A stretch of 57,634 bases of DNA from Porticoccaceae bacterium (GTDB lineage: Bacteria > Pseudomonadota > Gammaproteobacteria > Pseudomonadales > Porticoccaceae). Made by a program: the position numbers and the translations under genes. The DNA lies in NCBI GenBank assembly GCA_018654575.1, contig JABILI010000069.1, positions 1 through 57,634 of the forward strand, read 5' to 3'. The notes under the pieces were generated by a model, which saw only the letters and a list, made by a program, of their open reading frames with translations, was not told where the DNA came from and did not search any database. Shown here piece after piece: positions 1 to 57,634 of the stretch (position 1 is its first letter; every line of letters starts with the position of its first letter).

Positions 1-183
1 GCAGGCAGATATAAGGGCTCGCCTGCCCCTCCGATCAAAATAGTATTGAAGGATAGTTCAAACTCTGCGCTGAATAATGTCGTGATTAATTGTAGTTTTT
101 CGCACGCCACAATAAAGTACCAATTCAGGTTTTTATTACTACTCGTTAACAGTCTAGCTGCTTGCGACCACCTTGAGAAATAA
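1..183 (+). other. Open frame at left edge, possible 3' end of an upstream gene
   Basis: Reading frame 1 is open from the first base to a TAA at 181-183 (60 codons). The translation ends in a hydrophobic stretch (FRFLLLLVNSLAAC) followed by DHLEK. I recognise no family. It may be the tail of a gene that begins outside the window, or chance. The rest of the 345 bases before the first complete gene holds only a weak promoter candidate and short GGCGG/CCGCC repeats near 192-215. Confidence 0.2.
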
Positions 184-268
184 GTATTTAGGCGGCGCTC
201 TATTATCAACCGCCCCATGCAAAAAGGCCATGCTCCACTACCAATTTTTGGCCATGAAACACTAATTG

Positions 269-297
269 TTGTGCTTTGTATTTTTCTGGGGTACCTT
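269..297 (+). promoter_or_regulatory. Possible sigma70 promoter for the first gene
   Basis: TTGTGC at 269-274 and TACCTT at 292-297 are separated by 17 bases, about 50 bases upstream of the ATG at 346. The match to consensus is modest, so this is only a candidate. Confidence 0.25.
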
Positions 298-345
298 ATC
301 TAGTGTTAGTGTTACATCCGTCTACTGCCATAAGGAGATTTATTT

Positions 346-1041
346 ATGCCCAGATCGGTGATTGATTCCTCTAATGATAATGTAATTGATATCTTCACAC
401 GCAAACCACTCTCCGAACTCGCCAACAACCGTTTAACCCGCATCTCAGCCGAGCTAGATGGACTAGAAATGCTGTACAGTAACCAAGAAAATCCAGATAA
501 ACTATTTTCCCTTAAGATTCTAGCTTGGGGGCTGCGTCTTGGCGGTGAGGTTGTCGCCCTTGTACCCTGGCTAAATAAGCTAACGCCCTGCGATGAAATT
601 AGTGATCCTTTGAACGGTCAATGGCAAGGCTATTATGACCAAGGAATTGATGAATTATTCTTTTCCGCTCCTTTGCACAAAGTGATAGAACTAGAATCTG
701 CCGCGGAATATTATGATTACCAATGTGACTCTGACAGCGAAATAATCCAAGAAATTCCTGATAGCATAGGCACACATAGTGTCCTCTCCGAAGATGGCTT
801 CCAAAGTATTTGCCTAAAAGAAGTTGTCAGCTGGCGACTGCTCAACAACGGAAATGTTGAAGCAATGCTGATAGATGAAAAAAAGATGGATGCCACACCT
901 GTCCTTCCTGGTGATGACTGCCTTTATCCTGCAGAGCAGAGCCCAGACTTTCGATATTTTTTCCAGCACAATATAGCCAACAAAATAAAATGCCAAGACC
1001 CTGAAGCCTTGGCTGCTATTTTGTTACTTCAAGAAAGTTAA
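346..1041 (+). CDS. Unrecognised cytoplasmic protein (231 aa)
   Basis: I do not recognise this protein. The ATG is preceded by a good ribosome binding site (TAAGGAG at 331-337, 8-base spacing). The product is acidic, has no signal peptide, and its only notable stretch is hydrophobic, roughly residues 57-77 (LKILAWGLRLGGEVVALVPW), which could be a buried helix or a weak membrane segment. The gene is convergent with accA and separated from it by a small hairpin. Position beside the accA-dnaE block suggests a conserved chromosomal gene rather than an insertion, but no function can be assigned. Confidence 0.75.
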   Translation: MPRSVIDSSNDNVIDIFTRKPLSELANNRLTRISAELDGLEMLYSNQENPDKLFSLKILAWGLRLGGEVVALVPWLNKLTPCDEISDPLNGQWQGYYDQGIDELFFSAPLHKVIELESAAEYYDYQCDSDSEIIQEIPDSIGTHSVLSEDGFQSICLKEVVSWRLLNNGNVEAMLIDEKKMDATPVLPGDDCLYPAEQSPDFRYFFQHNIANKIKCQDPEALAAILLLQES

Positions 1042-1050
1042 GGTTGTTTA

Positions 1051-1075
1051 AAACCAGCTGAAAGTAGACTGGTTT
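1051..1075. terminator. Hairpin between convergent genes
   Basis: AAACCAG (1051-1057) and CTGGTTT (1069-1075) form a 7-bp stem with an 11-base loop between the ends of the first gene and accA. A short T-rich stretch follows on the minus strand (TTTTAAAC), so it may end accA transcription or work in both directions. The U tract is weak. Confidence 0.4.
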
Positions 1076-1088
1076 AAATGCCGAATTT

Positions 1089-2039
1089 TTATGGATTACC
1101 ATATCCCATTAAACGCTGATAACGCTTTTCCAATAGACTATCGACATCCTCAGATTGGAGTTCATCTAACTGTTTAATAAGGTGGCCCTTAAGAGTAGCA
1201 CTCATCGTTTCTATATCACGATGTGCTCCGCCCATCGGTTCGGGAATAGTGGTATCGACAATGCCTAGTTTTTCTAAATCAGATGAGGTGACACCCATGG
1301 CTTCGGCAGCATCTGATGCTTTCTCACTAGTCTTCCAAATAATGTTGGCGCAGCCTTCTGGAGAAATGACAAAATAGGTACTGTATTGAAGCATATTAAG
1401 CCTATCCCCCACGCCTATACCCAATGCGCCTCCCGAACTTCCTTCACCGATAACAGTGCATATGATAGGTGTTTTTAATCGAGACATCACCGCTAGATTT
1501 CTGGCAATAGCTTCGGAAATATTTCTCTCTTCAGAATCAATGCCTGGATAAGCTCCAGGGGTATCAATTAAGGTCAGAATGGGCATATTAAACCGTTCAG
1601 CGGTTTCCATTAATCGAAGGGCCTTGCGGTATCCCTCAGCCTTAGGCATCCCAAAATTACGCATCACCTTGTCGGTAACGCCACGGCCTTTCTCCTGGCC
1701 TATGACCATAACGGGCTTACCATCTAGCCGAGCAACACCGCCAACGATGGCGGTATCATCACCAAAATGACGATCACCATGCATCTCCTCCCAATCAGTA
1801 AATATTCTCTGGATATAATCATGCGTGTAAGGCCGATGAGGGTGCCTAGCAACCTGCACGACCTGCCATGGGGTTAACTTTGAATAAATTCTTTCCGTGA
1901 GCTTTCGTGACTTATCACGTAACTTTGCCACTTCCTCTGCAATATTGAGCTCATTGTCATTGCCCACCAAATGCAGTTCTTCAATTTTAGCTTCTAATTC
2001 GGCAATCGGTTGCTCAAAAGATAGGTAATCTAAATTCAT
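1089..2039 (-). CDS. accA: Acetyl-CoA carboxylase carboxyltransferase alpha subunit
   Basis: AccA pairs with AccD to transfer the carboxyl group from carboxybiotin to acetyl-CoA, giving malonyl-CoA for fatty acid synthesis in the cytoplasm. Length (316 aa) matches the E. coli protein (about 319). Recognisable segments include the N-terminal helical part beginning [16 protein letters not shown], the oxyanion-forming glycine-rich run [14 protein letters not shown] and the following [11 protein letters not shown]. It is the last gene of the minus-strand lipid/replication cluster, 78 bases after dnaE, the usual gammaproteobacterial order. An inverted repeat (GCCGTGG at 2060-2066, CCACGGC at 2101-2107) lies just upstream of its start. 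Confidence 0.97.
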
Positions 2040-2117
2040 CGTTATTAATATCTCATATCGCCGTGGGCTCTGGGAACGTGCAGTTTAACATCTCTACAGG
2101 CCACGGCTAGTGCAGAT

Positions 2118-5100
2118 TCAATGATAACGTAAAGTGACACTATTTTTCCCAAATTCCTCGCGAAGATGAGATATCAGTTCGTCTCTTGGCTGAATCTTCC
2201 ATTGCTCACCCAGCTTTAAACGCCCTTTGGCATGAGATAGCGAATAATCAACTTCGACCGCACAGTTACCATCCTTATAGCCACTCACCGCCGAATGAAA
2301 CTTTTCCACCCAATCATCACCTCCATCAGGAATACGCAACTCTAGACACTGTAATTTACTACAGCGTGCCTGATAGATAGATTGAATAGAATCTGCGACC
2401 ATCTTTAATCCACCCGTAAAGTCATCCTCAGACACAACTCCTTTCACAACGAGCAGTGCGTCTTTAGCAATAATATCTCGATAGGCACTATATTTATCCG
2501 CCCAGACTGATAATTCAACACGCCCACTTTTATCATCTAGCGTAAGGAAAGCAAAACTTTCCTTACGCTTATTCTTCATGATCCGCATGCCGACAACCAT
2601 CCCCGATACGGTAGTACTGTCTTTGCCAGGGCGTAAGTCTACGATCCTGTTCGGTAACATTTCCTTCAATTCAGGCGCATACTCGTCAATGGGATGGCCG
2701 GTCAGATAAAGACCAAGGGTCTCTTTTTCACTAGTCAGTCGCGCCCGAATCGAGAGCACGCGAACGGCTGAGTATGCGTTATAATTAATATCAGAGGCGC
2801 TATCAACGATAGATTCCCCAAATAAATCGCCCATACCACTGTTCTTATTTCGAACATGCTGCTCTGCAAGCTGCACAGCCTCATCCATGCAAGCCAGCAT
2901 TACGGCGCGACGATAACCAATTTCACCCTCAGGTCCAATCCCATCTAAAGCACCACTTTTTATCATCGCATCAAGTGCTCTTTTATTAACCTTTCTACCA
3001 TCTACCCTTGCGCAAAAATCAAATATATCCTTGAATGGACCTCCACTATCGCGAGCCTCTATAATGGCTTCAATCGGCCCTTCTCCTAAACCTTTAATTG
3101 CGCCCAAGCCGTAGATCACACCACCCATACCGTCAACACTAAAATGAAACTTCCCCCTGTTAACGTCTGGAGGCAATAAATTTAAATCCATTGCACGACA
3201 TTCGTCTATAAACGTCACTACTTTTTCGGTCTTGTCCATGTCTGAGGATATTGTGGCCGCCATGAATTCTGCGGGATAATGCGTTTTCAGCCAGGCTGTC
3301 TGATACGCGATAAGAGCATAGGCTGCAGAATGCGACTTGTTAAAGCCGTAACCAGCAAACTTCTCCATAAGGTCAAAAATATTTGAAGCAAGATTTTCTG
3401 CAAAGCCCTTTTCAATCGCACCCTGCATAAACAAATCACGCTGTTTTGCCATTTCATCTGCGTTCTTTTTACCCATGGCCCGACGCAGTAGATCCGCTCC
3501 GCCAAGAGTATACCCTCCCATCACCTGGGCAATCTGCATCACTTGTTCTTGATACAAGATAACCCCATAAGTCGGCTCTAGAGCCTGCTTCAAACATTCA
3601 TGCTGATACTGGGGATGTGGGTAGCTAACTTCCGCGCGGCCTTTTTTACGGTTGATAAAGTCGTCTACCATCCCAGACTGCAGTGGGCCCGGCCTAAAAA
3701 GTGCCACTAACGCAACGATATCTTCAAATCGATCAGGGCCAAGCTTACGAATCAGCTCTCTCATTCCACGAGATTCTAACTGGAATACCGCTGTGGTCTC
3801 CGCGCGCTGCATTAAGGCATAGGTGTCGGTGTCATCTAAAGGTATTTTCTCTATAACTAGGGGCTCTTCAGCATCGTCCTCGCGCAAACTATTGATCATT
3901 CGCAGAGTCCAGTCGATAATGGTCAACGTGCGCAAGCCGAGAAAGTCGAACTTAACCAAGCCAGCCTCTTCTACATCATTTTTATCAAACTGAGTGACAA
4001 CGCCTGCGCCGGTTTCATCGCAATAGATTGGCGAAAAATCCGTTATTTGGGTCGGGGCTATCACTACTCCGCCAGCGTGTTTACCGCAGTTACGTGCTAC
4101 ACCCTCTAACTGTAAAGCCATTGACCAAATTTCAGCAGCTTCGTCATCGTGTTTCAAAAATTCGCTGAGTTCTTCCTCCTGACCAGCAGCCTTTTCTAGC
4201 GTCATACCAACTTCAAAGGGTATTAATTTTGATAGTTTGTCTGCCAGGCCATATGACTTTCCTTGCACTCGAGCGACATCTCGCACGACCGCCTTCGCTG
4301 CCATTGTTCCGAACGTTACAATCTGAGACACGGCATCACGACCATATTGTTCGGCAACGTACGCAATCACGCGATCCCGCCCTTCCATACAAAAGTCAAT
4401 ATCAAAATCTGGCATTGACACTCGCTCTGGATTGAGGAATCGTTCAAACAACAAGTCGTATTCGATTGGATCTAGATCAGTTATCCTTAAGGCATAAGCG
4501 ACTAAAGAACCCGCGCCTGAACCGCGGCCTGGGCCTACCGGGATTTCGTTTGATCTTGCCCACCTAATAAAGTCCATCACGATCAAAAAATAACCAGGAA
4601 AGCCCATCTCGATAATAATATCGAGCTCAAACTTTAATCTTTCTGTATATAGTTGCTGCTTCTCTTGGAAGTCGCCTGCATTAACATCAAATAAATCAGC
4701 CAACCGCTCAGCTAGGCCCGCTTCCGACGTCTGAATGAAAAACTGATTAATGGTCATGCCTTCAGGAATCGGATAATCTGGTAAAAAGTACTCGCCTAAC
4801 CTCAAATCGAGACTACAACGTTTAGCTATTTCAACGGTATTCTGCAGAGCTTCAGGAATATCAGAAAAAAGTTCTACCATTTCCTCTGGACTACGAAGAT
4901 ATTGCTCCTGAGAGTACCGCCTCTCCCTGCGAGGATCGTCTAACGCGCGACCTTCATATATACAAACTCGAGTTTCGTGGGCTTCAAACTCATCCGAGCT
5001 TAAGAACCGCACATCGTTAGTAGCAACCACTGGGCAGTTTCTTTCAGCAGCCAGCTCGACTACCGAATGAATATAGCTTTCCTCATCCGCACGCCCAGTA

Positions 5101-5612
5101 CGCTGTATTTCCAAATAAAATCGGTCAGGAAAGACTGCCATCAAGGCTTTTAGGGCTTCCTCGGCCTCAGCTTTGCGACCAGAGATTAACGACACGCCAA
5201 CATTCCCCAGACGACCGCCAGACAATGCTATCAAACCTTCACTATATTCTGGGAGCCAAGAATATTTGATGGTGGGCACGCCTTGACGCTGCCCCTGCCG
5301 ATAAGCCCTAGACACTAAATTAGTTAGGTTTTTGTAGCCAACGTTGTTACTGACTAAAAGAACCAACTGGCTAGCACCACCCTCTCCACTTTCATCCATC
5401 ACAAGGACATCAGCCCCAAGAATAGGCTTAATGCCGGAGGACTGAATGGTTTTGTAAAACTTTACCAACCCAAAGAAGTTATTAAAGTCGGTCAAAGCAA
5501 CCGCTGGCATTCCCAGTTCGGCTACTTTGGCGGCGAGTGGCTTTAAACGCACTAGCCCATCGATAAGCGAATATTCAGAATGAAGTCTTAAGTGTACAAA
5601 GGTCGCTGTCAT
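2118..5612 (-). CDS. dnaE: DNA polymerase III alpha subunit
   Basis: The catalytic subunit of the replicative polymerase holoenzyme. The 1164-residue length is close to E. coli DnaE (1160). The N-terminus carries the PHP domain (HLRLHSEYSLIDG), the palm contains the paired catalytic aspartates in MPDFDIDF and a third acidic residue in VKFDFLG, and the C-terminal part has the OB-fold region (VSGMVVGMRIMKNKRKESF). Its ATG shares one base with the stop of the upstream KAS III gene (TAATG), which implies translational coupling. Normally dnaE follows rnhB directly; here one gene intervenes. Confidence 0.98.
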   Translation of the reverse strand: MTATFVHLRLHSEYSLIDGLVRLKPLAAKVAELGMPAVALTDFNNFFGLVKFYKTIQSSGIKPILGADVLVMDESGEGGASQLVLLVSNNVGYKNLTNLVSRAYRQGQRQGVPTIKYSWLPEYSEGLIALSGGRLGNVGVSLISGRKAEAEEALKALMAVFPDRFYLEIQRTGRADEESYIHSVVELAAERNCPVVATNDVRFLSSDEFEAHETRVCIYEGRALDDPRRERRYSQEQYLRSPEEMVELFSDIPEALQNTVEIAKRCSLDLRLGEYFLPDYPIPEGMTINQFFIQTSEAGLAERLADLFDVNAGDFQEKQQLYTERLKFELDIIIEMGFPGYFLIVMDFIRWARSNEIPVGPGRGSGAGSLVAYALRITDLDPIEYDLLFERFLNPERVSMPDFDIDFCMEGRDRVIAYVAEQYGRDAVSQIVTFGTMAAKAVVRDVARVQGKSYGLADKLSKLIPFEVGMTLEKAAGQEEELSEFLKHDDEAAEIWSMALQLEGVARNCGKHAGGVVIAPTQITDFSPIYCDETGAGVVTQFDKNDVEEAGLVKFDFLGLRTLTIIDWTLRMINSLREDDAEEPLVIEKIPLDDTDTYALMQRAETTAVFQLESRGMRELIRKLGPDRFEDIVALVALFRPGPLQSGMVDDFINRKKGRAEVSYPHPQYQHECLKQALEPTYGVILYQEQVMQIAQVMGGYTLGGADLLRRAMGKKNADEMAKQRDLFMQGAIEKGFAENLASNIFDLMEKFAGYGFNKSHSAAYALIAYQTAWLKTHYPAEFMAATISSDMDKTEKVVTFIDECRAMDLNLLPPDVNRGKFHFSVDGMGGVIYGLGAIKGLGEGPIEAIIEARDSGGPFKDIFDFCARVDGRKVNKRALDAMIKSGALDGIGPEGEIGYRRAVMLACMDEAVQLAEQHVRNKNSGMGDLFGESIVDSASDINYNAYSAVRVLSIRARLTSEKETLGLYLTGHPIDEYAPELKEMLPNRIVDLRPGKDSTTVSGMVVGMRIMKNKRKESFAFLTLDDKSGRVELSVWADKYSAYRDIIAKDALLVVKGVVSEDDFTGGLKMVADSIQSIYQARCSKLQCLELRIPDGGDDWVEKFHSAVSGYKDGNCAVEVDYSLSHAKGRLKLGEQWKIQPRDELISHLREEFGKNSVTLRYH

Positions 5613-6709
5613 TATGAGCTTTTCGTTAATAGATGCTGAGCATCAACTCCATAATGCACAAAGCTATCCGCCATAAGATCAAAGACGGTGCCATCGTACT
5701 CAGGAATCTTACTCTCGCTAATGGTTGTTGATGTGACTCTTTCGCCCCATCTTATAATCCCCGCACCACAGGTTAGCCCTGCGCCGAACGTGGCTGTCAG
5801 AATAGTCATACCTGGCTTCACTGTGCCATCTGCGATTGCATCGCATAGAGCTAGGGGGATGGAGGCCGCAGAGGTGTTAGCATATTCATCAATCCGAACA
5901 ACAACCTTTTCCATAGGAAAGTTGAGGCGTTTGGCCAAGGTTTGAATGATACGAATATTCGCCTGGTGAGGGATAAATAAATCAATATCCTCAGTAGTCA
6001 GACCTTCTTTTTCGAGCACTTGGCTAATCGAGTCAGCCATCCCTCTCACTGCACTCTTGAAGATCTCTTGACCCTCAAAGTTGAGGGATATAAAAATATC
6101 GTCCGTAAAATGTAATGGTGACATGCCCCAAGTAGGCAAATGCAAGCATTCTCGACTATCTGGAACACAGCCCATATGCGCCGACAGTAAACCAACCTTT
6201 TTATCGGACGCTTCCAACAGGACCGCTCCGGCCCCGTCACCAAACAAAAAGCATGACTCTCGCTTTTTCCAATCCATCGCTAAGGATATTCGCTCAGAAC
6301 CAATGACAAGCGCTTTTTTTATAGACCCCGCTTTAATCATGTCCGTAGCGACATTAACACCATAAAACCAACTCGTGCACGCTGAATTCAAGTCAAAGGC
6401 TGCCGCTTTTGTTGCACCAAGTTCATTTTTAATAAAACTCGCAGTATTGGGACAAATCTCTTCAGGCGAAGTAGACCCTAGAATAATCAGGTCTATATCC
6501 TCAGCATCCACGCCGGCCACCGCTAGTGCACGATCGCAAGCTAACCATGCCATCTTACCCGTGGAAACATGGCTGTAGTAACGCTGTTTGATACCTGAGC
6601 GAGAAAATATCCACTCATCACTGGTATCTACTACTTTACTTATATCATCATTGGTCATAACAAGCTGTGGTACATAGCTCCCCCAACCGGTAATTTCTGC
6701 GTATTTCAA
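5612..6709 (-). CDS. 3-oxoacyl-ACP synthase III (FabH-like, KAS III)
   Basis: A condensing enzyme of the KAS III family, which usually joins an acyl-CoA primer to malonyl-ACP. The Cys-His-Asn triad is visible as Cys111 (DLNSACTSW), His248 (FIPHQANIRI) and Asn278 (EYANTSAAS). At 365 aa it is longer than classical FabH (about 317); the surplus is mostly a C-terminal tail after GIIRWGE. The start is TTG, chosen because GGAG lies 8 bases upstream. It sits between rnhB and dnaE, outside any fab cluster, so it may be a second KAS III used for an unusual primer or for a product other than housekeeping fatty acids. The exact substrate cannot be read from the sequence. Confidence 0.88.
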   Translation of the reverse strand: MKYAEITGWGSYVPQLVMTNDDISKVVDTSDEWIFSRSGIKQRYYSHVSTGKMAWLACDRALAVAGVDAEDIDLIILGSTSPEEICPNTASFIKNELGATKAAAFDLNSACTSWFYGVNVATDMIKAGSIKKALVIGSERISLAMDWKKRESCFLFGDGAGAVLLEASDKKVGLLSAHMGCVPDSRECLHLPTWGMSPLHFTDDIFISLNFEGQEIFKSAVRGMADSISQVLEKEGLTTEDIDLFIPHQANIRIIQTLAKRLNFPMEKVVVRIDEYANTSAASIPLALCDAIADGTVKPGMTILTATFGAGLTCGAGIIRWGERVTSTTISESKIPEYDGTVFDLMADSFVHYGVDAQHLLTKSS

Positions 6710-6749
6710 GCTTTAATCTCCAGACTTTATTATTTTTGATCGTTCATCG

Positions 6750-6778
6750 AATGTAATGCTTGCAGGCTTGTAACTCAA
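6750..6778 (-). promoter_or_regulatory. Candidate promoter for KAS III-dnaE-accA
   Basis: On the minus strand TTGAGT (6778-6773) is followed after 17 bases by TACATT (6755-6750), about 40 bases before the KAS III TTG. It lies in the 141-base gap after rnhB, the largest gap in this part of the cluster apart from the rpsB leader, so an internal promoter here is plausible. Confidence 0.4.
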
Positions 6779-6850
6779 GACAAAACTATTGTTTTTAGGC
6801 TTATAGCACAAGGTTATGCTAGAACGAATTAAATAACTAGGCAGTAAGGC

Positions 6851-7462
6851 TTAGAACAGAGAGTTCTGCTCTGAGTCTAGTCCAAGTCTAACTGGGGCAA
6901 AAGACCGTCGATGAATGACTGTCGGGCCCATTCTTTGTAACGCTTCAAGATGCTGAGGGGTTCCATAGCCCTTGTTTGCGGCGAATCCATAACCGGGATA
7001 TGTAGCATCCAATTCCTGCATTTCAGCATCCCTTACTACCTTTGCCAAAATAGATGCCGCGCTTATTACCTCAACACGACCATCGCCCTTCACTACCGCC
7101 TCTCCTTCAAATTCCCACTGCGGGAGCCGATTACCATCTACGGCAATATAATCGGGCCTTATCTTCAGCCCCATAACGGCTCTGCGCATTGCCATCATTG
7201 TCGCCTGTAAAATATTAAATCGATCGATCTCTTCAACCGAAGCCCGAGCAACGCACCAGCAGTGCGCTTGGCCAACAATATCTTCGTACAAATTCTCCCT
7301 CTGCCTCGCGGAAAGTACTTTAGAATCGGCTAAGCCTCTGATCTCATGATTCTTGGGAAGTATAACGGCAGCGGTGACGACATCACCTGCCAATGGCCCA
7401 CGCCCAACCTCGTCAACACCTGCAAGCATTTTGATGCCTTTCGGCGGCTTCCAATCTTTCAC
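6851..7462 (-). CDS. rnhB: Ribonuclease HII
   Basis: Cleaves the RNA strand of RNA:DNA hybrids and removes misincorporated ribonucleotides. Its 203 aa agree with the family. The conserved N-terminal acidic pair is Asp17-Glu18 in [12 protein letters not shown], with further conserved blocks VDGNRLP and the aspartate in [15 protein letters not shown]. The GTG start overlaps the lpxB stop (GTGA, 4 bases), as is common in this cluster, indicating coupled translation. Confidence 0.96.
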
Positions 7463-8601
7463 TCATTAACCAACTGAGCTATAGCCTCTGCTGCTATCGC
7501 GCCTGAGTTAATGGCAAGCAACTGATGTAAATCTTTGAATTTGGCGCCTAAACTGATAGCTCTGCCAGAATCAAATGCCTTCATGACTTCTTCGGACAGC
7601 GCATTGACTGTTGCTTGATTTTGAATTAGCTCAGGAACCAACATTTCATTGGATAGTAAATTGGGTATTGAAGCAAAAGGTGTTTTGATAAAAGGCGATA
7701 CCAGAGCATATGTAAGCGCGCCCAGACGATAACTGACTACCATGGGTTTTTTTAGAAGCATTGCTTCTAGCGCTGTTGTGCCAGAGGCCAAAAGAACAAC
7801 ATCAGAAGATTCCATGGCTATATGAGACTGCTGTCGAATCAATTTAACGCTTAACGTCTGTCGGTGTGATAATAACTTTTCCAAATACTCATACCGCGCG
7901 CCATTCGCTGCTGGAATAATTAACTGTAATCCTGGCAAAGTTTTATCGATAATTTGTGCCACATCAAGAAACAGCTCTGCCATAAGCTCTACCTCACCCG
8001 CCCGGCTGCCTGGCATTATACATAAGACAGGTCGTTCTGCGTCTAGCCCAAGGGCCGCTCTGGCGCCGGCCGTGTCAGGTTGCATTGGTAACTGCTTGGC
8101 TAAAGGGTGCCCAACATAACGAACTGGAACATCGTGCTGGCGATAAAAATCAGCCTCAAATGGGAAAAGGGACAGCATTAGATCAACAGATCTTTTGATT
8201 TTCTTGATTCTTCCCTGACGCCATGCCCAGACCGACGGACTCACATAATGAACCGTTTTCACACTTAGCGAATGTAATTTAGCTTCTATGGTCAAGTTGA
8301 AATCGGGGGAATCTATTCCAATAAATACAGCCGGTTTGTTTTCACTGTAACGCTTAACAATAGTCCTGCGGATACGCAACAATTCTGGCAAACGTTTTAA
8401 CGGCTCAATAAACCCCATTACTGACAATCGATCCATGTCAAACAAAGGCTGAAAGCCCTCTGCCTGCATTTTGGGACCGCCAATACCCTCAAACACAGCA
8501 TCGGGGAACTGTTCTCTTAACGCTCTTATTAAATCAGCACCGAGCAGATCGCCCGACGCTTCTCCTGCGACGATGGCAAAGACAGGCGATTGAGTGACCA
8601 T
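7459..8601 (-). CDS. lpxB: Lipid-A-disaccharide synthase
   Basis: Glycosyltransferase of the Raetz pathway that joins UDP-2,3-diacylglucosamine to lipid X, forming the lipid A disaccharide at the inner membrane. The 380 aa match E. coli (382). Typical blocks are the N-terminal [13 protein letters not shown], the GIDSPDFNL segment, the [15 protein letters not shown] motif and [11 protein letters not shown]. It lies 3 bases after lpxA and overlaps rnhB, the standard arrangement. Confidence 0.97.
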
Positions 8602-8604
8602 AGT

Positions 8605-9372
8605 CTAGCGAATAATGCCGCGAGTAGAACGCTCAAGGGACTGCAGCAACATAGTAATCACAACATCGTCACCTAACTCAGCGATCAATTTTAACGCCTC
8701 ATCCAGCTGCAAGCCGCGCCGATAAAGGACTTTATAGGCTTTATTGGCTAAAGCTATCTGTTCTATTGAAAAATCGCGGCGCTTAAGACCTTCACGATTT
8801 ATCGTACGGGGCTCAGCGGGACTGCCAAAAGCCGTAACATAGGCTGGGACATCATGATAAACAAACGCAGCCGGACCGATAAAGGAATGGGGACCAAGAC
8901 TTACAAATTGATGAATCAGCGAATAACCGGAGATAATAGCCCAATCACCAAGCTCTACATGCCCCGCTATAGCGGAGTTATTGCCCATAACTATATTAGA
9001 ACCAACTATACAGTCATGGCCAACATGGGCGTAGGCCATCAATAAGTTGTTATCACCAATCCGTGTTTCGCTTTTATCTTGAATAGTCCCTCGGTGAATA
9101 GTCACGCCTTCTCTAATCGTATTGTTATCTCCGATCACTAACCGCGTAGGCTCACCCTTATACTTGAGGTCTGGCGTATCTTCACCGACCGTCGAAAATT
9201 GATAAATTCTATTATTTTTACCTAAAACTGATGGCCCCTTAATAACAACGTGCGAGGAAATATGACATCCATCACCTATGCTCACATCCGGTCCAATAGT
9301 CGTCCAAGGGCCTACCGTGACGTTCTTTCCAATCACTGCCGATGAATCAATTATCGCACTGGGGTGAATCAC
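8605..9372 (-). CDS. lpxA: UDP-N-acetylglucosamine acyltransferase
   Basis: Catalyses the first acyl transfer of lipid A synthesis from hydroxyacyl-ACP. The 255 aa are built from left-handed beta-helix hexapeptide repeats (for example [11 protein letters not shown]), with the catalytic histidine in [11 protein letters not shown] (His119, corresponding to His125 of E. coli) and a C-terminal helical domain. The start is GTG and overlaps the fabZ stop by four bases (GTGA). Acyl-chain specificity cannot be judged by eye. Confidence 0.97.
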
Positions 9373-9815
9373 TTAAAGTTTTCCCTATCTCTATAGGCGC
9401 ACAGCAAAGTCGCCTCACAGGCCACTTCGCCATCTACGGTTGCAGACGTCTTGAATCGCCAAATATTTCGTTTTACACCCAGCACTTCCGACGTCAACAT
9501 CAGCTGATCTCCAGGAACCACAGGACGCTTAAACCGAACCTTATCAACACCAGCAAAAAGATAGAGCTTACCGTCATCTGGTGTCGTTCCTGTCGAAACA
9601 AATCCGAGTATCCCCGATATCTGAGCAAGGGCCTCTATGGTCATAACGCCTGGAAATATTGGCGCGCCGGGGAAATGTCCGTTAAACACCTCCTCATTCA
9701 CGGTAATATTTTTATAGCCTACAATACTTTCATTGGGCTCGATCTCGAGCACTCGATCCACTAACAAAAGCGGATAGCGGTGCGGTAACAACGCCATAAT
9801 TTCATTAATATTCAT
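9369..9815 (-). CDS. fabZ: 3-hydroxyacyl-ACP dehydratase FabZ
   Basis: Dehydrates 3-hydroxyacyl-ACP in fatty acid elongation. From the ATG at 9815 the product has 148 aa, the usual size; the upstream in-frame start at 9866 would add 17 atypical residues, and a GGA-containing binding site lies just ahead of the 9815 ATG. The hot-dog fold is marked by [14 protein letters not shown], the catalytic His47 in [13 protein letters not shown] and Glu61 in TIEALAQ. Placed between lpxD and lpxA, it competes with LpxA for the same hydroxyacyl-ACP pool. Confidence 0.96.
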
Positions 9816-9903
9816 AAATTTCCGTAGTTTGTTATTAACCAACATACACCGGCAAAGTGCCATCATCTACCAAACTCAGTGCTGTGTATCTTTGTCAAAA
9901 GCC

Positions 9904-10920
9904 TTACTCTTCGAGTTTTTTTAACCTTCTAGCCATATCATCTAGCTGTCCCATCCGCACAGAATTCTTTCTCCAATCAGCCGTTTTCAAAACTTGCGTC
10001 CCACCTGATGAGTAAGAACCTGACTCGGTAATCGATTTCGTCACCAGCGTTCTGGCCGTAACCGTGACGTTATCACATACCGATATATGCCCAACAATAG
10101 CTACATAACCAGCTAAAATACAATTACGTCCAACCGAGGCACTACCAGCCACCCCAGAGTATGCAGCCATAGCCGTATTATCTCCCACCACTGCGTTATG
10201 CGCTATCTGGACGTGATTATCAAGGATCACACCATTTCCGACAAAGGTGTCTCCCAGAGCCCCTCTATCAATCGTTGTACAGGCTCCCACTTCAACATTA
10301 TTTCCTATAGTCACTCCGCCTATCTGATATATCTTCTGCCAGCCACCTGTTGCCCGAGGGGCGAAGCCAAATCCATCTGCGCCGATCACTGAACCACTAT
10401 GCACTCTGGCACTGTGCCCAATTGTAACATCATGATAAACAGCTACATTTGAGGATATATGAGAGTTTTCGCCTATTTCAGATCGAGCTCCAATAACTGT
10501 ATTTGCGTCGATACGGCAACCCGAAGCAATAACGGCACCCTCTTCGATCACAGCATTAGGCCCAACATACACATTATTAGCGACCTTAGCGCTAGCATCC
10601 ACGACTGCACTAGGGTGAACGAAAGAATCCCTAGACTTATCACTATCAAACCATGATGAAATCAACGCATACGCTAGGTAAGGATCAACCACAACGAGAC
10701 AATCACGCGAATACCCGGCAGCGCTTTTCTCAGAGAGGATAACCGCCGATGCTTGAGAGTCAGAAAGGTATTTTGAATATTTCGTATTCGATAAGAATGC
10801 GAGCTGACCCTCTACAGAATCCTGAAGAGTGTTCAGCCCTGTTATTCTTACTTCTGGGTCACCGCGCAACTCAGCCTTGAGATACGCAGCAATTTCACCA
10901 AGAGAATAGTCGCAAGTCAT
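9904..10920 (-). CDS. lpxD: UDP-3-O-(3-hydroxyacyl)glucosamine N-acyltransferase
   Basis: Third lipid A step, adding the N-linked hydroxyacyl chain. The 338 aa (E. coli 341) show the N-terminal uridine-binding domain (LGEIAAYLKAELRGD), a central run of hexapeptide repeats, the catalytic histidine region NHVQIAHNAVVGDN and a short C-terminal helix (DDMARRLKKLEE). It follows skp after 12 bases in the normal order. Confidence 0.97.
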   Translation of the reverse strand: MTCDYSLGEIAAYLKAELRGDPEVRITGLNTLQDSVEGQLAFLSNTKYSKYLSDSQASAVILSEKSAAGYSRDCLVVVDPYLAYALISSWFDSDKSRDSFVHPSAVVDASAKVANNVYVGPNAVIEEGAVIASGCRIDANTVIGARSEIGENSHISSNVAVYHDVTIGHSARVHSGSVIGADGFGFAPRATGGWQKIYQIGGVTIGNNVEVGACTTIDRGALGDTFVGNGVILDNHVQIAHNAVVGDNTAMAAYSGVAGSASVGRNCILAGYVAIVGHISVCDNVTVTARTLVTKSITESGSYSSGGTQVLKTADWRKNSVRMGQLDDMARRLKKLEE

Positions 10921-10932
10921 AAAACGCCATTA

Positions 10933-11457
10933 CTACTGTTGAGTTTTCTGATTCAAACGATCGACCACTTTTGCCGTTAAATTGTTTTCTGGGCTAGCAA
11001 CAATCACAGATTCTGATCTTAGCAACAGCGTTATACCTTCATCTTGGACAACTTCAGTCAACGCTTCCTGAAACTGAGGAGATAGCTCCTGCATTATTTG
11101 CTGCTGTAACTGCTTTTGCTCAGCTTGAATTTTTTGTACTGCAAGGTCATAGTCAGCTTTAGCGTAGGACATCTTCTTTTGTTGCGCAGCCACCTGTTCT
11201 GCAGACCAAGTAAGACGCTTAGTTTCAGCTTCTTTACCCATAGCTTGCAAGTCAGCAGCCGAGCCTTCTGCTTTAGCTTTAAGGGCGACAAAGTCGGCGC
11301 TCTCTAGCGAGGCTTTAACACTATTTTGGGCATAATCAGAAGCAAACATAGCCTGCTGGATGTCAATGACTGCTATTTTTGTTTCCGCAACTACAGTAAC
11401 AGATGCAAAACCTAGCATGCTGGCTACCACTAAAACTAACGCTTTCAAATTACTCAC
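10933..11457 (-). CDS. skp: Periplasmic chaperone Skp/OmpH
   Basis: Trimeric periplasmic chaperone that carries unfolded outer membrane proteins to BamA. The 174-aa precursor has a clear signal peptide (cleavage probable after SVTVVA) followed by the conserved strand KIAVIDIQQAMFAS and a long charged coiled-coil (roughly residues 50-130: KAKAEGSAADLQAMG, QVAAQQKKMSYAKADYD). The start is GTG, with GGAGAAG upstream. It is immediately downstream of bamA, its functional partner. Confidence 0.93.
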   Translation of the reverse strand: MSNLKALVLVVASMLGFASVTVVAETKIAVIDIQQAMFASDYAQNSVKASLESADFVALKAKAEGSAADLQAMGKEAETKRLTWSAEQVAAQQKKMSYAKADYDLAVQKIQAEQKQLQQQIMQELSPQFQEALTEVVQDEGITLLLRSESVIVASPENNLTAKVVDRLNQKTQQ

Positions 11458-11478
11458 AATACTTCTCCAAACATAAAA

Positions 11479-13830
11479 TTAAAATTGATTACCCAACGAA
11501 AACTGGAATACTTCAGTTTCGTCAAACTCATTTGCATTAAGAGGTTTGGCCACACTAAAGGTAATAGGGCCAAATCCACTCAACCATGTTGCACCTAATC
11601 CAACGGAATATCTAAGCTCACCAACATCAGGACTAAAACAATTTACCTGAGAATCACCACATTTGGTATTAAATACATTACCGGCATCAACAAAAAATGA
11701 GGATTGCACCGACCGCTGGTCCTTTATGAAAGGGAGTGGAAACAAAACTTCAGCACCAAACTCCACCTGCACATTGCCCCCCGTAGGCCTACCTATAGCG
11801 TATCTACCTTCGCAGGGAGGATCTTGTAATACACAGGTAGGAGTCGAGCGAGGGCCTAATCTCTGTTTCTCAAAGCCTCGGACCGAGCCAAAGCCTCCAC
11901 CATAATAATTCTTAAAGAAGGGTAGCTGGCTTGTGCCGCCATAACTCTCACCATATCCCATATCGACTCTTAGCTTTAGAGTCAGAGATCGAGTGAGCCC
12001 CATAAGCCGCTCAGCCTTGTAGGATAATTTGTAGAACTCAAGACCTGAGCCAGGAAGGTAAAGTTCAAGGCCAAGACGTTGAGAGGCACCTCGAGTTGCA
12101 AAAATACCCCGATTCAATGTCGACTTACCCCAATTTAAATTAAAGGTAATAGAATCAAAATCTGTACCGTTAGCTTCAATGAAGTCATCGATCTCCTGAG
12201 AAGTCGTGTAGTCTCCTGGAGTCAACGTCAAATTTTCATAACCAAAGCCGAAACCTATTCGCTGAACTTCCGACACTGGATAACTCCAGTTTACTCGAGC
12301 CCCATAAGTATCTTGTGAGAATGGCTGCAAACGAAGCTTACTGTAATCTGTTTCGCTCATATAAATACTATAGCCCGCGGCCACACCATCAGCCGTAAAA
12401 TAGGGTTCCGTATAGCTGAAATTCAACGAACTCGAATAGGTACTGCGATTGATGCCCACACCAACCTGCTTACCGCTACCGAGAAAATTATTTTCGCTAA
12501 GATTGGCGCCAAGCATTAATCCATAGCCCTGCGAATAGCCCAAGTTAGCGCCTATAGACCCAGAGGGCTGCTCTTCAACCGTATACACTACGTCTATTTG
12601 GTCATTTGTGCCGACCACAGGAAGATTTTCTACGTTAACTTCTTTGAAGAAGCCTAACCGCTCAAGACGAACTTTAGATAACTCAATCAACGCGTTGTTA
12701 GCTGAGCCCCCTTCCATCTGGCGCATTTCTCTTCGTAACACGGGATCTGCTGTTTTAGTATTACCCCGAAATTCTATTCTTCGGACATAAGCACGCATGC
12801 CGGGCTTAACTAAAAAGGTGATCTTCGCTGTCTTTTCTTCCACATCTAGATCAGGGAATCCTTCAACTTCTGCAAACGTGTAGCCTTCATTTCCAAGACG
12901 ACGAGTAATGTATTCACTTGAGGTAGTCATTAACACTTGCGAAAAAGTTATCCCCTCTTCCATTAATATTAACGCTTTGATGTCATCCTCAGGAATCATC
13001 AAATCTCCTGCGAGTTCAATATCACTAACGGTATAAATATCACCCTCATCAATATTAATAGTAATAAAAACTGACTCTTTGTCCGGACTAATAGAGACTT
13101 GGGTGCTAGACACTTCAAACTGCAGATAGCCTCTGTCTAAATACCAGGTTTCCAATGTCTCCAAATCGCCAGATAGTTTTTCTCGAGAATACTTATCATT
13201 ACTGGTTATCCATGACAACCAGCCTGTTTTATTTTGCTCAAATTGATCGAGTAAGTCTTCCTCAGAGAAGTCTTCATTACCCACAATATTGATATGACGA
13301 ATTTTTGCCACATCGCCTTCATCAATATCAATGTTCACCGCCACGCGATTTCGCGGTAACTGTTTGACATCTGTTTTAACCAACGCACCGTAACGACCCT
13401 GAGAAACATACTGCCGCTGCAGCTCTTGAGTCATACCCTCCAGTATCACCTGACGAAAAATCTGTCCCTCAGCTAATCCATTATCACGCAAAGCGTCTAA
13501 AAGCTGATCAGTTTCAATTGCCTTATTGCCGTCGAGGTTAATCTCGGTAACTGCTGGGCGTTCAACTAGGCCAACGACTAAAATACCATTCTCCCGGGCG
13601 ATAATAACATCGGCAAAGTAACCCGTTCGAAATAAAGAACGTGTCGCCTCACGCACAGAAGTCTCATCGACAATATCCCCGACACTCAAGGGTAATGAAG
13701 CAAAAACAGTGCCCGCAGACACCCTTTGAAGACCTTCAATGCGAATATCCAAAACCTGAAACTCATCCGCATATGATGCGACAGAATGGATCATTAGAGC
13801 TAGAAATAAACCTGTTAGCAGTTGCTTCAT
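11479..13830 (-). CDS. bamA: Outer membrane protein assembly factor BamA
   Basis: Central Omp85 pore of the BAM complex. An N-terminal signal peptide (MKQLLTGLFLALMIHSVASYA) is followed by five POTRA domains and a C-terminal beta-barrel ending in aromatic Phe (FQFSLGNQF), as expected for an outer membrane protein. Barrel landmarks include GGGFGSVRGFEKQRLGPR (the VRGF lid-lock motif). I start at the ATG at 13830 (783 aa); a TTG four codons upstream (13842) is possible but has AGG directly against it. A cysteine pair region (CVLQDPPCEG) sits in an extracellular loop. Confidence 0.96.
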   Translation of the reverse strand: MKQLLTGLFLALMIHSVASYADEFQVLDIRIEGLQRVSAGTVFASLPLSVGDIVDETSVREATRSLFRTGYFADVIIARENGILVVGLVERPAVTEINLDGNKAIETDQLLDALRDNGLAEGQIFRQVILEGMTQELQRQYVSQGRYGALVKTDVKQLPRNRVAVNIDIDEGDVAKIRHINIVGNEDFSEEDLLDQFEQNKTGWLSWITSNDKYSREKLSGDLETLETWYLDRGYLQFEVSSTQVSISPDKESVFITINIDEGDIYTVSDIELAGDLMIPEDDIKALILMEEGITFSQVLMTTSSEYITRRLGNEGYTFAEVEGFPDLDVEEKTAKITFLVKPGMRAYVRRIEFRGNTKTADPVLRREMRQMEGGSANNALIELSKVRLERLGFFKEVNVENLPVVGTNDQIDVVYTVEEQPSGSIGANLGYSQGYGLMLGANLSENNFLGSGKQVGVGINRSTYSSSLNFSYTEPYFTADGVAAGYSIYMSETDYSKLRLQPFSQDTYGARVNWSYPVSEVQRIGFGFGYENLTLTPGDYTTSQEIDDFIEANGTDFDSITFNLNWGKSTLNRGIFATRGASQRLGLELYLPGSGLEFYKLSYKAERLMGLTRSLTLKLRVDMGYGESYGGTSQLPFFKNYYGGGFGSVRGFEKQRLGPRSTPTCVLQDPPCEGRYAIGRPTGGNVQVEFGAEVLFPLPFIKDQRSVQSSFFVDAGNVFNTKCGDSQVNCFSPDVGELRYSVGLGATWLSGFGPITFSVAKPLNANEFDETEVFQFSLGNQF

Positions 13831-13870
13831 GAAAATATTCAAACCTAATTATTAATTATTGTAAGGAAAT

Positions 13871-15244
13871 TCAAAACGTTCGCATCAAATCATTAAATGT
13901 GGCAAAGACCATTAAACCGACGAGCATCGCAAAACCGGCCTTATAACCTAATAACTGAGTCCGTTCAGATACCGGTGAACCTTTAACCAACTCAAACATC
14001 ATAAACAATAAATGTCCGCCATCCAAAACAGGAATGGGCAACAAGTTCATTACGCCGAGCATTATACTTAGAATAGCAATGAAGCGAATAAAATTATCAA
14101 ATCCTGATCGAGCTGACTCACCAGCGACTTTTGCAATACTGATAGGCCCGCTAAGATTCTTTGGGCTTAAATCTCCAACGACTAACTTACCAATTGATTT
14201 CAAGACGAAAAAACTAGTATTAAACGTTTCTTCAATGCCCCGTGGAACAGCGGTAAAAACATTATAGTTTATCGTCCGCACCAGCTCCTCGGGATACTCT
14301 ACTCTCGATGATAACTGGATGCCTAGCTGACCTATCTGCTCTCCAGATCTCGTGACTAAGCGAGGTTTAGCATAAATATCCAAGACTTGATCTTCAGAAC
14401 CTGCCCTATCACGCTCCACCGTCAAAATTACATCTCGCCCAGCACTGTCAGAAACACTCTGAACAAACTGTTCCACTGAGTCTATTGGCATCCCATTAAA
14501 AGATATTAATCGATCGCCAGAGAGCAACCCAGCCTCAAATCCAGCTCCATCTCGTGCAACATCACCAACACCCAGTTCTTTCAGAATCAGCGGAGGCATC
14601 AAACCTAAATCCCGAAGCACAGAAGGCTCTTCAGCATCCGCCAGCCAATCATCAACAGAAATGCCCAGGTCATAACGAATATCTGAATCAGGATAAACAA
14701 CCGTAAAGGGAATACTCCCAGTATGACCAATATAATCGAATAACCGGCGCGACAATTCAGACCAAGAACTCACCGATCGTCCGCCAACAGCAACAATCTC
14801 CATATCCCGCTCAAAACCAGCCTGTTCAGCCATTGAGGCTATCTTCACGTCGCCTAAGACGGGAGCCAAACCTCGCTCTCCACCCAGAAACATAAACCAA
14901 AAAATAACACTAGCGAGCAAAAAATTAGCTAGCGGCCCCGCCGCAACTATCGCCATCCGTTGTGCAAGAGTTTTCGAGGGGAAAGAATGGGGCAGATCCT
15001 CGGGCAAAACGTCGCCAGAACGCTCATCAAGCATTCTAACGTATCCACCAAGAGGCAGAGCTGCGAGAATAAACTCAGTACTATGTTTGTCTCGCCACTT
15101 AAACAAAGCAGGCCCAAAACCGATGGAGAATTGCTCAACACGAACACCACAACGCCGTGCCACCCAAAAATGACCGAATTCATGGAAGGTAACTAAGACC
15201 CCAAGGGCCAAAAATGTATACAAAATAGTGACCACAATATCCAT
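13871..15244 (-). CDS. rseP: Site-2 metalloprotease RseP
   Basis: Inner-membrane zinc protease that cleaves anti-sigma-E factor within the membrane and clears signal peptides. The 457 aa contain the zinc-binding HEFGH at residues 21-25 in the first membrane segment, two periplasmic PDZ-type domains (GFERDMEIVAVGG; GFEAGLLSGDRLISFNG) and the C-terminal LLPIPVLDGGHL motif carrying the third ligand. It lies between dxr and bamA, the normal place linking it to envelope stress control. Confidence 0.97.
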   Translation of the reverse strand: MDIVVTILYTFLALGVLVTFHEFGHFWVARRCGVRVEQFSIGFGPALFKWRDKHSTEFILAALPLGGYVRMLDERSGDVLPEDLPHSFPSKTLAQRMAIVAAGPLANFLLASVIFWFMFLGGERGLAPVLGDVKIASMAEQAGFERDMEIVAVGGRSVSSWSELSRRLFDYIGHTGSIPFTVVYPDSDIRYDLGISVDDWLADAEEPSVLRDLGLMPPLILKELGVGDVARDGAGFEAGLLSGDRLISFNGMPIDSVEQFVQSVSDSAGRDVILTVERDRAGSEDQVLDIYAKPRLVTRSGEQIGQLGIQLSSRVEYPEELVRTINYNVFTAVPRGIEETFNTSFFVLKSIGKLVVGDLSPKNLSGPISIAKVAGESARSGFDNFIRFIAILSIMLGVMNLLPIPVLDGGHLLFMMFELVKGSPVSERTQLLGYKAGFAMLVGLMVFATFNDLMRTF

Positions 15245-15247
15245 TGT

Positions 15248-16429
15248 TTAGCGCTCTATTTCTAAAATGAAGGACGCAGCATAATGGCGCGCCCTGGAAT
15301 CAGACTCTTGGACTGCAGCAAGTGACTCTGGTTCCTTAAATATAGACCTCGAAAGTGTTTCTTTTACGACATCTGCGATTTGGGTAAAGCCAATTCGCCT
15401 GTCAAGGAACGCTTGAACGGCAATCTCATTAGACGCATTGAGCACTGCTGGCGCATCCATCCCAGTCCGAGCCGCCTCAGATGCTAGCGTTAGGCAAGGA
15501 AAGTTTTCTAAATCCGGTTTTGTGAAATCCAATCGCGCGATATCAAATAGATCCAATTCAGCCACTCCGGAACCAATACGATCAGGCCATGCTAGTGCAT
15601 GAGCAATAGGCGTACGCATGTCGGGATTACCAAGTTGAGCAATCACCGAGCCGTCTGCATATTGGACTAGCGAATGCACGATGCTCTGAGGATGCACGAT
15701 GACATCAACCTGATCTGGGGTTGCGTCAAACAACCAGCACGCCTCAATTAATTCCAGGCCCTTATTCATGAGTGTGGCTGAATCCACCGATATCTTATGG
15801 CCCATGCTCCAATTGGGATGGGCAACAGCCTGTTCCACCGTTACATCCACCATCTGCTCTGTGGTTAAGCCTCTAAATGGCCCACCAGATGCCGATAACA
15901 GTAGCCTTAAGACCCCGGATCCAGAGAGACCTCTTGAGGTTGGAGGCAAACACTGAAAGATTGCATTATGCTCGCTGTCTACTGGCAATAACAAGGCTCC
16001 GGAAGCTTTTACCGCCTCCATGAAAAGACCACCCGCCATTACGAGCGCTTCTTTATTAGCCAAGAGGATTTTTTTACCCGCATTTGCCGCTGAGAGTGTT
16101 GGTAATAAACCAGCTGCACCAACAATAGCCACCATGACAATATCAACATCAGCATGGTCGGATACTTCGCTCAAGGCTTCCACGCCGCAAAGTACTTCAG
16201 TCTCTGCATCTGCGCTCTTGAGCTTGGATCGAAGAATAACAGCGGACTGAGGGTCTATGACAACGGCGTATCTCGCACTATGTTTTATACATTGCGTCGC
16301 TAGCAGGTCAATCTTTTGATTTCCCGTCAAGGCAAAAACCGAATATTTATCGGTATGCTGAGAGATAACATCAAGCGTACTAACACCAATGGACCCTGTT
16401 GCACCAAGAACGGTTATTTGTTGGCGCAT
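15248..16429 (-). CDS. dxr: 1-deoxy-D-xylulose 5-phosphate reductoisomerase
   Basis: Second enzyme of the MEP isoprenoid pathway; converts DXP to 2-C-methylerythritol 4-phosphate with NADPH. Its 393 aa start with the nucleotide-binding [14 protein letters not shown], then show the metal and substrate segments DSEHNAIFQ and [17 protein letters not shown]. The ATG overlaps the cdsA stop by one base (TGATG). In this order it follows cdsA, as in Pseudomonas and unlike E. coli. Confidence 0.97.
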
Positions 16430-17259
16430 CAGAATGTATGTGTAAAGGGTAAAATTAAACCAAACATAGGCAGCCCAGCCATGACTCCATCGATACGATC
16501 AAGAACACCACCATGGCCAGGTAATAGCTGCCCACTGTCTTTGACTCCACTATGGCGTTTGATCATGCTCACAAATAAATCACCAAGTACTGAATAAAGT
16601 GCTACCGAAATAACCAATAGCCATAGGCCAATGACAGAAACATTACCAAACATAAACCAAACCAGCGAGCCGACCAATATGACCTCCAGCACTAAGCCAC
16701 CTGCAAATCCTTCCCAGGTTTTTCCTGGGCTAATTATCGGCGCCAACTTATGCTTGCCAAAATATTTTCCGGCGAAAAACCCACCGATATCAGCTAACGC
16801 TATGATGACAACAGCTAATAGCAACAACCACTGTCCAGACTCATAATCAAGAATTGTCACAATGGCAATCCAGGTGAAGGCTAAAAGTATAAGGCCTAAC
16901 AGACCCAACACAGGCCGTGCAGACCATAGAATAGCGCTAGATGGATAACCCTGAATCCAGAGAAAAATAAATGCCCAGACACCAACGGCCACAAGTAATA
17001 ATTGCTGCGCTCTTTCAGGATCAAACGTATCAGGAAGCCCCAGCCAGTACGAAGCCACAAAAAGAGATATGACAATAAGTAGTAAATAACCCACTCTCGC
17101 TGCTACTGAGCGTATTTTTGCTAATCTACTCCACTCCCATCCAGCGGCCAGGACCAAAGGCACTGTTGCAATGGAAAACAGCATTGGGGGCATAAAGAAG
17201 AGCGCCGGCAAAAAAACTGCTAACATGCATAGTGCTGTAATGATTCGTAATCTAAGCAT
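16429..17259 (-). CDS. cdsA: Phosphatidate cytidylyltransferase
   Basis: Integral membrane enzyme making CDP-diacylglycerol, the precursor of all phospholipids. The 276 aa form several hydrophobic segments and end with the family signature [20 protein letters not shown] followed by VLDRIDG. In most gammaproteobacteria uppS lies directly upstream; here only 85 bases separate cdsA from frr, so cdsA has become the neighbour of frr. Confidence 0.96.
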
Positions 17260-17344
17260 TGGACTGCTCTACATAATTAACACTGTGATCTGTCACAAAG
17301 TCTTTCCTTAGGCCAAAACGCTACTACGAGAATAAATAAGGAGA

Positions 17345-17902
17345 TCAAATCTCCATCAAATCCTTCTCTTTAATGACCAACGCTTCGTCAACACGAGCTA
17401 TAAAGCGATCAGTTATTTTCTGAACATCGTCGTGAGCTTTTCGCTCTTCATCTTCACTGATATCTTTCTCTTTTAAAAGATCTTTGACGTCAGACAGGAT
17501 ATCACGGCGAATATTTCTAATTGAAATTCTAGAATTCTCAGCTTCTGCTTTTGCTTGTTTCCCATAGGTCCTACGCGTCTCTTCCGTCAACGCTGGCAAT
17601 GGGAGACGAATTACTGAACCCGCAGTAGAGGGATTAAGCCCCAAGTCAGATTTCATAATCGCTTTTTCAATCTCAGGAACTAAAAACTTCTCCCAAGGAG
17701 TCACCGACAAAGTTCGCGAATCTTCAACAACGATCGAGGCGGCCTGTGCAAGCGGGGTATCTACGCCGTAGTAATCAACGGAGATGCCATTCAATAGACT
17801 CGAGTGGGCCCGGCCAGTACGAATTTTGTTAAACGCATTACCCAGAGCATCAATTGATTTCCCCATTCGTTGTTCAGCATCGGTTTTTAATTCATTTATC
17901 AT
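17345..17902 (-). CDS. frr: Ribosome recycling factor
   Basis: Releases ribosomes after termination together with EF-G. The 185 aa match the family length, starting [20 protein letters not shown] and including the conserved [15 protein letters not shown] loop and the [19 protein letters not shown] helix region. It follows pyrH after 11 bases in the standard rpsB-tsf-pyrH-frr order. The gap after it (17260-17344) contains a TGTGA/TCACA palindrome but no uppS. Confidence 0.97.
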
Positions 17903-17913
17903 ATTCTATTTCC

Positions 17914-18645
17914 TTAACTTTCTTCTATCAGAGTGCCTTCATCGCCGCCAACCACTAAATTAAGCAAGGCGCCCTGCTTTGACATCCGAAAAACCCTCAG
18001 CGGCATATTATGCTCTCGACAGAGACAAATAGCAGTGAGGTCCATCACACCAAGTTTTTTATCTAACACCTCATCATAGGTCAGATGGGCATATAATTCC
18101 GCGTCGGGATTCAACATTGGATCGGCACTATAGACGCCATCAACCTTCGTCGCTTTTAAAACAACATCAGCATCCACTTCTATGCCTCTAAGACAGGCTG
18201 CAGAATCAGTGGTAAAAAATGGATTTCCAGTGCCCGCCGCAAAAATAACAACATCTCCATCTTTTAGGTAACGAATTGCACGACGACGATCATAGTGTTC
18301 GACGACACCGCTCATCGGAATGGCTGACATCACATGGGAGGATATATTGGTCCGCTCAAGAGCATCACGCATCGCCAGGGCATTCATAACTGTAGCAAGC
18401 ATGCCCATGTGGTCACCGGTCACCCTATCCATACCTGCTGTATTAAGTGCTGCACCACGGAAAAGATTACCGCCACCTATCACCAAACCGACTTGAACGC
18501 CTATGCCTACGAGCTGGCCTATCTCTAACGCCATACGGTCAAGGACCTTAGGGTCAATCCCAAAGCCCTCACTGCCCATAAGTTCTTCACCACTCAACTT
18601 AAGAAGAATACGCTTATACTTTTTCTCTTTGACGGATAGTGGCAT
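17914..18645 (-). CDS. pyrH: Uridylate kinase
   Basis: Phosphorylates UMP to UDP in pyrimidine nucleotide synthesis; a hexameric amino-acid-kinase-fold enzyme rather than an adenylate-kinase type. The 243 aa contain the phosphate-binding [12 protein letters not shown], the [11 protein letters not shown] loop and [15 protein letters not shown]. It lies 21 bases after tsf in the translation operon. Confidence 0.97.
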
Positions 18646-18666
18646 AACAACTCCTAATATTAGCGG

Positions 18667-19527
18667 CTAACTGGCACCTTTAACTTGAGCGGCAACTTCG
18701 GTAGCAAAATCCACTTGCTCAACCTCTATGCCCTCACCTACTTCAAATCGGACAAACGATAGCACTTCAGCTCCAGCTTCTTTGACTAGTTTCCCCACGG
18801 TCATATCAGGGTCTTTAACAAATGGTTGATCTACCAAACTGCTCTCTTTCAAGAACTTACTCACTCGACCAACAATCATTTTCTCGATGATCTCTTCTGG
18901 CTTGCCGCTCTCTCGTGCTTGAGCCGCAAATATCTCTTTCTCAGCTGCAACGACTTCTGCTGGCATTTGATCAGAGCTTACCACCGCTGGATTAACCGCC
19001 GCAACGTGCATGGCAACATCTCTAGCAAGCCCCTCAGAGCCGCCGCTAAGACCAACCAAAACAGCAATTCTATTATTGCTGTGAACATAGCCGCCTACTA
19101 CCGGGGCTTCTACACTATCGGCTCGACGTGGAGAAATATTTTCGCCAGTTTTTTGGACCAAAGCCTCGCGCGCCGACTCTAAATCGCCAGCCATAACAGC
19201 GGCCATGTCAGTTTTTCTATTGACAAATGCTGAGTCCAAAACAGACGCCACAAATCCTTGGAACCCTTCGTCTTTCGTGACGAAGTCAGTTTCACTATTT
19301 ACCTCAACAACAACCCCGTACCCGGCCTCTACCTTTACAGATACAAGTCCATCTGCAGCAGTCCGTCCTGCTTTCTTAGCGGCCTTCATACCGCTAGATT
19401 TACGAAGCTCTTCAATTGCTTTATCGATATCCGCATCTGCTTCAGCAAGCGCTCTCTTGCATTCCATCATGCCTAAACCAGTTCGCTCTCGCAGTTCCTT
19501 CACTAAAGAAGCCGTTACCTGTGCCAT
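18667..19527 (-). CDS. tsf: Elongation factor Ts
   Basis: Nucleotide exchange factor for EF-Tu. The 286 aa begin with the UBA-like domain ([18 protein letters not shown]), followed by the core with the TDFV segment ([15 protein letters not shown]) that contacts EF-Tu. A strong hairpin terminator/attenuator separates it from rpsB, so its level is probably set by read-through from the rpsB promoter. Confidence 0.97.
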
Positions 19528-19558
19528 GCCAATCCTCTCTAAATCATAATTTCAGTTA

Positions 19559-19588
19559 AAATAAAGGGGGCTAGAACCCCCTTTATTT
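19559..19588 (-). terminator. Intrinsic terminator/attenuator between rpsB and tsf
   Basis: A perfect 12-bp inverted repeat (arms 19559-19570 and 19577-19588, five G:C pairs at the top, A/T at the base, 6-base loop CTAGAA). On the minus strand it reads A-rich, G5, loop, C5, then TTTATTTT, the classic I-shape. It must act as a partial terminator because tsf-pyrH-frr lie downstream. Confidence 0.8.
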
Positions 19589-19608
19589 ATTACACAATGT
19601 TTTGTGAT

Positions 19609-20496
19609 TTACTCTGCAGCAGTATCAGCAGGAGCCTCTTCCGCTGCAGCTTTCTCAGCTACAGGCTCTGCCTCCGCAACAACTTCTGCCTTAACAACTT
19701 TCTCAGCTACAGGCTCTGCCTCAGCAACAACTTTTTCTGCCGCCGGAGCTTCAACCGCAGGTGCTTCGACCTCTGCAACTTCGACAAATTCATCTTTACT
19801 GGTTATAGCTGAAGCTTGTTCTTTACCTTCTAGAATAGAATCGGCTATCGACGCAGCATAGAGCTTTATCGCCCGAATAGAATCGTCGTTGCCAGGAATA
19901 ATATAATCGACCCCATCTGGGTTACTATTTGTGTCAACTATACCTACAACAGGAATGCCGAGTTTATTAGCTTCATTAATTGCAATACGCTCGTGATCAA
20001 CATCAACAACAAATAGGAAATCTGGCAACCCATTCATATCCTTAATGCCACCGATAGAATTTTCCAGCTTGTCTTTCATTCGGGTCCGCATCAATACTTC
20101 TTTCTTGTTGAGCTTATCAAAGGTACCATCGCTTTCCTGAGTTTCTAGCTCTCTAAAGCGTCGGATAGAAGCCCTAATGGTTTTGTAGTTCGTCAACATA
20201 CCGCCAAGCCAGCGGTGACTAACATAAGGCATGCCAGAACGCTCGGCTTGCTCTTTAATGATTTTTTGAGCTGCTCGTTTCGTACCAACGAAAAGTATCT
20301 GATTACCTTTAGCCGCCTCAACGCGCAAAATTTCCAAGGCTTCGTTAAAAGCAGGAACTGTGTGCTCGAGATTAATAACATGAACTTTGTTACGAGAGCC
20401 AAAGATAAACTGACTCATTTTAGGATTCCAGAAGCGAGTTTGGTGACCAAAATGTACACCAGCTTGCAACATATCGCGCATACCAACAGTAGACAT
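19609..20496 (-). CDS. rpsB: 30S ribosomal protein S2 with Ala/Glu-rich C-terminal tail
   Basis: Small-subunit protein needed for S1 binding and translation initiation. The first roughly 230 residues are typical S2 ([71 protein letters not shown]). The remaining tail of about 55 residues consists of Ala, Glu, Val, Pro and Lys and contains a near-perfect 48-base tandem repeat encoding AEAEPVAEK twice, making the protein 295 aa against about 241 in E. coli. The tail is probably disordered and surface exposed. Confidence 0.97.
19651..19732. repeat. 48-base tandem repeat inside the rpsB tail
   Basis: The segment beginning TTTCTCAGCTACAGGCTCTG at 19651 recurs at 19699, a period of exactly 48 bases (16 codons), with a single mismatch over at least 30 bases. 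It encodes two copies of an AEAEPVAEK-type unit and looks like a recent in-frame duplication. Confidence 0.85.
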
Positions 20497-20510
20497 AAAT
20501 TTTCCTTTTA

Positions 20511-20646
20511 GGGGTTAAGCCTCCACATCCCCCAATAATCAACCTTTTACGTCAAATTTCGACTTAAAAGGCACCCAGACTATTGTGTCGGAATGTGTGT
20601 GTCGTTTAGTTTAAAAAAAACGCTGTAGGAACATTCCCACAACGGC
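20511..20646 (-). promoter_or_regulatory. Structured rpsB leader (candidate S2 autoregulatory leader)
   Basis: Three hairpins occupy the roughly 145-base leader. The first (20621-20646, stem TGTGGG/CCTACA extended by CGC/GCG) is followed by eight T on the minus strand (20620-20613). The second (20543-20571) has a 10-bp stem CCTTTTA-GTC/GAC-TAAAAGG with one internal mismatch. The third pairs GGGG and CCCC (20529-20533 with 20511-20514) just ahead of the ribosome binding site AAAAGGAAAA. Autogenous control of rpsB by S2 is known in gammaproteobacteria; equating these hairpins with that operator is inference. Confidence 0.6.
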
Positions 20647-20660
20647 GCGCTTTATAACAT
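20645..20660 (-). promoter_or_regulatory. rpsB: rpsB promoter: extended -10 with GC-rich discriminator
   Basis: On the minus strand ATGTTATAAA gives an extended -10 (TG-T-TATAAA; hexamer at 20656-20651) directly followed by GCGCGCC. A GC-rich discriminator is a hallmark of stringently controlled ribosomal promoters and is reported for rpsB promoters. No good -35 at the right spacing is visible (a TTGACT lies only 12 bases upstream). Confidence 0.6.
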
Positions 20661-20796
20661 AACAAGACAGTCAATTAAAGAAAAAATGCTGACAAACTTT
20701 AGCGTAACTCTACCATTCCATATAGTCATGTCTGTCAGATGAGCTATTTGTGCAGTAAAAATTTGTCCAACACTCCCCCTGAGCAAATTTGATGGG

Positions 20797-20802
20797 TACA
20801 AT
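20797..20802 (+). promoter_or_regulatory. Possible -10 element for map-glnD
   Basis: TACAAT preceded by GGG lies 31 bases before the map ATG in the divergent rpsB/map region. No convincing -35 accompanies it. The remainder of the 337-base rpsB-map interval is accounted for by the rpsB leader and promoter. Confidence 0.3.
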
Positions 20803-20833
20803 AGCGTAGATATCTTGTCGCTGTGGAACAATC

Positions 20834-21604
20834 ATGACTGTAAAATTAAGAAGCGCAGAACAATTGGCCAAAATGCGCGTTGCTGGCCGTCTTGCTGCCG
20901 AAGTTCTTGAGCTCATAGAACCTTATGTTGTACCCGGAGTGACGACCGAAGCATTGGATAAAATCTGTCATGATCATATCGTCCAGGTACAAAATGCCAT
21001 TCCAGCTTGCCTTGGATACAATGGATTCCCCAAGTCCATATGCACGTCCATCAATCAGGTCATCTGCCATGGCATTCCCTCTGACAAGAAGGTGCTAAAA
21101 AACGGCGACATTATCAATATTGACGTTACTGTTATTAAAGATGGTTGGTTCGGAGATACCAGTAAAATGTATTGTGTGGGTCAGGTGGCTCCCCATGCCA
21201 AGCGACTGATAAACATAAGCCAGGAGTGCCTATATATGGCGATGGATATTGTTCGCCCTGGAATTCGCCTTGGTGATATTGGCCACATTATCCAGACCCA
21301 TGCAGAAAAAAATTATTACTCCGTAGTCAGGGACTACTGCGGTCACGGTATTGGCGACATATTCCATGAAGAGCCACAAGTCCTCCATTACGGTAAACCC
21401 GGAACTGGCCTAGAGCTTCAAGAAGGAATGACCTTCACCATTGAACCAATGATCAATGCGGGCAAATATGCCGGCAAGTTAAAGGCTGATGGCTGGACAG
21501 TAGAAACTCGAGATGGGCGACTCTCATCCCAGTGGGAGCATACAATGGCTGTAACGGCTAATGGCTACGAGGTTTTTACTGCTCGGCAGGAAGAATCATT
21601 TTAA
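20834..21604 (+). CDS. map: Methionine aminopeptidase, type I
   Basis: Removes N-terminal methionine from nascent proteins. The 256 aa contain the five metal ligands of the pita-bread fold in their usual contexts: Asp in NIDVTVIKDGWFGDTSKM (two residues), His in YCGHGIGDIFHEEP, Glu in FTIEPMI and Glu in SQWEHTMAV. It is divergent from rpsB, the standard location, and the first gene of the map-glnD-dap arm. Confidence 0.97.
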   Translation: MTVKLRSAEQLAKMRVAGRLAAEVLELIEPYVVPGVTTEALDKICHDHIVQVQNAIPACLGYNGFPKSICTSINQVICHGIPSDKKVLKNGDIINIDVTVIKDGWFGDTSKMYCVGQVAPHAKRLINISQECLYMAMDIVRPGIRLGDIGHIIQTHAEKNYYSVVRDYCGHGIGDIFHEEPQVLHYGKPGTGLELQEGMTFTIEPMINAGKYAGKLKADGWTVETRDGRLSSQWEHTMAVTANGYEVFTARQEESF

Positions 21605-21620
21605 CTCAGGGACCCCAATA

Positions 21621-24341
21621 GTGCCGCTTAAGTCTTTAGAGCCAACAAGTTCGCTTCAAAAAGCGCTCTCGAATGCTCCCCTGTTCTTTGACCAGAAACG
21701 ATTTCTTCTTGATCTAGAGGCGGGAGAGCCTATTTCTGTTTTTCGAAATGCGTTAAGCGCAGCCAAGGCCCATTTCAACAATCGATTCCACGAAGGTGAG
21801 GACGTTCATACTCTAGTTAATGAAACTGCTCGCTTCGCTGATCTAATATTACGGCTCGCATGGGAACGATACAAATGGGACAATGATATTAGCTTAATTG
21901 CTGTTGGCGGCTACGGCAGAGGAGAATTACACCCTTTCTCTGACATCGATTTACTCATTTTAATGCGCCGTAACCGAGGCAAACGATACCAGGAAAGTAT
22001 CGAGCAATTTTTAACGTTTTTGTGGGACATAAAACTAGTCATTGGTCATAGTGTGCGGTCTCTATCTCAATGCGTTGATGAAGCAAAAGCAGATATCACT
22101 ATCGCCACTAACCTTATGGAGACCCGTCTACTTTGTGGCAATGGCAAGCTACTCCAAACAATGCTTAAAAAAACAGGGCCTGATAGAATTTGGCCATCAG
22201 CTAAGTTCTACAGCGGAAAGGTCGAAGAACAACGTGCCCGCCATCAAAAGCATGATGACACTGAATATAATCTTGAACCCAATATAAAAGAAGCGCCCGG
22301 CGGGCTGCGGGACATTCAGCTAATCAACTGGGCCGCCAAGCGTCACTTCCAAGTTCATCGTCGATCACAGTTAGTTGAAAAAGGCTTCCTTTCGGAGGAA
22401 GAGTACAGAACACTGCGCAGAGACGAAGAATTTTTATGGAAGGTTCGCTATGGTCTTCATCTAATAGCGGGTCGGGCAGAAGAACGACTTCTATTTGACT
22501 ACCAGCGTAAGCTTTCAGAGATGTTCGGCTATAACGATAGTGCCGAGAGACTCGGCGTTGAAAAATTCATGCAGCGCTATTATCAGGTCGTGCTCTCAAT
22601 TCGAGAACTCACCGACGTGCTACTTCAATATCTTGATGAGGCCATATACCGAAAAGGTAAAACTAAATCTGTTATCGAGATCAATGATAGATTTCTTATT
22701 CGTGACAACTATCTAGATACCGTTGATCCCTTTGTTTTCGTCAAATATCCATCGGCCCTACTCGAGCTATTTGTTATTCTCGGAGAGAATGACAGTATCA
22801 TTGGTATAAGAGCATCTGCCATCAGGCAAATCAGACTGCATCGAAACTTGATTGATGAAGAATTCAGAAGTAGTCCTAGCAATAAAGCCCTGTTCATGCG
22901 TCTACTAAAAGTGCCGTTTAAACTCTCAGATCAACTCCAAAGGATGAATCGTTACGGTATTTTGGGTAAATATCTCCCAGAATTTGGCAAAATAGTTGGC
23001 CAAACTCAGCATGATCTATTTCATATATACCCTGTGGATGTTCATACGCTTCAAGTCGTGAGGAATTTACGTCGATTTGTACGCCCGGAAATCTCAAAGC
23101 TCTTCCCCATCGCATCACATATTTATAAAAACCTAGGCAAACCCGAGTTGATTATTATTGCCGCCTTATACCATGACATCGCTAAAGGCCGAGGTGGCGA
23201 TCACTCCAAGCTGGGTGCTGCCGATATCGTTGAGTTTGGCCATAGTCATGGACTACAACCAGAAGAAATTGACCTTTTAAAGTGGTTAGTAGAAAGCCAT
23301 CTACTCATGTCTACGGTATCTCAACGCGAAGACACCTCCGACCCCGATGTTATCTACAGATTTGCCACTCAGGTTGGTGATCTGATGCATCTGGAGCATT
23401 TGTATTTACTCACCGTTGCTGACATCAACGCCACAAATCCAAGGCTTTGGACTGACTGGAAAGGCTCATTGATGCATAACCTTTACTTTGAGACCAAACG
23501 TGCCCTGCAGAATGGTCTTGGTTCTCCTGAAAAACGTTCGACTTGGGTCGCTTCAGCAAAAATGGCTGTCGTTGAACGTTTAGAGGACATGAATGTCACA
23601 GAATCTGAGGCTAGAGAAGTCTGGAATGATGTCGATGACGAGCTTTTCTTGCGGGAACGTGCCGATGACATAGCGACCTTCACGGCGGCTATTGTTGTCA
23701 ATAAAGATCCTGATGAGCCACTAGTTCTCATACGCGATGTCGGTGTGGAGATACCCATTGCCACCCAAATCTTTGTCTATGCTCGAGATCGCGAACAAAT
23801 CTTTTCGGTCATCGCGGCAATACTTGAACAGCTTCAGCTCACGATTCAGGACGCGCGACTTCAAACCAATAGTCTCAATCAAGCTTTCGATGTATTCTAT
23901 GTGCTAGACGATGAGGACCGTCCTGTAGGCGAAAAGAAAGAATTCTGTGGGAAAATTGTCAAGGCTTTGATAAAAGGCATCAAGAACCCTAAAAGTGTGA
24001 GCGTCGATGTTAGGCGACGAACATCTCGTCAACTAAAACAGCTGACCATGAAGACCACAACTTCACTACAAAATGACCCTGAGACCAATACTACAGTTCT
24101 CGAAGTCGTGACGCCTGATCGTCCGGGACTACTTGCTCATTTGGGTCGTATATTTCTGCGCTACGAGCTAAACCTATGCAACGCTAAGATTGCGACTCTA
24201 GGCGAGCGAGTTGAAGACGTATTTTATCTCACTGACCGTAATCACCTCCCACTCACTGACCCCGACTTCAATCTGATAATCCAACAAACTATCTGCGAAG
24301 AACTTGATCAACGGAATAGAGAAGAGACACATGGCGTTTAG
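21621..24341 (+). CDS. glnD: Bifunctional PII uridylyltransferase/uridylyl-removing enzyme
   Basis: Senses glutamine and modifies PII proteins, controlling glutamine synthetase and nitrogen regulation. The start is taken as GTG at 21621, with AGGGA 8 bases upstream; a longer frame reaching into map has no support. The 906 aa comprise a nucleotidyltransferase domain (GGYGRGELHPFSDID, Asp108 and Asp110), an HD domain (ALYHDIAKGRGGDHS) that removes UMP, and two C-terminal ACT domains (for example EVVTPDRPGLLAHLGRIFL) that sense glutamine. Confidence 0.96.
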   Translation: MPLKSLEPTSSLQKALSNAPLFFDQKRFLLDLEAGEPISVFRNALSAAKAHFNNRFHEGEDVHTLVNETARFADLILRLAWERYKWDNDISLIAVGGYGRGELHPFSDIDLLILMRRNRGKRYQESIEQFLTFLWDIKLVIGHSVRSLSQCVDEAKADITIATNLMETRLLCGNGKLLQTMLKKTGPDRIWPSAKFYSGKVEEQRARHQKHDDTEYNLEPNIKEAPGGLRDIQLINWAAKRHFQVHRRSQLVEKGFLSEEEYRTLRRDEEFLWKVRYGLHLIAGRAEERLLFDYQRKLSEMFGYNDSAERLGVEKFMQRYYQVVLSIRELTDVLLQYLDEAIYRKGKTKSVIEINDRFLIRDNYLDTVDPFVFVKYPSALLELFVILGENDSIIGIRASAIRQIRLHRNLIDEEFRSSPSNKALFMRLLKVPFKLSDQLQRMNRYGILGKYLPEFGKIVGQTQHDLFHIYPVDVHTLQVVRNLRRFVRPEISKLFPIASHIYKNLGKPELIIIAALYHDIAKGRGGDHSKLGAADIVEFGHSHGLQPEEIDLLKWLVESHLLMSTVSQREDTSDPDVIYRFATQVGDLMHLEHLYLLTVADINATNPRLWTDWKGSLMHNLYFETKRALQNGLGSPEKRSTWVASAKMAVVERLEDMNVTESEAREVWNDVDDELFLRERADDIATFTAAIVVNKDPDEPLVLIRDVGVEIPIATQIFVYARDREQIFSVIAAILEQLQLTIQDARLQTNSLNQAFDVFYVLDDEDRPVGEKKEFCGKIVKALIKGIKNPKSVSVDVRRRTSRQLKQLTMKTTTSLQNDPETNTTVLEVVTPDRPGLLAHLGRIFLRYELNLCNAKIATLGERVEDVFYLTDRNHLPLTDPDFNLIIQQTICEELDQRNREETHGV

Positions 24342-24371
24342 TTGTAGTAATCAGAATGATGGTAGTGGCCA

Positions 24372-25595
24372 ATGAATGCTAATCTTGGACTATTGCAGGC
24401 CTATCCTTTTCAGCGACTAAATAAACTTAAAGCAGGCATTACTCCGCCGGCACATCTAGCGCACATTTCACTCTCTATTGGTGAGCCGAGGCATCCTGCT
24501 CCTGAATTTATCAAACAGGCTTTAACCGAATCAATAGATAAACTAGCTTATTACCCCTCAACTCGAGGCTCGATTGAACTTAGGCAATCAATAAGTCAGT
24601 GGCTAGAGCAACGATTTCATCTAAGTCAAAATAGCTTAGATCCAGAATCTCAAGTTTTGCCGGTGTGCGGCACACGCGAAGCAATCTTCGCATTCACTCA
24701 AGCAGTCGTAAGTGCAAATGACGGCCCGGCTAAACCCGTCACAATTACTCCAAATCCGTTTTATCAAATTTATGAAGGCTCAGCCATTCTTGCCGGAGCA
24801 GAGCCCTACCTCTTAGACTGTAATTCAAACAATGGGTTTATCCCGGACCTAGATACCGTACCAAAAGCGATATGGGAACGCTGCCAGCTATTGCAACTAT
24901 GTTCTCCAAGCAATCCGACGGGCGCAGTAATGACGATCGCACAAATGCAACACGCAGTGCATCTGGCAGATCAATATGACTTCGTCATTGCTAGTGATGA
25001 ATGTTACTCGGAGATTTATCTTGACGAGAGCAAGCCACCGCCCGGCTTACTTGAGGCCTGCAAAGCGATGGGTCGTCACGACTATAATCGTTGTGTGGTT
25101 TTCCATAGTCTTTCAAAACGCTCAAATCTACCAGGCCTGAGATCAGGTTTCGTTGCTGGAGATAAATCCATTTTGAGCCAGTTTTTTGACTATAGAACCT
25201 ACCACGGTTGCAGCATGTCTTTACCGGTACAAATTGCCTCCACTGCGGCTTGGAAAGATGAGGGTCATACCATCGAAAATAGATCTCTTTACCGTGAAAA
25301 ATTTTTAGCGGTGACAGATATCTTGGGAGACTGCATGATATTTCCAGAACCTCAAGCCAGCTTCTATCTTTGGGCAGAGACGCCAATTGATGACCAACAG
25401 TTTGCCAAACAACTCTATTCCCAGCAAAACGTAACCTTACTGCCAGGTCAATTTCTATCTCGGGCAACGCCTAACGTAAATCCAGGATTAAACCGTGTTC
25501 GAATAGCTTTGGTGGCTGAAATTACTGAGTGCATTGAGGCAGCTCATCGCATCAAGGAATTTATATCCTCTCTCGACAGCACAAGAGGCACTTAG
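24372..25595 (+). CDS. dapC: N-succinyldiaminopimelate aminotransferase
   Basis: PLP-dependent class I/II aminotransferase for the succinylase branch of lysine/diaminopimelate synthesis. The 407 aa show GEPRHPAPEFI at the start, the cofactor-ring region TPNPFYQIYEG, SPSNPTGAVM, the Asp/Tyr block ASDECYSEIY and the Schiff-base lysine in SLSKRSNLPGLRSGF. The glnD-dapC-dapD neighbourhood supports the DapC assignment over other aminotransferases. Confidence 0.92.
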   Translation: MNANLGLLQAYPFQRLNKLKAGITPPAHLAHISLSIGEPRHPAPEFIKQALTESIDKLAYYPSTRGSIELRQSISQWLEQRFHLSQNSLDPESQVLPVCGTREAIFAFTQAVVSANDGPAKPVTITPNPFYQIYEGSAILAGAEPYLLDCNSNNGFIPDLDTVPKAIWERCQLLQLCSPSNPTGAVMTIAQMQHAVHLADQYDFVIASDECYSEIYLDESKPPPGLLEACKAMGRHDYNRCVVFHSLSKRSNLPGLRSGFVAGDKSILSQFFDYRTYHGCSMSLPVQIASTAAWKDEGHTIENRSLYREKFLAVTDILGDCMIFPEPQASFYLWAETPIDDQQFAKQLYSQQNVTLLPGQFLSRATPNVNPGLNRVRIALVAEITECIEAAHRIKEFISSLDSTRGT

Positions 25596-25596
25596 C

Positions 25597-26250
25597 ATGC
25601 TAAAAAAAGCACGTGCGGAGTTCATTTTTGAGCGGTTAACTGAGCTCTACCCTGAGACACCAACGCCACTGGCGCACAAAGACAACTTTACGCTTTTAGT
25701 GGCCGTATTATTAAGCGCGCAATGTACTGACGAACGGGTTAACAAAGTCACTCCAGCCTTGTTTGCAGAGGCAGATAACCCCTCTGATATGCAAAAGGTA
25801 CCCTTAGATACTATTTACAACATAGTGCGCCCCTGCGGTCTTGCCCCCCAAAAATCCAAAGCTATTTCAGGCTTATCTAAAATATTAGTCGCCCAGCACA
25901 ATGGTCAAGTGCCGGAAGATATCAATCTTTTGGAGACTTTACCGGGTGTTGGCCACAAGACAGCCAGCGTAGTTATGTCACAAGGTTTCGGTCATCCTGC
26001 CTTTCCTGTAGATACCCACATTCACCGCCTAGCCCAGCGATGGGGACTAACCAAAGGCAAAAATGTAACGCAAACTGAGCGTGATTTAAAAAGACTCTTC
26101 AAACGAGAACACTGGAATAGCCTGCATTTACAAATCATTTTCTATGGCCGAGAGTTCTGCTCGGCTCGAGGCTGTGACGGTACAGTCTGTGATATCTGCA
26201 CCACTTGCTACCCCAATCGGAAAAATCCTTTTATCGCAAAAAAACCTTAA
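25597..26250 (+). CDS. nth: Endonuclease III-family DNA glycosylase with atypical Fe-S motif
   Basis: Base-excision repair glycosylase/AP lyase of the HhH-GPD family. The ATG at 25597 is two bases after the dapC stop and has AGAGG upstream, giving 217 aa. The helix-hairpin-helix LPGVGHKTASVV carries the catalytic lysine, and FPVDTHIHRLAQRWG the catalytic aspartate. The C-terminal cysteines (188, 193, 198, 201, 204; CSARGCDGTVCDICTTC) do not follow the usual C-x6-C-x2-C-x5-C spacing. It lies inside the dap cluster, not next to rnf genes as in many relatives, so it may be a second, divergent Nth. Confidence 0.88.
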   Translation: MLKKARAEFIFERLTELYPETPTPLAHKDNFTLLVAVLLSAQCTDERVNKVTPALFAEADNPSDMQKVPLDTIYNIVRPCGLAPQKSKAISGLSKILVAQHNGQVPEDINLLETLPGVGHKTASVVMSQGFGHPAFPVDTHIHRLAQRWGLTKGKNVTQTERDLKRLFKREHWNSLHLQIIFYGREFCSARGCDGTVCDICTTCYPNRKNPFIAKKP

Positions 26251-26318
26251 TCAATCAAAGGCTTTCAAACGCTATATTTGGTATCATGGCACCATATTTG
26301 TAGAGAGTTATTTTAGCT

Positions 26319-26663
26319 GTGATCACCCTTTTTGGCATCAAGAACTGCGATACTGTGAAAAAAGCTCGTCTCTGGCTGTCTGAGCATGATATCGAGCATC
26401 GCTTCCATGATGTGCGAACTGACGGACTCAAGCTTGATCAAATCGAAGAGTGGATAAAAAAAACAAACTGGGAGATCCTTCTAAATAGGCGCGGAACAAC
26501 GTGGCGAAAACTAGATCTCAGCATTCAGGAAAATGTCACGAAAAACAACATAGCAGCCCTTTTACTGGCGAACCCTGCGATGATAAAACGCCCCATATTA
26601 GATGTTAATGGAGCTATTAGCGTTGGCTTTAAGCCCGACCTCTATCATTCATTATTTAATTAA
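26319..26663 (+). CDS. ArsC/Spx-family thioredoxin-fold protein (YffB-like)
   Basis: A small (114 aa) member of the arsenate reductase-like family. The N-terminal FGIKNCDTVKKAR holds the CxxT active-site cysteine, and WRKLD and MIKRPILDVNG match conserved ArsC/YffB blocks. True arsenate reductases usually sit in ars operons; this subtype next to dapD is common in Pseudomonas-like genomes and its substrate is unknown. The start is GTG. Confidence 0.85.
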   Translation: MITLFGIKNCDTVKKARLWLSEHDIEHRFHDVRTDGLKLDQIEEWIKKTNWEILLNRRGTTWRKLDLSIQENVTKNNIAALLLANPAMIKRPILDVNGAISVGFKPDLYHSLFN

Positions 26664-26688
26664 ATCAGATAAGAGTAAGAGTAACCTT

Positions 26689-27717
26689 ATGAGCAGTCTT
26701 TATAGTTTTGGCATTGGCGTAGGCACTAAGAACGGTCGCGGAGAATGGTTAGAGGTGTTTTATCCCGCCCCTTTATTAAGCCCACCTAAGGACTTAGTCA
26801 GCGTTATAACCTCAAGCTTAGGCGCAGAGTCAGGTGATATTGAGCCTACTACCGACCAGCTTTCAGCGCTTTATTCCGCACTGAACCACAATGGGCATTC
26901 TGAGCTTGCCTCCACCATCAAAGTGTTGCTTGAATCTAATCGTCCGGTATCAGCGACCCTGCTATCTCTCAACACTGCACCCACCTCAGTACCACAGGCT
27001 TTCCTGAAGTTACATCTACTCTCTCATCGCTTGGTAAAACCACATGAAACTGAGCTTACAGGAATTTTTGGCGTGTTAAAAAATGTTGCCTGGACCAGTG
27101 CGGGAGCCATCGATATTGAAGAGCTTCCAGATAGATTATTACAAGCTAGAGTCGATGGGCAGCCATTGAGCGTCGATTCAGTAGACAAGTTTCCTAAGAT
27201 GGTTGACTACGTCGTTCCTAGCGGCATACGCATTGCCGACACAAGGCGCGTGCGACTAGGCGCCTATGTCGGCGAAGGGACCACCGTGATGCACGAAGGA
27301 TTTATAAACTTTAACGCCGGAACGGAGGGTCCTAACATGGTTGAAGGTCGTATCTCTGCTGGTGTTTTCTGTGGCGCTGGCTCAGACGTTGGAGGCGGAG
27401 CTTCGATCATGGGCACCCTATCTGGTGGCGGTAGCATGGTCATTGCCCTTGGCAAGAAATGTCTACTTGGCGCTAATTCCGGTGCGGGCATCTCTCTCGG
27501 AGATCGCTGCACTATTGAAGCTGGGCTTTACATTACGGCTGGCACCATCGTCACCCTGCTCGACGATCAAAATAAGCCTAGCGGTAAAGCCAAGGCAAGA
27601 GATCTTTCAGGCCATAGCGACTTACTATTTCGACGAAATTCAATATCGGGCGCCGTTGAATGCCTTACGAATCAGAGTGCTGTAGCCTTAAACGAAGCTC
27701 TGCACTCATCTAACTAA
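26689..27717 (+). CDS. dapD: Tetrahydrodipicolinate N-succinyltransferase (long type)
   Basis: Succinylates tetrahydrodipicolinate before the DapC step. The ATG at 26689 gives 342 aa, matching the long Pseudomonas-type enzyme (E. coli 274); an upstream in-frame start adds sequence that overlaps the previous gene and is unlikely. The N-terminus SLYSFGIGVGTKNGRGEWLE and the left-handed beta-helix (NAGTEGPNMVEGRISAGVF; GGGASIMGTLSGGG; ANSGAGISLGDRCTIEAG) are diagnostic. Confidence 0.94.
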   Translation: MSSLYSFGIGVGTKNGRGEWLEVFYPAPLLSPPKDLVSVITSSLGAESGDIEPTTDQLSALYSALNHNGHSELASTIKVLLESNRPVSATLLSLNTAPTSVPQAFLKLHLLSHRLVKPHETELTGIFGVLKNVAWTSAGAIDIEELPDRLLQARVDGQPLSVDSVDKFPKMVDYVVPSGIRIADTRRVRLGAYVGEGTTVMHEGFINFNAGTEGPNMVEGRISAGVFCGAGSDVGGGASIMGTLSGGGSMVIALGKKCLLGANSGAGISLGDRCTIEAGLYITAGTIVTLLDDQNKPSGKAKARDLSGHSDLLFRRNSISGAVECLTNQSAVALNEALHSSN

Positions 27718-27740
27718 TTGGTATAACTGGAATAGAACCT

Positions 27741-28754
27741 ATGAGACAAGTCACACTTACCAGTCCGGGAGGGTTGGATAACTTAAAAATGGTCGAAGCA
27801 GAAAAGCCAACCCCAAAATCTGACCAAGTTGTCGTTAGAGTTGTGGCAAGTAGTCTAAATTATCATGATTTACTAGTCGCCTTAGGTCAAATCCAGACAG
27901 AGGACGGGCGTGTTGTATTGTCAGACTGCGCAGGCGAAATTGTTGCTGTGGGGGATGCGGTGACTCGCTGGAAAGTCGGCGATACGGTAATCAGCTGCTG
28001 TTACCCGAATTGGATAGAGGGGCCGCCGCAATATCAACTACTCAGTTTTATCGGCGACCATGAAGATGGTTACTCAACCGAATATATGGCGATCTCCGAG
28101 AGATCTATCACTCGCACACCCAAGGGCTGGACTATGGCTGAAGCGGCTACCCTACCCTGTGCTGGCCTTACAGCCTGGCGCGCGTTAGTCGATCTAGGAA
28201 ACCTCCAAACAGGCGAGACGGTCTTAGTACAGGGTACCGGTGGCGTCTCTATTTTTGCGCTGCAACTAGCTAAATCGATGGGAGCCAAAGTCATAGCAAC
28301 CTCTTCTTCCGATGAAAAGCTTAAAAGACTGCAAGATTTGGGCGCTGATGAGGTAATCAACTATAAGGATGAGCCTCAATGGGGCAAAGCAGTTCTAGCC
28401 AAAACAGGTGGATTAGGCGTTGATCATGTTGTCGAAGTAGGTGGTGGAGGCACATTTGGCGAATCGGTTCGCGCAGTCAAGCTTGGCGGTCACATTGCTT
28501 TAATTGGTGTTTTAAGTGGCCCAGCGGTGAGCGAAATTATTCTTCCCCGTATCTTTATGAAACAAATTCGTCTAAGCGGTATTGCAATGGCGAACCAACA
28601 ATCGCAATTGGCAATGCTCACCTATTTGGACTCGACTGATATCAGACCCATCATCAGTGACACCTTTGATTTATCCGAATTGGCAGCAGCCTTCCAGCAT
28701 CAGATTGACAACAAACACTTTGGTAAAATTTCAATCTCTATTGATCAAGACTAG
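27741..28754 (+). CDS. Zinc-type alcohol dehydrogenase-like oxidoreductase (MDR family)
   Basis: Medium-chain dehydrogenase/reductase of 337 aa. The N-terminal GroES-like domain contains LNYHDLLVALGQ and VGDTVISCC; the Rossmann domain has VLVQGTGGVSIFALQLAKSM and a serine-rich second strand (ATSSSDEKL) that may favour NADP(H). The catalytic-zinc cysteine of classical ADH is not evident (NYHD in its place), so it resembles quinone-oxidoreductase-like members. Substrate unknown. It follows dapD by 23 bases and may be co-transcribed. Confidence 0.85.
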   Translation: MRQVTLTSPGGLDNLKMVEAEKPTPKSDQVVVRVVASSLNYHDLLVALGQIQTEDGRVVLSDCAGEIVAVGDAVTRWKVGDTVISCCYPNWIEGPPQYQLLSFIGDHEDGYSTEYMAISERSITRTPKGWTMAEAATLPCAGLTAWRALVDLGNLQTGETVLVQGTGGVSIFALQLAKSMGAKVIATSSSDEKLKRLQDLGADEVINYKDEPQWGKAVLAKTGGLGVDHVVEVGGGGTFGESVRAVKLGGHIALIGVLSGPAVSEIILPRIFMKQIRLSGIAMANQQSQLAMLTYLDSTDIRPIISDTFDLSELAAAFQHQIDNKHFGKISISIDQD

Positions 28755-28788
28755 TCGCGCTACTCTCCGCTATCTATCCGGACCAACT

Positions 28789-28805
28789 CCCCCAATTAAA
28801 GGGGG
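28789..28805. repeat. CCCCC/GGGGG inverted repeat between convergent genes
   Basis: Five C and five G flank AATTAAA, between the oxidoreductase and the convergent hydrolase; a further GGGGG follows at 28823. It has no adjoining T tract, so a conventional terminator is doubtful, though the position between convergent stops fits one. Confidence 0.4.
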
Positions 28806-28817
28806 ATTGATAACCCA

Positions 28818-29762
28818 CTAAGGGGGAAGAGTCAGCGTCGAATCTGCCGTTTGCTTGATCAGATCAGCAAACTCTGCCAAGAGTGGCTGAGGGAGTGTAT
28901 GCCCCATACCTTCGAAGCGAACTAGCTTGGCATGGGGTATTTGCTTTTTAGTCTCTACCCCACCACTCACAGCGACAAGCAGATCTTGGTTGCCATGAAT
29001 GATCAAGGTCGGCACTACAATCGATTTAAGCAACTTGTCTCTATTAGGTGCTGATCGGATGGCTGCCATCTGACGCAGGTAGCCTGCTGGATTATGTGAA
29101 CGCTTAAATTCCGCTTTAACCGCCACACCAACATCGTGATCAGATTCCAAATAAGCAGGGCTGCCAAACATCTGTCGAGTCTTCACTGAGTTGTCTAGTG
29201 CAGATGTCCCTCTCGGTATGGGTTTGACCATCTGTCGAGCCACGGCAAGCGACGCCATGCCTTTGCCAAATGCACCGGTTTTAGACATGATAGAAGTCAG
29301 CGAAAGTACTCTATCAGGATAGAGTCCAGCCACTAGTTGGCTAATCATTCCACCCATCGATATGCCAACAATATGAACCTTTTCAACACCCAACGCGTCG
29401 AGTAAACCAACCGTATCGGCCGCCATATCATTCAAGCTATAAGGCACCTTGACTGGCATGCCAAATAGCGAGTTAAGCGCTAAGCGAAAAAGGCTAGGGG
29501 CGGCTTCACCCTCCATTTTATCAGTGAGACCAATATCGCGATTATCAAAGCGTATAACCCGGAAACCCCGCGCCACCAACAACTCACAAAATTCCATTGG
29601 CCAGCGCACTAATTGGTTATAAAGGCCGGCAACCAGCAGTATCACAGGGGCATCAGCATCACCAAATTCTTGATAGGCCATCCGAATGCCGTTGGACTGG
29701 ACAAACTCCGTACCCACTTCGCTGACGGCCATAATGCTCTCTCTGGTATTATTGTCGGTCAT
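28818..29762 (-). CDS. Alpha/beta hydrolase
   Basis: A 314-aa hydrolase with the nucleophile elbow GISMGG (Ser135), an acid residue in IHGNQDLLV and the catalytic histidine in GMGHTLP. The opening strand EFGDADAPVILLVAGL has the oxyanion region, and a cap insertion follows DNRDIGLTDKM. No signal peptide is seen, so it is cytoplasmic; substrates of this esterase/lactonase/epoxide-hydrolase-like group cannot be read from sequence. The ATG has AGGA upstream. Directly upstream on the same strand is the remnant of an acyl-CoA synthetase gene, suggesting both once formed an operon. Confidence 0.88.
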   Translation of the reverse strand: MTDNNTRESIMAVSEVGTEFVQSNGIRMAYQEFGDADAPVILLVAGLYNQLVRWPMEFCELLVARGFRVIRFDNRDIGLTDKMEGEAAPSLFRLALNSLFGMPVKVPYSLNDMAADTVGLLDALGVEKVHIVGISMGGMISQLVAGLYPDRVLSLTSIMSKTGAFGKGMASLAVARQMVKPIPRGTSALDNSVKTRQMFGSPAYLESDHDVGVAVKAEFKRSHNPAGYLRQMAAIRSAPNRDKLLKSIVVPTLIIHGNQDLLVAVSGGVETKKQIPHAKLVRFEGMGHTLPQPLLAEFADLIKQTADSTLTLPP

Positions 29763-29790
29763 TCTATATTCCTGATGTTATTCATTACCA

Positions 29791-29910
29791 CTATCGCTCT
29801 CGTAATTCACGACGGAGTATCTTACCCAGCGGTGACTTGGGCCAATCAACCAAGAAATGAACAACTCGCGGCATCTTATAAGCCGTTAACTTCTGACGAC
29901 AGAAGCCACG
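29791..29910 (-). pseudogene. C-terminal relic of an acyl-CoA synthetase (AMP-binding ligase)
   Basis: The minus strand encodes, in one frame ending at a TAG (29793-29791), the residues [17 protein letters not shown] and then [18 protein letters not shown]. This is the standard end of adenylate-forming acyl-CoA ligases: a KLTAYKxPR strand and the PKxxxGKxLRRELR motif with the catalytic lysine. A stop codon (29913-29911) closes the frame upstream, and only 78 bases then remain before the alkylsulfatase stop, so nearly the whole N-terminal portion is deleted. No start codon or binding site is positioned to express it. Confidence 0.85.
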
Positions 29911-29988
29911 CTAACAGGCTGCTTAAGTAATAATCCCTCAAGATTCAGTAACCAATATTACTGCAGAATTGGCAATATTCCATGCTGC

Positions 29989-31977
29989 TCAAGGCAAAAC
30001 TATATTGAAATCGTCGCTGGACTCTCCTAGCAGTGAGAAAAATTTCAAGAGCTTAAGCATGCTACCTTCAATTGACAGTTGATCTGAGCCCACCATCTCA
30101 ATAGCACTAACTTCACCAACTAAAATGCCAATAAACATATCCTGTGAAAGCTTGATACTGACATCTGCAATTTCATTAAATGGTGCCTCTTGGTAGTACA
30201 TGACTGAGTTTCTTATCGTCAGCACAAAGTTTTGTTGCCGCTCGCTAAAGAACACATTTAATGTTAAAGATTCACCCTCTGCTTTTTCAGCATCAAGGTT
30301 CACCGACAATGCCTTCATAAACTGCTCTAACGGCACTTCCTGTAAAAATGCTTTCGAATTAGCTTTGAGGAACCGTTGTTTAACCTGTCCTGAAATCAAC
30401 TCAGCAGCACCTGAAAGATAAATATCTCGCCAAGGTCCCGACTCTGCTTGATAACCCATTTGCCTGTACGCCTCGGCCAACATTTCTCGAGCCGGTAAAT
30501 TATCGGGCTCTGCAAACACCACGTGATTAAGTACCTCTCCTACCCAGCGATAGTCTCCTTTGGCCATATAATCACCAGCTCGCCGCAGTATGGCCTCAGA
30601 GCCGCCCATAAACTCGACATAGCGTATTGCCGTCTGTTCTGGCGGTAATGGGTTGAGATTGGCCGGATTGCCGTCATACCAACCAAAATAGTGCTGATAA
30701 ACCGCTTTGCTGTTATGGCTTAAGGTCCCATAGTAACCGCGAATGTGGAAGTTTTTAGCCAGACTGTCTGGCAATTTCAACTGCTCTGCGATCTCACGAG
30801 GCGTATAGCCTAGATTAGCTAACCGCAAAGTTTGATCATGAATGAACTTATACATATCCTGCTGTTGCTGCATTTGGACAATAATTCGATCATGTCCCCA
30901 TGTTGGCCAGTGATGGCTGTTAAAGAAAACATCTACATCATCTAACCGATCGATCGACTGGCCGATATAGTCGCTCCACAGCAATGCATCACGCACCTTT
31001 GCTCCGCGTAAGGTCAGTACGTTATGCATCACATGCGAGAGTACTTCGGCGCCACAGAAAGCCTTCCATTTTGGCAAATAAAACGTCAACTCCGCAGGGG
31101 CTTCAGAACCAGGCATATTGAAGAACTCAATATCAACGCCATCAACGTTTATATTCATCTGAGGCTGGTCAACTGTTACTGATGGCGGGACAATGGAAAG
31201 ACTACCAAACACCACCTGCTTGCCAAGCCCTGCATCAATATGACCCGTCACTGAGTGCTCAAGTGAGTCTCCAAACATGTAATTTCCACGACGAGTCATA
31301 GCCGGCCCAGCGATGATATTCTCGCTAGTGGCTTCCTGAATAAATCCAGCCGGAGCAATTAATGGTACACCTTGCAATCTGGCTTCTTCGGAATTCATAA
31401 TAGCTAAAATGCCACCAAAGTGATCGGCATGACTATGAGTAAAGATCACACCAGTGACGTTAATTTCGCCTAGATGCTGCTGAGCAAATTCCATGGCAGC
31501 TGCTGTGGTCTCCAAGGTCGTCAACGGATCGACGATAATCCACCCATTGTCACTCTGTATAAGCGTCGTATTCGCAAGATCAAAGCCTCGCAGTTGGTAT
31601 ATACCCTCCTCTACCTTGAATAAACCTCGAATATTATTCAACTTGGCTTGGCGCCATAGACTAGGGTTAACCGTATCTGGGGCATCTCCAGTAATGAAAC
31701 TATAGGAGCCAGGGTTCCAAATTATGTCTCCCTGTTGATTGACCAACTCATCATTAGGTGCGCGCGCTACCAAGCCTCGGTTAGCGTCTTCAAAGTCTTG
31801 CTGATTACCTAAATCTAAGTTTTCGATAAATTGCTGGTTGTGGGCGAGCGTGGAGTCACTCGCAGCAGTTTCTGACATGTTGGATTGCGCAATCTGGGGA
31901 TCGCATCCCTGTAACAGAAATGCAAAAGCGATAAATGCTACAAATCGCAAAAGTTGTGGTATTAAACGTAAGCTCAT
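29989..31977 (-). CDS. Alkylsulfatase (metallo-beta-lactamase fold, SdsA1/BDS1-type), predicted lipoprotein
   Basis: Hydrolyses primary alkyl sulfates such as SDS to alcohol and sulfate. The 662 aa open with a lipoprotein signal (LLQGC, Cys25), placing the enzyme on a membrane facing the periplasm or outside. The binuclear zinc motif THSHADHFGG lies at 180-189, followed by AEVLSHVMHNVLTLRGAKVR and FNSHHWPTWGHD. A dimerisation region follows and the last 120 residues form the SCP2-like alkylsulfatase C-terminal domain. The fatty alcohol produced could feed the beta-oxidation genes nearby. Confidence 0.93.
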   Translation of the reverse strand: MSLRLIPQLLRFVAFIAFAFLLQGCDPQIAQSNMSETAASDSTLAHNQQFIENLDLGNQQDFEDANRGLVARAPNDELVNQQGDIIWNPGSYSFITGDAPDTVNPSLWRQAKLNNIRGLFKVEEGIYQLRGFDLANTTLIQSDNGWIIVDPLTTLETTAAAMEFAQQHLGEINVTGVIFTHSHADHFGGILAIMNSEEARLQGVPLIAPAGFIQEATSENIIAGPAMTRRGNYMFGDSLEHSVTGHIDAGLGKQVVFGSLSIVPPSVTVDQPQMNINVDGVDIEFFNMPGSEAPAELTFYLPKWKAFCGAEVLSHVMHNVLTLRGAKVRDALLWSDYIGQSIDRLDDVDVFFNSHHWPTWGHDRIIVQMQQQQDMYKFIHDQTLRLANLGYTPREIAEQLKLPDSLAKNFHIRGYYGTLSHNSKAVYQHYFGWYDGNPANLNPLPPEQTAIRYVEFMGGSEAILRRAGDYMAKGDYRWVGEVLNHVVFAEPDNLPAREMLAEAYRQMGYQAESGPWRDIYLSGAAELISGQVKQRFLKANSKAFLQEVPLEQFMKALSVNLDAEKAEGESLTLNVFFSERQQNFVLTIRNSVMYYQEAPFNEIADVSIKLSQDMFIGILVGEVSAIEMVGSDQLSIEGSMLKLLKFFSLLGESSDDFNIVLP

Positions 31978-32078
31978 GACGGGCAGCTCTCTTTAGGTTT
32001 TCTTTAAGAATAATATAGCATCTGCCATATTGTTACTTTCAAGGCTCATCGGCGACTATTTCTCGCTGGAACTATAAG

Positions 32079-32112
32079 AAAAAAACATCGCCCTACGATC
32101 AGCAGGACGATG
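32079..32112 (-). terminator. Rho-independent terminator after the thiolase
   Basis: On the minus strand CATCGTCC (32112-32105) pairs with GGGCGATG (32093-32086) around an 11-base loop and is followed by seven T (32085-32079). It ends the maoC-SDR-thiolase operon before the alkylsulfatase promoter region. Confidence 0.85.
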
Positions 32113-32136
32113 CTCTTGGTTCATGCAGTGGAGCCT

Positions 32137-33318
32137 TTAAAGGACTTCGAAAAGTCCCGCAGCGCCCATACCACCACCAACGCACATGGTGATAACAACG
32201 TACTTCTCACCACGTCGTTTACCTTCCATCAGCGCATGCATCACCATACGCGCACCACTCATACCGAACGGGTGACCAATAGAAATAGAACCGCCATTAA
32301 CATTTAAGCGATCCATCGGAATACCCAGCTTATCGCGGCAGTAAAGAACCTGCACCGCAAAGGCTTCATTCAATTCCCAGAGACCAATATCATCAATTGT
32401 CAGGCCATTACGCTTTAGTAGTTTGGGTATAGCAAATACAGGGCCAATACCCATCTCATCCGGCTCACAACCAGCAACAGCCATACCGCGATATACGCCA
32501 AGAGGCTCGAGATTACGCTGAGAGGCCAAAGTGCCATCCATCAACACAACAGCCGCAGCGCCGTCAGATAACTGTGACGCATTACCGCCGGTAATGGTGC
32601 CTCCATCGCGGACAGCTTTAAGACCACTCAATCCTTCTATATTTGTTCCTGGACGATTGCCCTCGTCCTTAGATAGCGTTACCTCTTCTTCGCTGACTTC
32701 ATCTGTATCTCGGTTAGTCACTAGTTTAGTAGCTGTCACAGGTACTATTTCATCGGCATATAGATCTGCTTCCTGAGCGGCAGCAGTACGTGCCTGCGAA
32801 ATCACAGAATACTCATCCTGAGCTTCTCGAGAAACACTGTAACGCTTGGCTACAGTTTCTGCAGTATCGAGCATAGGCATATGGATCAGAGGCGCATGCT
32901 TCATTGCCAGAGGATCAGCCGCACGATGTGCATTAAAGTGCTCATTTCGAATTAAGCTAATGCTCTCACAACCTCCTGCAACAACCACTGATGAGCCATC
33001 ATTAGTAATATTGTTAGCGCCGATAGAAATAGCCATCAGACCAGAAGAACACTGGCGATCAACCGTCATACCAGAAACTGTTACGGGTAGGCCAGAAGCC
33101 ATAGCCGCCTGACGACCCAGATTCGAACTCTGAGTGCCCTGCTGCATTGCGGCACCCATAATACAATCATCAATCTCTGCTGGGTCAACGCCCGCGCGAG
33201 CAACCGCTGCGACGATAGCATGCGAACTCATAGATGGAGATTGAAGGTTGTTGAATGCGCCACGAAATGCTCGGCCGATAGGGGTGCGCGCTGCTGAAAC
33301 GATTACTGCTTCTTTCAT
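32137..33318 (-). CDS. Acetyl-CoA acyltransferase (degradative thiolase)
   Basis: Thiolytic cleavage of 3-ketoacyl-CoA, the last beta-oxidation step. The 393 aa hold the nucleophilic Cys90 ([10 protein letters not shown]), His349 in [13 protein letters not shown] and the second cysteine Cys379 in [12 protein letters not shown], with [12 protein letters not shown] between. It is the third gene of an operon after a MaoC hydratase and an MFE-2-type SDR. Chain preference is not evident from sequence, but the company suggests bulky or branched ketoacyl-CoAs. Confidence 0.93.
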
Positions 33319-33376
33319 AGTTATTTCCTTAGTGTAAATTTACGTTAAATTTTTCTTATCTCAATAAATAAAAAGG

Positions 33377-34288
33377 CTAGCCTTGCAGCGCAGCCATCGC
33401 CTTCATCACAAATTTTTCAGTTTGCTTTCCCCCTGACTCCAGTGCCTTATGCGCTGTTATGTCCGAAAGCTCATCCCATTTGGACACGATCTCATCAGGG
33501 TCTTGCCTCTCTTGAGGCAGGAAAATACCGTCGGTTTCGTACATGTTAGCAGTAGCATAGCCGCCTGCGCCAGCGCACAAAATGGTCCGAGTTGGAGCAC
33601 TTTCATCGCACAATACCAAAGCGCCAGCGGATACTGACTCAGCCGTCATAAGATCAAGTACCGAAGCCGGTAAAAGGTCTTCGGTCATGCGCGTACCTGC
33701 GGTAGGTGCCAAGGCATTAACATGTATATTGTTTTTACCGCCTTCCAAAACCAAGGTGTTCATAAACCCAAGGACTGCCATTTTTGCGGCGCCATAGTTC
33801 GTTTGGCCAAAATTACCATACATACCGCTAGCAGAGGTGGTCATAACAATACGACCATAGTTCTGATCGCGCATGATTTCCCATACCGCTTTTGTACAGT
33901 TAACCGAACCCATAAGATGAACATCCATCACCAGCTGAAAGTCCGCTAGGTCCATTTTACTAAATGACTTATCACGCAGAATACCGGCGTTATTAATAAG
34001 AATATCAACTCGGCCCCAGTTGTCCATTGCTTGACTGACCATATCCTGAACTTCATCAAACTTGGCGACATTGGCGCCATGACTAAAAGCTTCACCGCCA
34101 GCTGCTTCAATCATGCTAACCACTTCCATGGCAGCATCTGACGAGGCGCCTGTACCGTCTCGGGCCCCACCCAAGTCGTTGACCACTACTTTGGCCCCAC
34201 GATCAGCGAGTGCCAGTGCATGAGATCGACCTAGCCCATTGCCAGCGCCGGTCACTATTGCTACTCGTCCTTCAAAATTAACAGTCAT
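33377..34288 (-). CDS. SDR family (3R)-hydroxyacyl-CoA dehydrogenase, peroxisomal MFE-2-like
   Basis: A 303-aa short-chain dehydrogenase resembling the dehydrogenase domain of peroxisomal multifunctional enzyme 2. It has the TGAGNGLG nucleotide loop, NDLGGARDGTG (typical of the MFE-2 group), NNAG, and the catalytic Tyr165-Lys169 (YGAAK). Expected role: oxidise (3R)-hydroxyacyl-CoA from the upstream MaoC hydratase to 3-ketoacyl-CoA for the downstream thiolase. GGAG lies 6 bases before the ATG. A role like AtuB/AtuG SDRs of the terpenoid pathway is an alternative. Confidence 0.9.
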   Translation of the reverse strand: MTVNFEGRVAIVTGAGNGLGRSHALALADRGAKVVVNDLGGARDGTGASSDAAMEVVSMIEAAGGEAFSHGANVAKFDEVQDMVSQAMDNWGRVDILINNAGILRDKSFSKMDLADFQLVMDVHLMGSVNCTKAVWEIMRDQNYGRIVMTTSASGMYGNFGQTNYGAAKMAVLGFMNTLVLEGGKNNIHVNALAPTAGTRMTEDLLPASVLDLMTAESVSAGALVLCDESAPTRTILCAGAGGYATANMYETDGIFLPQERQDPDEIVSKWDELSDITAHKALESGGKQTEKFVMKAMAALQG

Positions 34289-34322
34289 CTTTTACTCCAT
34301 AGAACTCATTTAAAGAAAGACC

Positions 34323-34784
34323 TTAGTTGGCCATCTGCACACTTAGCCATTCAGCAACGAGCGCTGGTTTATCACCACCCTCGATCTCAACAGACACCTC
34401 AACTTTGAAATCAAACTGTCCGGGCCGCTTTTCAGTAATATCAGCGATTGTGGCATGACAGCGAATTTTACTACCTACGCGTACTGGAGCGACAAAACGA
34501 ACCTTATCAAACCCTTTATTAACGCCCATATAAATACCTTCAATCAGAAGATTATAACTCATTGAAAAATAAGACAGCATGGACAAGGTGAGAAATCCAT
34601 GCGCAATGGTGCCACCAAAAGGTGTATTAGCTGCGGCAACCGGATCAATATGGATAAATTGCCGATCAATAGTGCACTCGGCGAACTCATTCACCTGCTC
34701 CTGCGTCACTTCAAACCATTGTGTCGGCTCGCAAACATGACCAATATACTGTTCTATCTCAGTTTTCTTAATGGTTTTCGGCAT
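34323..34784 (-). CDS. MaoC-like (R)-specific enoyl-CoA hydratase
   Basis: Hot-dog-fold hydratase of 153 aa with the hydratase-2 motif of catalytic Asp40 and His45 (TIDRQFIHIDPVAA) and the FGGTIAHGFLTLSM segment. The start at 34784 is chosen because the strong AAGGAGG directly abuts an earlier ATG (34793) but stands 9 bases from this one. It would form (3R)-hydroxyacyl-CoA for the adjacent SDR. First gene of the operon, downstream of module copy A. Confidence 0.9.
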   Translation of the reverse strand: MPKTIKKTEIEQYIGHVCEPTQWFEVTQEQVNEFAECTIDRQFIHIDPVAAANTPFGGTIAHGFLTLSMLSYFSMSYNLLIEGIYMGVNKGFDKVRFVAPVRVGSKIRCHATIADITEKRPGQFDFKVEVSVEIEGGDKPALVAEWLSVQMAN

Positions 34785-34794
34785 AGTCTTCATC

Positions 34795-34912
34795 CTCCTT
34801 TGCTATAAATTCTTGGGTGCACTGTAAGTTGTGGCATTGGCTAGGTCAATACTTCGCAGGGCTTTAAAGTGGCCGACTAGTCACGCTCTGGAGTCTTTGG
34901 CGTTAGTGCCAA
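34795..34912 (-). promoter_or_regulatory. Promoter module, copy A (maoC operon)
   Basis: A sigma70-like promoter TTGACC (34849-34844), 17 bases, TACAGT (34826-34821), preceded by CTTTAAAG (34869-34862), GACTAGTC (34882-34875) and TGGCACTAACGCCAAAGACT (34911-34892). Bases 34795-34884 match copy B at 80 of 90 positions and 34820-34912 match copy C at 81 of 93, both ungapped. The conservation covers promoter and upstream boxes, arguing for shared regulation. Confidence 0.85.
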
Positions 34913-35000
34913 TTGCGCGACAACCTGCGCCATTCAAACTGCGTGTGGTCAATATTACATTATTACCATTTAGCAACCTCATTGATTGCCTTGGTTTTAC

Positions 35001-36728
35001 TTAGTCTGCTCCGTGCATCATTTTACTAATCACCGGCGAAATCAATAACATCAGCACTGCTATACCAATAGCAATAAAACCAACTTGAGTGTACACCTCA
35101 ATGTAACCGGCTTTTGCCGCGCCAACATTAGTCATCTGCCCGCCAATGGTCTCTGCACCGGTAGTACGAGCAATAACGCCCGCCAAGAAGTTAGACAAAC
35201 CAGAATAAAGAAACCAGGCCCCCATGGTCATGCCGACAATTCTAGCTGGCGCCAGCTTAGTCACCGCTGAGAGGCCAACCGGCGACACCATCAATTCACC
35301 CATAGTGTGTACCCAATAGATCAAGAAGATGAAGATTACTGGCGTTAGGCCCACCTCACCAGAGCCTTTCATGCCGGCCACTAACGCTAAAAAGCCCAAA
35401 CCTGCCATAGCCACTCCCAGTGCGAACTTCACTGGAGTTGACGGGTTAAGCTTGCGCCTGGCAAGCCAAATCCAAAGCCAAGCCATAATGGGTGCAAACA
35501 TAAAGATAAAACCGGCATTCAATGACTGAAATACAGGTCCAGGAACAGACCAGCCGAGCATTTCTCGATCAACTAAACGAGCCGTAAACAGATTCAGTGA
35601 AGAGCCCGCCTGCTCAAAAAGGGCCCAGAAAGGGATCTGAGCTAAAACAAAATAGACTGCCGCCAGCATTCGTGACCGCTCATCACCCTTAAGGTGAATA
35701 AAAGCGTGACTGACCAACCAGACAAACATCAGAATACCCACAGGCCCTAAGATACCGCCAACCAGTTCCGCATTCATCACCAATAGCATGGAGGCGGCAA
35801 TGATGGCCAAACCAACCGAATAACATAGCCATTCCACATTAACGCCAAGAAATACTTTCTCTTTTAATTTTTCTGGATTCGGCGGCTCAGCCTTACCCTC
35901 AAGCCAGCTCTGGCAGGAAAGAAAAACAACTAGGCCGAAAAGCATACCTATACCCGCCAGACCAAAGCCATATTTCCAACCGTGCACAATACCCAAATAG
36001 CCACAGGACAGAGACGCCAAAAATGCACCCATATTGATACCCATGTAAAAAATGGTAAAGCCCGAATCTCTGCGTGTATCACCAAAACCATAAAGTGAGC
36101 CCACAATGGTTGATATATTCGCTTTCAAAAAGCCGACACCAGCGATGATGAGTGCTAATGATAAATAGAGGATATTTAGATATTTCTCTTCCGTCTTTAC
36201 TGTCAAAGTGAATTCATCACGATCAATACTAGCAGGGAGACCAACAGACTCAGGGTTGGCGATATCCATAGTCGTCTCAGTAAAGTTTACGTACGAGGCA
36301 CCAATATCGGTAACAATCTGCTGGCGCGCATCACCGCCACGGGCATCGAGGGCGATTTCATACTGATTCTCACCGTGGGTTAATAGCTGCTTAGATCCAT
36401 TCCCCTCAAAGGTCATTCCAAAGTGGCCAAAGGTAAGCAGTATTGCGCCAAAAGTCACAGCTTTGCGCGCACCCAAATATCGATCTGCCAAGGATCCACC
36501 AATAATGGTCATCACATACACCAGCGCACCGTAAGCCCCATAGAGAACACTGGAGCTCTCGTCGGACATTAAAAAATGCTGAGTCAGATAGATAATCAGT
36601 AACCCGCGCATCCCGTAAAAAGAAAAACGCTCCCACATTTCTGTTAAAAATAAGATAACTAGGCCACGCGGATGCCCCATAATAGTTTTCTCACCACTTT
36701 TATCGGCAGGTGGCATTGCTGTATCCAT
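35001..36728 (-). CDS. POT-family proton-dependent oligopeptide transporter
   Basis: Major facilitator of the POT/PTR2 family, importing di- and tripeptides with protons. The 575 aa begin with a family hallmark (LTEMWERFSFYGMRGLLIIY) and include ADRYLGARKAV, IFYMGINMGAFLASLSCGYLG and about 14 hydrophobic segments. Between the third and fourth predicted segments lies an unusually long hydrophilic stretch (about residues 105-190) probably exposed to the periplasm. Followed, on the same strand, by the maoC operon but separated by module A. Confidence 0.9.
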   Translation of the reverse strand: MDTAMPPADKSGEKTIMGHPRGLVILFLTEMWERFSFYGMRGLLIIYLTQHFLMSDESSSVLYGAYGALVYVMTIIGGSLADRYLGARKAVTFGAILLTFGHFGMTFEGNGSKQLLTHGENQYEIALDARGGDARQQIVTDIGASYVNFTETTMDIANPESVGLPASIDRDEFTLTVKTEEKYLNILYLSLALIIAGVGFLKANISTIVGSLYGFGDTRRDSGFTIFYMGINMGAFLASLSCGYLGIVHGWKYGFGLAGIGMLFGLVVFLSCQSWLEGKAEPPNPEKLKEKVFLGVNVEWLCYSVGLAIIAASMLLVMNAELVGGILGPVGILMFVWLVSHAFIHLKGDERSRMLAAVYFVLAQIPFWALFEQAGSSLNLFTARLVDREMLGWSVPGPVFQSLNAGFIFMFAPIMAWLWIWLARRKLNPSTPVKFALGVAMAGLGFLALVAGMKGSGEVGLTPVIFIFLIYWVHTMGELMVSPVGLSAVTKLAPARIVGMTMGAWFLYSGLSNFLAGVIARTTGAETIGGQMTNVGAAKAGYIEVYTQVGFIAIGIAVLMLLISPVISKMMHGAD

Positions 36729-36778
36729 AGTCTTGATCCCTAAAATTTATTATGATGATGTTTATCTAATTAAATTAG

Positions 36779-36788
36779 CGCATATGCG
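36779..36788. promoter_or_regulatory. Palindrome in the divergent transporter/thioesterase region
   Basis: CGCATATGCG is a perfect 10-base palindrome about 50 bases upstream of the POT start. It could be an operator; the region is AT-rich and no promoter stands out. Confidence 0.2.
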
Positions 36789-36924
36789 ATTTTGTAAATT
36801 GCGAAAACCATACCACAGACTAAGGCGCTGAGTAAGCGACTGTAGTATCTAAACGCCGACCAACACACAATAATTCTGATGTAGGCGGCATTATTGAAAA
36901 AATACAGACAGGATTAACAAAAAC

Positions 36925-37350
36925 ATGAAAGACCTCAGCAAAACTCAGGCATTATTTTTAGACAACAAACCGGAATTTCTCGATATTCTTGGTTTTAAAA
37001 AAAGCTCATTTAGCAACGAATCCAGCATCTATTCATGTACCTTTGAGCCCTCAGAAGCACTAACCCACTCCAATGGCACCATCGTTCAGGGTGGTTTCAT
37101 CGCGGGCATGCTCGATTCAGCGATGGCTCAATATATTCTTCACCTAAATGAGTTCAAAGTTAACCCATTAACTCTAAACATTGATGTTACCTACTTGTTA
37201 CCCTGCAAGCCTGCAGAAGTTCAGGTGACATCAAAAATACTGAAAGCAGGTAAAAGTATCGTATTCACCACAGCAGAGTTAGTTCAAAATGGACATTTAA
37301 TAGCAACGGCATCAGCAACAAATAAACTCGTCCCATTCCCCAAGACTTAA
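36925..37350 (+). CDS. PaaI-type hot-dog thioesterase
   Basis: A 141-aa hot-dog protein of the PaaI/YbgC-like thioesterase group. The conserved catalytic stretch reads SNGTIVQGGFIAGMLDSAMA, where family members have an Asn/His-G-G motif followed by an acidic residue, and LTLNIDVTYLLP and ATASATNKL complete the fold. Such enzymes release dead-end acyl-CoAs and free CoA. It stands alone upstream of the first dehydrogenase pair. Confidence 0.8.
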   Translation: MKDLSKTQALFLDNKPEFLDILGFKKSSFSNESSIYSCTFEPSEALTHSNGTIVQGGFIAGMLDSAMAQYILHLNEFKVNPLTLNIDVTYLLPCKPAEVQVTSKILKAGKSIVFTTAELVQNGHLIATASATNKLVPFPKT

Positions 37351-37461
37351 CATCACAGCATAAATTAATATTAATATTTGTTATTTATCAAATACTTGTC
37401 TTATATTATTAATCTTATTTATTTTTTAATGTAATTGAGTGTATGTTTTTCCCCGATAGTT

Positions 37462-37492
37462 TTGGCGCCCAATCTAAATTTATTGGCACCAA
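37462..37492. promoter_or_regulatory. Imperfect inverted repeat upstream of dehydrogenase pair 1
   Basis: TTGGCGCCCAAT (37462-37473) and ATTGGCACCAA (37482-37492) form an imperfect dyad 65 bases before the start codon, in a 206-base AT-rich interval otherwise without genes. It is a candidate operator. Confidence 0.35.
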
Positions 37493-37556
37493 TTAAACAG
37501 ACCTACAATTACTGACTAGATAAGGTTCATTAAGGCACTAAAAGGAACCAACAGCA

Positions 37557-38792
37557 ATGACAGAGAGAAGCCAAGTGGCGGAACACAAAGACGCTGAAAG
37601 TGCAGAGTTATCAGACTTTCGCAAAGGTGTTGTTGACTGGATCAAACACAACACCCCTGCTGACCCCGGGTTTTTACTGCCGCAAACCTTTATGGAGGTC
37701 GGTTCAGAGCAGGTACTGGATTTTCTTCGTGAATGGCAGTATAAGGTTTGGGCAGCCGGTTATCTAGGCATGGCGTGGCCCAAACAGTACGGCGGTGGCG
37801 GCATGCCACGCTTGTTTCAACAAATTGCTGATGAAGAGATGAGGCGAGCTAGGGTACCTATCTGCTTTAACGTCATAGGTCTCGGATGGGCTGGCCCTCT
37901 GATTATCGACACTGGCACCGACTTCGAAAAAGAGACCTACCTAAAAGGGATTCTCACAGGCGAAGACATCTGGTGCCAGGGCTTCTCCGAACCCAACCAT
38001 GGTTCTGACCTGGGCAGCATTCAAACCCGGGCCGAGCGAGACGGCGAGGAGTATGTGGTCAACGGCAGCAAGATCTGGACGACCATGGGTAACTATGCCA
38101 AATATATGATTTTACTAGCTAGAACCGATGCGCAGGCTGAGCGCAGATATAATGGTCTGTCATTTTTTCTTGCTCCGATGGATGCCAAAGGTATTAGCAC
38201 CTCCCCCATTCAAAAGCTGACAGGCGAATACGGCTTCACAGAAACTTTCTTTACCGACGCCCGCATCCCCGCTAGTTGCATAATGGGCGAAGAAGGTCAC
38301 GGTTGGCGTATTGCCATGCAAACCCTCCAGTACGAACGCGGTGCAGAAGCCGGCGCCGCGGGCGGCGTGTCTATATTGTCCATAGTCATAAATGACCTGC
38401 TCAAGATGGCCCAAGAGGTTGAGCGAGACGGTCAGCCGCTTCTGCAAGATCCTATAACCCGAGACAACTTGGTGAAATTCTTGATTGAAGAGCACGCTCT
38501 TTACCTCGGTGAGCGGCGAGTTGGAATACCAGCCCTATGTCGTGACTACCCAAACTCTCTGGCCTTGTCAGGAAAATTACGAGGTACTGAGTTTTTCCGC
38601 CGAATGCGCCAATATGCACTAACCCTGCAAGGCGCGCCGGGATCCCTGTACGCAGGAGATGACCAAGCTGTCGACGGTGGTTTCTGGCAAAGAGCCTACC
38701 TGAACAACTTTTCCACCACTATTGGTGGTGGCACCAGCCAAGTTCAGGCCAACATCGTCGGCGAACACGTACTTGGCCTGCCAAAGGATTAA
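37557..38792 (+). CDS. Acyl-CoA dehydrogenase, probable catalytic subunit of pair 1
   Basis: FAD-dependent dehydrogenase of 411 aa that introduces the alpha-beta double bond. Typical blocks: WCQGFSEPNHGSDLGSIQT, VNGSKIWTTMGNYAKYMILLAR and the C-terminal IGGGTSQVQANIVGEHVLG. The MCAD catalytic glutamate (YEGT) is replaced by glycine (IGGGT); a glutamate instead occurs in LQYERG, the position used by isovaleryl- and long-chain enzymes. The next gene encodes a second, shorter dehydrogenase only 8 bases away, as in heterotetrameric enzymes for steroid side chains. Confidence 0.9.
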   Translation: MTERSQVAEHKDAESAELSDFRKGVVDWIKHNTPADPGFLLPQTFMEVGSEQVLDFLREWQYKVWAAGYLGMAWPKQYGGGGMPRLFQQIADEEMRRARVPICFNVIGLGWAGPLIIDTGTDFEKETYLKGILTGEDIWCQGFSEPNHGSDLGSIQTRAERDGEEYVVNGSKIWTTMGNYAKYMILLARTDAQAERRYNGLSFFLAPMDAKGISTSPIQKLTGEYGFTETFFTDARIPASCIMGEEGHGWRIAMQTLQYERGAEAGAAGGVSILSIVINDLLKMAQEVERDGQPLLQDPITRDNLVKFLIEEHALYLGERRVGIPALCRDYPNSLALSGKLRGTEFFRRMRQYALTLQGAPGSLYAGDDQAVDGGFWQRAYLNNFSTTIGGGTSQVQANIVGEHVLGLPKD

Positions 38793-38800
38793 AGGAAACA

Positions 38801-39934
38801 ATGATGACAAGAACAGCAAACCTTAAAATATCTTTTAGTGACGAACAAGCGATGATCCTTGACAGCGCCAAGGATTTTTGCCGTGATAAATCTGATATAG
38901 CCACCGTTCGTAGCCTATTAAAAACCGAAACCGGCTATAAAGCCGATGTCTGGACTGAAATGGTTGACCTTGGCTGGACCGGTCTGTCTCTGCCAGAGCA
39001 GTACGGTGGCTCTGAAATGAGCATAGGAGCGGCTATTCCGCTCGTGGAGAGTATGGGCCGATATTTGCTTTGCACGCCCTTTATATCGTCAACCATTGCC
39101 GCACAGGCCATTCTGCGCGGCGGTAACGACGCCCAAAAGCATCGCTGGCTCCCTACTATGATTGAGGGTGCTATCGGCACTATGGCGATATTAGACAACG
39201 AAGACTGGGGCGCTACGCGAATCGACTGCACCCTAACACCTAAAGACGGTGATTTTATTCTTGATGGCATTAAGCTGCAGGTCAATGACGCTGCGGTGGC
39301 AGATATATTTATCGTCTTAGCCTCTGCTAACGGCGTACCAACGCTTGTTGTGGTTAATGCCAGTCAGTTGCCTAAGGGCTCGATTAGCAACAAAACCCTT
39401 GTAGATGAAACAAAGCGCGCGTCCAATGTTGATTTTAGCGGCGTCACCATCAAGCCCGATGCCATATTGGCCAATGGCGCTGAGGCCCTGCCAGATCTTC
39501 GGCTGATTGGTGCCCTCTTGACTGCCGCAGAAGCCACAGGTTCCGCTGCTGCAGCTTTAGACACCATTGTTGACTACCTCACCACCCGCAAGCAGTTTGG
39601 GCGCTTAATCGGCTCCTATCAGGCTTTAAAACATCCTACGGTAGACATCTTGTTGCAAATGGATTCGGCACGGACCTTTATTTACCATGCTGCCACCCTC
39701 ATTAACGATGAAAGCCTAGACAAAGATACTCAAATCGCGTGCCGCATGGCCAAGGCGCAGGCCACAGATGCTCTGCTATTTGCTGGCGATCGAGCAGTGC
39801 AATTCCACGGCGGCATGGGCTTTACCTACGACTGCGACGCAATGCTATATATCCGTCGCGCTCAATGGGCACAACACCAGTATGGCGATGCCCAACATCA
39901 CCGTAAATTGCTAGCCCCCCTGTTACTCGACTAA
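38801..39934 (+). CDS. Acyl-CoA dehydrogenase, probable non-catalytic partner of pair 1
   Basis: 377 aa with the dehydrogenase fold (FSDEQAMILDSAKDFCRDK; TRKQFGRLIGSYQALKH; VQFHGGMGFTYDCDAMLY). The central substrate loop is degenerate and no glutamate is seen at either usual base position, features of the beta subunit in alpha2-beta2 dehydrogenases where FAD sites are shared. Translationally close to the preceding catalytic subunit. The specific substrate is unknown. Confidence 0.87.
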   Translation: MMTRTANLKISFSDEQAMILDSAKDFCRDKSDIATVRSLLKTETGYKADVWTEMVDLGWTGLSLPEQYGGSEMSIGAAIPLVESMGRYLLCTPFISSTIAAQAILRGGNDAQKHRWLPTMIEGAIGTMAILDNEDWGATRIDCTLTPKDGDFILDGIKLQVNDAAVADIFIVLASANGVPTLVVVNASQLPKGSISNKTLVDETKRASNVDFSGVTIKPDAILANGAEALPDLRLIGALLTAAEATGSAAAALDTIVDYLTTRKQFGRLIGSYQALKHPTVDILLQMDSARTFIYHAATLINDESLDKDTQIACRMAKAQATDALLFAGDRAVQFHGGMGFTYDCDAMLYIRRAQWAQHQYGDAQHHRKLLAPLLLD

Positions 39935-39949
39935 AGGCGCGCTAACCAC

Positions 39950-40360
39950 ATGAAAAGCATTAAGCTTAGGATCTTTACACTGATGTTTTGGTCCGGGCTC
40001 AGCAGCCTAGTCGAGGCTAGCGGTTTAATCCAGCTAACCGGCGAAGAGATCCGCCAAGTGTTTAGCAACGTGAAAGATATAGCTCAGGTGCAAGATTTGT
40101 CAAAGACACGCGCCACAAATATGTGGCTCGATGACGGGCGCTTTACCAGTACCTGGCGCAATGAAAATGCAGATGGAATTGTTACAGGCACCTGGTATGT
40201 GCAAGACAGCCAACGTTGTGTGAGTATTCAAACAGGCCTGCCGAAGGCCGCTAGAGAGGCCAAATGCGGGCCTATCTACCGCCAAGACGATCGCTATTTT
40301 TCAGTTAATTCAGATGGCAGCATCCACGGGATACATCAAATATTGCCCCTAGACAAGTAA
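39950..40360 (+). CDS. Small secreted protein of unknown function
   Basis: 136 aa with a probable Sec signal peptide (KLRIFTLMFWSGLSSLVEAS) and no later membrane segment, so likely periplasmic. The mature part has GTWYVQDSQRCVSI and a second cysteine in AKCGPIYRQDDRYF, resembling small beta-rich domains in which a Trp-containing strand is followed by two cysteines that could form a disulfide. I do not recognise a named family with certainty. It ends the operon with dehydrogenase pair 1. Confidence 0.65.
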   Translation: MKSIKLRIFTLMFWSGLSSLVEASGLIQLTGEEIRQVFSNVKDIAQVQDLSKTRATNMWLDDGRFTSTWRNENADGIVTGTWYVQDSQRCVSIQTGLPKAAREAKCGPIYRQDDRYFSVNSDGSIHGIHQILPLDK

Positions 40361-40362
40361 GC

Positions 40363-40383
40363 GCAGCTCTTCAAAAGAGCTGC
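40363..40383. terminator. Hairpin terminator between convergent genes
   Basis: GCAGCTCTT (40363-40371) and AAGAGCTGC (40375-40383) form a perfect 9-bp stem with a 3-base loop directly after the secreted-protein stop and before the convergent GST stop. The following plus-strand sequence is only moderately T-rich. Confidence 0.6.
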
Positions 40384-40395
40384 TACTTTCCATTT

Positions 40396-41007
40396 CTATT
40401 GCATATTTATGGCTTTATTAAAGCTAGGCCTGGACTCTATTTTATCGATGTAGGCCTTAATATTCGTCATATTGTCAGTAACACAACCATTTCTATTGGC
40501 CATAAAGCATGCATGCCCCAGCATTACATCAGCCGCAGAGAAATCGCCAATCAAGTAGTCTTTTCCCTCTAACGTTTCATTAATAGGCGCCAGGGATTTA
40601 GTCAGCAGATTTTCAGCTTGCCGCAAGGTATTTGCGTCTCTGCGGTCTGGTGGCAACAAAAACTTTTGCACAACAATCTGATTCATAGGTGGCATGACCA
40701 TGCCTTCGCAGTAATGAAACCATTGTAAATAGAGAGGGAATTCAGCCGCATCGACCGAAGGCTTCAAGCCCCCATTGATGTGTCGCTCTAGAATATAATC
40801 GATGATTGCACCTGATTCATAAAGGGAGATATCACCGTCTTCCAGCACCGGCACTCTGCCCAGAGAATGTCTAGCTCTGTGCTCGCTTGATTTAAGCCCT
40901 TCCTTAGTAAAAGGCATACTATTAACCTCGTACTCTAGGCCTAGCTCTTCTAATAACCACACGACTCGCCCTGCTCTGGTCCCAGCCACGAAATGAACTT
41001 TTAACAT
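40396..41007 (-). CDS. Glutathione S-transferase-like protein (first)
   Basis: 203 aa from the ATG at 41007, which has GAGGAG 7 bases upstream (an in-frame TTG further up overlaps that site). The N-terminal thioredoxin-like domain reads VHFVAGTRAGRVVWLLEELGL, with the cis-proline region GRVPVLEDGDISLYESGAI; the all-helical C-terminal domain follows with FSAADVMLGHAC. Role could be conjugation, isomerisation or detoxification of reactive intermediates from the acyl-CoA pathway. Confidence 0.85.
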   Translation of the reverse strand: MLKVHFVAGTRAGRVVWLLEELGLEYEVNSMPFTKEGLKSSEHRARHSLGRVPVLEDGDISLYESGAIIDYILERHINGGLKPSVDAAEFPLYLQWFHYCEGMVMPPMNQIVVQKFLLPPDRRDANTLRQAENLLTKSLAPINETLEGKDYLIGDFSAADVMLGHACFMANRNGCVTDNMTNIKAYIDKIESRPSFNKAINMQ

Positions 41008-41059
41008 AAGTTTTCTCCTCAATTATTAGATTAATAAAATCCTAACAGTTATTTTTCAT

Positions 41060-41218
41060 CTATGGGTAGCGTTCAATAAATCGCTTTATCTCATCAAACG
41101 TCTCTGCGGCTGCGTCAGTTTGAGTACAGGCGCTAACAAAGGGTATGTGGCCGCGAAACTCATTCATGATCTTGCGAAGATATTTTGTGCGTTGTTTAAA
41201 AGGTATTCCTATAAAGAA
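41060..41218 (-). pseudogene. Possible C-terminal relic of an unidentified gene
   Basis: Between the GST and the dehydrogenase pair, a 52-codon minus-strand frame bounded by stops encodes coding-like sequence, including LRKIMNEFRGHIPFVSACTQ and then ETFDEIKRFIERYP. It has no start signal and ends 53 bases before the GST start. It looks like the tail of a deleted gene, but I cannot name the family; it might also be chance. Confidence 0.3.
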
Positions 41219-41257
41219 TTAGATACAGACTTTGATTTTATCAAAAAAAACTTTTCC

Positions 41258-41368
41258 TCATGCAAAAACCTTCCCAGAAGGAAGGTCATGAGTATGTTTG
41301 TCTCTTCTAGGCCACTTACAACCAACAACTATGACAATTGCAATGGCCGCGATAATGACTAGCACCAT
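41258..41368 (-). CDS. Candidate small membrane peptide (36 aa)
   Basis: Two bases after the stop of the dehydrogenase pair an ATG opens a 36-codon frame: MVLVIIAAIAIVIVVGC, then KWPRRDKHTHDLPSG and a short tail. The first 16 residues form an ideal single membrane helix followed by basic residues. An AGG lies 8 bases upstream. The operon terminator hairpin overlaps its last codons. No homologue is known to me; evidence is the hydrophobic pattern and the tight spacing. Confidence 0.4.
   Translation of the reverse strand: MVLVIIAAIAIVIVVGCKWPRRDKHTHDLPSGKVFA
41264..41286 (-). terminator. Rho-independent terminator after dehydrogenase pair 2
   Basis: On the minus strand ACCTTCC (41286-41280) pairs perfectly with GGAAGGT (41274-41268) around TTCTG and is followed by more T (to 41264); a second run of eight T lies at 41250-41243. 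It closes the operon driven by module B. Confidence 0.75.
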
Positions 41369-41370
41369 AG

Positions 41371-42528
41371 TTAGCCTGAGTAGCTTAGTTGATTAAACGC
41401 CTTTTGATGAAAATCACCATCCCCATAACTAGTATTGATCATCATTAGCCGCTTAACGTAATGGCCAATGTTCAGTTCGTCAGTCATGCCAATGCCGCCA
41501 TGCAACTGGATCGCCTCTTCTCCAATAATTTTGCCATAGCGCGCCACTGTAGCCTTCAAAGCATGTACCGTTTTGGCTAATGCAACCGCGTCGGTTTCAC
41601 CTTCGACAACACTTTTTGACTCACAAAGAGCACGATAAAGCATAGATTTGGTCTGTTCACAGCCCATAAAGGTGTCGACCATTCGGTGCTGTAACACTTG
41701 GAATGAGCCAATCGGCGCACCAAACTGCTGACGAGTCTTGGAATATTCTACGGTCAGCGTATTAAGTGTTGCCATAATACCCAGGGCTTCCGCAGACAAA
41801 CCGATTAAGATTTGCGGCATCACCTGGTCGATGAGGTCCATGCCCTCGCCAGCCGTGTTGAGCAAGTCGCTTTGGTTAACGGCAACATCCGTTAACATTA
41901 GCGTAGCCGCACTCTGGCCGTCCATCATCTTATAAGCTTTAACCTCAACACCTGGTGCTGCAGTGTCGACCATAAAAAGACTCACACCATTGCGGTCAAA
42001 TTGCTCGCCACTGGTGCGGGCACTAACAATGAACTTGTTCGCTGTGCCGCCATTGGTGACCACGGTTTTTACGCCGCTTAGAGTATAGCCGCCAGCACTA
42101 GCTGTTGCAGTGGTCGACACGTCACTCATTTCGTAACGCGACTGCGGCTCCATGTGCGCAAAAGAACCTAAACAATTACCCTCAATAATACTAGGAATAA
42201 TTTGGCTCTTTAGATCTGAGTTAGAGGCTGCAGACAACAGACCTCCAAATACGACCACGGTTGAGGCAAAGGGCTCAACAACAATACCTTTACCCATTTC
42301 TTCCATCACCGCGGCTATATCAACTACGTTGCCACCAAAACCGCCGTACTCTTCAGAAAAGGGTACTGACAGCCAGCCAAGTTCGGCAAACATTGACCAA
42401 AACTCGCGACTGATACCATCGTCAGACTCGATAATCCCACGACGTGCATCAAAGTCATATTGCTCACGAACAAAACGTGACACGCTGTCTTTGATCATGA
42501 TTTGTTCTTCGGAAAACTCAAAATTCAT
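41371..42528 (-). CDS. Acyl-CoA dehydrogenase, probable non-catalytic partner of pair 2
   Basis: 385 aa with the usual landmarks (FSEEQIMIKDSVSRFVREQ; TRQQFGAPIGSFQVLQHRM; IQLHGGIGMTDELNIGHY). As in pair 1, the shorter member lacks a clear catalytic glutamate (LHGGIG in the C-terminal loop; the alternative position falls in IGLSAEALG) and probably forms a heteromer with the upstream gene product. GGAG lies 7 bases before its ATG. Confidence 0.88.
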   Translation of the reverse strand: MNFEFSEEQIMIKDSVSRFVREQYDFDARRGIIESDDGISREFWSMFAELGWLSVPFSEEYGGFGGNVVDIAAVMEEMGKGIVVEPFASTVVVFGGLLSAASNSDLKSQIIPSIIEGNCLGSFAHMEPQSRYEMSDVSTTATASAGGYTLSGVKTVVTNGGTANKFIVSARTSGEQFDRNGVSLFMVDTAAPGVEVKAYKMMDGQSAATLMLTDVAVNQSDLLNTAGEGMDLIDQVMPQILIGLSAEALGIMATLNTLTVEYSKTRQQFGAPIGSFQVLQHRMVDTFMGCEQTKSMLYRALCESKSVVEGETDAVALAKTVHALKATVARYGKIIGEEAIQLHGGIGMTDELNIGHYVKRLMMINTSYGDGDFHQKAFNQLSYSG

Positions 42529-42570
42529 ACTTAAACTCCAGAAATTTATTTAGGGCCATAAACCGCTGTT

Positions 42571-43755
42571 TTAAAGCCCGAGAACGGCTTTGGCAATTAC
42601 ATTTCGCTGCACTTCGTTAGAGCCGCCGTAAATAGTGGCGGCACGACCATACATGTACTTGCCGCGCGCTTCGGCTGCAAAATCATGCCCAAGCTCGTCG
42701 CTGCTCAGATCACCGGGCAATGCGCCTCCGTAGTTGGCTGCCAATTGCAACTGTAGCTCGTGAATGGCTTGACTGATCTCAGTGCCTTTAATTTTCAATA
42801 GTGAGGATTCCGGCCCAGGCATGCCACCGCCTGCCATCGAGGCAAATACACGCAGTTCGGTGTATTCCAGCGCCATAAGCTCCATTTCAATATCTGACAT
42901 GCGCATTTGAAAGACCGGATCTTCGATCATCGGCTTGCCACCATTGATCTCGGTAGTAGCGCGCTGCTTAAGGCCTTCGAGCATGCGCTTAGAGTCCGCA
43001 ACTTCGGCCATGCCTGTGCGCTCATGGGCCAACAGGGCCTTCGCGTATGTCCAACCTTTGTCCTGCTCACCAATGAGATTTTCGATCGGTACGGCAACGT
43101 CTTCAAACAATACTTCGTTGAGGCTGTGCTTGCCGTCGATAGTCACAATAGGCTTAATCGTAATACCAGGGGTATTCATGTCAATCAGCAAGAAACTAAT
43201 CCCCTCTTGGCGGCGAATACCCTTAGAGGTTCTTACTAGGCAAAAAATCCAGTCAGCGTACTGAGCAAAGGTAGTCCAAATCTTACGACCATTAACTATA
43301 TAATTGTCGCCAGCATAGTCCGCTGAAGTACTAAGTGCCGCCAAGTCTGAACCAGCACCAGGCTCTGAGTAACCCTGACACCACCAGTCTTCACTGTTGA
43401 GTATGCGCGGCAAGAACCGTGCTTTTTGCTCCTCGGTACCAAAGGTGTAAATTACCGGTGCAACCATTTTCAGACCAAACGGTACCACGTCAGGAATACC
43501 CGCTAGGCCGCGTTCAGTTTCATAAATAAACTTTTGTGTGCTAGACCAACCTGTGCCGCCATATTCTTTGGGCCAACCTGGTGCTATCCAGCCTTTGGCA
43601 TGTAGCTTTTTTTGCCAGCCAACAATCGCACTCTTGTAGTCCGTAGCCGAATTATCACTTAGGCGAGTCGATGCATCGCCTTCGTATTCGGCGACGAAAA
43701 ACCCTCGGACTTCATCTCGAAAAGCAATGTCTTCTGCTGAAAATTTTATATCCAA
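42571..43755 (-). CDS. Acyl-CoA dehydrogenase, probable catalytic subunit of pair 2
   Basis: 394 aa from a TTG at 43755 with GGAG 8 bases upstream; longer in-frame starts fall inside the promoter module (the furthest is the -35 box itself) and are rejected. Sequence marks: GYSEPGAGSDLAALST, VNGRKIWTTFAQYADWIFCLVR, a glutamate in LLAHERTG at the isovaleryl/long-chain position, and glycine in place of the MCAD base in IYGGSNEVQRN. First gene of the operon controlled by module B. Confidence 0.9.
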   Translation of the reverse strand: MDIKFSAEDIAFRDEVRGFFVAEYEGDASTRLSDNSATDYKSAIVGWQKKLHAKGWIAPGWPKEYGGTGWSSTQKFIYETERGLAGIPDVVPFGLKMVAPVIYTFGTEEQKARFLPRILNSEDWWCQGYSEPGAGSDLAALSTSADYAGDNYIVNGRKIWTTFAQYADWIFCLVRTSKGIRRQEGISFLLIDMNTPGITIKPIVTIDGKHSLNEVLFEDVAVPIENLIGEQDKGWTYAKALLAHERTGMAEVADSKRMLEGLKQRATTEINGGKPMIEDPVFQMRMSDIEMELMALEYTELRVFASMAGGGMPGPESSLLKIKGTEISQAIHELQLQLAANYGGALPGDLSSDELGHDFAAEARGKYMYGRAATIYGGSNEVQRNVIAKAVLGL

Positions 43756-43763
43756 TTGCGTAG

Positions 43764-43853
43764 CTCCTTTGCTATAAATGCTTAGGGGCACTGTAAATTG
43801 TGGCATTGTCTGGGTCAATACTTTGCAGGACTTTAAAGCGGCCGACTGGTCAC
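43764..43853 (-). promoter_or_regulatory. Promoter module, copy B (dehydrogenase pair 2)
   Basis: TTGACC (43818-43813), 17 bases, TACAGT (43795-43790), CTTTAAAG (43838-43831) and GACCAGTC (43851-43844). It aligns with copy A at 80 of 90 positions without gaps, the match ending upstream at GTGAC and downstream at the ribosome binding site AAAGGAG. The farther-upstream TGGCA/CCAAAGACT box present in copies A and C is absent here. Confidence 0.85.
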
Positions 43854-43928
43854 ACTAGCGGTTTAAGATCAAATTCCACACTTTCAATTGGTGCCATCCC
43901 AAGCTAGATGCATTGATTTTTAAATAAG

Positions 43929-43952
43929 GCCCATCAAATGAAGCTGATGGGC
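43929..43952 (-). terminator. Terminator after the FadH-like gene
   Basis: GCCCATCA (43929-43936) and TGATGGGC (43945-43952) make a perfect 8-bp stem with an 8-base loop; the minus strand continues CTTATTTAAAAA. It lies 70 bases beyond the stop of the dienoyl-CoA reductase gene and ahead of module B. Confidence 0.6.
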
Positions 43953-44021
43953 AATTAAGCATCCGACCTAAATAGCAACACACGCCATAGCGTCGTTACG
44001 GTAGTCATCAAATAGTATTTA

Positions 44022-46720
<2,699 letters not shown>

Positions 46721-46749
46721 ACCAAACCTCTGTGGTTGTATGTTGTGTG

Positions 46750-48759
46750 TTATGCGTCTTCGCTTTCGTTAATTTCAATGAGTACATCGTCTGCGGCAAC
46801 CTGTTTGCCGGCGACAGCTGTGACTTCAGAGACTGTGCCATCAATTTCAGCTTGAATCTCATAGTGCATTTTCATCGCTTCCAGCACGGCTAAGGTTTGC
46901 CCTTTAGTGACTTCATCACCGGGTTTGACTAAGACTTCCAATAATAACCCATGCATGAGGGCAATAACGCGCCCGCCGCCCACTGCTTCATCAATCGCAC
47001 CATCAAGAATAATGAGGTCTTTAAAGAAGGCCCCGCGACCCTGAATAGAACAATGCATTTGGCCGCGCTGGAGCCGTGAAAACTGAGCGACTAATTTTAC
47101 ACCATCCAGCAGCACTTCGGCAGTGTTAGCTTGCATTGATACTACCTGTATCTCTACGCTCTGCTCTGCAGCACTGTCAGTCACCTGATAGGTATCTACA
47201 CTGCTATTTACGGGCGATATTGACAGATCATGAGTAGTGTCATCAAACTGATACTGCTTGCGCGACACCATAGCGCTGGCAATGGTCCAGTTTTGAAGCT
47301 GGCTACTCACCAGAAGGCTTCTCTGAAAGTGTCCTTTATTCTCTAAACATAGCTCAAGTGTTGCCGCCACCACGCTGTCAGCGAAGCTTACCGGCTGTAT
47401 TTCAAGCTCAGCGTCAGAGAATTCTTCAGCAATAAAGGCGGTCGTTGCTGCGCCATCAATGAATGGCTGCTTTTCTAGGCACTGAATCAAGAAGTCTTTG
47501 TTATTGGGTGTACCAAAAAGAACGGTTTCTTTAAGTGCGCCAATCAATCGTAGGCGCGCAGCTTCCCGTGTTGGCCCATAGCCAATAACTTTGGCCACCA
47601 TAGGGTCATAAAACGGTGAAATGGCCTGCCCTGTTGATATGCCGTCATCGACACGCACCCCAACACCTGAGGCTGGCGCCCAAAGATCTACCGGACCAGA
47701 GGCCGGCAAGAAATCTTGGCTTGGATCCTCGGTATAGAGACGTACCTCAATGGCATGACCCTCTAGGTTGATATCATCTTGGCTCAACCCAAGAGGTTCA
47801 CCCTGTGCGACTTTAATCTGAAGCGCAACCAGGTCCAAGCCAGTGATTAGCTCAGTAACAGGGTGCTCCACCTGAAGACGGGTATTCATTTCTAAAAAGT
47901 AAAAGAAGCCGCTGTCGTCCAGTAAAAACTCAACGGTTCCAGCCCCGCGGTAATTAACACTTTTAGCCGCATCAATGGCCGACTGGCCCATTTTTTCGCG
48001 CAATTCTGGCGTCATTACCGGGCAAGGCGCTTCTTCAACAACCTTCTGATGGCGACGCTGCACTGAGCAATCACGTTCGCCCAGATGGACGGTATTGCCC
48101 ATTGTGTCGGCAAATACCTGTATTTCCACATGGCGCGGTTTGATGATGGCTTTTTCAAGAATAAGCTCACCCGAACCAAAGGCCCCTTCTGCTTCGGCTC
48201 GCGCAAGCTTTATGGCATTGGCAAGATCGGCCTGCTCATGGACCAAGCGCATACCTCGGCCTCCGCCACCAGCGGCAGCCTTAACCATAAGGGGTAAATC
48301 AATCTTGAGTCCCTCTGCCAATAAAACGTCATCACTTTGATCATGACCTTCGTAACCTGGTACACAGGGCACTCCAGCCTCAATCATACGACGCTTGGAC
48401 TCGGCCTTATTGCCCATAACATCAATGGCCTCACGCGTTGGCCCTATAAAGACTAGCCCTGCACTCTCTACCGCTTCGGCAAAGGCAGCGTTTTCGCTAA
48501 GAAAACCATAGCCTGGATGAATAGATTCTGCGCCACTGCTGGCGGCTGCTTGCAAAATAAGCTCTGGTACCAAGTAGGACTCTCCGACCGGACCAGGACC
48601 AATACGGACCGCATCATCGGCCAAGTGCACATGCGGTGCTCCAGCATCAGCATCCGAATATACCGCGACAGTTCGATAGCCTAATTTTTTGGCCGTACGA
48701 ATGACTCGGCAGGCTATTTCACCACGATTGGCAATCAATATACTATTAAAGTTATTCAT
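46750..48759 (-). CDS. Acyl-CoA carboxylase alpha subunit (biotin carboxylase + BCCP), AtuF/LiuD-like
   Basis: 669 aa. Residues about 1-450 form the biotin carboxylase (ANRGEIACRVIRTAKKLGY; AAAGGGGRGMRL; EMNTRLQVEHPVTE), followed by a linker domain and a C-terminal biotinyl domain with the biotin lysine in EAMKMHYEIQ. It is the alpha subunit of a geranyl-CoA, methylcrotonyl-CoA or related carboxylase together with the beta subunit two genes upstream. The enoyl-CoA hydratase lies between, matching Atu/Liu operons. Confidence 0.93.
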   Translation of the reverse strand: MNNFNSILIANRGEIACRVIRTAKKLGYRTVAVYSDADAGAPHVHLADDAVRIGPGPVGESYLVPELILQAAASSGAESIHPGYGFLSENAAFAEAVESAGLVFIGPTREAIDVMGNKAESKRRMIEAGVPCVPGYEGHDQSDDVLLAEGLKIDLPLMVKAAAGGGGRGMRLVHEQADLANAIKLARAEAEGAFGSGELILEKAIIKPRHVEIQVFADTMGNTVHLGERDCSVQRRHQKVVEEAPCPVMTPELREKMGQSAIDAAKSVNYRGAGTVEFLLDDSGFFYFLEMNTRLQVEHPVTELITGLDLVALQIKVAQGEPLGLSQDDINLEGHAIEVRLYTEDPSQDFLPASGPVDLWAPASGVGVRVDDGISTGQAISPFYDPMVAKVIGYGPTREAARLRLIGALKETVLFGTPNNKDFLIQCLEKQPFIDGAATTAFIAEEFSDAELEIQPVSFADSVVAATLELCLENKGHFQRSLLVSSQLQNWTIASAMVSRKQYQFDDTTHDLSISPVNSSVDTYQVTDSAAEQSVEIQVVSMQANTAEVLLDGVKLVAQFSRLQRGQMHCSIQGRGAFFKDLIILDGAIDEAVGGGRVIALMHGLLLEVLVKPGDEVTKGQTLAVLEAMKMHYEIQAEIDGTVSEVTAVAGKQVAADDVLIEINESEDA

Positions 48760-48816
48760 TAATATATTACCTTAACTAATTGTTTTATATGTTTTAATTA
48801 TTGATTAAATAAGGCT

Positions 48817-49638
48817 TTAGGCATCTTCATTCCAATAGGGCTTACGTTTTTCAACAAACGCTGCAACACCTTCTACGCCCTCTGAACTGAGCATGCATTG
48901 AGCAAAACCTTGGGATGCAAAATCCAAAGCCTCTGACCTTGGGCGGCGCAATGTTTCAAACAAAATTCCTTTAGTCGCCGCATTAGCTCCTGGGGCGCAT
49001 GCGTTAATTTGCTGTAAAATAGAGGCACATTGCGCCTCCAACTCCTCTACATCAGCAGCAACGCCATGAGCGATGCCTAGCTTAACCGCCTCCTCTCCCT
49101 TAAACCGCGCACCAGTAAGCATTAGACGGCGGGCCTGAGTAAGTCCAACACGCTCGGTCACAAAGGGTGCAATCTGGGCTGGTGGGATGCCTAAACTAGC
49201 CTCGCTTAACCGGAATCGTGCATCTGCAGTAACCAGAGTGACGTCCGCAACACAGGCTAGCCCAAGCCCGCCGCCAATAGCGGCGCCTTCAACCAAGATA
49301 ATCACCACCTGAGGCTGTTCGTTAAGCATGATCATAACGTCACCAAATGAGCGGTTACTCTTGGCCACTTCGTCGGCATCAACGGTTTGCATGCCTGATT
49401 TAAAGCCTTTGATATCGCCGCCAGCGCAGAAGAAGCCGCCTTTACCACGCAAAACAATAGTACGAATACTGCGATCATCTTTGACCAAAGTCAGTACGTT
49501 AACGAGCTCTTCAGTCATCTCAGCGTTCAGAGCATTTTTTGCCTCAGGGCGGTTAAACCAAACCTTCAACACAGAGCCCTGCCTATCTAGTACCAGTGAA
49601 TTTGTTACCGGCAATTGCGTTTTAGCTAGATCACTCAT
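48817..49638 (-). CDS. Enoyl-CoA hydratase, AtuE/LiuC-like
   Basis: Crotonase-fold enzyme of 273 aa with the oxyanion-hole segments GKGGFFCAGGDIKGF and EGAAIGGGLGLACVADV and the active-site stretch SEASLGIPPAQIAPFV. That stretch reminds me more of isohexenylglutaconyl-CoA hydratase (AtuE) than of methylglutaconyl-CoA hydratase (LiuC), but this is from memory without an alignment. GGAG sits ahead of the ATG. It hydrates the product of the flanking carboxylase. Confidence 0.88.
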   Translation of the reverse strand: MSDLAKTQLPVTNSLVLDRQGSVLKVWFNRPEAKNALNAEMTEELVNVLTLVKDDRSIRTIVLRGKGGFFCAGGDIKGFKSGMQTVDADEVAKSNRSFGDVMIMLNEQPQVVIILVEGAAIGGGLGLACVADVTLVTADARFRLSEASLGIPPAQIAPFVTERVGLTQARRLMLTGARFKGEEAVKLGIAHGVAADVEELEAQCASILQQINACAPGANAATKGILFETLRRPRSEALDFASQGFAQCMLSSEGVEGVAAFVEKRKPYWNEDA

Positions 49639-49668
49639 GTAATTATCTCCACTAGTGTGTAAATTCGG

Positions 49669-51291
49669 TTATAGACGTGCAACGCCAAAACTATTAGGGC
49701 GCAACTTTCTGTAACGACCTTCACGAACCGTTTCCAGCAGCATTCCTAGAGTTTTACGCATGTTGCGCGGATCAATCATGCCGTCGTCCATCATGTGTCC
49801 GGAAGTGTAAAAAGCATCAGATTGAGAATCAAAGATATGCGCCATCATCTTTTCTTGTTGCGCCAACATCTCTTCGTCTGCGTCTACGCCCATAGCAGCC
49901 GCTTTCCCGCGCGCCACCATAGACATGGTCTTAGCTGCCTGCTCGCCGCCCATTACGCCCATCTTTGCGTTGGGGAAGGTATAAAGGAAGTCCGGATCAT
50001 AACCACGCCCACACATGCCATAGTTACCAGCACCGAAGCTGGCGCCGGTCATAAAGGTAATCCGCGGCACATCGATGTTGCGCACGGCCTGAATCATCTT
50101 TGATCCGTGCTTAATCATGCCCGCCTGCTCAGACTTAGTGCCAACAATATAGCCAGTAGTATTTTGGAAGAATAACGCTGGAATGTTCGCCTGATCTAGC
50201 AACTGCAAAAACTGGGTCACTTTATTCGCGCCCTGGGGGTCGATAGGGCCATTATTGCCAATAATACCTACCGCTTGGCCAAATATTTCGGCTTGAATAC
50301 ACACCGTAGACACACCAAACCGAGGTTTAAAGTCCAAGAAATCAGAGCCATCAACCACACGAGCAACGAGCTCACGCATATCGTAGGGCGTGCGGTAATC
50401 CGTTGGAATTACACCGGCTAATTCATCCGGATCATAGATTGGCTCAAGGAACGACCGTTTGGCGGGTAGTGGGCAGTTATCGTTCCACTGCAGACGATCG
50501 ATGACTTCACGGCAGATTTGTATACCCTGCCCGTCGTTCTCAGCCAGATATTCAGCCAAACCCGAAATGGTGGCATGCATTTCGGCACCGCCTAACTCTT
50601 CTTCGGTAGCAATTTCACCCGTGGCTGCCTTAAGCAGTGGTGGCCCTGCCAAAAAAGCCCGTCCATTTCCTTTGATCGCAATAACATAGTCACTCAGACC
50701 AGGCATATAGGCTCCACCCGCTGTCGATGAGCCATGAAGTATAGAAATGACCGGAATGCCAGCTTTACTTAACTGCGCCAGCGCGCCAAAAAGTGCGCCG
50801 CCAACACTAAAGCCCTCAACCGTATAGTTCATTAAATCGCCGCCGGCGCTTTCTACAAGGTGAACAAAGGGCAGCTTTTGATCCAAAGAGACCTGTTCAG
50901 CTCGACGAATTCTGTAACCGCCTGCCGTCGTTAAAGAACCCGCTAAAATACCACTATCATCGACAACGACCACGCATCGCACACCGGAAATAAAGCCAAT
51001 ACCAGAGATAACCGTTGATCCTGGGATGGACTTCTCCTCTTTCTTGGTATCGACCATATAACCCGCTATGTTGCCTATTTCTAAAAACGGCATACCTGGA
51101 TCAAGCAAGCGAGCTAAACGCTCCCGAGGCGTTAACTGTCCTCGGGCATCAAAGCGTGGCTTACGCTTCTCCGAGGCTGCACGGCCACGCCCATTAAGCT
51201 CATTGAGCCGATCAACAAGCTCTAACATCTCTTTACGCTGACGTAAAAAAGTTTCTGAACTGGTGTTTATTTTTGAGGAAAATACCGCCAT
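49669..51291 (-). CDS. Acyl-CoA carboxylase beta subunit (carboxyltransferase), AtuC/LiuB-like
   Basis: 540 aa, the length of geranyl-CoA and methylcrotonyl-CoA carboxylase beta chains. Landmarks: RGQLTPRERLARLLDPG, HGSSTAGGAYMPGLSDYV and FFQNTTGYIVGTKSE, TGASFGAGNYGMCGRGYDP. In the substrate pocket, ALFGALAQLS appears to have glycine where methylcrotonyl-CoA carboxylase has an aromatic residue; such a change was reported to let geranyl-CoA carboxylase accept a longer chain. I therefore lean to AtuC, not proven without alignment. Confidence 0.92.
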   Translation of the reverse strand: MAVFSSKINTSSETFLRQRKEMLELVDRLNELNGRGRAASEKRKPRFDARGQLTPRERLARLLDPGMPFLEIGNIAGYMVDTKKEEKSIPGSTVISGIGFISGVRCVVVVDDSGILAGSLTTAGGYRIRRAEQVSLDQKLPFVHLVESAGGDLMNYTVEGFSVGGALFGALAQLSKAGIPVISILHGSSTAGGAYMPGLSDYVIAIKGNGRAFLAGPPLLKAATGEIATEEELGGAEMHATISGLAEYLAENDGQGIQICREVIDRLQWNDNCPLPAKRSFLEPIYDPDELAGVIPTDYRTPYDMRELVARVVDGSDFLDFKPRFGVSTVCIQAEIFGQAVGIIGNNGPIDPQGANKVTQFLQLLDQANIPALFFQNTTGYIVGTKSEQAGMIKHGSKMIQAVRNIDVPRITFMTGASFGAGNYGMCGRGYDPDFLYTFPNAKMGVMGGEQAAKTMSMVARGKAAAMGVDADEEMLAQQEKMMAHIFDSQSDAFYTSGHMMDDGMIDPRNMRKTLGMLLETVREGRYRKLRPNSFGVARL

Positions 51292-51323
51292 CTGGCTGTC
51301 TCCGTCTATCTTATAAGGTAATT

Positions 51324-53144
51324 TTAATGATTAATTTCTGCTGCAATAGCCGCACTAACCGGAATTGAAGCGTCGAGCATCAACTGGCCGAAGCCCTTGC
51401 CTTGAGCGTCGTTGCGAATACTCGCCATGCCACCACCACCAAGAACATCGTGAATCAAAAAATTAATAGCGTTAGACCCTGGCATTAGATAGCGCTCGAC
51501 ATAGCAGTCACTTTTTTGCACGGCGCCTTCAGGTAAAAAATGCGAAAAACGTTCAGCAACTACCTGCACAGTTAACGCGTCGAAAATATAAGGGAGGTAC
51601 TCGGGGTCACGAGCAATAATACCCACATTCGCTTTATTACCTTTGTCGCCACTGCGGGCCAACGCCAGCTTAATAAGGGGAACGCTCACCATATCCCTAT
51701 GATCAGGTCCTATTGGCGCCTGTGGTCGCACAATTTGATCGAGATTGAGCGGTGTGCCCTGACTATCTGGGCAGTCAATGTAGGTGCCATCAAGCTCGAC
51801 TTGAATCGGCAAATTGCCCTTGGATAGCGCAAAGGAAAATAACCTAACCACTGGTGATGGCTTAGGTCGCGCGCCAGCGAAGCCAGACAATCCAGGTGGT
51901 GTGGCCAGACCAAGACCCACGCACTCTTTTAAAAGTATACCGATGCCCGCAGGATCTGCGTGTTTTACGGCAATCTTCATGGACAGTTCTCGACAATTGG
52001 CCACAGCCGCATTAGCGCCGTACTGACTTTCAGCGCCAATTAACTCGACACTAGTTTCACTATAATCCTCTAAACCAAACATTTTTAGAGTTCTTCGCGA
52101 TGCAGTAAAAATAGCAGCGGCCAGCTTGTTAGCCTTTTTGTCGGCATCAAAGCCATAAAAGGTCATAGTTGTCCCGCCACGGAACTGATCAGCGTAGGTG
52201 CTACAGACTTTATAGGTGTCTGGTGCAGGCAAGCCAGTGGCGCCCGTCACTTCGACAAGATTTTCACCAACCTCAGTTAATGTCACGTTGGAGAAGTCGC
52301 AAACAACATCCGGCAATATATAGGCTTGGGGATCACCAATTTCATAGACCATCTGCTCTGCGATGGTGCCTACTGAAATAAGACCACCTGTCCCCTCAGG
52401 CTTAGAGCAGACAAAGCTACCATCGGTTTTAATTGCTGCAATTGGATAGCCAATATTCTCAAGATTATTAGATAGCTCCCAATCAGTAAAGTTGCCCCCA
52501 GTTGCCTGTGGTCCGCACTCTAAGATGTGACCAGCAAGAGAGCCCATGGCCAACTGATCAAGATCATCGCGACCCCAACCAAAGGCATCGATACAGACGC
52601 CCAGGGTGACTGCACTGTCTACACAGCGTCCGGTAACCACAATGTCCGCGCCCTCTTTCAGCGCCCGAGCGACTGGAAAGGCACCCAAATAAGCATTAAT
52701 ACTGGCGACTTTTTCTACATCAGGAAAATCATCACCAGAAAACATTTCTTTGTAACCATGGGCTGCCACTTTATCTCGCTGGCTAATCATGTCATCGCCC
52801 AATATACAGGCAACTGTGAGGTTTAAACCCAATTCAGCAATTACCACACGGAGTGCATTGGCGCAGGCCTGAGGATTGACACCGCCGGCATTAGATACAA
52901 TACGCACACCCTGACGGGCAATTTCTTTGAGGTTGGGCTTCATTGCCGCACTGACAAAATCTAAGGCATAGCCAGCGTCTGGATTTTTAGCCCGCGCACG
53001 CGCCATAATCGACATGGTAATTTCGGCAAGATAGTCATAGACAATAAAGTCTACGTTTTCGTCTTTCAGTAATTGTGGCGTCGCTCGCGCAGCATCGCCC
53101 CAAAAGCCGCTAGCACCAGCAATACGAATAACTTTCTCACTCAC
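51324..53144 (-). CDS. AtuA-like protein (DUF1446 family)
   Basis: 606 aa from the GTG at 53144, chosen because AGGAGG stands 7 bases upstream and lies inside the longer frame. The family domain begins VIRIAGASGFWGDA and includes NAGGVNPQAC, GRCVDSAVTLG and FYGFDADKKANKL; a smaller C-terminal domain follows (LALARSGDKGNKANVGIIAR). AtuA is required for acyclic terpene use in Pseudomonas but its reaction is not settled. It heads the operon AtuA-carboxylase beta-hydratase-carboxylase alpha-GST-FadH. Confidence 0.92.
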   Translation of the reverse strand: MSEKVIRIAGASGFWGDAARATPQLLKDENVDFIVYDYLAEITMSIMARARAKNPDAGYALDFVSAAMKPNLKEIARQGVRIVSNAGGVNPQACANALRVVIAELGLNLTVACILGDDMISQRDKVAAHGYKEMFSGDDFPDVEKVASINAYLGAFPVARALKEGADIVVTGRCVDSAVTLGVCIDAFGWGRDDLDQLAMGSLAGHILECGPQATGGNFTDWELSNNLENIGYPIAAIKTDGSFVCSKPEGTGGLISVGTIAEQMVYEIGDPQAYILPDVVCDFSNVTLTEVGENLVEVTGATGLPAPDTYKVCSTYADQFRGGTTMTFYGFDADKKANKLAAAIFTASRRTLKMFGLEDYSETSVELIGAESQYGANAAVANCRELSMKIAVKHADPAGIGILLKECVGLGLATPPGLSGFAGARPKPSPVVRLFSFALSKGNLPIQVELDGTYIDCPDSQGTPLNLDQIVRPQAPIGPDHRDMVSVPLIKLALARSGDKGNKANVGIIARDPEYLPYIFDALTVQVVAERFSHFLPEGAVQKSDCYVERYLMPGSNAINFLIHDVLGGGGMASIRNDAQGKGFGQLMLDASIPVSAAIAAEINH

Positions 53145-53214
53145 CCTGATTCCTCCTCGAAATGTCCCAAACCGCACTTATAGCGCCATGAATAGTACTT
53201 TGCTACGGTTATTT

Positions 53215-53234
53215 AGTCTTTGGATTGTATGCCA
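53215..53234 (-). promoter_or_regulatory. Box shared with promoter modules A and C, ahead of the AtuA-like operon
   Basis: On the minus strand TGGCATACAATCCAAAGACT matches the upstream box of module A at 15 of 20 positions, with both ends (TGGCA and CCAAAGACT) identical. It lies about 70 bases before the AtuA-like start. A candidate promoter TTGATG-17-TAAATA overlaps it. Confidence 0.45.
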
Positions 53235-53262
53235 TCAACATTAGAGCCCATGCCAATCGTTA

Positions 53263-54576
53263 TTAAGCTAAATTCGGCGATGAGGTCTTAGATTTACTCC
53301 TTTCAAGATAAATCGAGGCGGCAATAAAGCTAGCAGGTGCAGCCCAGCTGATAATATCAGCCGTTAACAACGCCTTAGTTAGTGGATCAAAAACTCCGTT
53401 GGAGGAAAAGGCGTCACTAAGATAACCTGTCATAAATGCGCCGATACCAAGACCCAGAAGATTGCAGGCTACCAGCAACAAACCCGTCATCACACCTCGC
53501 AATCGCACGGGAGTAAGGTCCTGCACCGTTGAAAATGCCGGGCCATAAAATGAACTAACACTGAACATACCGGCCGCCATACCGACATAAAACAGGACTG
53601 ATGAGGCTGGCACGAACCTATAGAAGACTAACAGCGGGGTTACCATCAGCATCAAATAAGCTAGGAACCTTACCCTGCCACCCTTATAGCGAGCTTGATA
53701 CCAATCGCTAAGAATACCACCTAAAAATGTGCCAGCTGTACCAAATACTATATAAATGAGCCCATAGGTGGCACTGATTTCACCAAGACCAAAACCCCTC
53801 TCTCGCTCTAGCCAAACAATCGCAAACTGGCCTGCACCCAGTGGTATATGCAAAAATACCGCACCAATCATGGTCCAAGCTAAGGCTGGAGTGGATTTAA
53901 CCACTGAGAACACATCAACGACTACTCGCCACCAATTACTGCCGATTAAGCCCTCTTCTTGGTCTCCCCCTCCTGCAGTATCCTGTTCCTCCATTGCCCC
54001 GCGCTTTGGATCTTTGAGGAACAATAGGCCTAGGGCTAACATAAGCCCGATGGCACCCATAAGAAGAAAGCAGTTGCGCCAGCCAATCATAGGTCCGAGA
54101 ACACCGGCAACAATAAAACTGCCGCCCGCTCCTAAGGGCACACCAAGATAATAAATACCCGTGGCTGTACCTCTTTTTGCTTTAGGGAAAAGGTCAGCAA
54201 TCATTGATATAGCAGACGGTGTCATTGCAGACTCACCGACACCGATAAATAGGCGCGCCATACCAATCTGCACAAAGTTTTTCGCCACCCCGGACAAAGC
54301 CGTCAAAACGCTCCACAGCACCAGGCCTAATGCGATTAAACGCGGCCGATGGACCCGGTCAGCGAGGGCGCCCATAAAGAGGCCCATAATGGAATAAAAG
54401 AAAACAAAAATCAGCCCTGTCAGCAGGCCAAATTGAGAATCGCTCAAGTTAAGATCGGTAATAATAGCGGTACCAAAACTGGTGATTAAGGTCCGATCGA
54501 CCATATTTAAAATATTAAGAGCTAATAAGAATACTAAGATTCCCGTTGCACGAGGTGGCGACTTCATTTGATCCAT
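53263..54576 (-). CDS. Major facilitator superfamily transporter
   Basis: 437 aa with twelve predicted membrane segments. The first half contains LNMVDRTLITSFGTAII and the conserved MFS loop GALADRVHRPRLIALGL between TM2 and TM3; WWRVVVDVFSVVKS marks the central loop. It resembles the spinster-like subgroup (GVGESAMTPSAISMIADLFP) found beside aromatic, steroid and terpenoid degradation genes. Direction and substrate are unknown; uptake of the pathway's carboxylic acid is a reasonable guess. Confidence 0.9.
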   Translation of the reverse strand: MDQMKSPPRATGILVFLLALNILNMVDRTLITSFGTAIITDLNLSDSQFGLLTGLIFVFFYSIMGLFMGALADRVHRPRLIALGLVLWSVLTALSGVAKNFVQIGMARLFIGVGESAMTPSAISMIADLFPKAKRGTATGIYYLGVPLGAGGSFIVAGVLGPMIGWRNCFLLMGAIGLMLALGLLFLKDPKRGAMEEQDTAGGGDQEEGLIGSNWWRVVVDVFSVVKSTPALAWTMIGAVFLHIPLGAGQFAIVWLERERGFGLGEISATYGLIYIVFGTAGTFLGGILSDWYQARYKGGRVRFLAYLMLMVTPLLVFYRFVPASSVLFYVGMAAGMFSVSSFYGPAFSTVQDLTPVRLRGVMTGLLLVACNLLGLGIGAFMTGYLSDAFSSNGVFDPLTKALLTADIISWAAPASFIAASIYLERSKSKTSSPNLA

Positions 54577-54606
54577 TCTGACAATACCTATTTGATTGTT
54601 TTAATT

Positions 54607-54636
54607 TTTATAATGAGTCAAATCATCAAATCTCAA
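54607..54636 (-). promoter_or_regulatory. Candidate promoter of the MFS gene
   Basis: TTGAGA (54636-54631), 18 bases, TATAAA (54612-54607), about 30 bases before the ATG. It diverges from module C in the same 334-base interval, so the two could be controlled together. Confidence 0.4.
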
Positions 54637-54748
54637 GCTTAGCCACAGACCTAGTTTAAGATGCCAACTTCTTGATCAACCGCGCCAATTAAGGTTGAAA
54701 CTTTATCTTACCCTAAACATTCTTTATATGTTTTTCATAATGCAAATG

Positions 54749-54841
54749 TTGTCACTAACGCCAAAGACTACAGAGCCTGACTAGCCGGACACTTTAAAGC
54801 CCTGTAAAGTATTGATTTGGCTAATGCCATAACTTACAGTG
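54749..54841 (+). promoter_or_regulatory. Promoter module, copy C (SCP2 gene)
   Basis: TTGATT (54812-54817), 17 bases, TACAGT (54835-54840), with CTTTAAAG (54792-54799), GACTAGCC (54779-54786) and TGTCACTAACGCCAAAGACT (54750-54769). It matches copy A at 81 of 93 positions without a gap, in opposite orientation on the chromosome but the same orientation relative to its gene. Confidence 0.85.
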
Positions 54842-54910
54842 TGTATTGTATTAAAGAGCACATCGCACTATTTGCGGAGCGCTATAATTCTTATAAAGAG
54901 GAGCGTTAGT

Positions 54911-55210
54911 ATGTCACTCGAACTAGTAACAGCAGGATTGCAAGAAAAAGTAGGCGAAGATTGCGGATTAGGCGCGACCTTAAAGTTTGATTTCGGTGAT
55001 GATGGCCTGATCGTTTTGGATGCTACTCAGGTGCCAAATACCATCAGCAATGAAGATGCCGATGCTCAATGTACCATGGTTATTAGTATCGAAAACTTTA
55101 TGGAAATGGCTGAAGGTAATCTAGATGGCACTGCCGCTTTCATGTCTGGAAAACTAAAAATTCAAGGCGATATGGGCATTGCCATGAAGCTGGCTCCAAT
55201 TTTAGCTTAA
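54911..55210 (+). CDS. SCP2 (sterol carrier protein 2) domain protein
   Basis: A stand-alone SCP2 domain of 99 aa from the ATG at 54911 (GAGGAG 7 bases upstream). Marks: LEVTAGLQ-like first helix (LELVTAGLQEKVGED), strands FDFGDDGLIVLDA and CTMVISIENFMEMAEG, and GKLKIQGDMGIAMKLAPIL, the conserved end of the fold. It has a hydrophobic cavity for fatty acyl or sterol-like ligands and no signal peptide, so it acts in the cytoplasm, probably presenting acyl-CoA substrates to the beta-oxidation enzymes whose promoter it shares. Confidence 0.9.
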   Translation: MSLELVTAGLQEKVGEDCGLGATLKFDFGDDGLIVLDATQVPNTISNEDADAQCTMVISIENFMEMAEGNLDGTAAFMSGKLKIQGDMGIAMKLAPILA

Positions 55211-55239
55211 ACTAAATCTAACAGACTGACATTAAAAAT

Positions 55240-55271
55240 GTCTCGCTACATAAGTTGCGGGGCGTTTTTTT
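55240..55271 (+). terminator. Rho-independent terminator after the SCP2 gene
   Basis: GTCTCGC (55240-55246) pairs with GCGGGGC (55257-55263), two G:U pairs, followed by a run of seven T (55265-55271). It begins 29 bases after the SCP2 stop codon. Confidence 0.8.
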
Positions 55272-55437
55272 ATTTTCGCTTAGGTAAAATACCCATGTGC
55301 TTTGAAATAATGTCTAACGTCACCTTATGAGCGGGGGAATGCCCTCTTACTCCCGCTGATCCGCGTAAGGATTAGTCTCTTTATCAATTAACTGCGCAAC
55401 CGTTGCGCGAATCGCTTCATGCTCTTCCGTTAAACAT
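55270..55437 (-). pseudogene. Frameshifted N-terminal relic of an acyl-CoA dehydrogenase
   Basis: After an ATG (55437) with a good AAAAGGAAG site, and a one-base frame offset, the minus strand encodes LTEEHEAIRATVAQLIDKE then TNPYADQRE and a TAA. A +/-1 shift continues GHSPAHKVTLDIISKHMGIL. This is the start of an acyl-CoA dehydrogenase (TEEHE...V...NPY...E..G.FPAHKV....G.LG), with two frame breaks and the rest (about 330 residues) missing. Its end overlaps the SCP2 terminator. Confidence 0.82.
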
Positions 55438-55460
55438 ATAACTAACTTCCTTTTTATAAT

Positions 55461-56633
55461 TCAAAGCCCAAACTGGCGCGCAGCTAAATCTCGCATAATT
55501 TCTTCCGAACCACCGCCAATTGCGTTAACTCGGACCTCACGATAAATGCGCTCAACTCGACTACCGCGCATATATCCCATACCTCCAAGAATCTGCATGG
55601 CTTCACGGGCGCAAAATTCCATAGTCTGACTGCATTGTACTTTTAGCAATGCAATATCGCCGGCACTCTCGCGACCTTCATGGAACTCTTGGCACACTAA
55701 TTGAAGATAAGCCTGAGTCGCATTAATACGCATCTTCATATCAGCAATTTTATGACGAATCACCTGATGGTCTCCCAGACGTTGGCCAAAGGTCTTTCGC
55801 TCTCGGGCCCAGGCCACAGCATCTTCTAAGCAAACTCGAGAAAAAGCTTCCATCGCAGCTGACATAGCCAAACGTTCAGCATTAAAGTTGTTCATAATAA
55901 CGCTAAAACCTTTATTTTCTTGACCAATCAAGTTGCCCGCAGGTACACGCACATTATCAAAATAAATAGTCGCCGTATCAGAACACCACCAACCTTGTTT
56001 TTTATCCAAGGCAGTGCGTGAAACGCCCTCAGCATCCGCTGGAATCAACAGTGTAGATACACCTCCAGCACCTTCGCCGCCAGTGCGGACTGCTGTAGTG
56101 TACCAGTTGGCATTCATGCCGCCCGTAATATAAGTCTTAGAGCCATTGACCACATAGTGATCACCCTCCAATCGAGCAGTCGTTGTTAGGTGAGCGACAT
56201 CGGAACCAGCTCCGGGCTCGGTGATCGCTAATGAAATCCGCTTAGTACCCGCCAAAACAGGGGGTGCGACCATTTGCTTCACTTCGTCGCTGGCAAAATT
56301 TATGACAGGTGGTAATCCAATGCCATGTACCATCAAGGTGGCACCAACACCGCCTACCGCTACGCGAGCCATTTCTTCGTTGAGAATAATGCTATGCCAG
56401 ACATCAACCCCCTCTGACACACCACCAAACTCTTCAGGGAAACCTAAACCTAAGATCCCTACCGCAGCTGATTTAGGCCAAAGTTCGTCTGGAATACAGC
56501 CATCTTCATCCCATTGCGCAGCAAAGGGGATCACCTCTCGATCAAAGAAACGGCGCAGCTGTGACCTCCATTCATGGTGCTCTGGCTTTAAATGTATATT
56601 AGGTAATCGTGCGCTATCAAAATCTAGGGACAT
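55461..56633 (-). CDS. Acyl-CoA dehydrogenase (isovaleryl/citronellyl-CoA type)
   Basis: 390 aa from the ATG at 56633; a longer in-frame start would add a hydrophobic, atypical 22-residue leader. Marks: AITEPGAGSDVAHLTTTA, VNGSKTYITGGMNANWY, the glutamate in FNAERLAMS at the isovaleryl-type position, RKTFGQRLGDHQVIRHKIADM and a C-terminal IGGGSEEIMRDLAARQ. Unlike the two pairs it is a single gene and contains all expected elements of a homomeric enzyme. Given the Atu-like neighbours, an AtuD-type citronellyl-CoA dehydrogenase is a good candidate. Confidence 0.9.
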   Translation of the reverse strand: MSLDFDSARLPNIHLKPEHHEWRSQLRRFFDREVIPFAAQWDEDGCIPDELWPKSAAVGILGLGFPEEFGGVSEGVDVWHSIILNEEMARVAVGGVGATLMVHGIGLPPVINFASDEVKQMVAPPVLAGTKRISLAITEPGAGSDVAHLTTTARLEGDHYVVNGSKTYITGGMNANWYTTAVRTGGEGAGGVSTLLIPADAEGVSRTALDKKQGWWCSDTATIYFDNVRVPAGNLIGQENKGFSVIMNNFNAERLAMSAAMEAFSRVCLEDAVAWARERKTFGQRLGDHQVIRHKIADMKMRINATQAYLQLVCQEFHEGRESAGDIALLKVQCSQTMEFCAREAMQILGGMGYMRGSRVERIYREVRVNAIGGGSEEIMRDLAARQFGL

Positions 56634-56696
56634 AGTATTTTCCGATTCGTTCACAAGTAGATAATATTGAATCAATGATACTAGACAGGCAAGAGC

Positions 56697-56717
56697 CACT
56701 GATCAAGGGTATCAGTG
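56697..56717. promoter_or_regulatory. Perfect inverted repeat between regulator and dehydrogenase genes
   Basis: CACTGAT (56697-56703) and ATCAGTG (56711-56717) with a 7-base spacer, 64 bases before the dehydrogenase ATG. No T tract follows, so an operator is as likely as a terminator. The minus strand here reads TGGCACTGATACC, similar to the TGGCA...CC box of the promoter modules. Confidence 0.4.
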
Positions 56718-56751
56718 CCATCTTATTAGGAATAAACGCCAATAGAATCCG

Positions 56752-57634
56752 TTATTTTCGACGATAATCCCGCGGTGCAACTCCGTGCCAACTTTTAAAT
56801 GCACTTGAAAATGAACCTTGGTCGGCATAACCCAGTAGAAAAGCAATTTCAGTAATCCCTAGGCGATCATCAGATAAATAGCGTAGAGCCACACGAGAAC
56901 GAACTTCCTGTAATACCTGCAAAAAGTTAGTGTCTCTGTCTGAGAGTCGTCGCTGTAATGTCCGGCGAGACATATGCAGACTATTAGCGAGCTTATCTAT
57001 GGTGACCTCACCCTCGGGTAGGTACTGAACAATTGACTGTTTTAAAGTGAAAAGCAGTTGATCAGAAGGGTCTTGATCTTCAAAAAAATCTCGAAACGGA
57101 TGGCTGTGGTCAGGCCCCTCATGATAATCCTGCTGAAGCATCGGATAAGTAAGCGCTTCACGCTGAAAAAATAAGCTACTGTAGGCTTGATCAAAAGTGA
57201 GATTTCGACCAAAAGTATCCACCAGTTTGGAGATATCTTGGGGCTTTTCATAAGAAAAGCTGGCTTTCATGACTCGCACAGGCATCACGCAAAGAGAATT
57301 AAAAATACCGGCTGAGGCGGCCAACATCTCATCACTAATAAAACGTTTACGGCCCGTCTCCAGTAATAATGGCTCCCAACGAAGCTCTATGAGATCACCC
57401 TCTCGATGCATAGTCACTCTCCCTATATCTCCACGGAGTTTGACAGTACTAGGCATTAAGTTGAGGTAATCCCTGAATGACTTGCACACCTTGGCGAGGT
57501 AGAGCTGTAAATTTAATCCCCTGAGAAAAGTTACCCTTCCTACCTTTAGACCCAGGTCAGGATCATTAGCCGCTGACGCAGCCGCCTGATAGAGACGAAA
57601 GTAGGCATTCACACGAAAACGACGATCAGGAATA
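56752..57634 (-). CDS. AraC-family transcriptional regulator (5' end outside window)
   Basis: The frame stays open to the right edge (IPDRRFR precedes an internal GTG at 57612), and the visible part begins in the middle of the arabinose-binding-type sensor domain (NDPDLGLKVG), so the true start lies beyond the window. The C-terminal DNA-binding domain has both helix-turn-helix motifs: LANSLHMSRRTLQRRL and ITEIAFLLGYADQGSFSSAF, then the family end GVAPRDYRRK. Architecture matches the OruR/MmsR-like subgroup that often activates adjacent catabolic genes; it is the only regulator in the accessory region. Confidence 0.92.
   Translation of the reverse strand, partial: IPDRRFRVNAYFRLYQAAASAANDPDLGLKVGRVTFLRGLNLQLYLAKVCKSFRDYLNLMPSTVKLRGDIGRVTMHREGDLIELRWEPLLLETGRKRFISDEMLAASAGIFNSLCVMPVRVMKASFSYEKPQDISKLVDTFGRNLTFDQAYSSLFFQREALTYPMLQQDYHEGPDHSHPFRDFFEDQDPSDQLLFTLKQSIVQYLPEGEVTIDKLANSLHMSRRTLQRRLSDRDTNFLQVLQEVRSRVALRYLSDDRLGITEIAFLLGYADQGSFSSAFKSWHGVAPRDYRRK

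Follow-up and report, generated by a model that had tools for sequence, protein, structure and literature searches.

Why should non-homologous genes of a single degradation cluster be preceded by almost the same promoter-sized sequence? The question is raised by a window (the whole stretch of DNA that was analysed) of 57,634 nt, contig JABILI010000069.1 of assembly GCA_018654575.1, from an uncultured marine Porticoccaceae bacterium whose whole assembly comprises 2.42 Mb. Three copies of the repeat lie at 34795-34912 (minus strand, copy A), 43764-43856 (minus strand, copy B) and 54749-54841 (plus strand, copy C). Downstream of them are the maoC, SDR and thiolase genes (32137-34793, minus; the maoC start is more likely at 34784), the genes for the large and small acyl-CoA dehydrogenase subunits (41371-43755, minus; likely start 43755) and an SCP2-family gene (54911-55210, plus), respectively. 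We propose that a copied control region probably brings two unrelated genes under one switch.

Within the window, BLASTN aligned A with B over 93 bp (88.2%), A with C over 93 bp (87.1%) and B with C over 64 bp (78%), with no indels in any pair and with E-values against A of 4e-28 for B and 1e-26 for C. A preceding sequence-only reading had counted 80 of 90 identities without indels for A/B, which is exact, and 81 of 93 for A/C, which is consistent with 87.1%. The A/B match covers alignment columns 26-118 and the A/C match columns 1-93; the two 93-bp stretches thus differ, and the part common to all three copies is ~68 bp. The repeat that was described as a 90-bp module present three times is real, but its copies are unequal, share only this shorter part, and include an ancestral one, B. 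No other repeat in the window exceeds 48 nt: the 15 remaining families of direct repeats reach at most 48 nt and 81%. Two sequence-only models, R1 and R2 (R2 built without A and C), found three copies in this genome (E ≤ 1; E ≤ 0.1), and a fourth was absent from the 2.42-Mb assembly, where the next-best match after A, B and C had E = 1.6. Extra copies before other lipid-catabolism genes, which had been named as possible support for a regulon, were thus not found.

The invariant columns of the copies cluster in boxes, and the 68-bp core common to the copies resembles a sigma-70 promoter that contains two operator-like dyads. The first dyad, O1, is a 14-bp TGACY-N4-GGNCR near -63 (TGACTAGTCGGCCA at 34870-34883 minus in A, TGACCAGTCGGCCG at 43839-43852 minus in B, TGACTAGCCGGACA at 54778-54791 plus in C), and next to it stands CTTTAAAG (34862-34869 minus, 43831-43838 minus and 54792-54799 plus). 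The fixed register of CTTTAAAG and a GACYAGYC box had been noticed before and holds, but GACYAGYC covers no more than the left portion of the 14-bp dyad. TTGA(C/T)(C/T)-17-TACAGT is indeed present in each copy, as predicted -35/-10 elements TTGACC-17-TACAGT in A (34821-34849 minus) and B (43790-43818 minus), both consensus matches only, and TTGATT-17-TACAGT in C (54812-54840 plus), which has the register of the relatives' SCP2 promoter and goes unreported in a consensus promoter scan. TACAGT is a weak -10. The second dyad, O2, is a weakened TGRCA-N7-TGYCA lying over the -35, so that TTGACC...TGCCA can be read as such an operator-like dyad. The exact O2 sequence is in none of the copies: A (34832-34848 minus) and B (43801-43817 minus) have TGACC-N7-TGCCA, one change away, and C (54813-54829 plus) has TGATT-N7-TGCCA, with a degenerate left half and two changes. 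The distance from O1 to TTGAC is 34 bp in all three copies and in G049, and 35-36 bp in G003, G027, G007, G015, G020, G024 and G042, while in G033 and G017 O1 stands nearer by 11-13 bp, which is roughly a helical turn. The copies had also been thought to lie at similar distances from their genes; this is so for A and B, with 36 and 34 nt between the -10 and the start codon, but not for C (70 nt).

The history of the copies was read from 50 genomes of the genus (SAR92/Porticoccaceae type; this one and 49 others, sampled as one genome per species and many of them incomplete). Upstream regions were read in samples of 30 for each gene, out of 38 genomes with a match for the dehydrogenase (34 of the 38 with an ortholog of at least 80%), 35 for maoC and 43 for SCP2; the dehydrogenase region of G031 in the sample comprises 74 bases only. 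The R2 search of the 50 genomes gave 13 near-full-length matches (E 1.3e-20 to 5.8e-12) in 11 genomes, namely the three here and one in each of ten others, and in nine of these ten the copy lies directly before the orthologous acyl-CoA dehydrogenase, as B does here (the tenth carrier is G032). Going by sequence, this marks B as the old site of the module. Its core is 59/67 identical to that of G003, compared with 68% identity for the adjacent gene at third codon positions. Conservation of the core far above third codon positions suggests that changing it probably matters. Weak R1/R2 matches were excluded from the module count; among six that we examined, one is a remnant in G045, three are O2-like stretches and two seem to be chance.

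The other two sites have a different history. At SCP2, alignment with the upstream regions of G003, G027, G007 and G015 showed that C is flanked on both sides by native SCP2-promoter sequence and retains the -35/-10 register of the relatives' promoter, so that C appears as a chimera with a grafted core from ~54774 to 54841 between native 5′ and 3′ flanks. At maoC, the native promoter is missing, and A is a mosaic of an SCP2-leader-like 5′ part of 25 bp, the 68-bp core and a B-like 3′ part of 25 bp. The 5′ part is identical to C at 23/25 positions and to B at only 5/25, whereas the 3′ part, which contains the Shine-Dalgarno sequence, is identical to B at 22/25 and to C at 8/25. Of the upstream regions read from other genomes, 29 for maoC and 29 for SCP2, none contained the core (E ≤ 1e-3), and whole-genome searches with the models across the genus found a full-length copy at maoC or SCP2 in none of the 49 other genomes. 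That a control region was duplicated without its genes, one of two origins suggested earlier, is therefore supported, with B as the old copy and with A and C as replacements found only in this genome; the other, selective retention of ancient, equal modules, is unsupported because the core is missing from the relatives at both maoC (29/29) and SCP2 (29/29). Another candidate for a shared signal, the palindrome GACATNNNATGTC, occurs in 14 of the 30 maoC upstream regions and was rejected, being absent from the dehydrogenase and SCP2 upstream regions read.

We consider it fairly probable that a regulated promoter was copied inside a geranyl-CoA-carboxylase-type cluster, leading to co-regulation, with B as the old promoter. 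Promoter replacement at maoC and SCP2 with chimeric joints is well supported by the alignments; from these we infer that the copies are active promoters under common regulators and that the copying took place inside this genome, without a close relative as source. B would have long served the large acyl-CoA dehydrogenase gene as its regulated promoter, and the core of B (O1, the TTTAAA stretch, the -35 with O2, and the -10) would have been copied by recombination, in the lineage of this genome, into two promoters of the same ~25 kb cluster. At SCP2 only the interior of the resident promoter would have been swapped, leaving the native flanks and the -35/-10 register, and at maoC both the resident promoter and the ribosome-binding leader. 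Because A also holds 25 bp like the SCP2 leader, sequence seems to have passed between the sites more than once. The three transcription units would then share one or two regulators, of which one would recognise O1, placed like an activator site near -63, and one O2, placed like a repressor site over the -35.

The same joints could have arisen from neutral recombination, that is, short ectopic exchange among promoter regions with no selected regulatory change, which we regard as unlikely. The native SCP2 promoter and the module have TATTGATT and TTA-AGTG in common, and such short homology could have seeded exchange; moreover, C may have its TTGATT from the native SCP2 promoter. However, the two targets belong to one pathway and both received the core in working orientation, and at B the core is conserved far beyond third codon positions, with its invariant columns in the boxes. 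Horizontal acquisition from a close relative in which the module already preceded SCP2 or maoC is distinctly unlikely, though the core of C is nearer to the G003 promoter (54/66 identical) than to B (50/66), and that of A is about equally near to the G027 promoter (57) and B (58). On these identities B is only a candidate donor, and a relative may instead have supplied the copies. Against it, such an arrangement was seen in none of the 49 other genomes searched, which are often incomplete, and A, B and C have the 34-bp spacing in common, although G049 has it too; it is this spacing, and not the core identities, that speaks for a source inside the genome.

A near-identical intergenic repeat of ~90 bp that turns up at dispersed sites resembles a small mobile element of the MITE or REP type, which might happen to contain a promoter. 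We consider this improbable, since the boundaries vary by pair (A/B columns 26-118, A/C 1-93), no copy lies elsewhere in the genome, and B occupies a single orthologous place across genomes. Neither fixed ends nor terminal inverted repeats were found; inverted repeats of at least 7 are absent from A and B, and those of 8-11 in C are chance-sized. Convergence, in which three promoters independently gained sites for the same regulators, is hardly credible, because even though O2 alone recurs without the module, the identity of the copies extends through spacers and flanks (A/C 5′ 23/25; A/B 3′ 22/25). That the copied unit was an RNA leader element is extremely improbable as well: A and B do have a transcribed leader with its Shine-Dalgarno in common (22/25), but the part common to all three copies stops at the -10, the leader of C is native, and no Rfam match was obtained there at gathering scores.

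Copying of a B-type promoter, the reading that we prefer, has precedents. Promoter propagation, or mobile promoters, was reportedly described by Matus-Garcia, Nijveen and van Passel in 2012 and by van Passel, Nijveen and Wahl in 2014. It is recognised by highly similar, promoter-length intergenic sequences that precede non-homologous genes, and A, B and C are such sequences. The likeness lies in near-identical promoter-sized intergenic sequences before non-homologous genes in one genome; both papers are cited in PMC8049555. Unlike in promoter propagation, relatives allow the ancestral site to be read here, all copies lie within a single pathway cluster, and C is a graft inside a resident promoter. 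Oren et al., cited in PMC5890482, reportedly described in 2014 how a transfer of non-coding DNA can bring about regulatory switching. Unrelated upstream regions relative to those of relatives, its hallmark, were found here at maoC and in the SCP2 promoter core. As in regulatory switching, orthologous maoC and SCP2 genes have non-homologous promoters in close relatives, but the source here seems to lie in a different promoter of the cluster and not in a further allele of the one replaced.

The growth of bacterial regulons is mostly discussed in terms of mutations that create individual binding sites. In the present case one can read directly the old promoter, the promoters that were replaced and the joints, and this points to the copying of whole promoters as a route for regulon gain. 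Tentatively, a catabolic regulon may have been enlarged when a whole promoter core that carries two operators was transplanted into promoters already resident in the cluster, once with exchange of the upstream box and spacer but retention of the resident -35/-10 register, with O1 and O2 belonging to undescribed regulators and O2 governing a wider SAR92-type catabolic regulon. The case comes from a marine group, and among the papers listed in literature searches for SAR92 regulons, for duplicated promoters and for terpenoid catabolism in SAR92, none was on point.

For comparison we take the Atu (acyclic terpene utilisation) clusters of pseudomonads, which have AtuR as their regulator. Like Atu clusters, the present one holds AtuA, geranyl-CoA-carboxylase-type carboxylase subunits and an enoyl-CoA hydratase. 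The best solved match of the carboxylase beta subunit is geranyl-CoA carboxylase 5ikl_B (602 bits; next 443), so that, judged by sequence, the carboxylase expected of an Atu cluster is present. Unlike Atu, it has an SCP2 gene, an AraC gene and a dehydrogenase pair that is nearest to the PimC/PimD models yet under their cut-offs. In Pfam scans that covered 29 of the proteins of the window, TetR was not matched; the contig ends just past the AraC gene. This AraC neighbour (56752-57612) was matched in 32 of 50 genomes (E ≤ 1e-40) and was rejected as the reader of O1, as G033, G017 and G049 (80% complete) keep O1 without an AraC match. The cluster-linked TetR gene beside the G045 remnant was likewise set aside, being matched in G045, G015 and G030 only and absent here; its G015 match has one in-frame TGA.

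O1 as a genome-wide operator was also rejected. Sites with at most one mismatch numbered 18 in the genome and 15 in the reversed control, which is no enrichment, and 14 of the 15 genomic sites besides A, B and C lie inside reading frames, including the only exact one; the sole intergenic site, C82:14400, has one mismatch. An O1 site on C24 falls inside a reading frame. As for O2, a search of the literature for its half-sites as letter strings gave, among the matches listed, none that looks related by title. The dyad in a stricter form than in A, B and C recurs elsewhere without the module. The exact 7-nt spacing occurs in 20 of the 30 dehydrogenase and 8 of the 30 maoC upstream regions, compared with none for spacings of 6 or 8, the null being first-order Markov resampling per region, which ignores the shared ancestry of orthologs. 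O2 thus offers a handle for finding a catabolism regulator in the SAR92-type group. The three O2-like weak matches lie in front of or within clusters that contain OYE, SDR or ligase-type genes.

The three repeats described by the sequence-only reading, which had proposed a 90-bp promoter module ahead of different acyl-CoA catabolism genes, were all recovered where it placed them: A (34795-34912, minus strand) before maoC-SDR-thiolase, B (43764-43856, minus strand) before an acyl-CoA dehydrogenase pair, and C (54749-54841, plus strand) before SCP2. In BLAST within the window every pair aligned without indels, A and B at 88.2% identity over 93 bp, A and C at 87.1% over 93 bp, and B and C at 78% over 64 bp. 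The unit is indeed shared by all three but is shorter than claimed; A and B share alignment columns 26-118 and A and C share columns 1-93, so that the part common to all three is a 68-bp core (A/B identical at 60/68 positions, A/C at 58/68, B/C at 52/68). No fourth copy was found in the whole assembly (2,419,146 bases, 103 contigs, 97.55% complete), where the next BLAST match after A, B and C was 17 bases long (E 1.6). Model R1 was built on the three copies and model R2 on nine dehydrogenase promoters, leaving out A and C; each found three places in the whole assembly. An unfiltered model scan of the window scored 60.9, 53.0 and 46.4 bits at the three copies and 6.1 at the next match. The three-copy repeat is far beyond chance.

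Of 50 genomes of the genus, 11 had near-full-length R2 matches, 13 in all (E 1.3e-20 to 5.8e-12): the window's genome has three, and ten others (G024, G015, G003, G007, G027, G042, G020, G030, G032 and G049) have a single one. An ortholog of the large dehydrogenase lies directly 3' of the match in nine of these ten; in the tenth, G032, the dehydrogenase protein match starts at residue 132, which does not settle the position of the gene start. Because R2 matches precede dehydrogenase orthologs in relatives, and because a tree of 30 dehydrogenases groups the window's genome with G003 and G027 (support 98/91), B is the old site. When a named genome collection was scanned by pattern, five records had a match, which precedes a large acyl-CoA dehydrogenase gene in each of four (Porticoccaceae, Cellvibrionales or SAR92 MAGs); the fifth is titled Oscillatoria and the cluster genes are absent from it. 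G045 showed a partial R2 match (E 2.1e-6) at locus L191 (G045:C60, 1-680) and no dehydrogenase match at E<=1e-80; L191 holds a remnant dehydrogenase promoter without its gene, and adjoins a TetR-like gene truncated where the contig stops. Just upstream of B, a terminator-like hairpin (43929-43952, minus strand) would set the dehydrogenase unit apart from the OYE gene.

A and C are REPLACEMENTS. For each of maoC, dehydrogenase and SCP2, we examined 30 upstream regions. The three cores had no BLAST match at E<=1e-3 in the other maoC regions (0/29) or the other SCP2 regions (0/29); this search, which matches just 6/30 dehydrogenase regions, is less sensitive than R2, and R2 too found no full-length match at the maoC or SCP2 sites of other genomes. 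When aligned with G003, G027, G007 and G015, the C core is flanked on both sides by native SCP2 sequence, with TTGTCACTA, one base and CGC upstream and GTATTGTAT and more downstream, and its -35 to -10 register is the same as in the SCP2 promoters of those four genomes. The spacer between maoC and the upstream PTR2-type gene is ~524 bp in G003 versus ~207-216 bp in the window, from which the old maoC promoter has been lost. Short traces of that promoter may lie inverted upstream of A (34850-35000), although the matches are weak (16/16 bases with G007, E 3.5e-4; an 11-mer with G027, E 0.18). A is a mosaic, its 5' part being identical to C at 23/25 positions and to B at 5/25, and its 3' part to B at 22/25 and to C at 8/25; its leader, including the Shine-Dalgarno sequence, also resembles the B leader. 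Since the 5' part of C resembles the SCP2 leader of the same four relatives (17-19/26 identical), the 5' part of A derives from an SCP2 leader. More than one transfer is needed, and we assign no order to them. At 34793, the start listed for maoC lies right against the Shine-Dalgarno sequence, and an in-frame ATG at 34784 suits the relatives better (34784-34793). In G003 and G007 an aminoglycoside-phosphotransferase-like gene separates MFS from SCP2; the window's cluster lacks this gene (54576-54911), and the best match to it in the window's genome is 34% identical.

A and B carry TTGACC-17-TACAGT and C carries TTGATT-17-TACAGT, and the core probably works as a sigma-70 promoter. Of two candidate operator dyads in it, O1 (TGACY-N4-GGNCR) is centred near -63, counted from the -35, and is present in 10/11 near dehydrogenase promoters, with one change in G017. 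CTTTAAAG sits between O1 and the -35, the position expected of an UP element. In G033 and G017, O1 is 23 bp from TTGAC, that is, 11-13 bp or about one helical turn nearer, and its position and helical phasing suggest a putative activator site. The longer form of O1 has exact matches in the window's genome in A, B, C and one site inside a reading frame, and showed no enrichment over its control. In other genomes, three maoC upstream regions have a perfect dyad, TGACCNNNNGGTCA, close to the start codon.

The distance from O1 to TTGAC is 34 bp in A, B and C, and because they have it in common, copying inside the window's genome seems favoured; it is 35-36 bp in G003, G027, G007, G015, G020, G024 and G042, and 34 bp in G049. 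Core identities leave the donor undecided, C being nearer to A (56/66) and the G003 promoter (54/66) than to B (50/66), and A being about equally near to B (58/66) and to the G027 promoter (57/66). Compared with G003, the core at B is 59/67 (88%) identical versus 68% for dehydrogenase third codon positions; it is under selection at this site. On its own, the 88% identity of A and B is no proof that the copying was recent.

The other dyad, O2 (TGRCA-N7-TGYCA), whose left half forms part of the -35, was found in 20/30 dehydrogenase, 8/30 maoC and 0/30 SCP2 upstream regions (null means 0.03-0.07); because orthologs share ancestry, the dehydrogenase regions do not count as independent cases, and the maoC sites occupy several positions. 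Halves spaced N6 or N8 did not occur in these regions. Its overlap with the -35 suggests a putative repressor site. In the near genomes its left half at dehydrogenase is TGACC or TGACG, so that matching O2 takes one change in A and B and two in C; O2 is thus weakened in the copies at issue. A stricter form, TGRCANNNNNNNTGYCAHWA, which looks like a candidate operator, had 13 matches at nine places in the window's genome versus one for the reversed control. All nine were read, with gene names taken from sequence and no family search: three are inside frames, four between genes (beside a sulfatase-like, a permease-like, a hydrolase-like, with TTATGGCATTGACCATGCCATAA, and a glutathione-S-transferase-like gene) and two at called-frame edges (at one, a hydrolase-like gene; at the other, an aminoglycoside-phosphotransferase-like gene with a transferase-like gene facing it). 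The six outside frames or at edges (G000 C13:9332, C34:25143, C79:21456, C93:1369, C19:131301 and C79:17632; loci L163, L166, L169, L172, L164 and L167) adjoin catabolic-looking genes and have A/T-rich ends, the best being TTATGGCA-N7-TGCCATAA. A different palindrome, GACATNNNATGTC, occurs in 14/30 maoC upstream regions, all of other genomes and 13 times within ACCGGACATNNNATGTC, and is absent from that of the window. Another dyad, TGCCAYA-N8-TGTGGC, overlaps the -10 in 10/30 dehydrogenase regions, all of other genomes and outside the O1-bearing group.

At the level of sequence, two replaced promoters, B as the old site and chimeric joints are shown, and the promoter copying here is real and well resolved. 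According to the parts of the sources available to us, it is of a known kind, promoter propagation and regulatory switching; O1 and O2 were not found in the literature searched, a weak indication that they are new. Common regulation would extend to the dehydrogenase pair, maoC-SDR-thiolase and SCP2. Because some relatives have O2 before dehydrogenase as well as before maoC, the copying may have re-established an earlier link in the case of maoC; at SCP2 it would create a new one. Two genes considered as regulators, AraC (56752-57612) and a TetR gene present in G045, G015 and G030, are poor candidates.

The cluster encodes AtuA, biotin carboxylase, carboxyl transferase, enoyl-CoA hydratase, acyl-CoA dehydrogenases, an OYE-type reductase, MaoC, SDR, thiolase, SCP2, transporters and an alkyl-sulfatase-like protein, a gene content that points to a pathway degrading acyl chains, probably of a branched, terpenoid-like type. 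The best solved match of the carboxyl transferase is the geranyl-CoA carboxylase beta subunit (602 bits; next 443), and that of the large acyl-CoA dehydrogenase subunit is 4x28_A. At gathering scores Rfam matches the window only once, at a t44 RNA (RF00127; 20514-20619, minus strand), and a 136-aa open reading frame inside the cluster (39950-40360, plus strand) has no Pfam match.
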